Shown here: positions 1 to 64,000 of the stretch, piece by piece
Numbering within the stretch: position 1 is the first letter of the stretch
How the letters are laid out: each line of letters opens with the position of its first letter
DNA from: Ochromonas danica
Lineage: Eukaryota > Sar > Chrysophyceae > Chromulinales > Chromulinaceae
DNA length: 64,000 bases
Direction of reading: 5' to 3'
Assembly (NCBI GenBank): GCA_015146655.1
Contig: VKHL01000050.1
Coordinates: 122,404 to 186,403, forward strand
The notes under the pieces: model-generated
The model's database searches: none
The model's input: only the letters and a program-made list of their open reading frames with translations
Told to the model about the DNA's origin: nothing
Translations under genes and position numbers: made by a program

Positions 1-648
1 CTTGCAGTCGAGAGGAGGCATCTTCTACGACCTTGGCTCAGGCACAGGCAAAGGTGTGATTGGAGCTGCTGTCTTATACAATTTTGATGTCTGCTATGGG
101 ATTGAGTGTATGGAAGGTCTCTTCTCGCTCTCTCTCGATGCTCTCAACGCATACAATACTCGCGGTAAAGCTCGTCTTGCAGGTCGTGAGAATGATACAC
201 GTGAGTCAACCTATTGCTTGTCATACCTTACACTGGGTGGAGCAATTGTGATGAATATGCTGTGTTGATAATAGACTGCCAATTCATCCACGGAGATTTC
301 CTAAAGATGCGCACTAAAGATTGGAGAGATGCTGATATGGTCTTTGCGAACTCTACTTGCTATGATAACAACTTGATGGGTGAGATAGCCAAGCTAGCAT
401 GTAAGTGTCGCTCTCATCGATAGGTTTGAGTTGTACAGTGTCTGATGGAAGTGAATGGTATTCTAGTGGGAATGAAGAAAGGATCGTTTTTCGTGAGCTT
501 AACCAAGCGACTTCCTTGCAAGGATTTTGTTGTATTAGATTTCGAAATGTATAAAATGTCATGGGGAGAAGCGACCATCTTCATAATGCAGAAGACAACT
601 GATCCTCGTTCTGCGACTATGTCAGAAGAAGTGCCAGAAGCTGTGTGA
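1..648 (+). CDS. DOT1-like SAM-dependent methyltransferase, 3' part (5' end outside window)
   Basis: Exons are <2-200, 275-400 and 467-648 (stop TGA), with introns 201-274 and 401-466, both GT-AG. The visible 168 residues begin with a class I SAM-binding motif I, FYDLGSGTGKG, then a GIE segment (acidic end of strand 2), a GDF, and VFANSTCYDNN, which sits where DOT1 enzymes have their VFVNN segment. KKGSFFVSLTKRLPC and a terminal strand follow. Known of the family: DOT1 methylates histone H3 Lys79 on nucleosomes, without a SET domain. The order GSGTGKG - GIE - GDF - VFAN - KxGS fits DOT1 better than generic methyltransferases, but the N-terminal lid is outside the window, so the substrate is inferred. 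It ends 150 bp before the convergent KAS II gene. Confidence 0.72.
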
Positions 649-798
649 TCTACTGTACGCTATTCTGGTCACTTGACTTGTATAAGATAGCAGCTTTTGG
701 GGGAGGAAAGGAATGCCTGAAAACAGATTAGATGTTGCATTCTATTATCTTATGGAAATAGGTAAGAGTGGGCAATGTGTGAGGTCAAACTAAGTAAT

Positions 799-2184
799 CT
801 AGTTGATCTTCCGGAAGGCCACGACACCATTGTGTCCGCCAAAGCCGAGATTATCTGACAAAGCAACGCGTAAGTTATCAACTTTGAACGCTTCATTGGG
901 AGTATAGTCCAGGTCACATTCAGGGTCCGGATTCTTGTAGTTGGCAGTGGGTGGTATCACATTGGTCTCCAGAGCCTTGACGCAAGCCACACCTTCAAAT
1001 CCACCTGCGGCACCTAGTGAATGGCCGGTAACACCTTTTATCGAGGAAATTTTGAGCTTGCGAGCATGATCTCCAAAGATATCTTTGAATGCAATAGTTT
1101 CGAAGAGGTCGTTCTTCTTTGTGCTGGTGCCATGTGCATTGATGTACTGAACTTCCTCCTTCTCCAATCCACTATCCTGCAGACATGCCAGAACCGCGCG
1201 CTTCAGGCCTTGTCCTTCAGGATCAGGGGAGGTAATATGATATGCATCACAAGAGGCTCCATATCCTGCCAATTCACAGTAAACTCGCGCTCCTCTACGA
1301 ACCGCATGTTCCAATGTCTCCAAGACAAGCACTCCTGCACCTTCTGCCATAACGAAGCCGGCACGTTCAATATCAAAAGGTTTCGATGCAGCAGTTGGAT
1401 TGTCATTGCAAACGGTATTCATAGCCATGAGATTGCAGAAGCCAGCGAAGGAGAGAGGCGTAAGAGGTGCTTCACAGCCACCGGCAAGCATCACTTCGGC
1501 ATCGCCATTGCGCAGTAATCGCAAAGCCTCACCAAAAGCATGAGTAGCAGTAGCACAAGCTGTCTGAACACCCAAGTTAGGCCCCTTCGCTCCCGTTTCC
1601 ATGGCAACAATTCCCGCCGCCGTGTTGCCCAGAATCATTGGAATAGTGTATGGACCCACAGCATTGGGGCCACTGCCTGCCAAATCCAGGGCAGCACGTT
1701 CAAAGGACTCCATACCTCCAAAAGCAGAGCCAATAATGACTCCAGTTCGTTCAGCAGTGGCAGCCACAGAGAGATCTAAGCCAGCATCAGCTAAAGCCAA
1801 ATGGCTGGCAGCCACGGCATAATGGCAAGACAGATCGTTCTGCTTGATCTTCTTCTTCGATCTGAAATAAGTTTTAGGGTCAAAATTCCTCACTTGTGCT
1901 CCAATCTGACACTTGAAAGGTGATGCGTCAAATCGATCGATACGGCCAATCCCGGAGGTGCCCTGGCAAATGCTGTCGAAGAACTGGCCAGCCGTGTGCC
2001 CAACAGGCGAGATGATGCCAAGCCCAGTAACCACGATTGTCTTTGATGGATGGGCCATGAGTAGACTACTCGAAACAGCTCTATAGGTAGGTATGGAAGG
2101 ATTGGAGGAAAGACGAAATGCTTCCCCTTCCAAGCAGAGAAAGACCAACAGAACTAACACTGGAATCAACTTCGTCAATAACAT
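799..2184 (-). CDS. fabF: Plastid 3-oxoacyl-[acyl-carrier-protein] synthase II (KAS II)
   Basis: Single-exon gene of 461 aa, a condensing enzyme that elongates acyl-ACP in type II fatty acid synthesis in the plastid stroma. The thiolase-fold active site is complete: nucleophile Cys in QTACATATHAF (about residue 210), His in NAHGTSTKKND and His in GVTGHSLGAAGG. The first ATG in frame is at 2184; a further upstream extension has no ATG. The N-terminus MLLTKLIPVLVLLVFLCLEG is a signal peptide, and the next residues EA-FRLSSNP put Phe right after the cleavage site, followed by a Ser/Arg-rich transit-like stretch. That is the bipartite presequence of complex red-lineage plastids. The 5' leader holds a (GGCAA)n run at about 2226-2250. 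The CFAP70-like gene starts 318 bp away on the other strand, so the two share a divergent promoter region. Confidence 0.95.
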   Translation of the reverse strand: MLLTKLIPVLVLLVFLCLEGEAFRLSSNPSIPTYRAVSSSLLMAHPSKTIVVTGLGIISPVGHTAGQFFDSICQGTSGIGRIDRFDASPFKCQIGAQVRNFDPKTYFRSKKKIKQNDLSCHYAVAASHLALADAGLDLSVAATAERTGVIIGSAFGGMESFERAALDLAGSGPNAVGPYTIPMILGNTAAGIVAMETGAKGPNLGVQTACATATHAFGEALRLLRNGDAEVMLAGGCEAPLTPLSFAGFCNLMAMNTVCNDNPTAASKPFDIERAGFVMAEGAGVLVLETLEHAVRRGARVYCELAGYGASCDAYHITSPDPEGQGLKRAVLACLQDSGLEKEEVQYINAHGTSTKKNDLFETIAFKDIFGDHARKLKISSIKGVTGHSLGAAGGFEGVACVKALETNVIPPTANYKNPDPECDLDYTPNEAFKVDNLRVALSDNLGFGGHNGVVAFRKIN

Positions 2185-2502
2185 CTTCAACCCAAGATGA
2201 AATGTATGAGACAAAAGATGAGATAGGCAAGGCAAGGCAAGGCAAGGCTAGATTAGGCAGACCTCACAGGTCGTCTATCACTGTGATAATGTCGAATGAT
2301 GATGATTTGCTATGGGGCGGTCGAGGTGACGCTTTTCGTCCAACTCTCCAAAGTCGGCAAGTGGGGGTGGGCAGACTCAAATCTCGACTTTCTTCATTCT
2401 CGAGTTTTCTCAAAAGCCAATGTGACGGTTTCATTCGCTTTGAATGAATTGAATGATACTGTATCACTGAACTTAGTGTAAAGAGAATTAGATCATCTAG
2501 AT

Positions 2503-5500
2503 ATGGCAGAAGAAGGATATTTTGCAATTGAGGTAAGTCTCCAGCCAATCTCTTCTAATCCCTAGACAATCTCTAATATCCCCCTTCTCTTCAACAGTTA
2601 GAGCATTTCTCTTTGTCACTGTCTGCCGCACTGCCCGCAGAAAATACATGGCGACTGGATGTGGAGATTCAAAATGCCTATGATGTCTTCAACTGGCTAA
2701 CCTCCAAGCAAGTCAAGTATTCTAGTGAGAAGTTCAAGGCAGTGCTCCAAGAAGGCGGTGACTCAGTCTATGTTTTCGGATTTGACAGTTTGTTTTTGCG
2801 GTCGAATTATGTCGAACTCACTCCAGAAGCATTGACTGGTCTTTGCAATGCTAATGTCTCTGTAAAGCTTGTCACTATCAATGAAGCAGCTGCCAGCGCA
2901 CCAACTCCTAAGGTAGCCAAAGGCCAGCCACCGCCACCGGTCATCCCGCAGGAGGAAACACTGGTGGAAGTCGTCCTGCCCATGGCTACACTGCTTACCT
3001 CTCCAGGAAATCAAATCATCTTTGACCAATCCTTGGAAGAGTATCAGTCTGTTGACTATGGCTTGACAGTCAAAAGCCACGCCTCTGTTGTTTCCAACAC
3101 ATCCTCCTTCCTCTTCAAAAGCTATGTGGACACTGACCTCTCTGAGTATGTCATCGGATGCAAGCTACTATCTTGGTCTAATGCCGTGCTATCAAACCCT
3201 GCGCCTAGTTGGGCATTACACGCGCCAGATGTCATAGATCCAAAGGTGAAGGTTCAACCCACAGCAGCAGATCTCCGCAACAAGTACATAGAAAACATCA
3301 ACAAACTAATAGACACACAGTCAAAAGTTGCCAGTTACAGTCTAGAAGTGGGTATGAAGGAAGCAGATTTGTCTATGGAGAGCACTGGTGAGGAAGTGCG
3401 GAGATCATTTCCCTCCCTCGCCTTGTCTGGAGGACGCATACAGTTTGACTCCGCTGCGGCTCGTGATGTTCCCATGGAAGAAGATATTCGTGCACAAAGC
3501 TCTCTTTGGTCAGTCCAGTGGGAGAGGTCTAGTTACATTTTCTTACATCGCAGTCTTGCTCGTCGACTTGTTCAGACTATTAGTGCAGATGGACAACAAG
3601 CATATTTGCCACTCGCAATCAGGAAGGTACCCACACCTGAAGCTGTGGCTGTAGAGGGAGGTGAGGTATTTGCTACTGGATTGGTAGACATTTCCTCTAT
3701 AATAGATCCTGGTCGAGCTCGTGTCACTCTGAACATCTCCGGGCTAGTGGGAGAAGGAATGGAAGGTTCTTCCTTGCAATTGGTCTTTCAAGCTAGTCTA
3801 CCTCTTCGTCCATTATCAGAAATGGTGAAGTTACGCACTGCATTGAAACAACAAGAGAATGCAAACAACACTGTCGTCTCTGAGCAAAAGCCTGCTTTCC
3901 TGGCTAAGGCACCTCATGCTGCTGTCAATCGAGATGCTTTACAAGAACTACGCGATGAGATCTCACGAGTGATTGAACGCATAGCACAAGAATATGTATC
4001 GCAGTATCCCACAAGTGAGACAGAGAAGGAAAGCTCTCCTCAGACAGCAGGACAGCTTTCAGAAGACAAGAAGACAGCCTTTCTCCAATATCTTGCTAGC
4101 AATGGACTCTTCCATGAGTTACAAGAACGACTACGACCAGCTGTGGTCTTAGCTATTCAAGAGAAATATGGTCCTCGTGGGAGAGCACTGGGTAAGAGTG
4201 ACGTCATGAAAGATATTGATAGTCAACTGGTTGTAGATCGAGAAGGATTTGAAGGCAAAGCAGGAGACATCGACTATGAGAGTCATCTACAGTCTGTGCT
4301 CAGTGAGATCTATGTCTTCCTAATCAAAGAATGCAATCTTGTGTTGAACACTCTCTTTGCAAAGACGATGGTCCAGCGGCAGTGGAAAGAAATCGAAAAT
4401 CCTGCTCGCGTAGATGATGAGAAAGAGACGGATTATCAAAAGCTTTCTCGTCTCTTACGACAGGCACAAGATGCCTTTGCTAGTCAACGCTTTAACGTGG
4501 CAGAGACGTTGCATATGGAACGATTACAACTTCTCGATCATTCTGCATCACTCTATGCCAAGAAGAGTTTGATTCATCAATGCTATCTTGACTATGCTAT
4601 CTATACCTTACAACAATGTTGTCATCTAGTTGTATGGAAAGGGCTAGATCGACTTCGACATGGTCAACTAGTAGGTCGTGCTCGTGAAGCTTTGACTGTT
4701 GCTGCACAACAACAACCAGAGAATTGGACAACTGCTTTATTATATGCTATCCTTCTCATTGAATCAGACCAGGCGGAACAAGGAGAAGTTGTTCTCCATC
4801 AGATCTTATCACAACAATTACATGAACATGGTAAAGCAGATTATACTATACGCTCATTTGAAGAAGATTTTAGTGGATATGAATCTGATCAGTTACATCC
4901 TGTTCATCCTCGTATTTATGCTATTCTAGCAAGTTTATTCTATTTACAAGAAAAGCCATTAATGGTACGCAAAGCTTTACAGTTAGCCAATCGTTGTTAT
5001 GAGGAGTGGATACAAGAACAGGAAGAAGCTGGTAATGCCACCAAGGTTAACCTGGGTAGTCCTCGTCGATCACTTGTCTTGCTTCTCTCAGAGACCACAC
5101 TCTATCTTGTCGAACATGCTCAATACCGTGTAGGCCAAGCATGTCTTGCCCTCGCGTTGGAGTCAGAGAAGGCAGTCGTGGAGAAAGCACGTCTCAAACA
5201 GAAGCCTGCCACTAGTCCCGCACACATTCGCTACCTTCTCAAGCGAGCGCAAGTTGAAGCTAGTTGGGGATTCTATCCAGTCTTGACATCTATTGAATGT
5301 CTTGATGCTGCAAGAGATTGTCCGCTAATCGCACAGGAAGAGGAAGATCGCATTTCAGCACATCTTGTTGCTGCCACGGGATGTTTACGGTCATTAGAAT
5401 CTGTTGAAGAAGGACTTGATCATTATATACAAGCTATTAGAATTGCTATGGAAAACCCGTCTGCTGCTCCTGTGCTGCCCTTGGAGGTCTTCTTCTCCTT

Positions 5501-6173
5501 GGGACAACTGGCCCAGCAATTGGGAAAGCACGAGGAAGCCATTCATCTCTTGCTCTTTGGAGCCAAGCACTTCACCTCTTCTGTGATTTGCTTACAATTA
5601 GGTGTGAGTTATCTTCGATTGGACAAATTGGTGGAAGCAGAAGAGGCGCTCATCGAGGCCAATCTCCTCGACAACCGCAACGCTGAGATTTGGGCTATGC
5701 TCACCATCCTATGCCTTCACAGGAGCCCACCGCGTCTTCAAGAAGCTGAGCGATGTCTATTTCAGACACTTCGTCTGGGATTGGATAATGCCACGACTCT
5801 TCGTGAGCTCGCGATGGCCTTTATCTCGGGGGACAAGCTGCAGCTCGCTGAAGACCTTCTGCGACGAGCACTCGTGGTGGAAGCTTCATCGTCATCTAGA
5901 AGAATGGCAAGTGCTCATACACGCAAGCTCTTAGCAGATGTGCTGGCAGGTCAGAATCTCGCTGCGAAGGCAGTGGAGGAGTACAAGGCAGTCTTGCTGG
6001 ACGACAGCGCCGACAGACAAACGAAACTCTCTGTGGCGGACAAATGCTTGGCTCTCCTCTCCTCGTTAGGTCGGGATGAAGAGCTAGAGGCAGTGAAGAA
6101 CATCATCCTCACTCTGGAATTGTCTTCCACGGCCTCAGCCCCTGCAGCAGCAGTGGTGGCGGCAGAACAATAA
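2503..6173 (+). CDS. CFAP70-like TPR protein (cilia- and flagella-associated)
   Basis: Two exons, 2503-2532 (ten codons, MAEEGYFAIE) and 2598-6173, give 1201 aa. The intron 2533-2597 has GTAAGT and a pyrimidine-rich CAACAG acceptor, and joins in phase 0. The N-terminal third is beta-rich and non-repetitive. From about residue 600 the protein is a solenoid of TPR-like helical pairs, for example around DAFASQRFNVAETLHMERLQ and the LGQLAQQLGKHEEAIHLLLF type units to the C-terminus. Size and layout match CFAP70 (formerly TTC18), a TPR subunit of axonemal outer-dynein/central-apparatus structures. This assignment rests on architecture, so another ciliary TPR protein is possible. Codon choice drifts toward A/T in 4450-5000 compared with both ends. 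Confidence 0.6.
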
Positions 6174-6257
6174 CAAACAATAACAACAAATACAATGCCA
6201 TGCTATGCCATGCTATGCCATGTGTTGTCTAAGAGAAGAGAAGAAAGGGAAAGCTAT

Positions 6258-6660
6258 TTATTTACTACCAGGTCCAAAAGGATGAGGTTGATGTAACTTT
6301 GCGCCAAGTTGTTCTTGTGCCTTGAGCTGTTGTTCGAATTGCTGCAGCACGGCGCCGACTTTCTCTTGCGCTTCGATGTATTTGCCCACGCAGCGGTCCG
6401 TGCAGGTCATCTCACCCACTGCCAACTCTCCATCATGATAGCTTGTCACACACTTCTTGAAGCATCCCTCAGCCATCCTATGTCACCATCACAGAAGAAC
6501 AGTCAAAGTGTGGGTGAGGCAATGAGGTGTGGGAATATTAGAAGTGGAAATAGAAGATATACTTGTTGAACATGTCAGTGAGGACTTCTGCCTCCATCTT
6601 AGCCATCGAAAGAGGACTAGGTCCAGTAGGCTGTTGATTTCCACCACCAAAGAAGCTCAT
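6258..6660 (-). CDS. TIM10: Mitochondrial intermembrane-space chaperone TIM10
   Basis: Two exons, 6660-6563 and 6477-6258, 105 aa; intron 6562-6478 splits an AAG codon. The small-Tim signature is intact: twin CX3C motifs in GCFKKCVTSY and MTCTDRCVGKY. These four Cys form the two disulfides of the helical hairpin. The segment MAKMEAEVLTDMFNKMAEGC before the first motif is typical of Tim10. Known role: a hexamer with Tim9 escorts hydrophobic precursors across the intermembrane space to TIM22. The C-terminus is slightly longer than usual and rich in Gln. It is convergent with the CFAP70-like gene, which ends 84 bp away. Confidence 0.93.
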
Positions 6661-6925
6661 CTCTTTCTTCTTCTCTTCTTCTAGTTAATCAGCAGGTTCT
6701 GGTACTGCTTGACCGATCATCACCGACTGCTGACTGTTTTTGTCATCAAAAACTGTTTGTCGAAATAGCAACGAGGAAAAGTCGAGATTGCTTCATATCG
6801 AGTTTTGCCCAGTGAAGAAGTTTAATTGACCCTAAAACCTAACCCCAGTCCTAGCCCTAGCCGGTTTGAGAGAATGGTCATTGTAATTGTACTTATCTAA
6901 TAATTAATTAACGTCTAACTAGAGT
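6661..6925. other. Intergenic, TIM10 promoter / USP39 3' flank
   Basis: No coding sequence seen. At about 6830-6862 is a short degenerate tract of CCTAAA / CCTAACC / CCTAGCC units resembling telomeric repeat, too short and impure to be called a telomere remnant. Confidence 0.4.
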
Positions 6926-8865
6926 CTATTGGGTATTGGGCAACTTCTTCTCATAGACGAGAATGTAGGATTCCGAGACACCTAAAGTGTAACAACAAAC
7001 ACAACAACAGTCAGTCATTAGACACAACAATTACAACAATTACAACACTGTCAATGGGATCGTAGAGAGGTCTTACCAATCTGCTGAGGGGAAGTTTCTG
7101 TGACATGGAGATCTTGCAGTTCGTACCACTGCCCAACTGGTCGACAGTGAAGATGAACTTTGTACTCGCCCAGCTCCAGCACGCGAAGGTCTTCCTCTAC
7201 CGCCACTGGCCCAGAACCAGCAACTGGCATCGCCTTTGATTTAGGTTTGGTGGTGTAGTTGGAATTGTTGATGTCACCAATAGCCACACCTTTGTTGTTG
7301 TTTCCCTTCGTCTCATGGCAAATGTTGGCCACGAGGTCGTATTTGGTCGCCTGGCGTAGTTGATAGCTTGTCGCAACCTGCTTGGCCACAATAAAGACCT
7401 CTTTGCTGTATGTCTCGGACTGAGCGCTATTTAGTGCTTGTAGCTCTAAACGATGTAGTTCTGACCCAAACTTCTGAATGACTTCAACCAGTTTCTCTGT
7501 GGACAATCCCTGCAACTCCTCCACACTTGGACAGCTTCTTGGTCTTCCTGCTGAGCTGCGATCTCCTTCCTCTGTTTCCATTGACGACAGCTTGTCATCA
7601 TCAGAGAAGAGGAAGTCCTTCATCTCGAGGTTCTTCACAGGAAAGGTTACGATTGTTGGGTTCTTCTCTAATGTAAAGTTATTCTTTGTAAATCGTACGA
7701 GATGAAGGATGAGATAACGTGGTAGCTTCTTAATGCGATATTGTCTGCGGACATGACTGTCCTTGGTCACTTGGTCTGTCCACGTCTCTCCGTCGAACTT
7801 CTGCAGCAGTTGGTAGAGTGGCACTTGAGGGATGACTAGGCGGTTATGAGCATCTCGAAAGAGAGGACAAGGTGGCATTTCCAACGAAAGCAAAGTGAAA
7901 GGAACCTCTCTCACAGTGCGAATCCATCCATCACCAACATTTTCTCCTTCACCTGGTGCTGTTTTCTGTAAGAGAAGTTGTTCTTCATAGTTATCCACCA
8001 GACGCTTAGTTAGAGAGACAACTTCAACCACTCCTTGGAAGCTCTCAAATATGACGGAATCACTGTCCTTGGTCTTGTTACTTGGTGGACCTAATCCCTT
8101 TTTCAAAGCATTTAACAACCAAATCAAGAGGTCGACTGCTTCGGATCGTTTGCCAGTAGCAAAGCGACGTTTCGAGTCAACACTCAGTCGATGCACAAGT
8201 TCTTGTGGAGAGACGGTACTCTTGAAGTTCTCAGCTGACCATAACTTGCGCAAAACGAGGCCAAACTCTCTCACCAGAGCAGAGCATCGCGAGGCGTACA
8301 GGCCGGGCTGTAAGAAGAACTCTCTCAAGGGTTCAATATGTCCTAACGTGTGTAGAATGACGTTGAGATCATCAGTGATGTGCAGGTTGTTCAGACCTAC
8401 AAAACCAGGTAGATAGGTGACACCGTGCACATCTCTTGCCAACAGAGCGGTGCTGCCCAGGGTATCGATATCCGTGACAGTGAAGGAGGGGGAGAGACAC
8501 CGTCGAATGTCATCCAAGGACGAGTCGAAGATCTCATAGCTGTCCGGCAGGCAATAGGCACGGCCGCTGTCCACGTTGAGGAAGACGAAGTGACCGCATT
8601 GTAACGAGTGGGTAAAGGCTGGAGTGCTGCGGCCTCGCCCTTCAAAATACTTCCCACAGACCAGACAGATGTAGACATTGCGATTGGTCAAGGTGACGGA
8701 GCAGAGCTTGTCGGAGTCGAAGTCCAGCACTTGGCGATTGATCGTGTCGAGAAAAGGACATTTCACTCTCTTGGCAGAAGAAGAGTCCAGATCAGGGTCT
8801 TCTTCGCTATCAGCATTAGGCACATCAAGTGCTTCTTCGTTAGAATGAGTCAACTCTCGCTTCAT
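6926..8865 (-). CDS. USP39: USP39/Sad1 splicing factor (catalytically dead ubiquitin-specific protease family)
   Basis: Exons 8865-7077 and 6981-6926 give 614 aa. The final 56-nt exon restores the conserved family C-terminus (GVSESYILVYEKKLP); reading through the intron would give an unrelated tail. Order: acidic N-terminus, zinc-finger UBP domain (CLVCGKYFEGRG ... HSLQCGHFVFLN), then a USP fold. The USP catalytic Cys box is replaced by GLNNLHITDDLNVILH, with no Cys, as in USP39. Known role: a U4/U6.U5 tri-snRNP component needed for spliceosome assembly; the zinc-finger/USP body acts as a scaffold. ATG at 8865 is the first in frame. An AACGCGTT palindrome lies 105 bp upstream, between this gene and the divergent gene at 9047. 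Confidence 0.93.
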
Positions 8866-8969
8866 TGAGGAAAGAGAAGGACGGTTGGATTCTGACTCTA
8901 ACCAAGTCAAACCAACAAAGTCATCACTAAACCAACAAGCAGCGATTATTACCGAACCAGCGCATTGGA

Positions 8970-8977
8970 AACGCGTT
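8970..8977. promoter_or_regulatory. AACGCGTT palindrome (MCB-like) in USP39 / 9047-gene divergent promoter
   Basis: Perfect 8-bp palindrome containing ACGCGT, 105 bp from the USP39 ATG and 70 bp from the divergent gene's ATG. A related AAGCGCGTTT follows at 8997-9006. It is one of eight such sites in the window, all in promoter positions. Confidence 0.5.
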
Positions 8978-9046
8978 ATTTGAAAGAAAGATATAAAGCG
9001 CGTTTATCATCTGTGAGTGAGCAACTTTCAAATTAAATTGGATGAG

Positions 9047-11157
9047 ATGAAGAAGATGATGTTGATGGGAGAGATCCAGCGCCAGATGAACAGTCAGCTG
9101 CGAGGGTTTACTTCACAGGAGAGAGAGGAACTGCTCACCTTGTTAGGCTGGCTGGGACTTCGTCAATATCGCAAATGCTTCCCTGAGGAGGCGCTGGCGT
9201 GGCCGCGACTGCAGCGACTGCTCGGTGAGTCATCAGACCCCCCCCTACTGCTGTCCAGTAGCTGACAAACCCCCTTGTCTTGTTTAGAGCGATACACTGA
9301 GGAGATCCTCCAGCTCGACACTTCTCCAGTGGCCAACACTGCCAAGGCAGAGGAAGTGCTGCCCAGACAGAGAAAGAGTCGTCCTGATGCTATGGCGCAG
9401 TATCCCTTTGTCGACCCCGACGGGTCAGTCCCTCAAGCACTGCAAGGAGGATATCTAGATCGCCCCAATTTGCTCCTCATGGGACAGCCTGGACGCAAGC
9501 GATTCCTTGAGAAGGTCTTCGAAGAAATGCGATTTGATCGCGGCGGCATTCGTCTCAGTGACCTACCCGAGGCATTTGATGTAAGTGCTACTCTCGTCCT
9601 CCTCCTCCTCCTCCTCATATTGGGTATTCATTCATGACAGAGAATTGGAGTTCATCTCTCACCTGCATTGAAGAGAATGTTCGAAAAGACACGATCCAAG
9701 TGGACCAATGGCCCTCTGGATCACCCCGCAGCAGACGAGGAAGAGGAGCGCTACAATCGCCTGCACTACATGGAGCGCTACCTCTCCCTCACACAGTGGA
9801 AGACCTTGGCACAGCGACTGCTGAACCTCTTGCGTGAAGGCCGCGATCCGTCCAGTCTCTCAGACCTGCTCACCTTCTTACAGCCTGTACATAATCACAC
9901 ACAGCAGAGAGAAGAGTTCTACGATGAGGAGGAGGAGGATGGTGTAGGGCAGGGAGAAGAGAAGGACCCGCAGGTCTTTCTTCCTGAATATTACAGCGAA
10001 CAACAACAACTTCCAAAACACTCACGACACAGTCGATCACGTCAGTCAAGAAGTAGCAATGGCAATGGAAAGGCGAGGTCGAAGAAGGAAGACCATCGCC
10101 ATCAACTTAAAACGATTCCATCGAAGATTCGAGATCTTGTTCAACGTGATCGACAACGATTCCAACGCACTGATCGTCATCTACAAGCAGCTGCCAAAGA
10201 AGTGATCGCTGAGAAGAGGGTACAAGACTTGATGGACACCATGCCCTATGGTCTCTATGACCCCCCTACCACTACTACTACTAGGACAGCCACCAGCAGC
10301 AGTCAACCGCAATGGCGCCGCCCTATTGCTAGTCGCTCTGGTCGAGACATCGACATCACAGAGGGACGATCTGCTTTGGATATCGCCGAGGCTTTCCTAC
10401 ATGGCTCTATAGCACGAGAATTGGGTGTCTCTCCAGAAGAGTTGGACTTGATTGATGATCATTTGACACCTGCACAGGCTCAAGATGTGGCAGCACAGCT
10501 ACTGGGTGAGTGAGGCATTGATGTTCTCCTATCCTCTCACTAGACCTTGTCGTGACTGTCTGTGTTGTTGATGGCGTTGTGTGATCTAATGTAGGGTTGA
10601 AGAGAGCTAATGCTCTTGGACAGCAGCAGAGAGCAACCCACAGGAGGTCTTCCTCGAGAGAAGATTTGGATTACAAGCCGTGGACAGAGAGAGAAAAAGT
10701 GAGACAGCGAGAAGACGAAGCCAAAGCTATCTATGGGTCTGATTGGAAGTCATCTCGTGGTGGTTGGGTCGCTGACTTTGGCCCAGCACATACCCATCCT
10801 CTCTATCGTGGGCCTGAACGTTATCGGATGTCCTTCCAGGATTTCAAAAGAGAGAAGTCTCGCTCTCCTTCCCCTGATCGCTCTCGTCTAGACATACCAG
10901 AGGTTCATGATGAAATGCTCTTCCAAGTTGCTAGAGACTTGGTGGACCATCGTGAAGAAGTGAGAGACATGAGCAATGAGCCTATCGCAGACAGTCTTCG
11001 AGTGACAGGCGGGATGGCAGCATTACCGCAAAACACATTCGCTACCACCTTGCTTCCCAACGAAAATGAAAACTCTCTTTTGGCTGAAGAGGACATTCTT
11101 TCCACATTCCAGAAGAGTGTGGCGCTGAAAGATGTTCCTCTTCGATCCAGTGAGTAA
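9047..11157 (+). CDS. Unrecognised conserved-looking protein, four exons
   Basis: Exons 9047-9224, 9288-9580, 9641-10505 and 10595-11157; all junctions keep phase and use GTGAGT or GTAAGT donors. The 632-aa product is hydrophilic, with no signal peptide or membrane segment. The N-terminal ~190 residues are ordered, with a helical start (FTSQEREELLTLLGWLGLRQ), a PRLQRLLERYTEEILQ helix and a GGIRLSDLPEAFDRIGVHLS segment reminiscent of a degenerate EF-hand pair. Then comes a basic, low-complexity Ser/Arg/Gln region and a C-terminal module with KSSRGGWVADFGPAHTHPLY. I do not recognise the family. A partial tandem copy lies just downstream at 11392. It shares a divergent promoter with USP39. Confidence 0.75.
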
Positions 11158-11391
11158 ATTGGTAGTAAATTGAGTTTTTTTTTATGTTTTCACGGTTAGG
11201 GTTACGTAAATTGTGACTAGTTTACAATCTCTTGTGGCATTAGCCCATACATATATACGGATGAATGAATGAGAGGTGGCAATGATTTGTTGGTTATTGG
11301 GTGATTAGATCGTGACTAGGTATAAGAAGGGGAGACCTAAGGGCCAACCGTCTATAGACTACTTTCCAGCAAATACATTTGTATTTCCTAC

Positions 11392-11640
11392 ATGGAATTA
11401 GCCGCATACCTAGCGCTTCTGGAAGAAGTTAGAGATGCACATGTTAGGCACATCATGACCTTCCCCGAGGAGGCGGTGGCGTGGTCGCGATTGCAGCAAC
11501 TGCTAGGTGAGCCATCTGACAGGGTTAAGGCTAGGGTGAACTCTCTTTTAGCTGAAGAGGGCATTCTATCCACATTCCAGAAGAGTGTGGCGCTGAAAGA
11601 TGTTCGAATGAGTAAGTTAAGACGATAAATTGTATTTATG
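11392..11640 (+). pseudogene. Internally deleted tandem copy of the 9047-11157 gene
   Basis: The 78-codon reading frame 11392-11628 joins two distant pieces of the upstream gene. FPEEAVAWSRLQQLLGEPSD matches exon 1 plus its read-through intron start (FPEEALAWPRLQRLLGESSD at 9180-9239). NSLLAEEGILSTFQKSVALK matches the end of exon 4 (11072-11130). About 1.8 kb between them is missing. Similarity is clear at DNA level and continues into the 3' flank, so this is a duplication-deletion, not convergence. The parent's donor GGTGAG is retained but translated through. It is probably a relic, though the frame is open and begins with ATG, so a short expressed protein cannot be excluded. Confidence 0.65.
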
Positions 11641-11787
11641 CTTTCATGGTTTGTCGTCACATTGGCATACATAGACAGAGGAGGATGGAATGAATGAACG
11701 AATGAATGTGCTCAGCAGCAACTTGCACAACTTTCTCTATTGATCAAACAAGTGTCGAGATAGCGAGAGGAGAGAGATGGGGTGAGG

Positions 11788-12724
11788 CTAGTCGTCGTCA
11801 GCTTGCAGCACAGGGCTGGGCACATAGTCTTGCTCGTCTGTCTCTATCCGGGGGGAAGGCGCTTGGTTCTCAGGGGATTGCTCGACTAAATGTTCAATAA
11901 CATGGTTATCACTAGCTACAGGAGGAAGATCAGATGTCTGTTCGGCTGCCGCGGCTTGTTGCAAAAATGCGCTGAAACTCGCCAAGTCTTGTTGTCGTTG
12001 TTCTTCTGAGGGATCAGAGATCGATTGAATTGTGGTTTGTGCTATAGTTTGCATATGTTCAAGGACAAAGACTTGTGAACTCAGATTGTTATTTTCTTCT
12101 GATAGAGTAGCACATTGTTGTTTGCTGGCGACAGCGTCTTGTTTTATGACTTCAATCAACTCCTCGGCATTCTACCACACAACACACCAAGCAAGTCCAT
12201 CATCATCTACTATACTGTATAGCGCATAAGAGATGAAGAGTCTCTCTACCTGAAGCTTCAACTCCAGAGTTCGGTGCTGGGCTTGCAAAGTGAGCAAATC
12301 GGAGCGCAATTTCTTGTTGGATTCCATCAAATCGGAGATTTGCTTGTTGTGTGGCTGGCTTTGTTGCTTCAGCTTCTCATTCTCTCTGACTCTGTCATGG
12401 AGTGGAGTAGTGGACAGATCCATTGTTAGTTGGTTGGAGTGGTTGTAATGCAGACGGCGGGAGAGAGAAAGCTTACAAGTCATCGTGCTCTTGTCTCGTC
12501 TGCTCCACCTCCAGATAGACCAGTGGGTCAACAGGGATAGAGCCAGGGAGGGTGGATTCGTTTGCTTTGGATAATGGAGCAGCTAAATTTCGAACTGCTT
12601 TCTCAGTTTGAGCTAATTTGGTTTGTAAGTTGGCGATGGTGGTGTATTGGTCAGTCACTTGGTCTTCACTTTGTGCTCCTTCGCGATGACGCTTGGATCC
12701 GATATTAGGATGAGCTTTACTCAT
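11788..12724 (-). CDS. Coiled-coil protein, unrecognised
   Basis: Three exons, 12724-12477, 12391-12250 and 12171-11788, give 257 aa; introns are GT-AG and keep phase. Helix-forming, heptad-rich sequence covers most of the length: TIANLQTKLAQTEKAVRNLA, then ENEKLKQQSQPHNKQISDLM, then QHRTLELKLQNAEELIEVIK. The N-terminus is basic (SKRHRE) and the C-terminal ~60 residues are acidic and disordered. There are no membrane segments or catalytic motifs. It could be a small structural or scaffold protein; no function can be assigned. It is convergent with the duplicated gene pair to its left. Confidence 0.7.
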
Positions 12725-13200
12725 GTTGACGAGAAAGAGGAATGAAGGTGGCAGAGTTGTTCAAGTCCTTCTAGATCGTCGCAAGGTCTGCCTTCCAACG
12801 GAGATGAAGGCTGTGGATTAGTATTACTGCGCGGGAATGACGTTCTAGAAGTGATGTCTGCACCTCATGAATTGTTGTGGGTTTCGATAGACAGGTAAGA
12901 AGAAACGAAAGGAGTTAGCGTGGTGTGAGCAACCTTATAGAGCATGACCTTAATCAGAAAATAGCCTGAGTGGAGAGTAGTTTCAGGGTTACAATATCAA
13001 GAATCTGCTTATAATATGTTATGACATGTCAACCCCAATCACAGTTACATTTAGAAGAGCTCGTTTATCAGTCAAGCTGTTTTTCCAATATCTTTTCAAT
13101 CCTCTCTAGCACAGCACAGCACAGCACAGCAAGGTTTGTTGCTTCAGTTTCCGTTGTGTGAAGAAATTGATATCTTTCAGTTTGTCTTCTTGAGAAAGTG
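12725..13200. other. Intergenic, divergent promoter region (coiled-coil gene / formin)
   Basis: 476 bp with no convincing coding frame. It holds a short CACAG tandem repeat (about 13109-13130) some 70 bp before the formin ATG. No AACGCGTT site is present. Confidence 0.4.
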
Positions 13201-16200
13201 ATGCTTTCCCCGAAGAAGGTGGCAGTGGGCAGTAGTCCCTCTGGCAGTGGCAGTGGCAGTGGCAGTGGCTCTAGCCTGCCCTTCGCCTCTCAGCCTGTCG
13301 ACTTCGACACAGAAGAACCCAATCCTATCCGAATTAATCAAATGTATAGTGCTGTCTTGGATCATTTGCTCACTCCTCCACAAGTTAAAGAAGGGTTAAT
13401 GAGTAGTCAATCGAAAGAGAAAAAATGGCAAACTGTGAAGATGTATCGAAAACTGTTCGAAGAACACAGTGGGTCATCCTCAACCTCTTGGGGGGATCGT
13501 GAGAATGCACTCCTAACCAGCATTGCTCGCTCGAAGATGCCTGATGTCGCTCATCTCTCACGATTGAAAATTGTTCTATCCTCTGCTAATCGCGAGTTGA
13601 TGACTTCTTTCCTTGACGCGGGTGGAATCTCTGTCTTACTTCGTGCTATTGAAGGACGATTGAATTGTCGTCCACAAAGAGAGGTGGATATCGCTATTCT
13701 CTATGAAATCCTCTCATGTTGCAAAGTCATAATGAATAATGACTTGGGAATGGAGGCCTTTGCTGCTACCCCAGGAGCGATTGACATTGTAGCTCGCTGC
13801 TTGAAGTTTGAATACAAGCTCTTCGCCTTGCTGGTAAGACCTGCGCCAGCTTCTTGACAGTTGTCTTTACTTGTCATTTCGATCATAACTAACATGTGCT
13901 GTGTGTGCAGGTTCTCGAGATATTGTCTGTGTGCTGCTACTATTCAGATAAAACTGCAAGTATTGTCTGGCAAGGCATGAGGATGCATGCTCGTTTCCAC
14001 CAAGAAGCGCCTTTTTCTTCTTTATTACAGACTCTTCTCCATGAAGATATCGAATATAAAGCATCTATCATGCAGTTCATCAACAGTTTAATAATGGGAC
14101 AGTCTGATACAACCGCCAGATTTCTGTTGCGCAGTGAGTTCAAGAGCCAGTTATTGGACGAAAAAGTGGATGAGAGCTGTCGAAAGGTGGAGAAAGAGCT
14201 GTCAGTGCTTCCTCAACTGGAATCTTCTGAAGAACAGTCTGATCCTAATTTGAGCAAAGCGCTTAAACTCAGAGGTCGAACATTGACCATTATTCATGGC
14301 ACCAAGGCCTTGGATGAAAGAAAAGTTGAGGCCATGATCAAGAATATCAACAATAACAATGTTCCACTGCATGATGAACTACCTGAGCCTGGAATTTCTG
14401 TACAAGGTCAATCCTTTGAAGTCAAATCAAAAACCCTTTCTATCACTGTTAATCCACTAGCCGGTACCATGGCAGGGCTTTTTCATGTGGCCAAAAATGC
14501 TGATAAATTGGAATCGAAGTTCTTAGATATGGTGGGTGGTAAAAAGACAAAGAGAAGATGGTTTGAGCTGGATGGTCATGCAATAAAATGGTGTGCAGGA
14601 CATGACAAAGAGGTGGAATACAAAGGAACTATTCCCATTTCCTCTGTTCTGGAGATCAGGAACTATACCACAGATCCTGCTATTTCTTCTTCTTGCCAGC
14701 ATTGTCTAGAGATTGATACAACTGATCGTGTCTATGCTTTGGCCTCTGAGACGTTAGAAGAGAAAGAGAAATGGATCACTGCGTTACAAAAGGCACGGGA
14801 CGATTATATTATTGCGAAGGGGTCGTATAAACTTCAGACTCGAGAACTATCACCAGCTGACGTGGGTAAGTTTGTGGAAATGTTCAGGAAGCAGGTTGCA
14901 GTTTACCAGTCGATCGCGACGGAAGATCGAAGACTTCAACTTGACGTGGCGGGGTTGGACCTGTCTAATGCTAATGAAGTACTACGATATCTTCTTTTGG
15001 AAGCTACTTCAAATGGGAATATTAGTCGCTTACTATCAATTTTGTATGAGTTGTTGCTCTTGCCCCCTGGGGCCCAGGGATGTTGGGAAACGGTCCAGCT
15101 GTCCTTGCAGAAATTTCGGGAATCTGCTGTGCGAGATACCGATGAAGGTGTTAAGATCATGACGACTCCGACTATTCTCGACTTATTTGTCAAAAAGACT
15201 CAAGAAAGCGGTGCTGGATATGGACAAGTGAGCAAGTTAGCGCTCACATTGTTGGCGCATGAGCGAGAGACAGAGAATCTACAAGACACCATTCGACAGC
15301 TGGAGAAAAAAGTCACTGAGCTGAGCAAAGAGGTGGAGCAGAAGTCTTCTCGAGATGAAGTTGAAACAACTCCGACAAGTGCACAGGCTAGACTTGACTC
15401 ACAACCGAGTCAAACTGTTCAACGCTCCCGTCATACAGTCGCTCAGTCCAGAAGGCGTGTCTCGCTGCTTCATCGAAGCAAAGAGATGACTCGAAACGAT
15501 GCTGGCCAGTCTGCTTTGACGGCTCAATCACCAGAGAAAAGGGATGACGTGGGTGCTTCTGAAACTTCCCGAGTGCTCTCAACAGTTGATGAAGGCGACA
15601 TAGACATAGAGGTGCAAGCAATACCTTCTGATGATGTGAGGCAGAAGAAAGCAGACAAAGATGAGGAAGCTCCAGTTCCAGCTGCTCCGGCGATCCCATC
15701 TTTTTCTGTTACTTCCATTCCGACTGCTGCATTGCCATCAGCTCCAGCTCCAGCTGCGGTGGTGGATGAGCGCTATGCGAAGTACGCTAAGATGAAGACT
15801 ATGCTTCCTGAAGGAGCTGTGAGACAGAAGATGATGGTAGACGGGTTCAGTGAGGTAGAAATAGAAGCATTCTTCTCAGGTGCTCCGTTAGGCGCTGCCT
15901 CGACTCCTGCAGTGCCATCAGCTCCAGCTCCAGCTGCGGTGGTGGATGAGCGCTATGCGAAGTACGCTAAGATGAAGACTATGCTTCCTGAAGGAGCTGT
16001 GAGACAGAAGATGATGGTAGACGGGTTCAGTGAGGTAGAAATAGAAGCATTCTTCTCAGGTGCTCCGTTAGGCGCTGCCTCGACTCCTGCAGTGCCATCA
16101 GCTCCAGCTCCAGCTGCGGTGGTGGATGAGCGCTATGCGAAGTACGCTAAGATGAAGACTATGCTTCCTGAAGGAGCTGTGAGACAGAAGATGGTGGTAG

Positions 16201-18011
16201 ACGGGTTCAGTGAGGTAGAAATAGAAGCATTCTTCTCAGGTACTCCTGCAGTGCCATCAGCTCCAGCTCCAGCTGCGGTGGTGGATGAGCGCTATGCGAA
16301 GTACGCTAAGATGAAGACTATGCTTCCTGAAGGAGCTGTGAGACAGAAGATGGTGGTAGACGGGTTCAGTGAGGTAGAAATAGAAGCATTCTTCTCAGGT
16401 ACTCCTGCAGTGCCATCAGCTCCAGCTCCAGCTGCGGTGGTGGATGAGCGCTATGCGAAGTACGCTAAGATGAAGACTATGCTTCCTGAAGGAGCTGTGA
16501 GACAGAAGATGGTGGTAGACGGGTTCAGTGAGGCAGAAATAGATCGGTTTTTTGGTTCGGGAGGCTCTGCGCAGGCATCCCGCGCGCCGGTCCCTCCTCC
16601 AAAGCCTCCAGCTCCAGCTCTTGATCTTCCTCCTGAAGGAATGACACCCAAGCCGAAAATAAAACCTGCCACCAAACTGAAGGGCCTGTTTTGGACTAAG
16701 CTAAAACCAGATCAAGTGAAAGCAACTCTGTGGTATAATCTGCCTGATTTCAGCCTGCCTTCTCGAGATGCTGCACTGTTGGAAGAATGGTTTAGCTCGA
16801 AGGGTCCTGGTGAAACCTCAACGTCAAAGAAAGTGGAAAGCAAAGGAGAAGAGAATGCTGTAAAGTTGGTTTCAGTTCTTGACGGTAAACGAACTCAAAG
16901 TGTTCTGATCTTGTTGGGAAAACTTCGAATAAATCCTGAAGATCTCGCTCAGCGCATACAGGACCTCGACTCCGAATATCTTGACCAGGAATTGACTTCT
17001 GCTATCCTAGAGGTTGTCCCAACGCCTGAAGAGTCGACAGCCGTGAAAAGTTTCAGCAATCCTGCCGCTCTGGATAGAGCAAGTCGTTTGGCATTCCATC
17101 TGAGCGCTCTGCCTCGTCTTGCTCAACGACTTGAGTGCCACCTACTGGGATTTACTTGGCCAATTAATGCCACTATCACCACTGCACAAGTGCAGGCCAT
17201 TGCTCTGGCAGTGACTGAATTGAAAGCGGATCAACGAAAGATCGAGAAGATTTTCTCGATGGTTTTAGGTATAGGCAACTATATTAATGGCGACACTGCC
17301 AGAGGTCAAGCTTATGGCGTCAAAATAGATATATTTTCCAAGGTAACTAACTTGAAGGCCCAGCTTCCCTCGCAAGGGACGTTGATGAACTTCATCGCAC
17401 TGATTGTGGAGCAACAAGCGCCTGATATCCGCGATATCTCTGAGAAGTGGACGGGTGTTTGGGCTGCTGGGGATATTTCCTTCAAACAGCTGATCACAGA
17501 TATCAACCAACTGGAAGTCCAGCTCAATAAAGTAGAGCAAGAGCTTGTAAAAGCTCGAGAAATGTCTTTGGGGGCTCCTTTAATCAAGCGATTGGAACAA
17601 ATTTCTCAGGCGAATCGACCTAAGTTCGACAGCCTCAAGAAAATGTCCAAATCTGCAGAAAGTGAACTGGAGCACCTTATGGCTCGATATGGTGAGGACT
17701 TGCGAGCAGTAAGTGATGAAGATCCTTGTAAGAAGTTCTTCGTTACAATTGCTGACTTTGCCAAAGCTCTGCGCTGTGCGCTGGAAGAAAACAGTGCCCG
17801 CCGTGCTGAAGCAGAAAAATCACAACAAAAGTCTGCTGCGCCAACCACTTCAATTGAGACGGAAAGCAGTGGGAAGATCAATGAAGAGGGCAGTGTCAAG
17901 AAGAAAGCGCCGCAAGAGAATATCTTTGGTCGCTTCCATGATGCGCAGAAAGCCTCTGCTGGAGATGTTCTTGCGGAATTCAAGATGCGTATGGCCAAAG
18001 GCAAGAAATAA
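13201..18011 (+). CDS. Diaphanous-type formin with PH domain and WASH-complex-like repeats
   Basis: Exons 13201-13833 and 13911-18011, 1577 aa. Formins nucleate and processively elongate unbranched actin filaments. Order: (GS)n linker near the N-terminus; GBD/FH3 armadillo region from about residue 40 to 390 (LSRLKIVLSSANRELMTSFL); PH domain about 396-518 (KKTKRRWFELDGHAIKWCAG ... EEKEKWITALQKA); a second helical part and coiled coil about 650; five tandem repeats about 818-1093; a minimal proline stretch PVPPPKPPAPA; FH2 about 1118-1505, starting KLKGLFWTKLKPDQ and containing VLGIGNYINGDTARGQAYG. The FH1 is very short for profilin-actin delivery. Each repeat carries YAKMKTMLPEGAVRQKM plus DGFSEVEIEAFF, resembling the WASHC3/CCDC53-type KMxxxGxPxxAVxxKM motif. 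Convergent with the MDC1-like gene, 123 bp between stops. Confidence 0.92.
15736..16555 (+). repeat. Five in-frame tandem repeats in the formin (periods 180, 180, 159, 159 bp)
   Basis: Near-identical DNA copies encode PSAPAPAAVVDERYAKYAKM-type units. The GCTATGCGA marker recurs at about 15772, 15952, 16132, 16291 and 16450. The first three spacings include an extra APLGAAS linker; the last copy has diverged at its 3' end (EAEIDRFFGSGG). Only a few bases differ between copies, including M/V in KMMVDG/KMVVDG, so they were recently duplicated or homogenised. Confidence 0.93.
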
Positions 18012-18134
18012 AGCTCTCGAGCAAGTCTTAATGCCAAATGCCAATAATTGCACCTCAATCTTTATATCAAAGCTGTGTCCCATATATGGGAAGGTTTCAT
18101 TAATGATTAAATTAAATAATAACATCACCATCAA

Positions 18135-21100
18135 TCACGTGAAGCGGTAAAGATCCAAGAAGTGATCATGAAGGTCCAGCTTCTGTCGTAGCACAGCTTG
18201 AAAGATCACTTCGAGTGAGTAAACGCCCAAAGCGCCGCTGGCAATGGCGAGATTGACAACATCATTGCTGAGCTCCTCTTTGGCCACAGACGAGTGGCTG
18301 ACTATTATGATCGAGCGAAAGGGTTTAGATTGGATTGCATCTTCGGCTTTGGTGGTGGTCGTCGTTGTTGTCTTTCCTTTCTTTTTACCAGCGCCCTTTC
18401 CTTTAGTGATTGTCTTTCCAGGCAATAATAGCTCTGCATAGTCGAGGATGTCTTCGATCCAAATTCCTCCACCAGATTCTACAATAACTTGCATCTCCTC
18501 CGCAGCTGGTGCAGTTTTACCACAAACCCCACGAGTGAAGAAGACACCATATCCCGTGAACACTCCTTCTTTCCTACCTCTTACTGCATTAATAGTATGA
18601 GAAATACGTATCCGAGTGATGGTTTGAGGCAAGTTGTAATGCCACAATGCCTCTTTCTCGAGATCACGAACCAGATATTTACTGCTTGCTAAAGCTTCTT
18701 CATATCGTCCTCGAACATCATCAAAGACTGTAGAGTCAACAGTAATTTCATCACTTTCCTTGCGAACGATGTCATCTATCTCACTATCCAGCTTCGCCTC
18801 GTCTGCAATTACATCTAATACTTTCCCCTCCGCTAAGCATTCTTGTATCCACTCCTCTGTCAATACATAGCGTACGCCGTAATTCAAGGCCATCATCAAC
18901 TTGGGCGTACGCTTTAACTCTGACGTGGTTATGCAATGAGTGGCTTGCACGGGATCTGATGTTATGGAAACATGTCCGCCAAGCTTCTTCAAAGGTTTAA
19001 TATAGGGAGCTTCCTCGATCTTTGTGAACAAGAGATAAGCTATACCAGTTGTGATTGACTTGCCAGCAGCTGCTCTAGATGGAGGAACCACTTCTTTCGA
19101 CGAGGATTCTCTCGAAGCAGCCGCTCCCTTGCCTCTCTTTGCTGGTGGAGCTGCCACAGCCTCTACAGGAAGAGCTTGAGAGAGAGAAGGAGAAGACGAC
19201 GATGATGATGACGAGGAATTCTGAGGCTCAACAGTTGTGTCACTCTCAGTAGCAACAGGCAAGGCACGCTTGCGTCCACGACCTTTGGCAGCCTCCACAG
19301 CCACAGCCACAACAGGTTGGACTGCCGCGCTTTCCTTCCCTTGCTGTACACTTTGCTTTCCTTTCCGCGAGCCTTTCTTCACTACTTCCACTCCAACTCC
19401 CGTCCCTGCTCCTTCCTCATCATTGCCAGGAGTCGACATTACCAGCTTCGCTTGTGCTGGTATTAGTGTTGTTGATGTCTTGCTATCTAGCGACGCTTCA
19501 GCGGGAAGAATGGAAGAAGAAGAGTTGACGAGGGGGGTATCTACGAGCAGATCTTCTGCAGAGGAGGACTGTTCTTCTCCTGCAATGCCATTTGTAGCAC
19601 CACCAGGCACTCCTCCTCCTCCTTCTTCTTCTTGAAATCGCACTGGTGAGCGCTTCTTGTTTGAGGAAGGCATGGCTGTAGTAGAGGTAGCAGGGGCAGC
19701 AGCAGCTAACACTTCCTCTGGAGAGTGCAAGGCTGTGGCATTCTTCACAGTGTTTGCTGCAGTAGCAGAGGCAATCAACTGCTCGAAAGGATCAGTTGCT
19801 TTGCTGCGTGTACGAGGACGACGCGATGGCAACACCTCCTCGTCACTGTCCTGCAGTGCTGCTCTCTCTGCTTCTCCATCATCTTCTACCTCTTTCTCTC
19901 TTGCCTCAATCTCCTTCTTCGTTGATAAGCGACCACCCTTAGTGCTACCCTTGGCAATCCTTCCACCACCTCTCCCTTTGGTCCGTCGGCTACCCTTCTC
20001 TTCCTCGTCACTGTCTTTTAGCTCGGAATCGTCTGTCTCCAAACTTGACACACTCTTCTTGACTGCAGCCTTTCCTCTGGCAGTCTTCTTCACTGGAGGC
20101 TCACACTCTTCTACTTTGTTCTCTTCTTCCTTCGCCCTCTTGTTACTCACTCGCTTAGTGACGACTTCCTCCACAACTGAAGCACTTGGAGGAGGAGCAA
20201 GACCAAGAAGAGGAGCAGGAGCAGGAGTGAGGAGTTCTCCCTGCGGAGTGAGATCAGGCAATCGTCTGGGGCCAACAAGCCCTTCCCCTCCCTCACCTTC
20301 GTCCTCTGACTGGGCTATGCTACCTCTCTCCCTGGCAAGTGGCACGGGAGGAGGAGGAGCAAGAGGTGGTTTGCCAGGATCAGAAGGTGCAGGTGTTCGG
20401 ATGGCGTTCAATCGGTCGAGCAGTGAGACTGACGCAGAGTTTGTTTCCATAGAATTGGCAGAGATCGAGGCGAAGGAGACAGGCGGACTCTCTTTGACCA
20501 TTAGATCAGGTGACAGCCGATCATCCTCGCCTTCGATCTCTTCCTCTTCTCCATTACGCTTTGCCTTACCTCCGCGTGCTACTAGTGCTGCCTCATCTTC
20601 ACGATCTACTTGTGTGGGGAACTCGTGGTGTAGAGCAGGACTTCCACCCGCTGCCTTGAGAGGAATGAGAAGGCGAGGGATGGAGTCCAGCTGGTATTCA
20701 TGAATGCGTGCCTTCTGCTTCTGTGCTGAGTGGCTCTGCTCGTCTGCTGTACTATATCCTTCTGTCAAGTCATCACGTTGCAGCTGCAACAGTTTGTCTT
20801 TCTCACTGCTATTGTTTGCCTCACTGCCAGTGGGTGTGAGAGAGTGTTCTTCCATACCAGGCAGCAACTGAGTCTCCACTTGCATTCCTCCTCCCCAAGC
20901 CCTCTCTCGCTCTGTCAGCGACTGTTGAGGCTGTAGCTGTTGCTGTGGCGGTTGTTGTGGTTGTGTAGCCTCTGTAGTCTGTGTGGAGGAAGTGCGAGCC
21001 TGTGAGGTGCTCACCAGGCGAAGTGTACAGCAAACCATCCCCAACCGCAGCTTGCCACCATCTCCTAAGAGGCGAGAGTTCTCAGAGATGGTGAGCTTCT

Positions 21101-21422
21101 TGTAGTTGCCACTGCCCACAGGCGCGATTTCCACGAAAGTTCCATTCGAAGAGCGCAGATCGCGCACAGTGGCTTGTCCCTCTTTGATGATAATCTCAGC
21201 ATGTTTAGAGGACATCGACTTGTGGGAAATAGTCACTTCGCATAGGTCCTCCTTGCCGATGATGTTATCTCCCTCATAGAGAGGATAATGCTGTCCTTTC
21301 CAGATCAGCTCGCCTGCCACTTTGCGAATGACGGGCTGATCGTCATCATCATCTTCACTTCCATAGAAATTCTCTCCTTCGCTGTTGTCATCGAGATGGT
21401 CCACCAGAGTCTCTGTCTCCAT
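18135..21422 (-). CDS. MDC1-like FHA/BRCT DNA-damage checkpoint protein
   Basis: Single-exon gene, 1095 aa. An FHA domain lies at about residues 37-140, with the phosphopeptide-binding signature IGKEDLCEVTISHKSMSSKH ... LRSSNGTF. A long disordered middle is rich in Ser, Glu, Lys and Gln. BRCT domain 1 starts at about 787 (GIAYLLFTKIEEAPYIKPLK; YVLTEEWIQECLAEGKVL), with a second BRCT-like region about 900-1090. N-terminal FHA plus C-terminal tandem BRCT separated by ~640 disordered residues is the layout of MDC1 (gamma-H2AX reader). Nibrin differs, having adjacent FHA and BRCTs. Function at double-strand breaks is inferred from this layout. A perfect 14-bp palindrome centred on ACGCGT lies about 91 bp upstream of the ATG. 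Confidence 0.8.
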   Translation of the reverse strand: METETLVDHLDDNSEGENFYGSEDDDDDQPVIRKVAGELIWKGQHYPLYEGDNIIGKEDLCEVTISHKSMSSKHAEIIIKEGQATVRDLRSSNGTFVEIAPVGSGNYKKLTISENSRLLGDGGKLRLGMVCCTLRLVSTSQARTSSTQTTEATQPQQPPQQQLQPQQSLTERERAWGGGMQVETQLLPGMEEHSLTPTGSEANNSSEKDKLLQLQRDDLTEGYSTADEQSHSAQKQKARIHEYQLDSIPRLLIPLKAAGGSPALHHEFPTQVDREDEAALVARGGKAKRNGEEEEIEGEDDRLSPDLMVKESPPVSFASISANSMETNSASVSLLDRLNAIRTPAPSDPGKPPLAPPPPVPLARERGSIAQSEDEGEGGEGLVGPRRLPDLTPQGELLTPAPAPLLGLAPPPSASVVEEVVTKRVSNKRAKEEENKVEECEPPVKKTARGKAAVKKSVSSLETDDSELKDSDEEEKGSRRTKGRGGGRIAKGSTKGGRLSTKKEIEAREKEVEDDGEAERAALQDSDEEVLPSRRPRTRSKATDPFEQLIASATAANTVKNATALHSPEEVLAAAAPATSTTAMPSSNKKRSPVRFQEEEGGGGVPGGATNGIAGEEQSSSAEDLLVDTPLVNSSSSILPAEASLDSKTSTTLIPAQAKLVMSTPGNDEEGAGTGVGVEVVKKGSRKGKQSVQQGKESAAVQPVVAVAVEAAKGRGRKRALPVATESDTTVEPQNSSSSSSSSSPSLSQALPVEAVAAPPAKRGKGAAASRESSSKEVVPPSRAAAGKSITTGIAYLLFTKIEEAPYIKPLKKLGGHVSITSDPVQATHCITTSELKRTPKLMMALNYGVRYVLTEEWIQECLAEGKVLDVIADEAKLDSEIDDIVRKESDEITVDSTVFDDVRGRYEEALASSKYLVRDLEKEALWHYNLPQTITRIRISHTINAVRGRKEGVFTGYGVFFTRGVCGKTAPAAEEMQVIVESGGGIWIEDILDYAELLLPGKTITKGKGAGKKKGKTTTTTTTKAEDAIQSKPFRSIIIVSHSSVAKEELSNDVVNLAIASGALGVYSLEVIFQAVLRQKLDLHDHFLDLYRFT

Positions 21423-21512
21423 GCTATGCTACGCTATTCTGTGCTGGGAGGGACTGGCGATGGTGTCGATGGTCTTCTTTCAAACTTCTTCAGGCCGTGA
21501 GGAGTGGGGCAG

Positions 21513-21526
21513 GGAAACGCGTTTCC
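21513..21526. promoter_or_regulatory. 14-bp palindrome GGAAACGCGTTTCC upstream of the MDC1-like gene
   Basis: The longest of the MCB-like sites in this window, 91-104 bp upstream of the start codon at 21422. The core ACGCGT is the yeast MluI cell-cycle box; regulation by an MBF/E2F-type factor here is inference. Confidence 0.55.
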
Positions 21527-21707
21527 ACAACAAACAGTCTAAATAGGGTTTTTCTAATGACCTCTGCTCTTCTTGTCTATGATGTCTTGTCTGGTAAATT
21601 TTATCAAATTGTAATTTGTATAAAATTGTAATCGGCCACATCGCTTTATGATTGATTGTATTGGTGAGATATGAAGTGGTCTGTTCCATAAAAGAGGCAA
21701 AAGATAT

Positions 21708-21785
21708 TGACTGAAGTGGGATTCGAACCCACGCCCGAAGACTGCGGCCTTAACACAGCGCCTTAGACCACTCGGCCATTCAGCC
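21708..21785 (-). tRNA. tRNA-Leu (anticodon AAG)
   Basis: 78 nt with a full cloverleaf. Acceptor GGCTGAA pairs with TTCAGTC (one G-U), discriminator A, no encoded CCA. D-arm GCC/GGC; anticodon stem CTGTG/CGCAG with loop TTAAGGC, giving AAG (read as IAG after modification); T-arm GTGGG-TTCGAAT-CCCAC. The TTCGAAT box B and the TGGCCGAGTGG box A are intact. A TTTT tract follows the 3' end on this strand, fitting RNA polymerase III termination. The variable arm is short for Leu. Confidence 0.95.
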
Positions 21786-21960
21786 ATTAACTTCACGAAA
21801 TCATGTCGAAATAGAAAGAAGTCGCTGTGCACAAAGGCGAAAGAAGATATTCAATTGAGAAGCAGAAGATCTCCTCTAGTGTTTTAGACCTTTTAGGCTT
21901 TAATATCTGCTTATGCAAAAGGGTCACAAACGAAACCAGAGCAAAATAAACAAAACTCTT

Positions 21961-22038
21961 TGACTAAAGTGGGATTCGAACCCACGCCCGAAGACTGCGG
22001 CCTAAACACAGCGCCTTAGACCACTCGGCCATTTAGCC
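21961..22038 (-). tRNA. tRNA-Leu (anticodon TAG)
   Basis: 78 nt, nearly identical to the neighbour at 21708. The acceptor stem has a compensated change (GGCTAAA/TTTAGTC against GGCTGAA/TTCAGTC) and the anticodon loop is TTTAGGC, giving TAG. Box A and B are intact, discriminator A, and a TTTT tract lies downstream. Tandem on the same strand, 175 bp apart; the pair decodes CUU/CUC and CUA/CUG. Confidence 0.95.
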
Positions 22039-22131
22039 ATTTGGACTTTGACATTCACTTGAATAGAATGACAGAACACGTCCAACTCGTGAGAGAAGGT
22101 GAAACAGCGTTAAAATCTATTATCTTCGAGG

Positions 22132-23115
22132 ATGAAAGCACCCAAGACCATTGAAGTTTTGAAAGAACACCGCGACCTTTCGGTGTTGAGTGTCGGAAGT
22201 GTTGGCGCAGGCAAGAGCTCAGTCCTCTGCTGCCTCACAGGTCGCAGTCTGGCAAGCATAACAGACCGCAATTTGGATGACGAAGTGCTGCAACGGGCAG
22301 TCTTTGTGAGAGATCACGGCAAACTGACCGTCAGCGATTGCCAAGGATTCCGAGGAGATCTGAAGCATGATTGGCTTCTTCTGCGCAAAACTCTCTCCCA
22401 GCTGCCCGCAGAGGAGCCCATCGACTTGGTGGCACTTTGTCTGTCCACAGCCTGCATCACTGACACTAAGAATGACCAAGTCAACAACATCCTCTTCCTC
22501 TTAAAAGAGTTCACCACAGCAGATTTTCGACGTCTCATTCACGTGATCATCAGTTATGCTCCAGAGCATATGGTGGATGATGCCTTGCGAGATATCATTG
22601 CCAAGAAATTCTCTTTCTTGGGAGACGGCAGCAGAGAAGAAGTCTTGAAGAAGGTGACCTTTGTCGACCTTGTCAACCCTCTCAACTTCGACGAATCCCT
22701 CCAGGAGACTCAGAAGGCGATCGAAGGCAAGTGGGCTGAGGCTCAACGACAGCTGGACCAACTGGTCGCCTCTTGCGACCCAAACCAGAGCATTCGACCA
22801 AACCAAATCTTGTCCAGCAGGTTTTTCTACCAGTTTTGCTTGGTCTACAAGCATGAACTATGCTTTGCGGTGCTTTCTCTCACCATTCTAGTGCTTCTTC
22901 TTGTGATCTTCTTCCATCACTTGTCCACAGCAGACAAGGTGATGCAGCTCGACACCTGCTTAAATGATATGCAGAGCTTGGCCAAGGCAAATGAATTACT
23001 AAAAGTGAAGCTGGAGAATCTTCCCTCCACTTGTATTCCTCCTCCTCCCCCAGCTCCTTCTCCTTCTGCTGGCTTCTGGGACTATTTGTTTAGAGCTTTC
23101 AAAGTGATGTTTTAA
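22132..23115 (+). CDS. AIG1/GIMAP-like P-loop GTPase with a C-terminal membrane anchor
   Basis: Single exon, 327 aa. G1 P-loop GSVGAGKSS at about residue 22 and a G3-like DCQG at about 68; the following helical domain contains LLLRKTLSQLPAEEPIDLVA. The specificity loop TKxD is not obvious. Near residues 242-265 is one strong membrane segment (LCFAVLSLTILVLLLVIFFH), followed by a short coiled coil, a proline run and a hydrophobic terminus. Known relatives (AIG1/GIMAP/Toc-type GTPases) sit on organelle or vesicle membranes. Which membrane is used here cannot be told. It starts 93 bp from the tRNA-Leu(TAG) gene. Confidence 0.7.
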   Translation: MKAPKTIEVLKEHRDLSVLSVGSVGAGKSSVLCCLTGRSLASITDRNLDDEVLQRAVFVRDHGKLTVSDCQGFRGDLKHDWLLLRKTLSQLPAEEPIDLVALCLSTACITDTKNDQVNNILFLLKEFTTADFRRLIHVIISYAPEHMVDDALRDIIAKKFSFLGDGSREEVLKKVTFVDLVNPLNFDESLQETQKAIEGKWAEAQRQLDQLVASCDPNQSIRPNQILSSRFFYQFCLVYKHELCFAVLSLTILVLLLVIFFHHLSTADKVMQLDTCLNDMQSLAKANELLKVKLENLPSTCIPPPPPAPSPSAGFWDYLFRAFKVMF

Positions 23116-23489
23116 AGAATACAACCAAAGTTCACTGTATTTCCTAATGAGCGTCTATCATTGTCTGACTAACTAATAACTTCCTCACCAACTAATGCTG
23201 GGAGCCTTGAGAACAGCAGCATCTCCCTGTCGGAACAGCAGCTGGAACAAACAAGAAACAAGTCTCTTGCTATAGATGGTGCCGCCGTATACATATACTA
23301 CATACTATACCATACCATACTATAAAAATACTAGATAAATGGTAAAGGTGACTCAATTCTTTCAACACAATCAAAGGCAACTTCGATGATTCTCAGGAAT
23401 CAACAGAAGTCTGGCAAGTCCAAACTATCAACAAGAAATAAATTGAGCAAGAAGGAAGCAGATCCGATACTTCAATGGCTCCTGCTCGA
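23116..23489. other. Intergenic between convergent GTPase and CIA30-domain genes
   Basis: 374 bp, A/T-rich, with a short ATACTA-type run near 23288-23330. No coding frame or RNA gene seen. Confidence 0.4.
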
Positions 23490-24288
23490 TCAAAAAGTTC
23501 GGATCTCTTGTAATTCAAGGCGAAAGGGTCCTTCGCGGAAGTTACCATTCAGCCCTCCATCATACTCAAACTTGGACAAACTCAGTTGGATGGCTGAGAT
23601 TTGGTTCTTCTTGAAGCGTCTGCCATCAGTCAGCACACGGGCAAATCGAGTCGGTTTAAGCTTGTCGAATGGCACAGAGATTTGAACAGATCGACCAGCG
23701 GAGGTGTCGAAGGAAAAGGCCCATGCAACGCCATTCCAATCGTCTTCATCTCGCAGGATGAACTTGTACCTCTGCCCATCGCCCGTAACGCGCAGTTGAA
23801 TCCCTTTGCAGGCAGAGAGATCAAGCGCTGGATTGAGCGGCTTAGTGCGCAGTCCAGCGAAGCCTCCGTTGTTCTCGCTCGTGACATAGCCTGACCAGCT
23901 GCCATTGAAGGCTTGGCCTGGCTCCAGGCTGGTCTTGGACACGCCGCCCATGACCACTGTAGCAGAGACAAGGAAACCATCGACATAAGAGATAAGAAGA
24001 TTAGCTTTGAAATCTATAGTACCAACCATCGTCGAGGGGCCCCCACTTCGAGGAAATGACAGATTGTGAGGGGTCCTTTGTGTTCCATAAAACACTATTA
24101 GGCTGGATAGTCAATCCTTTAGAGGTGGTCGTGCGGAAGAAGGGGATCTTGGGTAGCAGTGCGTCATAGAAAGTGGCGGTGCGCAAGAAGCGTCCCACTT
24201 CCCAAGCCTTCCGACCACTCGCACTTTGAGGACAGAGGAGGAAAAGGCAGAGGAGCAGAGCGGACAACGAGGAATAATTTAGGAGCAT
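23490..24288 (-). CDS. Secreted/ER CIA30 (NDUFAF1-like) domain protein
   Basis: Exons 24288-24027 and 23956-23490, 242 aa. Splicing GAT-G to TG-GTC restores the family hallmark DDVVMGGVS followed by ENNGGFAGLR, which fixes the junction. The rest is a galactose-binding-like beta sandwich, with DGQRYKFILRDEDDWNGVAW and the C-terminal ISAIQLSLSKFEYDGG. The N-terminus MLLNYSSLSALLLCLFLLCP is a signal peptide ending near SASG, with no Phe at +1, so ER/secretory or an atypical plastid route is likelier than mitochondria. Mitochondrial CIA30 assembles complex I; algal and plant paralogues with this domain have other, partly unknown roles. Confidence 0.82.
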
Positions 24289-24449
24289 TTGGTCTAATTC
24301 GATTATGTCCTGTCGTGTAGTCGGGTGATGACTGAAGATTCGATTAGGAAATGAAGAAGTGAGTCATCTTCACCATCTGCCACTTCACTGGAGAGAGGAA
24401 GTCCCGCGCAGAACAATACTTGCGACGCACGCATCACAGTAATAATAAC

Positions 24450-24636
24450 ATAAACCGATCAAACAAATGAGGGAATTGAATGCAAACCTATCAAGCAGAA
24501 TTGGCCTTGCAAACTGTAAAATCTCATCTCAGGAAGCTAATGTTCGCCCTGCTTCCAGAGATGAGATTTTACAGTTTGCAAGGCCAATTCTGCTTGATAG
24601 GTTTGCATTTATTTCTTCATTTGTTTGATCGATTTA
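24450..24636. repeat. Long inverted repeat / fold-back hairpin
   Basis: Arms 24450-24537 and 24551-24636 are inverted copies separated by 13 nt. The central 52 nt of each arm (24479-24530 and 24558-24609) match perfectly. Beyond them, 6 further pairs reach the loop after one mismatch, and the outer ~30 nt match with a few changes and one indel. As RNA this would be a hairpin with a stem of nearly 90 bp. No terminal target-site duplication was recognised. Confidence 0.92.
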
Positions 24637-24724
24637 TATAGGCTTCTTAAACCTTCATTAAGCATATTTTCTTTGTCTATTTTCTTTGATGCGGTTGGTG
24701 TGCTTTCACACCAGTGATCCCCTG

Positions 24725-24776
24725 TCCCATAAACGGGATCCAATAACGGGATCTTGAGTGCATCCCGCTTATGGGA
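24725..24776. repeat. Second stem-loop, 15-bp arms
   Basis: TCCCATAAACGGGAT (24725-24739) pairs with ATCCCGCTTATGGGA (24762-24776), 14 of 15, with a 22-nt loop that holds another CGGGAT. A perfect 6-bp hairpin with a 4-nt loop lies just before it at 24697-24712. Confidence 0.8.
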
Positions 24777-24963
24777 GGAGGCTGTTAGGCAAGATTGGAT
24801 CGTAATAGACAACTCCGTAACAAACAAGACAGAGCAAACTCAAAACTTTTATAGCTTATAAAAGAGCCAGCTCTACACATTATCACCAAAGCAGTTAATC
24901 CACCCTGCCTACAAGATATTTTGCAACACATGTTCATCAACATCATCCTTTCACATCACAAGC

Positions 24964-25697
24964 TTAGAGTTGATCATCATCATAGTCGTCCTCCAGAGGC
25001 TCGAAGTTCATAGAACCTTTGCTCGAGGTAAACTTGGCAGCCGCCTGCTTCCTGCGCCAGTAGGAATAGCCAAGAATAGCCAGACCTACAGCCGCCAGCA
25101 CTCCGATGACAATTCCCGCTATGGCACCTCCGCTCAGTGACGAGCTTGAAGAGCTCTTCTTCTTCTTGGTTGGCGAGACAGTAGGTGCGTGCGTAGGATG
25201 ACGAGTGGGTCGTCCTGTGGGTCTGCGGGCACCACACCATTAAATAGCATTAACCATACCAACAAATTCAAAATTGATCAGCTGTGGAGGGAAACTAACC
25301 TTGAAGTGGGTCTGGAAGTAGGACGAGCGGTAGGATGTGAAGTGGGTTTAGAGGTGGGCTTGGAGGTGGGCTTGGAAGTGGGTCTGGATGTCGGACTTGT
25401 AGTGGGCGACTTCGAGGGCTTACGTGTGGGCGCTATGGTAGGCTTCACTGTGGGCTTGAAAGAGGGTTTGAAAGTCGGCTTGACAGTCGGTTTGCCTGAG
25501 ACGGTGGGCTTGACGGTTGGTTTCACCGTAGGCTTGGCAGAGGGAGCAGTCGTGGCTCTGAGACAAGACAGCAGCAAGTCAGAACATTTCCAATCAGAGA
25601 GAAACAGGAAAAGGAAACAAGAGAGGAAGGCTTACGCTTCATTGATAACAGCCAAGATAGCGAGGAAGATGACAAGGAAGAGGAGAGGGTTCATCAT
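24964..25697 (-). CDS. Type I membrane protein with PT/K repeats
   Basis: Exons 25697-25636, 25557-25300 and 25222-24964, 192 aa; phases 2, 2 and 0 join cleanly. Order: signal peptide ([20 protein letters not shown]), then ~90 residues of a tetrapeptide repeat P-T-x-K / P-T-S-R / P-T-S-K, a short [10 protein letters not shown] linker, one membrane segment ([20 protein letters not shown]), and a cytosolic tail ending in acidic [11 protein letters not shown]. The layout suggests a cell-surface stalk protein, probably O-glycosylated on Thr/Ser and anchored in the membrane. The repeat class matches that of the giant protein at 55.7-64 kb, but the proteins are otherwise unrelated. Function unknown. 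Confidence 0.78.
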
Positions 25698-25966
25698 TTC
25701 TATGGATAGGTGGGGTTCTAGCGAGGTTGCTTCCCTTCTCCTTCTACAGCATGAGCGGGAGATCACACAAGCGCAGTTAGCTTTGCCACTGTTATTATTA
25801 GCTTGCGCAGGGGGCATGGGTCTGAAAATGGCACTTTCAAACCTCAAAGTGGCCGTTACTCAACAGCCACAGTCGACTTTTCAAGAAAAGCAGCTGCAAA
25901 CAGAGAAAACGCGCTTTTGGAAACACTGCGTGTCGAGAGTCCCAATCAAGAGAAGGCAAGTTAGCA

Positions 25967-27089
25967 ATGAGGTCTTATTGGCTGGCCTTGACACTTGCAC
26001 TATCTGCACAGATTTTGTATGGTTTTCATACTCCCCTTCCACACTCAAGTCTAACTCGACTGACGCGCTCTTCTCATGAGCTGCAGATGGTCTTTGACTT
26101 CTTGCGCAAGAGAAGTGAAGAAGGTCTAGCACAGGTGAAGAATCTCGCTGAGAAGACTCTCGAAGGCAAACTAGGAGAGGCTCTTGAAGAAAGTGCTCAG
26201 TATTTGCGTACTCGTTCGAGCATCGATCGCGACAATCTGAAGAAGCTCATGACTGGCCTGGCCTCTTCTCGAGACCGTCTGCTGGCTGGCATTTCTGCAG
26301 CTTTCCAGGGCAGCTCTGAGGATGTCTCTCTGGAACAACGACTAGAGCGCTTGGAAGAGACTCTCTTACAAGCTGATATAGGCTATTCAACCACTCAGAC
26401 TATCTTAGAGGATCTGCGGCAATACGCCAAGACTGAGAGCTTGCAGGAGGAAGACATCACTCCTGTGATGAGAGAGAGACTCATCGAGGCTTTGACTGCC
26501 AGCCATCCCGATCTGTCGTTGAAGAGGAGCGAGGCCAAGCCCACCGTGCTGCTCATCATGGGAGCCAATGGAATGGGCAAGACCACGACCATCGGCAAGA
26601 TTGCTCATCGTCTTCGCAACGAAGGCAATTCCACTGTCTTGCTAGCAGCTTGTGATACCTTCCGTGCCGCAGCTGTGGAGCAACTGCACGAATGGGCTAA
26701 CCGCGCTAACGTATCCATCGAGCAGCCGCTGGCCAGTGAGCGAGGAGGAAGTCCGTTACCTGTTCTTGAACGATCACTAAAGCGTGCACAGGAAGAGAAC
26801 TTTGACATTCTTATCGTGGACACGTCTGGCAAGCTGTCTAACAACTTCCACGCCATCGACATGTTCCAGCAGATGAAAGCCAAGATCGACGAGGCCATCC
26901 CAGGCGCTCCTCATGAGACCATCCTTGTAGTGGATGGCTCTCTTGGTCGCAATGCAGTCGACCAGGCTCGGTCTTGGTCTCAACACGTTGGCGTGACTGC
27001 CCTGGCCGTGACCAAAATGGATGGCACGGCAAGAGCGTAAGTCATCATCATCACTCTTCTTCTTCTGTTACACCCATCAAGTTAAGACG

Positions 27090-27142
<53 letters not shown>

Positions 27143-27496
27143 ATTAGAGGGTTCGTGGTCTCTGTGGTGAAGGATCTGGGTCTGCCTGTGAAACTCATTG
27201 GCGTGGGAGAGAAGATTGACGACTTGCGAGACTTCCAACCAGAGCAGTTCGTTGATGCTCTTCTAGGAGTGACAGAGGAGAAAGTTTCTCTTCTTCGTCA
27301 ACGAGCAGCTCAACTCATTCAGCGTCGAGTGGGACCAAAAGGGCCAACAGCCAAGCAACCTGCGAAAGACTCGAAGGATATGCAGTCTCGCCTCATGGCC
27401 AGCTTCGACCCTTCCTATGACGTCTCGAAAGCTAGTGCCAAGACACGGAAACCTCGGCCTAAACCAACGAACAATAAGAAGAAAAACAAGAAGTAG
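25967..27496 (+). CDS. ftsY: Plastid signal recognition particle receptor FtsY
   Basis: Exons 25967-27036 and 27148-27496, 472 aa. SRP-family NG domain: helical N domain, then P-loop GANGMGKTTTIGK, DTFRAAAVEQL, DTSGK and TKMDGTAR. The exon join gives TARAGFVVSVVKDLGLPVKL, then IGVGEKIDDLRDF, the usual G5/closing-loop region. Known role: FtsY pairs with cpSRP54 to deliver proteins to the thylakoid membrane. The N-terminus MRSYWLALTLALSAQILYG is a signal peptide with Phe next (FHTPLPHSSLTRLTRSS), the complex-plastid targeting signature. Oddities: the C-terminus is extended by a basic Lys-rich tail, and the single intron is mostly a GT microsatellite. A GC-rich AAAACGCGCTTTT lies about 50 bp upstream of the ATG. 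Confidence 0.94.
27091..27140 (+). repeat. (TG)25 microsatellite inside the FtsY intron
   Basis: Fifty uninterrupted bases of TG, filling almost half of the 111-nt intron 27037-27147 and ending 7 nt before the acceptor AG. It probably replaces the usual polypyrimidine tract. Confidence 0.97.
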
Positions 27497-27646
27497 TACT
27501 AATACCATTAATAGCAACAACTCTAGAACCTGTACTTTTTCATTCCATGGAATATATGGAATCCACATAAATATATGGAATCCACGGAACATCTACACTT
27601 CCTTATTGATATCAAGACGAGATAGAGATAGAGATAGAGATAGACT

Positions 27647-28674
27647 ATGGAGCTCTTTCGCAAGACCCCCGTCATTCACCATGTACTTAAAGATGGTACT
27701 AATGTCTTCTTCAAGCTGGAGAACTTGCAATTCTCTGGATCATTCAAAGACCGCGGCATCTCTCACATGATCCAAAGCCTCTTAACGGAGGGGCCAGTCT
27801 CCAAGCTCATCTGGTCAGTCAGTTAGCCTCTCTCTCTCTCTCTCGTTCTCTCTGACCTCACTCTCTGTACTAACACCACACTGTCTGGTCGCTTCGCTCA
27901 CTGTGCAGTTCGTCGGGAGGAAATGCTGGACACGCTGTGGCAGTGGCAGGCAAGAAGCTGCAGATCCCCGTGGAGGTCTTCGTGCCAAGTACCACTTTAC
28001 CTATGATGATCGACAAGTTAAAGGAGGCAGACGCGACTGTCTATGTGGCAGGGAAGAACTGGAATGAGGCTGACCAACAAGCACGCGCTGCGCTGGCCGC
28101 AGAGGCGCAGAGCCTGTACATCCCGCCCTTCGACCACCCACTCATCTGGGAAGGTCACACTTCTCTTATCACTGAGCTGGCAGAACAACTGACTTCTCCA
28201 CCGGATGTGATCATCGCCAGTGTGGGAGGCGGAGGATTGCTGCGAGGAATTCAATTGGGCATTAAGTCTGTGGGTTGGGTAGAGCAGACGAAGGTACTGG
28301 CTGTGGAGACGACAGGCGCTGCCTCATTCGCAGCTGCCAAGCAAGCTGGTCATGTGGTCACTCTAGAGAAGATAGACACCATCGCGACCACATTGGGTGC
28401 CTTGCAAGTGACTGCCTCAGTGCTGGACCCCTCCGTGGAGACTGTGCCTGTCGTGGTAACCGATCGCCAAGCCGTCTCTGCTGCGTTGAAATATGCTCAA
28501 GACCATCGGCAACTTGTAGAGCCATCATGTGGTGCATCCTTGGCGGTGCTGTTTGACGATGAGCTGCGCCAACTTCATCTGAAAGACGTCAAGAACATTG
28601 TCGTGGTGGTTTGTGGTGGCAGTGCAGTCAGTCTAGACCTGCTAACACAGTGGAAGCAGCGCTTCGATCTCTAA
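27647..28674 (+). CDS. PLP-dependent L-serine/threonine dehydratase
   Basis: Exons 27647-27813 and 27909-28674, 310 aa. Fold type II PLP enzyme: Schiff-base Lys34 in SGSFKDRG; substrate/PLP loop SSGGNAGHA, formed across the splice junction; phosphate-binding glycine loop SVGGGGLLRG; C-terminal VVVVCGGSAV. No ACT regulatory domain follows, so it matches the short L-serine dehydratase type, not biosynthetic threonine deaminase. Known reaction: serine to pyruvate (or threonine to 2-oxobutyrate) plus ammonia. There is no targeting peptide, so it is likely cytosolic. Confidence 0.92.
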
Positions 28675-28818
28675 ATAATCCATCGGGACCAAGTCACATC
28701 AACACATACTGTAGTCACTAAAGGGTATTACTTTTGGTGTTTTGTAATGCCACTTTATGAAAGAAAATGAATAATGTTAGTGTTGTTAATGCTATTGTGT
28801 TGTGATAATCAATCATTC

Positions 28819-30321
28819 CTACTCCCAGATCTTGACAAAGCCATCCCATCCACACGTTGCGATACGGTTAGGATGTAAAGGATGCCATTGGGCGCCCATA
28901 CAAGGCCCGTTGTCATGCGCATGGAACTTGCGGAACACTCGACCAGTCTTCCAGTCCCAAGCATAGAGCTGACCCAGTCCATCTCCTGAGATGAGGAACT
29001 TCCCATTAGGGCTGAATCCAATCTGACAGGCATAGCCAGAGTTGTTGTGTCCGCGGAACGTCTTCTTCTTCACTTGTTTCACTCGTTCACCTGCAGTGTA
29101 GACCACGATCGTGTTATCCATGCTCTGCCCTGCTAGATAGCTTCCTGAGGGATGTAAGGTGACAGAGGGAACGGAGTGCATCTCTGGCTCAGCGATGTAC
29201 TTGATGGGCACAGGAATACCAAAATCCCACACCAAAACCTTCTTGTCATCACTTGTCGACACAAACTTACGACCTCCATCAACAAAAGTAACTGTATTAC
29301 AAGGTTGAAGATGATAGTTATATTCTTGTACCATCTCTCCATTACGTAGATCCCATTGATAAATCCTGTTGTCTGATGCCGCGGCAAGGAAGAGGTCCGG
29401 ATCAATCGGACTATGACGAACACAATAAGACATCTTTCGATTCGTTAAGGAAGACTTTGCTTGACCAGTCTCAATATCCCAATGACGGATAATGCGATCG
29501 AATCCACTAGAGAGGAAAGTCTTTCCATCGGGTGACATCTCCACACTTCGCACTCCTTCGCTATGGCCAGAATAGCTTCGCAGACAGCGGAAGTCAGACT
29601 GAGCATCCCAGATCTTGCACTTGCCATCCATAGAAGCGGAGAGTAAGAGATGGCCTGTCTTGGGGTAGAACTCGATGCACTGCACCCCTTTGCTATGCCC
29701 TGCTAGGCGATGCACACACTTCTTGGGCAGGTAGCAGTCGTGCTCGCTGCCGTCCTCGTCGGGGTGAATACCTTGAGGGACAGACATCCAAGAGCGTCCT
29801 TGGAAGTCCTTCTCACTGTCTCCATGGAAGGTGGAGGTGGCGTCGGGTATGAGAGAGCCTCGCTTGGGTCGCGGCGGCATGATGAAGCCCATCTTGCGCT
29901 CATTCACTTTCTCCCACTTCTCCTCCTCCTCCTCCGGCTCTAGGATATGGACATTATCAGGCAGTGGCTGGTCTTCTTCAAGACCTCTAGTGTGTGTCTT
30001 AGTGCTGGCAGTGGCAGTGGCAGTGGCAGTGCTATTGTCTGTCTTGACTGGAATCCACGGACCTGCTGCCTCCTCCTCCTCACTGCCATACTCCATCAAA
30101 GCATTGAGAATAGCCACTTGCTTGTCCGCCTTGACCGAGTCCTTCCTCTTCTTCTTCAAAGGCTCGCGCTCTTCTCGTGCGCATTTCTCGCGGTCACCCA
30201 AAATGGCGTTAGAATGAATATCTACTGCATAGCCTGACCGCTGGTAATTCTGATACTGTGTATTAAATGCAATATCATCGACTACTGTAGTCTCGATAAA
30301 GCCTTGTCCTACTCGCTTCAT
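28819..30321 (-). CDS. CDC40: Pre-mRNA splicing factor PRP17/CDC40 (WD40)
   Basis: Single exon, 500 aa; the first in-frame ATG is at 30321. The basic, disordered N-terminal part is followed by seven WD40 blades from about residue 205 (HRLAGHSKGVQCIEFYPKTG, then LSASMDGKCKIWD, FLSSGFDRIIRHWD, to the C-terminal IATCGWDGFVKIWE). The YALD-type N-terminal motif of the family appears as SGYAVD. Known role: joins the spliceosome for the second transesterification step. A run (TA)n, encoded by a GGCAGT hexamer microsatellite, lies in the N-terminal linker. Upstream, -60 to -135, is a repeat array described separately. Confidence 0.94.
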   Translation of the reverse strand: MKRVGQGFIETTVVDDIAFNTQYQNYQRSGYAVDIHSNAILGDREKCAREEREPLKKKRKDSVKADKQVAILNALMEYGSEEEEAAGPWIPVKTDNSTATATATASTKTHTRGLEEDQPLPDNVHILEPEEEEEKWEKVNERKMGFIMPPRPKRGSLIPDATSTFHGDSEKDFQGRSWMSVPQGIHPDEDGSEHDCYLPKKCVHRLAGHSKGVQCIEFYPKTGHLLLSASMDGKCKIWDAQSDFRCLRSYSGHSEGVRSVEMSPDGKTFLSSGFDRIIRHWDIETGQAKSSLTNRKMSYCVRHSPIDPDLFLAAASDNRIYQWDLRNGEMVQEYNYHLQPCNTVTFVDGGRKFVSTSDDKKVLVWDFGIPVPIKYIAEPEMHSVPSVTLHPSGSYLAGQSMDNTIVVYTAGERVKQVKKKTFRGHNNSGYACQIGFSPNGKFLISGDGLGQLYAWDWKTGRVFRKFHAHDNGPCMGAQWHPLHPNRIATCGWDGFVKIWE

Positions 30322-30379
30322 CAATCAATTCCTATTCCTTCTCTATTTGATGATGCCTGTGAGTGAGACTCGGGTTACC

Positions 30380-30456
30380 GCGCAACACAACAATACTACG
30401 CATTGCAATAATACTGCGCAACACAATAATAGTAACTGTGTTGTTTGTTGTGTTGG
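30380..30456. promoter_or_regulatory. Repeated CGCAACACAATAATAG element upstream of CDC40
   Basis: Three direct copies (30380-30397, 30399-30415, 30416-30433) of a GCGCAACACAATAATAGT-like unit, then a partial inverted copy at 30444-30456. They sit 59-135 bp upstream of the CDC40 ATG and 64-140 bp from the divergent flavin-reductase-like gene. The same unit forms an inverted repeat at 51.7 kb. Confidence 0.6.
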
Positions 30457-30519
30457 TGGAGCGGGAATTAAGATGGGATTGACAAGAATCATCTCTTCTC
30501 CAGCATAGCTGAGGTGAAG

Positions 30520-31503
30520 ATGAGCTTACTAGGTGGAAGCAGTCAGAGAGGTCTACGAGATGTCCTGCTATTCAGTGCAGGCAGTGTGACTGTTTGTTTA
30601 TCCTTTGCAATCTATTCGCGCTTCTTTGCCTCAGCCGGCACCCCCTCGACCACCACTGGGCAGAGAGAGAGTGTGTCAGTGGAGAGAGTGCCACCCTCCT
30701 CCGACTCCCTCTCAGAGCTCTCTAAGAATGCCGAGCAAGCAGTTCCCTGGCAGCCTGGCCAGCCTCAGCCCATGCCCTACCCCTCCAAGGTCTGGAAGGC
30801 CTACCATCCCGCAGATCTCAAAGCCTCTGGAGGACTCTATGGCCTCATGATCAGCTCCATCGTGCCTCGCCCCATCGCTCTCGTCACTTCCCAAGACAAA
30901 GAGGGCAACCTCAACGCAGCCCCCTACTCCTACTTCAACATCGTCTGCCATGACCCTCCCCTCGTCATGATCGGCTGCTGTATTAACATGCGCGCTAAGA
31001 CCAAGAAGGACACGCTGTATAACATAGAAGGCACCAAGCAGTTTGTTGTCAATATCATGAGCTCGTGGTATCTGGAGGCTGCCAATCACACTTCAGGCAA
31101 CTTCCCTTCCAATGTCAACGAGATGGAAGTCGCAGGGCTGGCCTCGTTGCCTTCCGATCTTGTTCGTCCACCTCGATTAGCTGAGGCTGCTGTGCAGTTA
31201 GAGTGTGAGGTAAGATCATCTACTATGACATCATCATCTGTTGTGACATTATCATATGACGTCACATGACATCAATAGGCCTATGACATCCGAGAGATCA
31301 GAAACGAGAAGAACGAGCACACAGCCTCCATGATCATGGGCAAGATCGTGAAGTTCCATGTGCACGAGTCAGTGCTGGTACCAGGTGGCAGCGAGGCCAA
31401 GCCTGTGGTGGACTGGGCCAAACTACAGCCTGTGGGGCGCCTGGGCGGTGAGACCTACACAGTCGTGGACAACGCGAGAGACATCAGCCGCCCTGTTTTC
31501 TAA
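30520..31503 (+). CDS. Membrane-anchored flavin reductase-like (FMN-binding split barrel) protein
   Basis: Exons 30520-31209 and 31279-31503, 304 aa, intron phase 0 with GTAAGA donor. An N-terminal hydrophobic segment (VLLFSAGSVTVCLSFAIYSR) could be a signal anchor or transit sequence. The domain from about residue 100 has the flavin-reductase signatures: SSIVPRPIALVTSQDKEGN, then NAAPYSYFNIVCHDPPLVMI, and KKDTLYNIEGTKQFVVNIMS. The C-terminus ends in GRLGGETYTVVDNARDISRP, typical of the larger DIM6/NTAB-type family members. FMN binding is expected; the substrate is unknown. Confidence 0.88.
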
Positions 31504-31584
31504 GCCATTGGCACAGTTTTGTTGGACGTTTAATGATAATGAAGAAGATAATCTAAACCAGGAAATAACTCTCTGTTAGTCAAG

Positions 31585-32379
31585 TCAAAGCCTGCCTGTG
31601 CCTCTGCATTGCAGGCAAACCAAAGCGCCACTGCGAGGATGTCGGCGAAAGGCAAAGGCTGCTTCACCACACAGTGAGCATCTCACTGTGGCTTGCAGCT
31701 TCATCGAGGAAGGCTCTACTTGGTTGTCACAGTTGACAGCACTGCTTGTCTGGGCCATGGCGCTGCCGTCACTCACACTGTCTTCGTCCACCTTCTCTTG
31801 ATGCTCCCGCAGGAGATCGGAGACTGTCTTTCCTTCAGCATTCACTATGTCCATCTTTGCCCCGTACTGGCTGAATAAAGGCAGGAGGTGTGCGTGGCCT
31901 CCCAGCACGGCCTTGTGCGCTGCCGTGTTGAGGTCACCGAAGCTGCTGTCTGGCAGATCCACACTCGCCCCGGCCTCCAGCAGCAGTCGACAGCACTTCT
32001 CATGTCCAGCATAAGCTACAAATGACAGCTCAGGTCACCTCTAACGGGAGAGAGAGTGTGTGTCCGCGTGTGTCTCACCTGTGCGATGCAGCGCAGTGGC
32101 GCCACACTGTCCACCGTCAGCCTCGGCCCCACAGGATAACAAGAACTGTACTAGGACATCAAAACCACTTTGACTAGCGTAATGCAAAGGGGTGTATCCA
32201 TAGGAGTCGCAGAGGTTGACCAAGGCTGGATTGCGCCGCACTTTCTCCTGCACGGTGGGCAAGTCTCCCAGTTGGGCAGCAGTGAAGATGGAAGTGGCCA
32301 GGGGCATCATCTTGCATGGACAAGAGAATCCCTTGCATTGCTGACCATCGCTATGTGACAGAGAAACCACAAAACTCAT
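31585..32379 (-). CDS. ANKRD39-like ankyrin protein with a C-terminal zinc ribbon
   Basis: Exons 32379-32079 and 32015-31585, 243 aa, joining ACA-G to CT-TAT. Four ankyrin repeats: FTAAQLGDLPTVQEKVRRNP, YGYTPLHYASQSGFDVLVQF, GATALHRTAYAGHEKCCRLL, and NTAAHKAVLGGHAHLLPLFS. Order and sequence follow ANKRD39. Unusually, a C-terminal extension contains CSLCG ... CLQC, a CxxC-x17-CxxC zinc-ribbon pattern that human ANKRD39 lacks, to my knowledge. The start at 32379 is the most plausible of several in-frame ATGs because it puts a short Cys-rich leader before the repeats, as in ANKRD39. Confidence 0.8.
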
Positions 32380-32719
32380 TCTTGCCAGGCCATCATCCTT
32401 TTCGTCTGCTTTCCTTTCCTCATTCAGCCAGATATTATTACCAAACACGCAACTGACTTCATTCCATGGAATATCCATGGAAGTTTTCCCCACCAGTTGG
32501 TTGTTGTTGTGATATAACCTCGTAAAACATGATATAAGATGCAACAGGTAGCGCGCACTATACTTGTACATCACATGGAGTAGACATGCAGAAGATACGA
32601 GCAAAACAGAAAACAAGCGAGCGGGAGTGCGGGGGAGGGGAGGAGGAGGAGGAGGGGAGGGGTAGAACTAGGCTGTCTAACTACTAACACTAACTAGAAG
32701 CTGTGTAGAGAGCGGGAGA
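32380..32719. other. Intergenic, ANKRD39-like promoter / SEN1-like 3' flank
   Basis: 340 bp. An open frame without a convincing start continues upstream of the ANKRD39-like ATG. A GGA-rich purine tract lies at 32620-32663. No RNA gene or AACGCGTT site seen. Confidence 0.4.
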
Positions 32720-35700
32720 CTACTCAGGTATTTCTCCCTCCTCTGAGGCAGAGTGGTCAACAACTCTGCGTCTCTTGCCGTTACCTTCTTGGTCTCCTCG
32801 ATGATGATGGGGAACGACAAGCCGCGGTGGTAGTGGAGGAGGAGGAGGTGGCGGGGGTATGGAATGCGAGGACGAAGAGGATGATCTCCTATCATCACGA
32901 CGATCATATGACCGCTTCTGCCCTCGTGAATACCGATCGTTGTGTTGTGCATCCCCTCTCCTCCTACTGCTGCTATTGTTCCTATCCTCCAATTCCTCGA
33001 CTTGCTTGCCCGCGAAAACGTCTGCGAGAGAGATGTTTGGGTTCTCTCTCGAGATGGGACGAAGCACTTGCGAATGCCTACAATGGTCCAGGAAGGCCAG
33101 CCACATGGGGTCAGCAGACAAGGTGTGGCTCTGCCCCAGCACGAAGAGCGCATAGCGAGCTCTGGTGATGGCCACATTCATGCGGCGCATGTCAGACAGA
33201 AAGCCAATGCTGTGCTGGTCATTGGCTCGCACTGCAGAGATAATGACAATGTCCTTCTCACGACCTTGAAAGCCATCCACAGTATTGAAGTCGACATTCA
33301 AGACCCCAGCGAGGTTAGTGTTGATGACGTCCTGGGGCAGAAGCGAGCGCAAGGAGTTCATCTTCTTTCGATAGGCTTTCTGCAGCTCTTGCAGCTGATC
33401 TGCATAGGGTGTGATCACTCCAATAGAGAGGTTATCTGCATTATGGTCATGTAGTAGACGAGCGAGGTATTGCAAGAGAGTCATGCAGAAGCGCACTTCG
33501 AAGAGGTTGATCTTGGACAACGAGGACTGACTCTCTTGGTCTGAAGAATAGCGCAGGTCGAAGAAGAGAAGAGACATGAGCATGTCTCGATCATTGCACT
33601 TGCCTTGTTGAGAGATGAACTGCTCTGCACTGGAAGCAATCCATGGAGGCAGGTAGGCGGCGTTGATCACATTGTCTCCGTCTCTCAATCTGCCGCTGTA
33701 GAAAGCTCGAGAAGGGAAGCGACTGAGCAGAGGAGTCATGCGATACTGTGTGTCCAACATGATGTAGTCATGCCCAGTCTCAATCAGTCGCTCGAATAGT
33801 GAGCGATCATATCCTTTCCGCCGCACACTCTCAGAGAAGACAGTGGCGGGCAGTTGCTTCTGGTCCCCCACCATCACACATTGCTTGCATCCGCGGCGCA
33901 GGGGGATGAGTGTAGAGGGCTCCACGCATTGCGCTGCCTCATCAATGACTGACAAGCAGAACTCAGTGCTTTCCATGGAAGGATGGCCACAGGAGTTGAG
34001 AGTGGTGAAGAGAAGCTGTGCCTCATCGATAATGGACGTCTCGACCAGGTCGCGAGTCGAGGCAGGAATGAAGTTTGGATCTCGACGACCTGTGTTCAGA
34101 GGATCTACTACAGCTGTTAGACGAGAACGCTTCAGTTGTAAGTTCTCCAGCTGAGAGAGGAGATGAGTGAATCGATGCGAGAAGATGCGGTACTCTGGCA
34201 GTTGACGAAGACTGCGATACCCTCCCCCTCCTCCTCTCCCATTGATGACAACTGGCGGTGGAACAAGAGAAGTCATGCGATTGGAGTGATCCACCCAGTA
34301 GGGCTGAGCAGTGTCCGAGGAGATTCGCAGTTCCCATCCTTCAGGCAGAGGATTGTGTCTCTCGAAGGCAGTCTTCATGTTGATCAACATGGTCTGCAGG
34401 TTGACAATTTCCTTTAGTCGTTGACGAATCTCATTATGAAGATCTTGCAGTCGATCTTTCTTCTGATCGATGGTCTGTCCCAAGCACAGTTCTGCCTCCA
34501 CCAGCACTTCTAACGCCACAGAGGAGACTTGACTGGTTCGTCCTGCACCAACTCTCACAATAGAAGGACTGTATCGATTGCCTGAACCATCCAAGAACTT
34601 GTTTTCCAATATACGCAAGATGATGTTGTCCACAGCTACGTTACTTGGCGCGACAATGAGTATGCGCGGCTTGTTCTTGTTGAGGTGCGCTAAGAGCTGC
34701 AGCCAGCTGTGCTCGTCACCTTTGGCTCTACAGGCTAAGCCTTGAGGGCCCAAGAAGACCTTCAACAAGTGGTCATAGTATTGATTGTATTCTCGCATAT
34801 GCAGAGCATTAAGCAAGCCGATGATTGTGGAGGTCTTCCCCGTGCCAGGCGGACCTTGAATTAATGTAAACCCTTGTGAAGCTGCGGCGGTGGAGATCGC
34901 TCTGAACTGAGAAGGATTGAAAGTATTCTTGAGGTGGGAGATGAAGTTGGCAGACAAGCCTGTGATCTCAGGCCCCTCTGTCTCTATTACCATGTGGTGG
35001 TGGCGGCTGTTGCCTGCTGTCTGAGGACTGGATGGAGGGGTAGGAGCCATATCGATCGCCTTATTCGCTGCTAGAATGTCTTGCATCAAGGGGATATTCG
35101 TTCCTAACTCATGCACAGCTTGATACTCTCTCCAATTAGAGCGAATGTTCTCTACAATAGTATAGTGCAAGCGATAGGTCGTTCTATTAGACCATCATCA
35201 ATAAGACATACCACACACCACACCTACAGTATCAGACCAAGTGACTAGCAGAAGAGATTGTAAGAGAAGAAGTGACTCACGCTTTGGATCCATTGGTGTG
35301 TCCAACAACTTTAGCGAAGGTGGTCGACTGTGTGGTGGCATTGGCATTATTGCTGAGCAGCTGGCCAGAGCTGGAGGAAGACGAGGCGTTGACATTGACA
35401 GCCGATGATGATATCACTCGTGTCTGCTGGCGAATGCCAAACCACTTCTTGCTATTCACTTTCACTTGCAATAGTCTTGTTCCTGAAGTGAAGTTGACCC
35501 CCACCACCAGTCCTAACATGGCTGGCTGGTCTGCCCAAGAGAGGAGGGGCGGGTCGAGCTGTCTGGGAGAGAGCAGCAGGACATCCATGACAGAAGGGAC
35601 TCTACAGCAGTCAAGAGACAAGGTCAGCAGGGTCTATCATATGATAAAATATGAGAGAGGTCTTACGCGCTGGGGTCGTGCTCCCCTCCTCCACCTGGTC

Positions 35701-36163
35701 GCTCACTGCTGACCAGACACTGGATCTCATGACTCACACTGCTAATATGGTCTGATAAGGTGAACTGGAGCAAGCCTTTCTTTAAACTTTGCATGGACTT
35801 GGAGCGAAAGTTAGTCACTACATTAGCCTTCATCTCTGTTAGGAGGAGTGGTTCCCAGAGAGAGATGTACTCATGGAAACAAGAGAAGGCAGAGGGAAGA
35901 GAGTCTTCTTGGCCTGTGGTAGAGGAAGAGAGGTCATCTACAGACTTCCTATTCTGTAGTTGTTCCTTGAGGTCAGTGGTCAAGTTCCAGTCTAGCAGAT
36001 GGTCACACAGTCGATCGAGAGGATTGGCACAGAGACGCTTTGTATGAGGATTATATCCTCCTCCTTCTTTGTTGTTGTTGTCTTTGCCAGTTTTAGAAGA
36101 CTCAGAAGGATGAGCAGTGCTCTTCGGCCTACGACCCACAACAACAGGAGGAGCTTTCTCCAT
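32720..36163 (-). CDS. SEN1/senataxin-type superfamily 1B RNA/DNA helicase
   Basis: Exons 36163-35667, 35601-35281 and 35183-32720, 1093 aa. Helicase motifs in order in the last exon: Q-motif region SQFRAISTAAASQGFTLIQG, motif I GPPGTGKTSTI, Ia APSNVAVDNII, II VIDEAAQ, III GDQKQLPATV, IV/V LDTQYRM, VI FQGREKDIVIISAVRAN and MNVAITRARYALFVLG. An N-terminal beta-barrel-like 1B/stalk region spans the first two exons, and the C-terminus is Arg/Ser/Pro-rich and disordered. Known relatives unwind R-loops and act in transcription termination; UPF1/MOV10/IGHMBP2 are alternatives, but the DEAAQ context and stalk fit SEN1/SETX best. An AACGCGTT site lies about 92 bp upstream. Confidence 0.9.
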
Positions 36164-36254
36164 GTCAAAGGAATCAAAAGGAATGTAGACTATGTCATGT
36201 TGTTCAGCCCCCCCCCCATTCCCCAGGCAACTTTTTTCGTTTTTCGGAGTTTCG

Positions 36255-36262
36255 AACGCGTT
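36255..36262. promoter_or_regulatory. AACGCGTT palindrome upstream of the SEN1-like gene
   Basis: Eight-base palindrome followed by TT, 92-99 bp upstream of the ATG at 36163. Same spacing as the site upstream of the MDC1-like gene. Confidence 0.5.
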
Positions 36263-36345
36263 TCTGTGAAGTTAAAGGGGTGCAACAAGCCCTCAGAAGC
36301 TCCGACGGTACTTGTAAAACATGATCGGAACTGTTCGAAAGATTG

Positions 36346-37134
36346 ATGATGTGGGCAATGTTGATGAACAGGATAATTCCTAGTACTAAGAATGACTTTG
36401 GAATCGTTCGAGTGAGTCGTGTGCTAACGGATTCTAGTTGTTCAAGTTTACTGCTGCCTTTGAGCTCTACCCAGTAACTTCGACACATTGTAGAGACCTA
36501 TGCCGATACTTGTCAGTTTTCCGTTGTTCACAGTAAAAACGAGGGTGGACAGGCTCCCGTGTTGTTACTAAAGAAAAAAGACTCTTTTGAAACGACATTT
36601 CCTATTAGTCTGTGCTTGAATATCATTGGTCCTGGTACAATTTATATCAACGTGCTGCGCTTTGCCCTCTGTGTCGAAGACGTCGTTGAGTTGCAAGGCT
36701 TTTATCGGAAGTACATAAAAGCTTCTCAGCTCGACAAGCTGGCTAACCAAGTTGTCAGTTCTGTTCGAAGACAGCATGCTCTTCTTGGTCAAAGTGTCTT
36801 ACACAACTTCCTTCTGCTGAAATATGGCAACACAGAGTTCTATGTTAATCCTATGAAGTACAAAGTTCCAGAGTCTTGGGGTGACCTGAGAAATCAGATG
36901 GATTCTGTAGGAAACCAATTGCTTGGACATAAGCCAGATGACTGTGATGACTGGGAAGATGATGACTTTGCGTACGAAGACGACGAGTTCTTAGACGAAG
37001 ATATTATTAAGCACTTAGTAGCTTATGAGAACCATACACATTGTAATAAATACCTGGCTCCCAAAACAGTTAGTTGTTTTGTTTCGCTCTTTGTTACAAA
37101 TTCACTGTGGGACACAAAAGACCATCGCCTCTAG
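36346..37134 (+). CDS. Unrecognised protein with an acidic C-terminal stretch (5' end uncertain)
   Basis: Proposed exons 36346-36411, 36438-36532 and 36609-37134. The second intron (36533-36608, GTAAAA donor, TACTAA branch point, TATTAG acceptor) joins in phase to give CRYLSVFRCSHLCLNIIGPG and is well supported. The first would be only 26 nt and is speculative. The protein has no signal or membrane segment, contains LDKLANQVVSSVRRQHALLG and FLLLKYGNTEFYVNP, then a strongly acidic run DDCDDWEDDDFAYEDDEFLD. No family recognised. A further intron near 37068 may replace the last 22 codons. The helical-repeat gene starts 109 bp downstream on the same strand. Confidence 0.45.
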
Positions 37135-37242
37135 GCTGGGAGTCTGGAGATTTAGAGATAGAAAAGCTGCTTTTAGAGCCTTGTGGAAACAGTTTCTGGG
37201 GAGGACAAGACACGGCGAGAATTCCATGGCAAAGGCAAGAAG

Positions 37243-39756
37243 ATGATGATGACCTTACGATTTCGTTCCTTTCCATCTCACCTTCTCCAAACTATTCGAG
37301 GTGTTAAGAGCATTCCTCGTCCTCAACCCATTCGTCAATGTATTCAACGATTGACGGAGACTGTTAAATCCTCGACTGGTCCCAATCTGAGTGATTCCCT
37401 CTCCGCCATAGAGATTCTGCGTGACCTCGCTCAATTGCAGCAGGAGCGCTTCGTCATTCCTGTTCAATTCTTTCACCATGGGTTCAAAGTGGCTGCAGCT
37501 GCCAGAGAGTCCGAGGTGCTCTTGTCTCTGGCTCGCATGGTCAGTCAGCAGAGAGAAGATGCTTCTCTGAGGAAGAAGACGTTGATCGCTGGCTTGAAGC
37601 ACATCATCTCACACAATCTTTATGAAGACGCTTGTGCTGTGTGGATGGAGGGACAGCGTGCGCTTGTGTTCAGTCACAGTGAGACGAAAGAGGTGACCTC
37701 CTTCCTCCACGGCCGCCACCTCAAGTTCTCAGACGTCCAGCCCTCCTCCACAGTGGACACGACTACTTCTAATCCCAATCACATCTCTGTCAGTAGCCCT
37801 TCAGCCTCTGTGGCGTCAGTGGCTGTGGAAGAGCCGTCACTGCAAGCTGCTTGTCAATCTTATTTAAACCTTGCCGAGCGATTGGTTGATGCTCAACAGC
37901 ACAGCAATCCCAACCAATTGGGACGTCTTCCCGAGAGAGATTCTCTCCTGGACGAGGCCACTGACAGCCTGCTTCACCTACTTTCCCGTCGTAACAGTGA
38001 CGGCACCGTGGACCCCTCGCTGCTGGACACGCTGGCCTCCGTGGACTTCAGAGCCAGAGCACGCGCTCACTTGTGCCTTTTAACAAGAGCTGACCAATTC
38101 AACGAGGCTCTTCTGTGCCTCAATCGTCTGCTGGGTGTGTACTCTTGGCCTGCTTCCTCTCCCCCTGGCAGCGGCTACTCGGAGCTGTCCAGTCTCTTAA
38201 GAGCTATAGTGAGAGACAATGTAGAGGTGGAAAGCTATCTCCAGGATAACGAGCGAGCGTATGATACAAATCCTCAATCTTGGGTCTATTCTCTTCTCTG
38301 TCGAATCGTACACGACTCTGGATACATCTATCCATACCATGGTCGTCATACTAAGAACAAGTCAGACATCTTGGAAGAGATAAAAGAGAATGCCTTGCAG
38401 GCCTTGCAAGTGCTGGAGAAAGGAGGCTTACAAGTGGATGCCCGCCTCCTCCATGCCTTCCTACGAGCCTGTAAGATCCGCCTCGATGTGGAGAGAACGA
38501 ATGAGCCCAAAATCGAAGACGAGCAGAAGACCTTTGGTCCATTCACGCGGGAGGTGAGAGAGTGGATTAGTTGGCTGCCTGAAGGAAAGATGCAGAGCTC
38601 TCTGCTCCACGAACTCTTCACCATCTTGCTGACCAAGCCCACGTCCTATACCATTAATTCGGCAGTCTATCTGCTGGAATGGTCAACGTCTTCACAGAGT
38701 GTAGAAGTCCCTGGTGAGACCATTGCTTGGGTCTGTCAGCAAGTGGCTGAGCATGGTACGAAAGAGAAGATTCTGCGGCTGTCCAAGCAGATCTCTCATT
38801 GTTTTTCCCCAGAAGAACTTGACTATAAAGACAAGAAAGAACAGTATTTGATTCTCTCTGCCCAATTTGCTTTACACAAGGCGTTAGAAAACCGCTTGGA
38901 TATGCTCAATGTGCTTCGCAGTGGTTTGCGTCTCCCTGGCTATAACATCTCCCGCGACCTCTTCCAAGAGACCATCCAAGCCCTGTGCACAACCCCTAGT
39001 GGTACGTTGAGTAAGCAACAAGATCTGAGACGAGTCTTTGAAGAGATTGGCACGGTGGTGGATTGGTTTCATGGTCATATGGTCACTCGTAGCACTTTCT
39101 CGTGCACAGAGGCGGTCGACGCTTTGCTGCCTCTCTTCAGACATGCTATCCATTTAAATGATGAAGAGAAGCGCACAGAAGGTGTTGAAAAGAGTTTGGC
39201 GAGTCTTGAGGATTATTTGCGTCGCAACTGGTCTGCAAAGGATCAGGAAGATCATCTCCATGATCAGGTGCTGCATACCGTCGTCGATTGCTACTGCCTT
39301 GCTGGAAAGAGAGAGGAAGGATTGAAGAAGCTCATTGCTATCCAAGAAGCACATCCCAACAAGCCTTTGCTTACTGCCCATTCCCTTCTTCCTTATCTGC
39401 AGGACATGATGAAGACGGGAGAGATAGCTGAGGTAGAGGTTGTCGTGTCGACATATTTACTGAATCCTGGCAAGACTTTAAATCGAGGAGTCGCAGACTG
39501 CCTTGTGTCTGGCGTGATGTACCGCGAAGATTATCGCGACGCTCTTGACCTCGTTGTGGATATCTACCACCAACATGGGGTAACTGTCTCCTTCAAGTTG
39601 CTTGCCTCCATGTTGTACCACTGGAAAAGGAAGATGGACAGCTACGAGGAGAAGCGAGTCAAAGACGTGGCCACCTTGTTCTATGGCGAACGTTGGGTTC
39701 GCAATGCTATCCAAGGTTACCGGGACCAACCTGAGGAGGAAGGATTTGAAGTGTAA
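37243..39756 (+). CDS. Helical-repeat (PPR-like) protein, probably mitochondrial
   Basis: Single exon, 837 aa, from the first ATG of the frame (a longer reading starts only at a GTG). The N-terminus MMMTLRFRSFPSHLLQTIRG is short, basic, hydroxylated and amphipathic, a mitochondrial-type presequence. The remainder is almost entirely alpha-helical in look, with loose ~35-residue units near the C-terminus (VVDCYCLAGKREEGLKKLIA, DCLVSGVMYREDYRDALDLV), suggesting a divergent PPR/TPR solenoid that binds organellar RNA or protein. No SMR, CCDC or catalytic domain follows. Family membership is inferred from repeat style and could be wrong. Confidence 0.6.
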   Translation: MMMTLRFRSFPSHLLQTIRGVKSIPRPQPIRQCIQRLTETVKSSTGPNLSDSLSAIEILRDLAQLQQERFVIPVQFFHHGFKVAAAARESEVLLSLARMVSQQREDASLRKKTLIAGLKHIISHNLYEDACAVWMEGQRALVFSHSETKEVTSFLHGRHLKFSDVQPSSTVDTTTSNPNHISVSSPSASVASVAVEEPSLQAACQSYLNLAERLVDAQQHSNPNQLGRLPERDSLLDEATDSLLHLLSRRNSDGTVDPSLLDTLASVDFRARARAHLCLLTRADQFNEALLCLNRLLGVYSWPASSPPGSGYSELSSLLRAIVRDNVEVESYLQDNERAYDTNPQSWVYSLLCRIVHDSGYIYPYHGRHTKNKSDILEEIKENALQALQVLEKGGLQVDARLLHAFLRACKIRLDVERTNEPKIEDEQKTFGPFTREVREWISWLPEGKMQSSLLHELFTILLTKPTSYTINSAVYLLEWSTSSQSVEVPGETIAWVCQQVAEHGTKEKILRLSKQISHCFSPEELDYKDKKEQYLILSAQFALHKALENRLDMLNVLRSGLRLPGYNISRDLFQETIQALCTTPSGTLSKQQDLRRVFEEIGTVVDWFHGHMVTRSTFSCTEAVDALLPLFRHAIHLNDEEKRTEGVEKSLASLEDYLRRNWSAKDQEDHLHDQVLHTVVDCYCLAGKREEGLKKLIAIQEAHPNKPLLTAHSLLPYLQDMMKTGEIAEVEVVVSTYLLNPGKTLNRGVADCLVSGVMYREDYRDALDLVVDIYHQHGVTVSFKLLASMLYHWKRKMDSYEEKRVKDVATLFYGERWVRNAIQGYRDQPEEEGFEV

Positions 39757-39932
39757 GAGACTGCGAAAGAAAGTCTCTTAGGTATGATAGTTAGCTGGAT
39801 GATAATGATGATGTTGAGGAGGATGTATGATAGTAGTTGCAAACAAGTTAACAACAAGTAGACTCAAGCTTCAGCTTTGCTCATGTCATCATCACAGTAT
39901 TATTTACAAGGAGACTGAAGGAGGAGGAAGTG

Positions 39933-40598
39933 CTAGAGAGGGAGAGGGGAGAGATGGCAACCCAGCAGTCCTCGCCCACCCCACGTCCTGGGCACCAGAG
40001 TCAGCTTCATCTGACTACTTCCTCGGCGCACCTCAACCTCGATCGCTTGTGAAAGAGAAACACTTACCACCTTGGCAATGGCCGGCAAAGGGTTGCTGTT
40101 CTGACTCGTGACATCCCCAAAGCGCAGCAAGAGGTCACCATTGCGAATGCCCGCCTCTTCTGCGGGAGAGGAAGGGAGCACTTCATCTAGGACTGCCATA
40201 GGTTGCAAACTGACAGCATCCGTAGAAGGCCAAGAAGCCGTCGTCGTGGTAGAAGAGGAGGATTCGACGACAGTGGCAGCTGCAGCTGAACCATCTGATG
40301 GATCAGGAGAGAGGGCATGGATGGTCAGCAGACAGTCTTCAATGGCCTTCATCAGCTCACGATGCTCCACATTGATCGCGGATAGTCTCTGTCTCTGCTG
40401 CTTTACGTGGTAGATGTCGATATCTCCGCGAGGGAAGCCCTCCGCATCGACGAGGGGGTCACGCAGTCCAGCGGGAGGCTCTCCATTGGCCCCTGCGCTG
40501 GTCAGCTCGCTGTGCAGGGCCTCTGCCTCCACCTCCAGAAGATCGCGCTGGGCTGACAAAGTTTTCAGTTTCTCTTTCGCAGCTTTCAGTTCCGCCAT
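39933..40598 (-). CDS. PSMD9: 26S proteasome assembly chaperone PSMD9 / Nas2 (p27)
   Basis: Single exon, 221 aa; ATG at 40598. N-terminal coiled coil (ELKAAKEKLKTLSAQRDLLE), the family motif DAEGFPRGDIDIYHVKQQRQ, a Ser/Thr-rich linker, then a PDZ domain (VLPSSPAEEAGIRNGDLLLR) and the terminal VPRTWGGRGLLGCHLSPL, nearly identical in pattern to human PSMD9. Known role: binds the RPT5 C-terminus during assembly of the 19S base and leaves the mature proteasome. A GTAAGT...TTTCACAAG segment inside the PDZ region looks like a tiny intron but is kept in frame as coding. Confidence 0.93.
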   Translation of the reverse strand: MAELKAAKEKLKTLSAQRDLLEVEAEALHSELTSAGANGEPPAGLRDPLVDAEGFPRGDIDIYHVKQQRQRLSAINVEHRELMKAIEDCLLTIHALSPDPSDGSAAAATVVESSSSTTTTASWPSTDAVSLQPMAVLDEVLPSSPAEEAGIRNGDLLLRFGDVTSQNSNPLPAIAKVVSVSLSQAIEVEVRRGSSQMKLTLVPRTWGGRGLLGCHLSPLPL

Positions 40599-40875
40599 TT
40601 TACAGTACCAGCTTTTCTTTTTCCACAAGACGATGGGAGATTTGGCCTGATAACTCTGGGAATCTGGCTTCCTTTCGTGAGTAGTTGTTCTACAAGTGAA
40701 GGTATGATAACCAACTGCGATTTATTAACTATGCTTTGCTTTGTTTACAAAACTATTTATTCACAACCAATTTCTCTTTTTCAGTGTCCAAACTCTTACA
40801 ACATAACTAGTGTTCAAGCCCACTACTGCAGCAATATGTGGGGACTGGGACAGCCTCAGGACAACCACAATTAAA

Positions 40876-41560
40876 CTAGCTTTTGGGGGTAATATTCTCC
40901 ACCACGTTATACTTGGCGAAGAGATAATCTGGGTGAGTCATTGCCTTGAACTCCAAGTTGTTCCCCGAAGGGTCCTTGAAGAACATCGTCCACTGCTCAC
41001 CAGCCTCTCCGGCAAAGCGCAGATGAGGCGGCACGATAAACGATACCTTCGCGTCGGTTAGACGCTGGCGCAGACTGTGGAACTGGTCCACGCTGAGGAC
41101 GAGGCCGAAGTGAGGCACGGGCACCTCGTCGCCATCCACGGGATTGTAGTAGTCTTGGCAGCGGTAGTCCTTGCCCACGTAGTGACAGACAATTTGGTGG
41201 CCATGGAGACTGTAGTCTTGCCATTTGTCTTCAGCGCGGCGCCCTTCAGTCAGTCCCAGGAGTCTCCCATAGAACTATCACAAACACAATACCGGATAGT
41301 TATTAGTTAGTGACAACGTGATTTTTCGAAGAGTCACAGTCAGTCACCTCTCTCGCTAGTGCAGAGAAGGTTGGTCAGTCAGGGCAGGGGAAGGCTCAGA
41401 GTGGGTAGTGTTCGTTACCTGCCGCCATGTCATGCACAGGGATGGCAAGATGGAAAGGATTGCCTGGCGCGGGAGCTGCAAGCACTTCAAAGTGAAGCTT
41501 CTTCGTTGATTCAAGAGAAAAGCATCTCCGATTTAAGAACAGATGCCGACAAGTTCTCAT
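40876..41560 (-). CDS. VOC/glyoxalase-family protein with mitochondrial presequence
   Basis: Exons 41560-41419, an 8-nt microexon 41355-41348 (CGAGAGAG) and 41274-40876, 182 aa. The join GCA-G / CG-AGA-GAG / TTC rebuilds the conserved VOC start HLAIPVHDMAAAREFYGRLL. Later motifs: HGHQIVCHYV, HFGLVLSVDQFHSL and FFKDPSGNNLEFKAM, with the His/Glu metal ligands in place. It resembles the bacterial VOC group annotated as bleomycin-resistance/dioxygenase superfamily; the actual reaction is unknown. The N-terminus MRTCRHLFLNRRCFSLESTK is Arg-rich without acids at first, fitting a mitochondrial presequence. It diverges from the PAS gene across 374 bp that contain a G-quadruplex motif. Confidence 0.85.
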
Positions 41561-41934
41561 CACTATTTCACACACTAGATTTAAGAATTTTCACCATTTT
41601 CCAATGAAATGGGTCGCCACATGGGTCGCCAAATGGGTCGTGAATGGGTTGGGTTTGGTTGGGTTGGGCCACCAGGAAGTGTTGGGTTGGATCAAGGGGT
41701 GCAGCAGTTTGACGTGGCCTCATCCTGGCAAAGGAAGTGAATTCAACCAGAACAACTGCTTGCTGCTTGCTCTGGGCTGCTGTGAGGCTCTCACCGGCTC
41801 TGTCTTAGACTAGTCTACTGTAGAATAAGATACCTCACTTGTCACTCTCTTGAGGATAGCTTATACTGTGAATGCTTTCTCATCACCTGCTGTGAAGAAG
41901 AAGAAAGAAGAGTTTGTTTGGATTGATAGAGTCG
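41561..41934. other. Divergent intergenic region with G-quadruplex motif
   Basis: 374 bp between the VOC and PAS genes. It holds ATGGGTCGCC-type direct repeats (41604-41645) and, at 41646-41668 on the + strand, four GGG runs spaced 2, 7 and 2 nt, fitting an intramolecular G-quadruplex. No further coding frame is supported. Confidence 0.6.
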
Positions 41935-42387
41935 ATGTTGTTGACATCCAGCAGATCAACATTTCTCTGGCCCTGGCCTGAGGCTGTCAACTATCCCGAC
42001 GAGGTGGAGGAAGCTCTTCGCTATGCTGCTGGAAGTCGTGAAGCGATTGTGATAACAGAAGCCTCTTCGCCCTTCACCATCTGTGAGGTCAATGCTGCCT
42101 GGATGTCCCTATGCGGCTATTCCCATGAGGAAGCTGTGGGAAGATCTTTTCGGTTCGCTCAAGGAGCCCTGACTGACAGCTTTCTCCTGGAGTTGATCAG
42201 TCGTTGTGTGCACAGTCAGCAGAGTGGTCAAGTGGTGCTGACCAACTACAAGAAGTCCGGCCAAGCCTTTCGCAATCATTTGAGACTCAAGCCTTTGCGT
42301 CATGGACCATCCCAGGAGATCCTCCACTACATGGGCATTTTAGAAGAGATCCCTTCTAGTTTATTCACTGAGAGAGGATTAGAATAA
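41935..42387 (+). CDS. Single PAS (LOV-like) domain protein lacking the photoactive Cys
   Basis: 150 aa from the first ATG; one PAS domain fills it. IVITEASSPFTICEVNAAWM, GYSHEEAVGRSFRFAQGALT, and LTNYKKSGQAFRNHLRLKPL, then HYMGILEEI, align well with LOV domains of ochrophyte aureochromes. The LOV signature GRNCRFLQG is GRSFRFAQG here, so the adduct-forming Cys is Phe. The downstream NYxxxGxxFxN, which contacts flavin in LOV domains, is largely kept. Flavin binding or redox sensing without a Cys adduct is possible; ordinary PAS protein-protein signalling is also possible. No effector domain is attached, so it may act through a partner. Confidence 0.75.
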   Translation: MLLTSSRSTFLWPWPEAVNYPDEVEEALRYAAGSREAIVITEASSPFTICEVNAAWMSLCGYSHEEAVGRSFRFAQGALTDSFLLELISRCVHSQQSGQVVLTNYKKSGQAFRNHLRLKPLRHGPSQEILHYMGILEEIPSSLFTERGLE

Positions 42388-42696
42388 TAATAATGATAAT
42401 AATCCGTTCGAAATCGTCATTATGTCTGAAGTCTGTTTGCTGTCCTGTCCGCCATGTCTCTCTCTCTGCTGCTCTCTGAGAGAAGTGGTTGTTGTTATTG
42501 GAATCTTCTTGGCACAGGTCCAGTGGCCTTATGCTATCCCTGTATCTTGCGATTTAAATACAGTCATAGACCTTGCCTAAAGTTTTTGCAATTTTGTGTG
42601 CAGTGGAAATGTAAAACTAACTGTCGACCTTCGAGAAGAGATGACAGCCAATGGTAGTCTGTCTTCTGCATGACAACAGTCTGGACTAAGAAATAT
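42388..42696. other. Intergenic between convergent PAS and ULP genes
   Basis: 309 bp; no coding frame or RNA gene recognised. Confidence 0.35.
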
Positions 42697-45600
42697 TTAC
42701 ACAGTGTTATGGATCGATCCAGCCCAGCTACCTTTCCTTTTCCTCGGACTCTCGTTCTCTTTGAAGAAAGAATGTTGAGAATATTCTGCGGGCTGATCAT
42801 CATCAACGTCATCATCATCATTACTATCATATGGCCGCTTTCTTCTTCGACTATCTCCTTGTTCACCTTCATCGTTTTCTATTGCTGGCGAGGTAGTATC
42901 ATATCGTATGGTGTCTGATGGAAGCTTCTCAGGCTCGTCTTCTGCACGTTTGAAGATCTGCTCTATGCATGTGTTAGCTTCTTGAACAACGTCATCATCT
43001 CTGGCGTCGTCTTCTTTCACGTTTTCTTCTCTACCCTGCCAACCACCTTCACCACTACTTGCTTGACATTCCACTTTAAAAGAGTAGGGCTCAATTTGCT
43101 CATCTTCGCTAGTGGAAGCATTATCGTCACTGCCAGCCGAACTGCTGCTGGAGTCTTCGATGGCCTCCTCCTCCGCGGCAGGTTTGGATTCCAGTTGAGA
43201 AGGAGTTGGAGGCTTCTGCTGTTCTGGATCTTGGTTGGGTATTGTTTCCTGTTCAGGTTGACTGATGGGAGCCTCTTCAAGGCCTAAGTTGCGACGAATC
43301 TCAGTCCACTTTCCATGCCAACTGAACAACAATAACAATGACAATCACAATCACAATAACCAGACAGAAAAAAACGAGTTAGCAGACAAACAGCAAACAA
43401 TGCTTACATATCAATGTCTTTAAGAAGTGATTTTCTCTCTTCATCGATGTCTTTTTGAGTGACTGTCGATGAGAAGAACTGTCTGCTGAAGTAATCATTA
43501 ATATCATGAGAAGTCGACGATGGCCAGAGATCTGTTATCATGTTGGCAAAGCGACCCACAAACACTCCACAATCATAACCATTCATCTGCTGAGGAACCT
43601 GCACCGTGGAAGAGAAAAGTGATTAGCAAAACGCACAGGCGGACTCGTTAAGATGGAAATGACACTACTGTACCTTGCATCGAACGGAGGGCAGACAAGA
43701 GACAAACTCTGCCTCGGGAATGCTTGCCTCCAGTGACAACTCCTTCCTTCGCGCTTGCCACTCATAGTAAAGATAAGATGTCAAACGCTTGCCGATCTTC
43801 TTGTAGGGATGCATGGTCAAAGAGTCCAGAGAGAGTAAACACGCCCGGTCTGCGAGCACCTGACCAACCGTGGAGCTCCCGTCATCAATCATCTCCTCGA
43901 CTGGTTCTACCTTGTTCAAGCGAGGATCCTCCCACTAGCAGCCAGGAAGACGGATTAAGAGATGACATCAATACAGTACTGGAAACAAAGACAGACATTA
44001 CCAGGAGATGAGGTCTCACGAGGACAAAGAGACTCCAGTGATTCGTGAGGTTAATTGGGAAGAAAACAAAGTCCATCTCGAAAAGATTGACATTCTTGGT
44101 CCACCGAGCAACTAGTTGGTGGGCAGCTTGGCCACCATTGCTTGAACTTCCTTCCGTCAGCTTGGAATAGAAGTGACAACTGAAGGCATGGATCTTCTTC
44201 CTTCTCTCTGGCTCTAGCCTAGACAAGATGAACTTGATCTTCAAATCAATGAGGTTGTCATTGAAATAGACACCCGGATCCAATCGCTTGAGATCGCCTT
44301 GGCAGACAGTGACAGCGTCTGGAGCTTCAGGTTCGATGGGGAAGATGACGTAGGTCTTGCGATTCTCTGGATCGGAATAGTCGATCACAACGTCCGCTCG
44401 ACTCTTTCGCCTTGGCCGAGTAGCTCCATCACGATGGTCATCTTTTTCTACAATGTTTTCAACTCCTGCTCGGTAAAAGCGCTCTTTGACGACTGCCTCC
44501 GGGTATTGCCCTTCAACTATTCGTTTTATCACAGTTATTTCGTTATCATCCATTTTTCGAAACTTCTTGAAGGATCTTCTATCTGCGTTTTTCTCCTATA
44601 CAAGACAGTAGATTTTCATCTAAAGCACGTGACATGGTTAGTGTTGGAAAGAACGATGGTCTTACATATTGATCCTTAAACCTCGACCACTCCTCGCGAG
44701 AGAAGAGACATATAATGAACCTGCCGGACGGAGGCAAGTCAGCTTTGATGACGCTTGATTTATCCCGCATGCTAGCATTGGGATCGAGGATGCGTGATTT
44801 ACCCACCGCGACGTTGGTCAGTCGTAAGGTATCCCTGGGGACTAACACCAGGCAATGCCCAGACAAAACCTCGCACTGCCTGAACACAAACACACAGCAA
44901 ATACATTGTCAGATTAAGGCTAATATTGAGAAGGACATGGGCTTTGTCGTACTGACTTTAGACATTCAATATAGTCACTTTCAATATCTTCTTTATATTG
45001 CCGACCATCGACGTCATGAAAGATGAGATTCCAACTGAGTTTCTTAGCCACACAAGACAGCGAGATCACTGGACTGCCATGCACAATGGGCAGCATGCCT
45101 ATATGAAGTGCCTTCAAAGGACTCAGAATTGAAACAACAACAATATCCTTCTCTGTCAGAGCTTCCGGTTTGAAGCGCTCTTTCTGAGCATTAACCGCTG
45201 TGGAAGAGTTGAATTGCTTTATTGAAGCATCATAGTTATATACACCTACATCATCATCGCTGTTGGCCAGGTCGATTAACTCTTCTTTCTTTTTCTTGCT
45301 GGTAGAGTTACGCAAGGGATACTTTCTGTTTTGTTGTTGACTTACCAAAGCCTGTACCTGCTGCATAGCAGGTCTATCATCACCAAGAGTTGCCTCTTCT
45401 TTGTCATTGGTCTCCTCATAAATAACTCTCTTCTTCTTAATGGGAATCTTTGCTTGATATTGTGCTACTGGCGTTGTGGTTGGCGGTTGGTGGCTCAGCT
45501 CCAGGCTACTCACACTGTTTAGCGCCTCCACGGCTTCACTTGGCTTGGGGGAAGGCTCTGGCGGGGTCTTATTTATGGACAGGGAAGATCCCGCTGTGAT

Positions 45601-46092
45601 GACAGTCTGTAACATCCAGTCATTCCCGGCGATCAGACCACTGCCTGTTGACTGATCAGCATGGCTAGAGGAGATTACCTTAGGCTTGTCAGACACCACT
45701 TTAGAAGATCCACTACTGGAGCGAGGTCTACTTTCTGTGGAAAAGCTCGCTGGGGCTCGTGCATGGGAAGCGGAGAAAGGTCCAGTTACAAGCTGTGGAT
45801 AGTGATAGCTACCACGACCACTTGTCAAGAAGAAGAAGAAGGAGGAGAAGAAGATTAGGAGCCACCAGAGAGACATGCTAGAGACTGTTAGGTTTGTGAC
45901 TTACCTTCCTGATCTACCATATGTCTTGCTAGGAGCGAAATCTAACTTTCCTATTCCAACACCTTGTTTGAGACCAAAGTGGATAGGTTTGGAGCTAGGA
46001 GGAGTGGTCTCGGCTGAAATATCCTCAAACACTCGTATCGTCGATTTAAGAGTCATGCTGTCATTAGAATCGTCTGCCCAGTTACCGCTCAT
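42697..46092 (-). CDS. ULP1/SENP-family SUMO protease, SENP6/7-like
   Basis: Seven exons: 46092-45905, 45820-44957, 44879-44666, 44595-44002, 43934-43674, 43598-43408, 43321-42697; all phases agree, 978 aa. The C48 peptidase domain is in exons 4-6: DNLIDLKIKFIL, catalytic His in LTNHWSLFVLV, Asp in LLSLDSLTMHPYKKIGKRL, Gln and nucleophile Cys in VPQQMNGYDCGVFV. A ~40-residue insert (WEDPRLNKVEPVEEMIDD...) separates the His and Asp strands, as in SENP6/7, which trim poly-SUMO chains. The N-terminal ~500 residues are disordered and basic with a PH-like fold possible around exon 3; the C-terminus is acidic with nuclear-localisation-like RRRKR. An AACGCGTT palindrome lies ~107 bp upstream. Confidence 0.92.
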
Positions 46093-46425
46093 GGTGCCTC
46101 AGCTCAATCCTTGCAATTGCTGTTCTACAGTAGTGCTGGCTAACCAGACTGGACTGCTTGCTGCCCCTGCTGTCTATTTTGAATGATGCCCATGCTGTGA
46201 AACGCGTTTCTCACCTCCTCTCTGCAAGAAAACGCACCGACAGCACTCACTCTGTCAGTCACCCAGCAGACATACAATGGTATAGAGACTGTAGGGAGGA
46301 AATGATACGGATTTCAACTGATAGCTTTTCGTCTGCCCTGGCATAGACCTCAGATGATAATTCATAGTGGTCAAAGAACATCATAATGTCCTTTCTATAC
46401 CTCAGAATAACAGGCAGTAGATCGC
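46093..46425. other. Intergenic, ULP promoter / ADH 3' flank
   Basis: 333 bp without a gene. Contains the 12-bp palindrome GAAACGCGTTTC at 46199-46210, the only notable element. Confidence 0.45.
46199..46210. promoter_or_regulatory. GAAACGCGTTTC palindrome upstream of the ULP protease
   Basis: Perfect 12-bp palindrome with an ACGCGT core, 107-118 bp upstream of the ATG at 46092. Confidence 0.5.
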
Positions 46426-47638
<1,213 letters not shown>

Positions 47639-48262
47639 GATCTTGATAAAAGAAGGAAAGCAGTGGACTAGCTGTGGAGGAAATGGAAGAGGAGCAGAAG
47701 AGTTTCGAAGCTTGAGCTGTGTGACGAAGAACAAATTCCTCTCTGTGCTTAGGAAGAAATCCCTCAAATTCTCACTTTTAAAGCATAATTCTCCATTCTG
47801 AAACTACTGCAAATGCACAGACACAGATGGTGCTGTATTGATCAAGATAAAGACAAAGAAGTAGAGCAATTGACAGATAGTTAATTGCTGTTGCAAGCAT
47901 GCCTAGAGAACCTCTGAGCTTCTTCTTCTGTTTCGTACTTAATGCTCTCATTAACACTCATCTAACTTGACCTATGGTCAATCATTGGCTTCATTAGACA
48001 GCAGCGTGATTAGATGTATTTTATATCTAATCAAGAGATCCCCTCGTACAGTCTGTAGTGCAGTACCGGGGACCGAAAATTACGATCCAACTTAAACCAA
48101 AGAATAAATAAAAGGAGACTGATAACTGACTAATACAAAGCAAAAGTGAAATAAAGTGATCCACCCGGTGATATTGTGGTTAACTTAGGTTAAGCATGGA
48201 GCATCGAGCCCGGGCTGCCGGATTAGGCTATGTATACTACAGAACAGAGACGGAGCAAGTGC
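47639..48262. other. Intergenic, ADH promoter / RPL13A 3' flank
   Basis: 624 bp. No coding frame with support. A weak imperfect hairpin occurs at about 48041-48073 (CCCCTCGTAC / GTACCGGGG arms). No tRNA, snRNA or AACGCGTT site was recognised. Confidence 0.4.
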
Positions 48263-49097
48263 TTAGTATCCATAGGGGCCGAGCACGGGGGCGACCGCAG
48301 AGAGATCAGCGGAGGCAACAGCCTTGGCCTTGGTAGCGGCCTTGGCCTTCTTCTCGGCGTAGTAAGCCTGCTCGCGGATCTTGCGCTGAGACTCCAACTT
48401 GTTGACAAGATCGGTGTAACCCCATCCGACCTCCTTGGAGAGCTCACCCAAGACGGTGTAGTTGCGGTCAGCACGGAGACGCAACACCTTGAGGGCAGAG
48501 GGCACAACAAGGCGCTTCTTCTTGTCGTAAGGCTCAGGGATGCCCTCGAAGACCTGATTCACAAAGAAAAGGGTAATGCATGGTACTAGAAGGTGGTGGA
48601 GGAGGAGAGGAATGGACTCACAGCAAGGCGGCCCAAGGCAATCTGGCCACGGACGGTCTTGTGAGGGATCATTCCGCGAAGCTATTCAAAGGGACGGAGC
48701 GGAGAAAATGTTAACCCACCATGTAGTAATACAAACATGAAGAAAATAAGGCTTACAGTGCGCCAGAAGATTCTAGCAGGGGAGCGGAAGTGGATGGGAC
48801 CTCTCTTGGGGTTGGTGTTGGTCCTCTTTTTGATAAACTGGGCGTACTTGGTCTTGTTTCTGGTCACTATAGAATAAGATAAGAGTGCGTTAGCGTAGGG
48901 AAGTGGAGGACAAGGGCTGGGCAGCGCGGAGTGGAGAGGTTTGAGTGGTGGCAGCAGAACTTACAGGAGCCAGAAATGAGGAGCTGCTCGGCACGAACGA
49001 CAACAACCTTCTTGCCGAAGAGAAGCTGCTTGGCCACAATAGAAGCCAAACGACCAAGGAGATGGCCTTTACCGTCAATAACCACAGGACTGGACAT
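48263..49097 (-). CDS. RPL13A: Cytosolic ribosomal protein uL13 (RPL13A)
   Basis: Four exons: 49097-48965, 48866-48757, 48681-48622 and 48553-48263, 197 aa. Conserved segments in order: [74 protein letters not shown], and [20 protein letters not shown]. This is a 60S large-subunit component with the eukaryotic C-terminal helical extension. Short introns in a ribosomal protein gene are usual. It diverges from the PI31 gene over 226 bp that hold one AAACGCGTTT palindrome. Confidence 0.97.
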
Positions 49098-49219
49098 AGT
49101 TTCGATGCTTAACTCTTGTGACTGCTCACGCCTCCATCCAGAGCCAGCCACACACCAGACAGATCGACAATTTCGGATTTCAGGAAAATTGCACTTTCGA
49201 CTTTTTGGGGAAGATTCAC

Positions 49220-49229
49220 AAACGCGTTT
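49220..49229. promoter_or_regulatory. AAACGCGTTT palindrome in RPL13A / PI31 divergent promoter
   Basis: Perfect 10-bp palindrome, 123 bp upstream of the RPL13A ATG and 95 bp upstream of the PI31 ATG. Confidence 0.5.
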
Positions 49230-49323
49230 CTTTATGAGAAACTGCTTTTCTCTGTCCCTCTCAGGATGTCGAAAAGCAGGAGGTATCAATAGGAAAGAGA
49301 AGAAGAAGAAGAAGAAGAAGAAG

Positions 49324-50351
49324 ATGGAGAAGAAGATTCTTGAGGCTGAAGAACGTGTTCGTAAGAGTGGATTGACAGTGCGACGGACTTGTGAGGGACT
49401 CTTCCTACTCTTGCATGCCTTCCTATTGGGAGAAGGCTTTGTTGCTGTGGCGATGGCTGAAGGGAGTGCTCCTGCTGGCTTTGCCGCCCCGATGAGAGGT
49501 GAGTCTCTCCTCACTGCTGCTGCTTCTTCCTGCCCTCCTCAACCTAACAGCTCATATCGAGTGCTGCAGAGCTGCCAGCTGGTGTCTTCCTGCCTCCTAA
49601 TTGGGCGGCAGAGGAAGGATCCGCTACCTGCCGATATAAGCACCGCAGCAGGCTGGGCAAGCAGTACAATCTAGTGGTTGTGGCGATAGAAGAGAGCCTG
49701 GTGGTGACGGTGTCCGAGCGCAATGGCGACAGCTTCTCTCTGGACCTCTCCCCTGCCAGTCGCTTCCTCTCTCTCACCACTGCCACAGACAGCGGCAGCG
49801 ACCCAAAGCCCATCTACCACGACCGCGAAGCTCTCTATATGCAGTTCATGGATATTGTCCGACGATTCCTACCTCCTCCTGCTCCTCCAGCAGCTGCAGA
49901 GCCAGGCCCCAGCTTTATCCCTCACCATCCCAATCCTGCGCCATATCCACTGGTAGGCGTTCCTGGTGAAGGACGTTATGGAGTGGGTAGAGCAGATCTG
50001 TTTCCCTCTGGACCTATCCCAGTGCCTGGAGGTCCTAGTCCAGGCTTCGGACGAGCTGAGGGAGGCAATCTGGTGGGGCCTAGCCACCCCATGTTTCAAC
50101 CTTATGGTGGTGACCCAGACTTTCCTGATGCAATGCCCGGCATGCCAGGATGGGACTTGCCTCATCCTCGATTTGACCCTTTTGGCCCAATAACAGGTCC
50201 GAACAGTGACGTTGACTTGGGAGGGATGGGCATGGGCGGCTTTCCCGGCAGAGGAATGCCTCGCGGACCTGGCCGTGGAAATGGTCGTGGCAACAACCGA
50301 TTATTCCCCGGAGAGCCCAATCCTGACCACTTCAAGCCTCCAGGATGGTAG
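49324..50351 (+). CDS. PSMF1: Proteasome inhibitor/regulator PI31 (PSMF1)
   Basis: Exons 49324-49498 and 49570-50351, 318 aa. N-terminal FP domain: [20 protein letters not shown], then [40 protein letters not shown]. The C-terminal half is proline/glycine-rich with the family DPFGP box ([12 protein letters not shown]) and terminal RGRG-type [12 protein letters not shown] and [13 protein letters not shown]. Known role: binds the 20S core through its disordered C-terminus and affects proteasome assembly and transport. The usual C-terminal HbYX-like end is replaced by PPGW. An in-frame ATG at 49234 would add 30 residues including a poly-Lys tract; I prefer 49324. Confidence 0.88.
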
Positions 50352-50719
50352 AGGATAGCCCCCCCCCCTTCCCCTGCTGTGGATGTACAGTGATATCGTT
50401 AAGTTAATCTATTCTATCCGTTTCTCACTCTACCGTGGATTAGAAGGTACAGTGATAGTAAGTGAAGCAAAGCAAAGCATGCAGACATTAGCAGCAGGAG
50501 GGTGGCATTAGTTAACGTTGTTATCAGTTGTTGTTGTTTGATCAGCGAGGAAGTCGTTTATCTACAAGAATGAAGAAGAAGACAAGCGAGACAATACAGA
50601 ATAGACTAGTCTACTATAGTATAGTCTAGTATAGACTAACTACAGTATAGTATAGACTAACTAGACTAGTATAGTATAGTACAGTATAGCTAGGACTACA
50701 AATAGACAGTCAAGGGTCA

Positions 50720-50751
<32 letters not shown>

Positions 50752-50802
50752 GGAGAAGCAAGGCTATCGAGTGGTCTATGGATGGGACTAGTTACTGTGT
50801 GT
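50352..50802. repeat. Intergenic microsatellite cluster
   Basis: 451 bp between convergent PI31 and zinc-finger genes. Holds a TATAG/TAGTC-type degenerate array (about 50600-50690) and a (GTCT)6-7 tract at 50725-50750. A C8 run directly follows the PI31 stop. No gene seen. Confidence 0.8.
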
Positions 50803-51651
50803 CTAGGGCATAGAGGAGATGGCCGCGAGGGTGGCCTTGACCTCTGCCATGGAGGAGATGAGCTCGCTCAGCGCAGACTCCATGGCCTGCACCTGCTCTG
50901 ACACGAACACTAGCGCCTCTTCCTTACTCGCAAACTGCTGCGAGGTGGAGGTGGAGGTGGAGGACCTGCTCGTCTTCTTTGGAGAAGTGAGCAGTTTGGC
51001 TTTGCGCAGTCCTCGCCCAGCCTCCCCAGCCATAGGCACTACCTGCGACCTCTCCTCCTCCTCCTCCTCCTGCTGCTGCTCCTTCTCTATCGTCCTCTCC
51101 ACTGATGATGAAGCTTCTCGACGAGCTTGCTTGGTCACGGGTCTCTCAGGACTAGCAGTGGCAGTGGCTGTAGAGACCTTGGTGAGCTCCTTGCCCTTCC
51201 TCACGCCCTCGTCTACCCGCCTGGCCGGATTGTCTGCAGTGCACGACTTGTTGTGGATGGCCAGCTTCTCAGGGAGGAAGGTTCTCCCACAGTAAGCACA
51301 CTGGCTGAGCGCGACACTATTGAAGGCCTCGCTGGCCATGCGGTTGATCTCGTCAAGCGAAGGCTCCCCTCCTCCTCCTCCTCCCGCGCTCTTCACTGGA
51401 GACCCACCTCCAACATCATCGTCATCGCCACCCGCAGCTGTCTTTCGACCAGCAAGTCTCAAGGCGGGGTCTTCTGGCAAGGGCTTTCTCTCTCGAGGGT
51501 CTTTCTGAGATTCTCTCGCGATCCAAAGCTCTTTGCACTGTTTCAAGTGAATGTCATAGCTGTGAAGACCATATTGACGACCACAAATGTAACAAACTCT
51601 GGTCTTGGGTCCTGCCCCCAGAGGTTTGTTCCCTGCAGACAATCCCTCCAT
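50803..51651 (-). CDS. ZC2HC1-like C2HC zinc-finger protein
   Basis: Single exon, 282 aa; the first ATG in frame is at 51651. Two C2HC fingers of the ZC2HC1/ZNF474 family: TRVCYICGRQYGLHSYDIHL ending KQC, and SQCAYCGRTFLPEKLAIHNK ending SC, joined by a Gly/Ser-rich linker. The C-terminal half is low-complexity (a Glu/Gln run) and closes with a predicted helix, EEALVFVSEQVQAMESALSE. Family members are often found in ciliated organisms, but their function is not settled. The promoter contains an inverted repeat of the same unit seen upstream of CDC40. Confidence 0.85.
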   Translation of the reverse strand: MEGLSAGNKPLGAGPKTRVCYICGRQYGLHSYDIHLKQCKELWIARESQKDPRERKPLPEDPALRLAGRKTAAGGDDDDVGGGSPVKSAGGGGGGEPSLDEINRMASEAFNSVALSQCAYCGRTFLPEKLAIHNKSCTADNPARRVDEGVRKGKELTKVSTATATASPERPVTKQARREASSSVERTIEKEQQQEEEEEERSQVVPMAGEAGRGLRKAKLLTSPKKTSRSSTSTSTSQQFASKEEALVFVSEQVQAMESALSELISSMAEVKATLAAISSMP

Positions 51652-52127
51652 CCCTGTGGGACCGTTTCCAGCACTGCCAAGTGAGCCCTTCAGTGGGTGA
51701 TGCTTCACACGCAATACAATAATAGCGAACACTGTGTGATGGTGTCCACTGTTATTGTGTTGCGTGCGAAGTACCTCCCACACACTCTACACTACACTAC
51801 ACTACACTACACTACACTACACTACACTACACTCTCCATATAGTCACTAGAAGGGCGAAAGGAACTAAATAGACTAGCTATATGATATACACGTAAGCTA
51901 CTTGTACTGTGTAAGGTCTAGCAAGAAGAAGGAGTTAAGATGTCTGGAAGAAGGTTAGCTTGGATTTACAACAGCAAGGTTAGTTAGCTAGCTAGTTAGT
52001 AGATAGTTAGTACTTAGTAGATAGTAGATGGTAGTTGGTGGTAAGTTAAAGTCATCATACTGTAGTATAAACACATCCTATCCTATCCTATCCTATCCTA
52101 TCACATGATATCATATGATATTGATTG
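51652..52127. repeat. Intergenic with inverted repeat and pentamer arrays
   Basis: 476 bp. Near the zinc-finger gene is the inverted repeat 51703-51771. Next a (ACACT)n array at 51788-51832, TAGTTAG-type short repeats (about 51975-52020) and (ATCCT)n at 52074-52101. No gene seen. Confidence 0.8.
51703..51771. promoter_or_regulatory. Inverted CGCAAYACAATAAYAG element upstream of the ZC2HC1-like gene
   Basis: Arms 51703-51725 and 51749-51771 match at 20 of 23 positions around a 23-nt loop. They lie 52-120 bp upstream of the ATG at 51651. The arm core equals the direct repeats found upstream of CDC40. Confidence 0.6.
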
Positions 52128-54155
52128 TTAAGGTTTGCGTAAGAAGACTTTGCCTTCCCTCAGCTCACAGTCTAGAATCTTCGCTCCTAACTGCTTGCCA
52201 AACCTTCGAATGACAAACTTGGTAGACGGTGTGGCAATATTGATGACTAGGCCAGGTTTACCTGCTCGACCACATCGACCAGCGCGATGCAAATAGTGCT
52301 GCGCATCAGTGGGCAGCTCGAAGTTGATCACGTGGGAGAGGTCCGGGATGTCCAAGCCACGCGCTGCCAGCTCAGTGGTCACGACTAGCCGCAGCCGTCC
52401 ATCTCGAATACGAGCCATGACTTCTTTGCGATCGTCTTTGCTGGAGTCACCGTGTAGTGGCGCACACAGCAGACCTCGATCTAGCAGCTGCTCGTAGACC
52501 ACCTGCACGCGGTGCGGGTCGTTGACGAAGATCAGCGCCCTCTGCACCTCTGGCTGGCTGTGCAACAGCTTCTTGAGCATCTCCAGAGACTTGATGCGAG
52601 CGCATGAGATGAGGCCGTGGGTCACACTGGCAGGCAACAGGTTGGCATGCGGTACAGAGACTTCTTCCCATCCACCCACTCCCACGTATTGATTGGCGAA
52701 GTCCTTCACAGCGGGATTGTTCTTGGCAGTGGCAGAGGCGAGACAGAGAAGCAGAGGTCTCGTTGTCGACTTGACTGCTACCTCCTCCTCCTCCTCACCA
52801 TCGTCATGGTCATAGTCTATCTCGTTGTTAGCTTTAGCTTTGGCTTTGGCTCTGCGGAGGAAAGGCATGGCCTCTACAATAGTGCGAATCTCGTCGAGGT
52901 AAGGCGGCTGCAGCAGTCCGTCGGCCTCGTCGATAACGACTGCTCGCACGTTACCCAGTCGCAGCTTCTCCTCGCGGAAGACAATCTCTGCCAGTCGACC
53001 AGGTGTAGCGATGACAATCTGTGGCTTCTTCTCACGAATCTGAAGGATTTGATGGCGAAGGTTCGCCCCTCCAATGATGGTCACAGAGGTCAACCCCGTG
53101 CCTTCAAACACCGCCTTGGCCACTTTGCCAATCTGATTGACAAGCTCTCGACTAGGAGCGAGTACCACCGCCTGTACCTTCTTCTGGTTGGCATCGAGCA
53201 GGCGCAGGAGGGGCAGCAGGAAGGCGAGGGTCTTGCCTGAGCCCGTCTGGCCGTGCAGCACGACTGACTGCCCCGCCACGAGGCGAGCGATGGCGACCTC
53301 TTGGATGCGAGTGGGGCTGTAGATGCCTAGCGCCTCCAGGTTGTCCAGCAGCACGGCGTCGTCGATGCCCAGCGCCTCGAAGGTCTTCTCCCCGAACACT
53401 TGCTGGCCGCTGCCATTCTTGGCGAGTTGCTCTGCGATGGCGTCGAAGTCGAAGGGCGCGAAGGACTGCTTGTTGAACAGCTTGGCTGCCTTGGCTTCTT
53501 CTTCTGCTTGCTTCTTCTTCTTCTCTTCTGTGGTAGAGCCCTTGGCAGAGGGAGTGGTAGTAGCAGGAGGAGGAGGAGGAGGGGTAGGAGGCTTGCGAAG
53601 ACGGTAGGCCACCTCTGAGAAGGGCTTCTGGGCCACGAAGCGGTCCAGCACATGTTCGTCTCCTCCTCCTCCTCCGCTGCTACCCTCCTCATAGTGAAGG
53701 TCATACTCCTCCTCCTCCTCATCGGTGGGCCACAGTGTCTCTCGCTGGCGAGGAAAGCCAGAGAACTTCTTGTCCTTGTCCACGAAGACTTTCTTCTTCT
53801 GCTTGCTGGGGCTCTTCTTAGCAGACACTCTGCTACCACTACCCTCCTCCTCCTCCTCGTCCTCCTCGTCATGGTTATCGCCAGCCTTCCACGTCTTGAA
53901 CTTGATGGCCATTTCTCTTTCCAAGTCCTCAATGCTCTGCTCCTGCACTGCTTTCTTCGAGGCAGCAGCGGGCACGAAGACTAAAGGCTTGCGGGGAGGG
54001 GAAGACTCTTTCTCGAAGCCTTTGCCTGCCTCGAACTGCTTGGCATGCAATCGTGTTAGCGAGACTTCATGAAGAAGGAGACGCGTAGTCGTCCACGAGG
54101 TGACAAAGCCACAGCAGGAGGCGAGCAGGTGCAGTACGAGGCAAAAGGTCTTCAT
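52128..54155 (-). CDS. Plastid-targeted DEAD-box RNA helicase
   Basis: Single exon, 675 aa; first in-frame ATG 54155. Motifs: Q motif GIYSPTRIQEVAI, I GQTGSGKT, Ia APSRELVNQ, Ib TPGRL, II DEAD in AVVIDEADG, III SAT, IV ALIFVNDPHRVQ, V TTELAARGLDI, VI HRAGRCGRAG. The N-terminal ~230 residues are a disordered, acidic/basic low-complexity extension with poly-Glu and poly-Pro. The first residues MKTFCLVLHLLASCCG are a signal peptide with Phe next (FVTSWTTTRLLLHEVSLTR), the bipartite plastid signal. Likely role: plastid rRNA maturation or mRNA remodelling. Three AACGCGTT sites lie 53, 110 and 147 bp upstream. Confidence 0.92.
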   Translation of the reverse strand: MKTFCLVLHLLASCCGFVTSWTTTRLLLHEVSLTRLHAKQFEAGKGFEKESSPPRKPLVFVPAAASKKAVQEQSIEDLEREMAIKFKTWKAGDNHDEEDEEEEEGSGSRVSAKKSPSKQKKKVFVDKDKKFSGFPRQRETLWPTDEEEEEYDLHYEEGSSGGGGGDEHVLDRFVAQKPFSEVAYRLRKPPTPPPPPPATTTPSAKGSTTEEKKKKQAEEEAKAAKLFNKQSFAPFDFDAIAEQLAKNGSGQQVFGEKTFEALGIDDAVLLDNLEALGIYSPTRIQEVAIARLVAGQSVVLHGQTGSGKTLAFLLPLLRLLDANQKKVQAVVLAPSRELVNQIGKVAKAVFEGTGLTSVTIIGGANLRHQILQIREKKPQIVIATPGRLAEIVFREEKLRLGNVRAVVIDEADGLLQPPYLDEIRTIVEAMPFLRRAKAKAKANNEIDYDHDDGEEEEEVAVKSTTRPLLLCLASATAKNNPAVKDFANQYVGVGGWEEVSVPHANLLPASVTHGLISCARIKSLEMLKKLLHSQPEVQRALIFVNDPHRVQVVYEQLLDRGLLCAPLHGDSSKDDRKEVMARIRDGRLRLVVTTELAARGLDIPDLSHVINFELPTDAQHYLHRAGRCGRAGKPGLVINIATPSTKFVIRRFGKQLGAKILDCELREGKVFLRKP

Positions 54156-54207
54156 AGCTGTGCTGCCAGTCAAGACAAGTCAGAGAAACTGTTTCTTCAA
54201 TACAACC

Positions 54208-54309
54208 AACGCGTTTGTTAACTTAATAAGATGCTAACTTAACAGCTGGCCTAACTTAGCAGCTAACGCGTTTATTAACTTAAACTAAAAACGTAGCAGC
54301 TAACGCGTT
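54208..54309. promoter_or_regulatory. Three AACGCGTT palindromes between DEAD helicase and TTD14-like genes
   Basis: Sites at 54208-54215, 54265-54272 and 54302-54309, each followed by T or TT and by a TTAACTTAA-like block; the last two share AGCTAACGCGTTTATTAACT. The region is partly a short tandem duplication of about 37 bp. They serve the divergent pair with ATGs at 54155 and 54335. Confidence 0.6.
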
Positions 54310-54334
54310 TATTAACTTAAGAAGAAGCTGGGTG

Positions 54335-55080
54335 ATGAAAAGGAAGAGGAAGATGACGAGGAAGGTGATCAAGTGTGTCTTGAGTGGAGGTAAGCTAGAC
54401 CATGTAGCAGTCACCTACTAGATTGGATGGTAGCTGAGATGATCTGGTCTCTAGGTCCGTGTGCGGGTAAGAGCACAGCTATTGTCTGGCTGAGAGAAGC
54501 GCTGCGGCAGAGAGGAGCGATCGTCTTCACCGTGCCAGAGACTTCCACCCTCCTGCGCACTAATGGTGCCGTCTATCCTGGCCTGGGAGAAGAGAACAAG
54601 GGCATTCTTCTCGCCTATGAGCTCACCTTGCTGAGCTTGCAGCTGAAGTTGGAGGAGAGCATGCTGGCAGTGAGTGCTTGTGAGGCAGCGCTGCTGGGGC
54701 CAGAGGAGGCGCCCGTCGTCCTGTTGCTGGACCGCGCTATCCTCGACATCAAGGCCTATGTCTCTCCTGAGGTCTGGCAGGCCATGTTGGCGGGCAGTGG
54801 CCTCACAGAGGAGGCGATCCTCTCTCGCTATGACGTCGTCTGCCATCTGCACACCACAGCCCTGGGCGCGGAAGAGCATTACACTGTGGAGAACAACACT
54901 GCTCGTACAGAAGGCTTGGCCGAGGCCAAGGAAGTGGACGGGGTCACCTGGACCTGCTGGAGTCAGCACCCCCAGCACCACGTCATCGCCAACCCTTCGC
55001 CCTCCGCATTAAACCATTCCAACACCTTCCAAGTCAAACTAGACACACTCTTGCAGACCATCATGCCGTATGTCTCGTAG
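54335..55080 (+). CDS. TTD14-like P-loop NTPase (AAA_28 type)
   Basis: Exons 54335-54389 and 54455-55080, 226 aa. The splice joins GGA-G to GT-CCG and rebuilds the family P-loop KCVLSGGPCAGKSTAIVWL. The next conserved segment is FTVPETSTLLRTNGAVYPG, then LLLDRAILDIKAYVSPEVWQ (Walker-B-like Asp) and VVCHLHTTALGAEEHY. This order matches the AAA_28 / TRPL-translocation-defect-14 family, which binds GTP and phosphoinositides in animals and has nucleotide/NAD-kinase-like relatives. Most TTD14 proteins have an additional C-terminal CYTH-like domain, absent here. Function in algae is unknown. Confidence 0.8.
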
Positions 55081-55732
55081 TGTGTAGTTAGTAGTGGAAA
55101 TAAGAAAGAAAACAACAATCAGCCAATCAGCAGCTTTGATGATTATTGAATGACAATGACCAAGTCAAACAGTCAAACAGTCAGTCAGTCAGTTAGACAG
55201 TAAGTCAGTTATTTAGACAGTCAGTTGGTTGATAAGTTCCTGGAGTTGATTGGTTTTGGTTGATTAGTTCTCTTCAATCCAACAAAGTGGGAGTCAAAGA
55301 GAAAGGAGAAGAAGAATCGCAAAGGAATCGCGGCGATCAGGAGATATCCTGTAGCCGTTAGCCTTTCTTTCCTACTGTACACTAAATAGACTGTCACGAG
55401 AATAGCATCATAACATAACATCAATACCATTATTATCAATATCATGCTACATAGGCGAGGGGCGCTTTGTAACTCTCAACAACGAAGGAAAGGAAAAGCA
55501 AGAAAGCACCACAAAGTACTCTAACCACAAAGTAGTGTAAAGTAGTGTAGATACCACAGCTACACCACAGCACAGACAACATAGACATACAGATAACATA
55601 AATTAGACAATACACAAGACTGTGTACAGTAGAAGACACACAGTCAACACACAGTCAACACAACATGAAAAAGACAGAAAACAAAACATTCGAATAGAAT
55701 AGAATACACGATGGTGATGATGACTTCGAAGA
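55081..55732. other. Intergenic between convergent genes
   Basis: 652 bp. Contains a CAGT/CAGTCAGTTAGA-type short repeat (55165-55225) and ACACAGTCAACACA direct repeats (about 55637-55660). No coding frame with an ATG and family support. Confidence 0.4.
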
Positions 55733-58700
55733 TCATTTGCTAAGAAGTTCATGCGATGCAATGCTAATGCTGCTGGAGCTCTCACTCTCATACGATGAAC
55801 TAGTCGAGCTCTTCTGACTGCCATTGTCATCGTTAATGGTCTTCTTGCTCTCATCACGGCTAGAAGAAGAGTCACTGGTCGACGTGCTGCTATGGCTGTT
55901 ACTATTATCGGTCTTAAAGGACAGAGCAATATTGCGAATACTGTATGCCATGCTGTTTCTCTGAAGAGACTTGATGTCAATACTGTTGGTCTGGTCGAAG
56001 GTCTCTTCATCTTCCTTCACATCTCCAGCAGGCCATGAGGAGGCATAGGCTGCGCGGACATCTTCGCCCAAGGAGAAGCGAATCTCGGACAGCAAGGAGG
56101 AGTCCAGGCTACTCGTGCTGTTGCTGCGACTGTTGCTGTCATCACTGCCACTCACACTGATCACGTCTTCACTCCACAAGTCGCCCAGGACAAACGATGG
56201 CGATTCGTTCTCCCAAGACACTGATATCTCGGGCTCAACATAAGACATGCTTTGCTTCACACGGATATAGTCCCAAACAAGCATGACCACTAGAGCAACA
56301 ACAGCTACAACGAGGATGATGATATAAACAGGCTTGTCAATGAAGAGATAGAAAGCGTATGTCAGACCCGCTAATATACATGGCTCTAACACACGAATGA
56401 CGACACTTTGAATTTGAAGAGGAAAATGTGCCGCCACTCTCACGAGCAATGAGACAAGAAAGGATCTGGGCAGAAGCGACCAGATATTATGCAGCAGCCA
56501 GTAGTTGGTGGAGACTGTGCTCTTCCTCTCCTTCTCCTCCTCTCTGATCGCCTGCAGCTTCTCTTGCCAAGGTCTACCAGCAGCCCCTGGCAGATGATTG
56601 GAGTATGACAACACGATGTGACTCTCCAGGAGGTCGGGGAAGTGTTTGGCAACACGATGAGAAACAAAGAGATAAGAAGGTGCATTGAGACAGATCGCTT
56701 GCTTCTCTTCATGCGATGGATTGCAGAGAACATCAATCCTGCTCTGCACCAGACCATAGACCTCGCGAACTTCCTTGGCAACCAAATTAGGAACAATGAA
56801 GTGAAACCACATGCATTGCAGGGTTTCGAAGATGAACATGTCCAATACAAGCTGAAGAATCCATTGCTGGAGAAAGTCCTCCTGCCAGTTCACCCCCTTG
56901 CTGTACCCCTTTAACATGGTGTAGTAAACGAAGAAGAAGTTCAGACCGAAGATGAAGCAAGCGATGACAATTTTCGTCAGACGAGAAGAAACAGACAGCT
57001 TCTCGAAGTCTAATTCCACTTTGAGTGAGAAGATACGAGCAGCTGGAGTGGTTCTTCCCAACAAATCCACCACAAAGGACACGAGGAGCTCAAATCCTCG
57101 TTCAATGTCAGACACTTCAGCTAACTCTTTGATCAATTCCTCAGCACTTTGGTTGACTTCGCTCAGCTCATGATCCACAATGTCTTGCACATTGCAGATG
57201 GTTTGTTCTTTCCAGCAGCCAAGGCGATAGTGAGTATAAGGTCTTTCCAGGAAGGCGCCTTGTCTGCTATCCACTCCCCATGCCAGATCAAACTTATTCC
57301 GCAGATCCAACTTCAAGATTTCTCTCTGGAAGGCAATATCTCTTTGTAGACTGTGTACAGAAGATAAATTTAGTCCTGGCATGGGAAGAAATCTGAACAA
57401 ATAGGCGCGGAAGGGATTGTCTTGATATCGCACAGTCACTTGCTTGATCAGACGATCACTTCGCCGTACTCGTCGTTCTTGGTATTTCCTGCTTTGAGTT
57501 GCCACATAATCATAGCAGCTGCGTATGACTTCATGGTAAGTAGTTAGGGTGATCTGCGGAATCGCTCGATGAGCAACAGCCACGTTGCTATTAGTTTGTC
57601 CTTTCTCAGGCACAGCCTCCACAGCCAAACTCGGCCAGATCTGGTCCTTCGAAGCGCGCACAGATGAAGAGGCGTTGAAGAAGATTGCCACTGTGGAGTC
57701 AGACGAACCTCTTGTTGTTATTTTAGCTCCTTGGAAGCGGGCAGAAGGAGTAATTGATCGCGCTTCTTCTATGAGAGAATCTGCAGAGAAGCAAGACATC
57801 TCACCACTTTGATCAATGACATCATCTCCTGCTTCAATACCAGGGCCCTCGTCTTCATTACGTGTCTCAGGAGAAGCTGAAGAGGTTGGAGGAGATAGTG
57901 ATGACGGGGCGCCAAGCATCCGCATCAAGTTTTCCAGTGGATCTGATGCCAAACAAGTGGCAAAGGAGATAAGCATAGAAATGTACATTGAAGTAGTGAC
58001 GGAGAAAGAGGGCTGTGCAAAGGAACATGTGCTATCAGTCCACTTGCAATAACTGTCTTTGCTGTTCAGCATATACTTGCGAGCAATGCAATCCGAGTAG
58101 TTCGTGTGAGTGGGACAAGAGCCATCATCATCGGGATAATTGAGGTCATAAAGCAAAGCTAACAAGAATAGCAAGAAGCTCTGCATGGTCACCATCTCAA
58201 TCACCAGCAACATGGGTGAGCGCTGTTGATGCAGGCGGAAGAAGTAGTTGACATAGGCATGGTGCTTGTATAACTCACTGTACAGACTTGCTAGCAAGCG
58301 ATCATTCTCGAAGACAGCAGGGAAAATAGAGGATATGTACGCACTCAGCTTGTTTCGAATATCTTCAAGTTCATCACTGGGTTTAGTGACGCCATGTACA
58401 GCCAGTGCAGCATTAGAACCCAGGGACTCAATAGCTTTAATTCTGTTCCTTCGACCAAGCAAATTCCACGGGAAATATTGTTTGAGTCTTTCTCTATATG
58501 CATTAGCTTTGTCGTGAACAGCAGATTCGTCATGAAGCTTCTTGCTCTTCTTCCTCCACCCCCAAGAGAAGTAGAAGACAAGGAAGATGGAGGAACCCCA
58601 AAGAGAGCTGAAGATCGAGATGATAATATAAGCCTTGCCCAGAGCAGCAGCACTAGTGAAAGAGCTGGATGCTTGGAAGGTGTTCGACCAGTCGGATGCC

Positions 58701-61700
58701 ATGTACTTCATCACTAAAGCTGCAGCTACGACTCCGCTGCCGGTGGTGGCACTTAACTCACAGCGACAAGTGATAGTAGTTTCCGTGGCATTGATGACAA
58801 AGCATTGACTATTACTTGTCGTCAGTTTCCCCGGGATATTGATCGAAGTGCAAGTCGAGCTCAAGACTGGACATTTGCCATAATAAATACCCGCTGTACC
58901 ATCACATTGATACTTCATCACTGTGCCTGAGTCGATGCAGGTAAAGTTCTTCAATGCCTTGATTTTGGCTTCGCATTCAATGGAAAACGATATGGGTGTG
59001 GAGTTAGTTGTTGAAGTCTTCGTCAATGTGACGTCAACGTATTCCACATTTGTGCCTTTAACAACCACAACATTGGAATTCAGCGTGCCGGAAACATTCG
59101 CTGAGCTCCAGGCGGATTGATCCGTCACAACGACAGCAACAGAGGAAGAGGAAGAGTTGGCTGCGGTGGTGACAGTCACGGTAGGGAGAGTTGTGAGTTG
59201 TCCAGTACTGAGAAGAAGCTGCTCTTGAGTCGTCAGTGCTATGGGAATCGTGATCACTTGCGAAGAGGAACTGCCCGTACTCTCATAAACATAGGAGGTG
59301 ACGCGAACTCCGTCATAGACAGCACTATACGAGCCTGTGCTAGAGTCTGAGAGGATGTTACTCAAAACATTCAAAACGACGGCAGAAGAGGAAGAACTAT
59401 TGCTGCTGCTCATGAACAAGAAATCTGTCACGGCTGTGTAGACAGGATCTAATACATCTGCAACCTCCAAGTAGAAGTCGGTATTGACCTGCAATGCCTC
59501 GGAAGACAAATAGTTTGCCAAACTTCTGATGAAGAGAGCAACAGCTTTAGAGGAAATGTCATCCTCATTGCGAACAATCTCTGCCATTAGATAGGCGAAA
59601 TCAAGCAAAGAGCTGCGGCTTAAATCACTACTGCTCGAAGAATTTAAAGGACTCACAGAGAGTGCCTGATGCTCAACAACTGTGGATAAGCCATAGATCA
59701 GCTGAGACCTCACAGACTGTGCCTGTGCAAGCTCTGATGTCTTCACGGAGCATGTGGATCCTCCATAACCATAGTCACACTTACAAATAGCCTCGCATGA
59801 AGCAGAGAACAAAGAACAAGATGGCACCAGCTTGGAGGCATTGGAGGCAGAGACCAAGTTACATTTGCCATGCCCAGAGCAAGTGGGAGAATTGCAGGTC
59901 TTGCTTCGATCCACACAAAGACCCGTATTTTGATTGCAATACTGCCAAGAAGGACAGCTCTGAGAAGAAGAGCACTTGCGAGTAGCAGTGGAAAAGTTCT
60001 GACTGATCTCTGCGTAGGAGATACACGGATTGTTGTTGTTCTCATCTTCCTCTACAGAAACATATCCACTCAAACAGCTACCACAGGTGTTGGCAATGGA
60101 GTGACAGGGGGAACGATGCAAGTCAGCGCAATTCGGAGAAGCTGAGCAATTGATCACATTCAACGAGGCTACCGAAGCGGACAGAACATTGAGAAGCTTG
60201 CTCACGTCAGAGTTCGCTTCATTATCATATTCAATCAACAAAGAGGATATTATCTCTGACAGTGTTGAGTTGGTTTGTCCACCAGGGAGTCGTTCGTCCA
60301 TAGCAACTGTTTGATAAAGTCGATTACTCTCAGCCCCAAGATCATCTCTAGCAGAGACTGCCACTTGAAGAAAGACACTTCCATTTGCTTGCACTGGCAG
60401 CAAAGCATATGTATAGGCGATTTCAGACCATTTGCTCAGAGGTAGATAAAGTTCGCCTCCTAGATTCTCTTCATATAGAAAGCTGTATTCATAGAGTAGA
60501 GGCAGATCTTCGTCCCACCACAAATCTGTGTAAAGGAAGAAAGCTGTGTCAAAGGGCTGTCCATAGTGAGGATCTACACTCAATCGGCCAGATCGGGGAG
60601 GAGCATTAACACTAACAGATAGTGCTAAAGAACTTTCACCGCATCTCACATTAAATGTGTAGGTAGATCCTTCCACCATATTAAGGGAAGAAGGAGAAAG
60701 ACTAGTGAGAGAGAACATAGTGAGTTGGTTTGCCGGAATAGCTTTGGTCGTCAGAAGATATCCATGAGTAGTTGACAATGTTCCGTCTCGTAATAACACT
60801 CCACTCACAGTCCAGGACGCGTTACATTTCACCTTCGACATGATGCTGCTTGATAAAGGGAGATTGCCATCTTTGTTCACTCGATTAACACTGGCAGCTG
60901 AAGTTAGCAGGTTGATCATGGGGTTAGCAGAGGGAATTACTTTGATCTCAACACTGTGACTCGCATTTCTACCCGTCGCTCTGTCGAACACGTATACTGT
61001 GACTACCGTCGTAATGTTATACAAATATGAGCCGGTAGGTGCTGATATAGAAATCACAGGTGAAGTAAGATTGGTGGAGGAAATCAGAAGGGAACAGGAA
61101 AACCAACTGTCAATCAGCCGACTAGGTATCTGCGTCATGTTGCTGCTCTTGCAAGACCATTCATATGACAATGTCACAGCACTTCCATCTGGATCATAGC
61201 TAGAGGACGCATTTAGAGTCAGAACACTGCCTTCGGGCAAAAGTTGCTGTGATGCAGAGGGGACAATGCTTGCGACAAGATCAGACCTCTCAACTCTGAC
61301 ATACACAATCTCAAGAGAAGAGTTCAACTTTGAGTTCACGTTTGTAGCCACCACAGAAATAACATAGAGCGAGTCAGGCAGTAAGCTCTGACTAGGTAGT
61401 CTCACAGCATTCCAGACAGTTGATGTCTGCCAACCACTGGTCAGGTTATGGCCCACCAGTCGACGACGTGAAGACGAGTTATCGATGGCATCAACTCGCT
61501 CCAGAGACCAATGATAGCGCAAGTTGCTTCGCTCTCTTATTATCTGGCCACCAACATTGCGGAGATAGAAGGCATCAACTGTGAGAAGTAAAGGAGCATT
61601 CGCCTGCACAGTGCGATTGGCGGATCCTATGACAGAGACATAAATTAATGAGGAAACATTGGTTTCCTTGAAAATTTGCTCTCCATTATAGCAGGAAGAT

Positions 61701-64000
61701 AGCACAGTGCAAATAGAATAGCGTAGACGATATTGATCACCAAGTTTGGCCATCCCCGCGAAATCTTGATTCGTCAGAGTCACAAAAGAAGAGTTCACAA
61801 ACCGTGCTTCGATCAAATGTGATAAATCGGTCATGTTCATATCGTCATCAATGCTTTGAAGCTGAAAAGAGGCATTGAGAAATGACCACCCACCTATGAT
61901 ATCACAGAATGAAAACTCCATTTGCCAAATAGCAACATTAGACGATGAGTTATGATAAGCTATAGCCGCAAGAATGGACCTTTTGGTTGTTTTAGACAAA
62001 GTGACAGCGCGAGAACTGTCACCATCACTTGCCCCAACGCACTTACTACTGCCGCAGTAAAGTTGGAAAGAAGTATTACTGAGAAGACTCACTTGCAATT
62101 TGCCATAAATAGGAGGCGATAACGCATCCCGAACAAGCACTGTTGCGACAGACTCCCAATAGCATAAATACGTTAACTCAGGGGAAAATTTAAATATGGA
62201 AGAGCACAGGAAATCTTCGCCATAGTTCACAATGAAACGATAATTAAGATCTATACACAGTCCCAACGAACCATTTCTGCTGATAATGGACTCTATCTTT
62301 ACAAATCGCAAAACTGATAAATCCGTCGGAGCCAAGGAGGGTTGACTACTTGGGTGCCGTGTGGGTTGTCCACTCGGCTGACAAGACGGCTGACTACTTG
62401 GTTGACCACTGGGCTGGCTACTCGGCTGACTCGAAGGTTGACTTGATGGCTGCGAAGAAGGTTGAGAGGTAGGACGTCCAGTTGGCTGGGAGCTCGGTTG
62501 GCTACTTGGTTGCCGTGTGGGTTGTCCACTCGGCTGACAAGATGGCTGACTGCTTGGCCGACTACTGGGTTGGCTACTCGGCTGACTCGAAGGCTTGCTG
62601 GAAGGTTGCACTGTAGGAATGCTCGATGGCTGAGCAGATGGCACACCACTGGGAACACTACTTGGCTGACTGCTTGGAAGGGAAGAGGGTTGACCCGAAG
62701 GATGGGAAGAAGGCTGAGAGCTGGGACTTCCGATCGGCTGGGAACTCGGTTGGCTACTTGGTTGCCGTGTGGGTTGTCCACTCGGCTGACAAGACGGCAG
62801 ACTGCTTGGCCGACCACTGGGTACGCTACTCGGCTGACTCGAAGGTTGACTTGATGGCTGCGAAGAAGGCTGAGAGGTAGGACGTCCAGTTGGCTGGGAA
62901 CTCGGTTGGCTACTTGGTTGCCGTGTGGGTTGTCCACTCGGCTGACAAGACGGCTGACTGCTTGGTTGACCACTGGGCTGGCTACTCGGCTGACTCGAAG
63001 GTTGAACCGAAGGCTGCGAAGAAGGCTGAGAGGTAGGACGTCCAGTTGGCTGGGAACTCGGTTGGCTACTTGGTTGCCGTGTGGGTTGTCCACTCGGCTG
63101 ACAAGACGGCTGACTGCTTGGTTGACCACTGGGCTGGCTACTCGGCTGACTCGAAGGTTGAACCGAAGGCTGCGAAGAAGGCTGAGAGGTAGGACGTCCA
63201 GTTGGCTGGGAACTCGGTTGGCTACTTGGTTGCCGTGTGGGTTGTCCACTCGGCTGACAAGACGGCTGACTGCTTGGTTGACCACTGGGCTGGCTACTCG
63301 GCTGACTCGAAGGTTGAACCGAAGGCTGCGAAGAAGGCTGAGAGGTAGGACGTCCAGTTGGCTGGGAACTCGGTTGGCTACTTGGTTGCCGTGTGGGTTG
63401 TCCACTCGGCTGACAAGACGGCTGACTGCTTGGTTGACCACTGGGCTGGCTACTCGGCTGACTCGAAGGTTGAACCGAAGGCTGCGAAGAAGGCTGAGAG
63501 GTAGGACGTCCAGTTGGCTGGGAACTCGGTTGGCTACTTGGTTGCCGTGTGGGTTGTCCACTCGGCTGACAAGACGGCTGACTGCTTGGCCGACTACTGG
63601 GTTCGCTACTCGGCTGACTCGAAGGCTTGCTGGAAGGTTGCACTGTAGGAATGCTCGATGGCTGAGCAGATGGCACACCACTGGGAACACTACTTGGCTG
63701 ACTGCTTGGAAGGGAAGAGGGTTGACCCGAAGGATGGGAAGAAGGCTGAGAGCTGGGACTTCCGATCGGCTGGGAACTCGGTTGGCTACTTGGTTGCCGT
63801 GTGGGTTGTCCACTCGGCTGACAAGACGGCAGACTGCTTGGCCGACCACTGGGCTGGCTACTCGGCTGACTCGAAGGTTGACTTGATGGCTGCGAAGAAG
63901 GCTGAGAGGTAGGACGTTCAGTTGGCTGGGAACTCGGTTGGCTACTTGGTTGCCGTGTGGGTTGTCCACTCGGCTGACAAGACGGCAGACTGCTTGGCCG
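55733..64000 (-). CDS. Giant PSSQPS-repeat, REJ-like, multi-pass surface protein (5' end outside window)
   Basis: One uninterrupted reading frame to the right edge, over 2700 residues, stop at 55733. From the N-terminal side: (PSSQ/PTRQ/PSGQ)n stalk (62330-64000); Ig/REJ-like ectodomain with repeated NxS/T sites (60600-62300); Cys-rich part with an EGF-like motif CSGHGKC ... CKCDYGYGGSTC (59740-60150); Ser-rich beta region and a GPS-like CRCELSATTG before the first membrane segment (about 58620-58690). Further hydrophobic segments lie near 58150-58220, 57950-58010, 56905-56975, 56795-56870 and two at 56270-56400, then an acidic Ser-rich cytosolic tail. REJ + GPS + several membrane segments recall polycystin-1-like proteins, but no PLAT or channel domain is clear. 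Probably an adhesion/mechanosensing receptor; function unknown. Confidence 0.8.
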   Translation of the reverse strand, partial: RPSSLPSCQPSGQPTRQPSSQPSSQPTERPTSQPSSQPSSQPSSQPSSQPSGRPSSLPSCQPSGQPTRQPSSQPSSQPIGSPSSQPSSHPSGQPSSLPSSQPSSVPSGVPSAQPSSIPTVQPSSKPSSQPSSEPSSRPSSQPSCQPSGQPTRQPSSQPSSQPTGRPTSQPSSQPSVQPSSQPSSQPSGQPSSQPSCQPSGQPTRQPSSQPSSQPTGRPTSQPSSQPSVQPSSQPSSQPSGQPSSQPSCQPSGQPTRQPSSQPSSQPTGRPTSQPSSQPSVQPSSQPSSQPSGQPSSQPSCQPSGQPTRQPSSQPSSQPTGRPTSQPSSQPSVQPSSQPSSQPSGQPSSQPSCQPSGQPTRQPSSQPSSQPTGRPTSQPSSQPSSQPSSQPSSVPSGRPSSLPSCQPSGQPTRQPSSQPSSQPIGSPSSQPSSHPSGQPSSLPSSQPSSVPSGVPSAQPSSIPTVQPSSKPSSQPSSQPSSRPSSQPSCQPSGQPTRQPSSQPSSQPTGRPTSQPSSQPSSQPSSQPSSQPSGQPSSQPSCQPSGQPTRHPSSQPSLAPTDLSVLRFVKIESIISRNGSLGLCIDLNYRFIVNYGEDFLCSSIFKFSPELTYLCYWESVATVLVRDALSPPIYGKLQVSLLSNTSFQLYCGSSKCVGASDGDSSRAVTLSKTTKRSILAAIAYHNSSSNVAIWQMEFSFCDIIGGWSFLNASFQLQSIDDDMNMTDLSHLIEARFVNSSFVTLTNQDFAGMAKLGDQYRLRYSICTVLSSCYNGEQIFKETNVSSLIYVSVIGSANRTVQANAPLLLTVDAFYLRNVGGQIIRERSNLRYHWSLERVDAIDNSSSRRRLVGHNLTSGWQTSTVWNAVRLPSQSLLPDSLYVISVVATNVNSKLNSSLEIVYVRVERSDLVASIVPSASQQLLPEGSVLTLNASSSYDPDGSAVTLSYEWSCKSSNMTQIPSRLIDSWFSCSLLISSTNLTSPVISISAPTGSYLYNITTVVTVYVFDRATGRNASHSVEIKVIPSANPMINLLTSAASVNRVNKDGNLPLSSSIMSKVKCNASWTVSGVLLRDGTLSTTHGYLLTTKAIPANQLTMFSLTSLSPSSLNMVEGSTYTFNVRCGESSLALSVSVNAPPRSGRLSVDPHYGQPFDTAFFLYTDLWWDEDLPLLYEYSFLYEENLGGELYLPLSKWSEIAYTYALLPVQANGSVFLQVAVSARDDLGAESNRLYQTVAMDERLPGGQTNSTLSEIISSLLIEYDNEANSDVSKLLNVLSASVASLNVINCSASPNCADLHRSPCHSIANTCGSCLSGYVSVEEDENNNNPCISYAEISQNFSTATRKCSSSQSCPSWQYCNQNTGLCVDRSKTCNSPTCSGHGKCNLVSASNASKLVPSCSLFSASCEAICKCDYGYGGSTCSVKTSELAQAQSVRSQLIYGLSTVVEHQALSVSPLNSSSSSDLSRSSLLDFAYLMAEIVRNEDDISSKAVALFIRSLANYLSSEALQVNTDFYLEVADVLDPVYTAVTDFLFMSSSNSSSSSAVVLNVLSNILSDSSTGSYSAVYDGVRVTSYVYESTGSSSSQVITIPIALTTQEQLLLSTGQLTTLPTVTVTTAANSSSSSVAVVVTDQSAWSSANVSGTLNSNVVVVKGTNVEYVDVTLTKTSTTNSTPISFSIECEAKIKALKNFTCIDSGTVMKYQCDGTAGIYYGKCPVLSSTCTSINIPGKLTTSNSQCFVINATETTITCRCELSATTGSGVVAAALVMKYMASDWSNTFQASSSFTSAAALGKAYIIISIFSSLWGSSIFLVFYFSWGWRKKSKKLHDESAVHDKANAYRERLKQYFPWNLLGRRNRIKAIESLGSNAALAVHGVTKPSDELEDIRNKLSAYISSIFPAVFENDRLLASLYSELYKHHAYVNYFFRLHQQRSPMLLVIEMVTMQSFLLFLLALLYDLNYPDDDGSCPTHTNYSDCIARKYMLNSKDSYCKWTDSTCSFAQPSFSVTTSMYISMLISFATCLASDPLENLMRMLGAPSSLSPPTSSASPETRNEDEGPGIEAGDDVIDQSGEMSCFSADSLIEEARSITPSARFQGAKITTRGSSDSTVAIFFNASSSVRASKDQIWPSLAVEAVPEKGQTNSNVAVAHRAIPQITLTTYHEVIRSCYDYVATQSRKYQERRVRRSDRLIKQVTVRYQDNPFRAYLFRFLPMPGLNLSSVHSLQRDIAFQREILKLDLRNKFDLAWGVDSRQGAFLERPYTHYRLGCWKEQTICNVQDIVDHELSEVNQSAEELIKELAEVSDIERGFELLVSFVVDLLGRTTPAARIFSLKVELDFEKLSVSSRLTKIVIACFIFGLNFFFVYYTMLKGYSKGVNWQEDFLQQWILQLVLDMFIFETLQCMWFHFIVPNLVAKEVREVYGLVQSRIDVLCNPSHEEKQAICLNAPSYLFVSHRVAKHFPDLLESHIVLSYSNHLPGAAGRPWQEKLQAIREEEKERKSTVSTNYWLLHNIWSLLPRSFLVSLLVRVAAHFPLQIQSVVIRVLEPCILAGLTYAFYLFIDKPVYIIILVVAVVALVVMLVWDYIRVKQSMSYVEPEISVSWENESPSFVLGDLWSEDVISVSGSDDSNSRSNSTSSLDSSLLSEIRFSLGEDVRAAYASSWPAGDVKEDEETFDQTNSIDIKSLQRNSMAYSIRNIALSFKTDNSNSHSSTSTSDSSSSRDESKKTINDDNGSQKSSTSSSYESESSSSISIASHELLSK
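62330..64000 (-). repeat. Higher-order coding minisatellite (12-bp, 156-bp and 1032-bp periods)
   Basis: The basic unit is 4 codons (P-S-S-Q). A 52-codon block (156 bp) recurs nearly unchanged with starts at 62881, 63037, 63193, 63349 and 63505. A larger segment, including the distinctive IPTVQPSSKPSS part, repeats with an offset of 1032 bp (62581 against 63613). Synonymous sites are as conserved as others, so copies were recently homogenised. Confidence 0.95.

Follow-up and report, generated by a model that had tools for sequence, protein, structure and literature searches.

The 64,000-nt window of Ochromonas danica analyzed here (GCA_015146655.1, contig VKHL01000050.1, positions 122,404-186,403 of the forward strand) raises the question of whether a short palindrome, AACGCGTT, that recurs beside its genes is a regulatory site and, if so, which protein might read it. 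To our knowledge, little is known of promoter grammar in algae with red secondary plastids. A literature search returned no paper on a AACGCGTT element in algae by title among the matches listed, and nothing related by title for GAAACGCGTTTC.

A word search of the window located all eight AACGCGTT copies reported in the first-pass annotation, compared with a mean of 0.31 and a largest count of 4 in 100 dinucleotide shuffles. As that annotation had also described, some sit in perfect palindromes of 10-14 bp; we found three, of 14, 12, and 10 bp. In gene models predicted from the sequence in this analysis, all eight copies are intergenic, which agrees with the claim that none is coding, and all lie near a predicted start. 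Measured to whichever predicted ATG is closer, they lie, in window order, 87, 93, 91, 108, 5, 52, 109, and 117 bp away; the 5-bp value, at 49221, is model-dependent, and by eye an in-frame ATG ~90 bp further on is a likelier start of the PI31-like gene. The shorter ACGCGT does occur in coding sequence, as claimed: three of its four other copies in the window are in predicted CDS (866, 54081, and 60817), and one is intergenic (47262). The sites, the genes beside them, and the neighboring copies of a second word, TTAAGTTA, are as follows.

8970..8977, no strand: AACGCGTT flanked by divergent genes, one USP39-like (ATG 8865, minus strand, 104 bp) and one without a confident family (ATG 9065, plus strand, 87 bp)
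21513..21526, no strand: 14-bp palindrome GGAAACGCGTTTCC, the 12-mer inside being C50:143917; from its AACGCGTT core, the ATG of an FHA/BRCT (MDC1-like) gene is 93 bp downstream (21422, minus strand)
36255..36262, no strand: AACGCGTT, 91 bp from the ATG of a SEN1-like helicase gene (36163, minus strand; three exons in the model)
46199..46210, no strand: 12-bp palindrome GAAACGCGTTTC (C50:168602), its core 108 bp upstream of a predicted ATG (46092, minus strand)
49220..49229, no strand: 10-bp palindrome AAACGCGTTT, flanked by divergent uL13/RPL13A (ATG 49097, minus strand, 123 bp from the 49221 site) and PI31-like (plus strand) genes
54208..54215, no strand: AACGCGTT, cluster copy 1, in the intergenic region between divergent DEAD helicase (ATG 54155, minus strand) and AAA_28 protein (ATG 54427, plus strand) genes, which flank the whole cluster at 54208-54309
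54219..54226, minus strand: TTAAGTTA (TAACTTAA on the plus strand), 3 bp from copy 1 and upstream of it when read towards the DEAD helicase
54235..54242, minus strand: TTAAGTTA, 19 bp from copy 1 (C50:176611-176645)
54265..54272, no strand: AACGCGTT, cluster copy 2, within a duplicated 27-bp sequence (found by eye) that also holds TAACTTAA
54276..54283, minus strand: TTAAGTTA, 3 bp from copy 2
54302..54309, no strand: AACGCGTT, cluster copy 3, within the second copy of the 27-bp sequence
54313..54320, minus strand: TTAAGTTA, 3 bp from copy 3 and 40 bp from copy 2 (C50:176668-176723)

Because three copies sit together at 54208-54309, the window offers six independent places, not eight. It is richer in the word than the genome, where 788 copies per 31.19 Mb predict 1.6 for this length (Poisson P = 0.0003 for at least eight sites and 0.006 for at least six). 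Pfam bore out most of the gene labels given earlier, namely USP39-like (zf-UBP and UCH), MDC1-like (FHA and BRCT), SEN1-like (AAA_11/AAA_12), DEAD helicase, and RPL13A (ribosomal L13), and it also supported AAA_28. Two labels fared less well. The Ulp1-type peptidase domain (43885-44553) was modeled apart from the gene whose start adjoins the 46201 site (44799-46092), which has no Pfam match, and the PI31 matches fall under the curated cut-offs.

The genome scan that the first pass had proposed as a check gave a clear excess. Across the whole assembly of 31.19 Mb, the 788 copies of AACGCGTT compare with 122-184 expected from Markov models derived from 20 motif-blind tiles, which places some 600-670 above composition, while the reversed control word TTGCGCAA is at expectation (517 versus 445-618). 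The longer palindrome GAAACGCGTTTC occurs 53 times, compared with 2 for its control and ~1 expected, and 271 versus 90 times when up to one mismatch is allowed. Bare ACGCGT, on the other hand, is at its Markov expectation (1967 versus 1451-2028), and 788 of these 1967 cores (40%) carry the A and T flanks, compared with ~8% from base composition. The half-site GAAACGCG looks as though it has no excess against its reversed word (744 versus 861). However, there are roughly three GCGC words for every CGCG word, which makes reversal a misleading control for words of the CGCG type, so Markov expectations were used instead; against these, the half-site is about twice as frequent as expected (372 per strand versus 152-177). 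On contigs C1-C3, 16 of its 30 copies lie inside AACGCGTT, and the 14 outside the palindrome are not in excess (16-19 expected). AAACGCG outside the palindrome is nonetheless in the upstream 300 bp in 6 of 10 cases (tiles, loci, and window), which suggests that half-sites may also be used and that the complete palindrome may not always be required.

We then consider where the sites lie relative to genes. Placement covers 29 of the 788 sites, comprising five in the motif-blind tiles, 16 in loci of C1 and C2, and the eight of the window, where the word was first noticed; the other 759 were counted only. All 29 are intergenic, with none in a predicted CDS or intron, although CDS and introns make up 61.5% of the tiles (P = 2e-9 for the 21 intergenic sites outside the window). 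The reversed word behaves in the opposite way, with nine of nine copies in tiles and window inside CDS. The expected excess near start codons was borne out within this sample, as a start is predicted no more than 300 bp from 24 of the 29 sites (five of five in the tiles alone, P = 8e-6; 11 of 16 in the loci, P = 2e-8). For four sites (L001, L002, L009, and L012) the models place no start within 900 bp, and for L010 the distance is 303 bp. A blind scan of upstream regions ranked AACGCG first among 6-mers (P = 1e-7, uncorrected, in tiles alone; P = 1e-20 in tiles plus window), both strands being scored so that palindromes count double. Among 8-mers in the tiles alone, TTAAGTTA words ranked first and second and AACGCGTT fourth. 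Upstream regions of tiles plus window hold 13 copies of AACGCGTT, whereas the Markov expectation is 0.1-0.5, and roughly 5-8% of promoters carry it. These results strongly support a promoter-specific palindromic element, and AACGCGTT is very probably a symmetric DNA-binding site, optimal in a form close to GAAACGCGTTTC, that is used in promoters across the genome.

The sites also cluster, and they keep company with an oriented partner word, both of which are new here. Genome-wide, 34 pairs of AACGCGTT lie 10-70 bp apart, compared with 1 for the control and ~1.2 expected. Within the same range, TTAAGTTA is found upstream of the palindrome in 80 matches, compared with 4 for the reversed control and 4.6-12.4 expected, and in the opposite orientation in 21; in some cases one palindrome figures in more than one of the 80 modules or 34 pairs. 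The spacing is 10-24 bp in 48 of the 80, and in all nine promoters where both are readable, TTAAGTTA is on the far side of the palindrome from the gene. With its upstream excess, often beside a second site or a partner, the word thus looks like a landing site for a regulatory protein, and not like the yeast cell-cycle switch to which it bears a resemblance. A transcription factor with two-fold symmetry, presumably a dimer, would bind the palindrome, repeated sites would strengthen the response, and TTAAGTTA would lend direction to a site that by itself has none.

Several readings of the element have to be weighed. The simplest, that composition, retention of CpG in promoters, or the spread of a repeat produced the copies with no protein site involved, is very improbable and is already contradicted by the controls. 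CpG is indeed under-represented (observed/expected ~0.64-0.66), and two window copies are in the repeated 27-bp sequence. However, the CpG ratio is similar upstream (0.656) and in CDS (0.662) and the Markov expectations are exceeded, so we rejected composition and CpG retention; repeat spread was rejected because the only flank matches above 100 bp are overlapping stretches of one cluster, the others being 17-36 bp. The first-pass annotation had instead seen a cell-cycle box of the MCB type, read by MBF or E2F and marking out a regulon for genome maintenance, SUMO/ubiquitin, and growth, an interpretation that we consider improbable. The core of AACGCGTT is the MluI box ACGCGT (PMC4862756 and PMC1779545), and yeast MCB words from a motif search include AAACGCGT and AACGCGTT itself (PMC1779545); core and promoter location are shared with the fungal box. 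Unlike that box, the element of this alga needs its A and T flanks, and ACGCGT by itself shows no excess. MBF was rejected as the reader because a six-frame, exon-by-exon search of the genome gave no KilA-N/APSES (MBF/SBF) match, although a domain split by an intron could escape it, and such domains are rare outside fungi in the genomes surveyed (PMC4862756). The genes near the sites do not obviously form the proposed regulon either; beyond the window, where few genes were read, they include SMI1/KNR4, EF-hand, amino-acid transporter, GDT1, P-type ATPase, EMG1, PLAC8, and 2OG oxygenase families, what looks like a functional mixture with no cell-cycle bias seen, and the one checkable gene of five MCM_N matches (C1:467391) has no AACGCGTT within 27 kb. 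E2F shares with the element a GC-cored promoter site, and the genome has one E2F-family match, a single protein with two winged-helix (E2F_TDP) stretches. The E2F site word is TTTSSCGC, and no such word is contained in GAAACGCGTTTC. The motifs targeted by Phytophthora, plant, and human E2F contain CGCCA (PMC11267843), which is likewise absent from AACGCGTT, and only 2 of 17 matches to six E2F-type words are upstream, which on these few counts is no excess. E2F therefore fits poorly and was rejected as the reader of the palindrome.

The same mixture of gene functions is in keeping with a general element of promoter architecture, such as the site of a nucleosome-clearing or bidirectional-promoter factor, and this is a real possibility, albeit one we hold at less than even. 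In tiles plus window, sites occur in 9 of 32 divergent intergenic regions; for co-directional regions the figure is 1 of 32 (P = 0.013), and none of the 25 convergent regions has one. Part of this bias is expected from a divergent region being two promoters, and the count includes the window sites from which this work started. The small share of promoters with the element also speaks against a general role. Among known elements, TCTCGCGAGA, a palindrome of vertebrate promoters, is similar in containing CpG and in its concentration in promoters of varied genes, but differs in sequence and lineage. Alternatively, the sites may be CAMTA sites, where a CG-1 factor binds a CGCG box and ties promoters to calcium or stress signals, with AACGCGTT holding the rapid stress response element (CGCGTT) twice in palindromic arrangement; we regard this as possible but somewhat doubtful. 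CAMTAs bind (A/C/G)CGCG(T/C/G) and CGCGTT (PMC10417383), both of which AACGCGTT fits, with CGCGTT on each strand, and Arabidopsis promoter-motif tables include AACGCGTy and CGCGTTwA (PMC3418279). The genome has a CAMTA gene, with CG-1 (87.1 bits, spliced by eye) and ankyrin repeats above the cut-off and an IQ motif just under it (20.1 versus 20.3 bits), whereas Pfam detected no TIG domain. The CG-1 domain has no match among solved structures, and a literature search for a CG-1 structure also found none. It was aligned by eye with CAMTA3. Among the residues listed as needed for DNA binding in PMC10417383, W26, W75, and Y132 are conserved, whereas H88, W118, and the first Y of YY102/103 differ; W118A in CAMTA3 retained weak binding (same source). 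Moreover, the CG1 protein of the oomycete Phytophthora infestans bound a sequence dissimilar to the plant and human ones (PMC11267843), the excess in this alga is carried by the whole palindrome and not by GAAACGCG outside it, unlike the plant CGCG box, and the site genes form no evident stress set. CAMTA is still the best candidate among the factors considered, tentative as that assignment is.

That our genome search found no match to the yeast reader protein counsels caution in assigning a yeast factor on the strength of six core bases in common. The word itself can be recognized from sequence alone and, with its spacing and orientation rule, is ready for a reporter test and a factor search. 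More speculatively, and rather unlikely in our view, the promoters could contain an undescribed two-part code, in which TTAAGTTAA, 10-24 bp behind AACGCGTT, directs it towards the gene, while a dimer, possibly CAMTA, reads the palindrome; an equally speculative part of it is that TTAAGTTAA is near-symmetric, so that its central base alone would set the orientation. If a CAMTA dimer and such a code were at work, several hundred genes of this alga would be tied to calcium signaling.

The eight copies of the palindrome AACGCGTT, an ACGCGT core flanked by A and T, that the first-pass annotation had described in the window were all recovered at the same positions by word search, as opposed to a mean of 0.31 in dinucleotide shuffles. 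Three of the eight belong to longer palindromes of 14, 12, and 10 bp. The copies at 54208, 54265, and 54302 form a single cluster, two of them within a 27-bp sequence that occurs twice, so that the window holds six independent places. The GC content of the window (0.488) is near the maximum of the 20 tiles (L016-L035; 0.396 to 0.49), and the window is also rich in AACGCGTT.

The phenomenon proved larger than the first-pass annotation had stated. Across the assembly (31,187,593 bases, 337 contigs), AACGCGTT occurs 788 times versus 122-184 expected from tile composition. The reversed control word TTGCGCAA remains at its expected level (517 versus 445-618), and AACGCGTT is 4 to 6 times over expectation. 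The longer palindrome GAAACGCGTTTC is present 53 times versus 2 for its control, or 271 versus 90 when up to one mismatch is allowed. The six-base MluI core is not the unit, because ACGCGT is at expectation (1967; 1451-2028 expected) and yet 40% of its copies carry the A and T flanks. The half-site GAAACGCG is about twofold over expectation (372 per strand versus 152-177). By a hand count from the site listings for C1-C3, assumed complete for these contigs, 16 of 30 GAAACGCG copies belong to the palindrome, leaving 14 versus 16-19 expected. AAACGCG outside the palindrome lies upstream of genes in 6 of 10 cases (window, tiles, and loci), and thus single halves may also be functional.

To place the sites relative to genes, we used models predicted by a small gene-finding HMM trained on the window, the 20 tiles (bases 20,001-30,000 of contigs C1-C20, chosen blind to the motif, with 2,500 N in one tile), and 17 loci. 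The predicted introns have a GTAAG donor and a median length of 74 bp. Placement on these models covers 29 of the 788 copies: 8 in the window, 5 in the tiles, and 16 in the loci from C1 and C2 (L001-L015). All 29 are intergenic, with none in coding sequence or introns, and the claim that no window copy is coding therefore holds for 8 of 8; coding sequence makes up 58% of the tiles, and the TTGCGCAA control falls inside it in 9 of 9 cases (tiles and window). A predicted start lies within 300 bp of 24 of the 29 sites, at 303 bp from the L010 site, and nowhere within 900 bp of the L001, L002, L009, and L012 sites. In the tiles alone, 5 of 5 copies lie within 300 bp of a start, a zone occupying 9.5% of bases (P 8e-6), as do 11 of 16 in L001-L015 (P 2e-8). 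Sites occur in 9 of 32 divergent, 1 of 32 co-directional (P 0.013), and 0 of 25 convergent intergenic regions (tiles and window). Of the 75 tile promoters, 6 carry a site no more than 300 bp away. Extrapolating 75 promoters in 200 kb to the whole assembly gives about 11,700 promoters, and AACGCGTT is thus present in roughly 5-8% of them.

The word also emerged from a blind ranking of k-mers by their over-representation in the 300 bp preceding predicted starts. AACGCG was the top 6-mer both in the tiles alone and with the window added, palindromes counting twice in this ranking. Among 8-mers, TAACTTAA, TAAGTTAA, AAACGCGT, and AACGCGTT ranked first to fourth in the tiles alone, and AAACGCGT and AACGCGTT were on top in tiles plus window. 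CpG observed/expected did not differ between upstream and coding DNA. Markov models predicted 0.1-0.5 copies of AACGCGTT in upstream DNA versus 13 observed, and 0.1-0.2 in the tiles versus 5. The words GCCTTGCC and CACTACAC are also enriched upstream (tiles plus window), partly as runs stepping by 5 bp.

Genome-wide, 34 pairs of AACGCGTT are spaced 10-70 bp apart, some within clusters of three or four, versus 1 for the control and about 1.2 expected. The palindrome is further accompanied by an oriented partner, TTAAGTTA, found within 250 bp in sense in 10 of 104 promoters and in antisense in 2 of 104. In 9 of 30 gene-site rows it lies in sense within 400 bp, always farther from the gene than a palindrome; this gene-ward orientation was observed in the window, tiles, and loci. 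TTAAGTTA followed at 10-70 bp by AACGCGTT gave 80 matches genome-wide, several sharing a palindrome, versus 4 for the reversed control and a chance expectation of 4.6, or 12.4 at intergenic density. The opposite orientation gave 21, three of which come from the window cluster. The spacing is 10-24 bp in 48 of the 80; the window also has three spacings of 3 bp, shorter than the 10-70 bp range of this search. The partner word TTAAGTTA(A), at 54219-54320 in the window, is nearly symmetric about one central base yet biased in orientation, and it outranks AACGCGTT in the 8-mer scan of the tiles alone.

Twenty-nine genes have a site no more than 320 bp away; 9 of them belong to the window and 20 lie elsewhere. 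By Pfam, those in the window include USP39-like, FHA/BRCT, SEN1-like, DEAD helicase, AAA_28, and uL13 proteins; the Ulp1-type domain lies beyond the gene adjoining the 46201 site. Outside the window, 18 of the 20 genes were searched, each by its largest exon (omitting L013 and one L034 gene), and nine passed the cut-off: SMI1/KNR4, EF-hand, amino-acid transporter, GDT1, LCM methyltransferase, CS domain, P-type ATPase, EMG1, and PLAC8. In two further genes, a 2OG oxygenase as well as a WW domain came to light with more complete models, and the other seven matched no Pfam family. This mixture, drawn from few genes, does not suggest a single process, and with such varied families outside the window the proposed regulon of genome maintenance, SUMO/ubiquitin, and growth is unsupported. 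The MCM_N match at C1:467391, the one of five in the genome compared with sites, has no AACGCGTT within 27 kb. Two adjacent tRNA-Leu genes lie on the minus strand of the window at 21707-21786 and 21960-22039, with anticodons AAG and TAG. The predicted protein at L034:8226-9662 matches no Pfam family and contains repeated DIEGA-like motifs, which to us recall flagellar proteins.

The MBF factor named in the first-pass annotation is likewise unsupported, as KilA-N had no match in the genome profile search. An intron-split domain could escape such a search, since the unspliced CG-1 reached no more than 29.6 bits. E2F_TDP has one genome match; it lies in an E2F-family gene (L036:1206-2422) whose protein contains two stretches of this winged-helix domain and which we liken to atypical E2F7/8. 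CG-1 also has a single match, rising from 29.6 to 87.1 bits after splicing by eye, and the flanking DNA encodes further portions of a CAMTA, namely ankyrin and IQ:

C152, about 15156-18230 (loci L037 and L038): CAMTA gene with CG-1, ankyrin repeats, and a near-cut-off IQ motif (Pfam)

Pfam detected no TIG domain in this gene. Judged from sequence, CAMTA is a tentative and rather doubtful candidate for the reader of the palindrome. The palindrome agrees with CAMTA consensus sites (PMC10417383, PMC3418279), whereas the P. infestans CG1 site is unlike the plant and human ones (PMC11267843). Moreover, when aligned by eye, the CG-1 of the alga departs from CAMTA3 at roughly half of the residues that were tested there. 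The presence of CAMTA in this alga is not new, because CAMTA was already counted among stramenopile families (PMC4222949). The gene on C152 occurs in an alga with features of a red secondary plastid. Several proteins, including an SRP54-type GTPase protein (window 25826-27037), begin with presequences, which we take to resemble the type seen in algae whose plastids are red and secondary.

Overall, the interpretation as a promoter element is supported, with a genome-wide excess, 29 of 29 placed sites intergenic, and 24 of 29 near predicted starts, while the named factor and regulon are not. The element is similar to known CGCG-cored boxes, but its flanking bases, the clustering of its sites, and the oriented partner set it apart from them.
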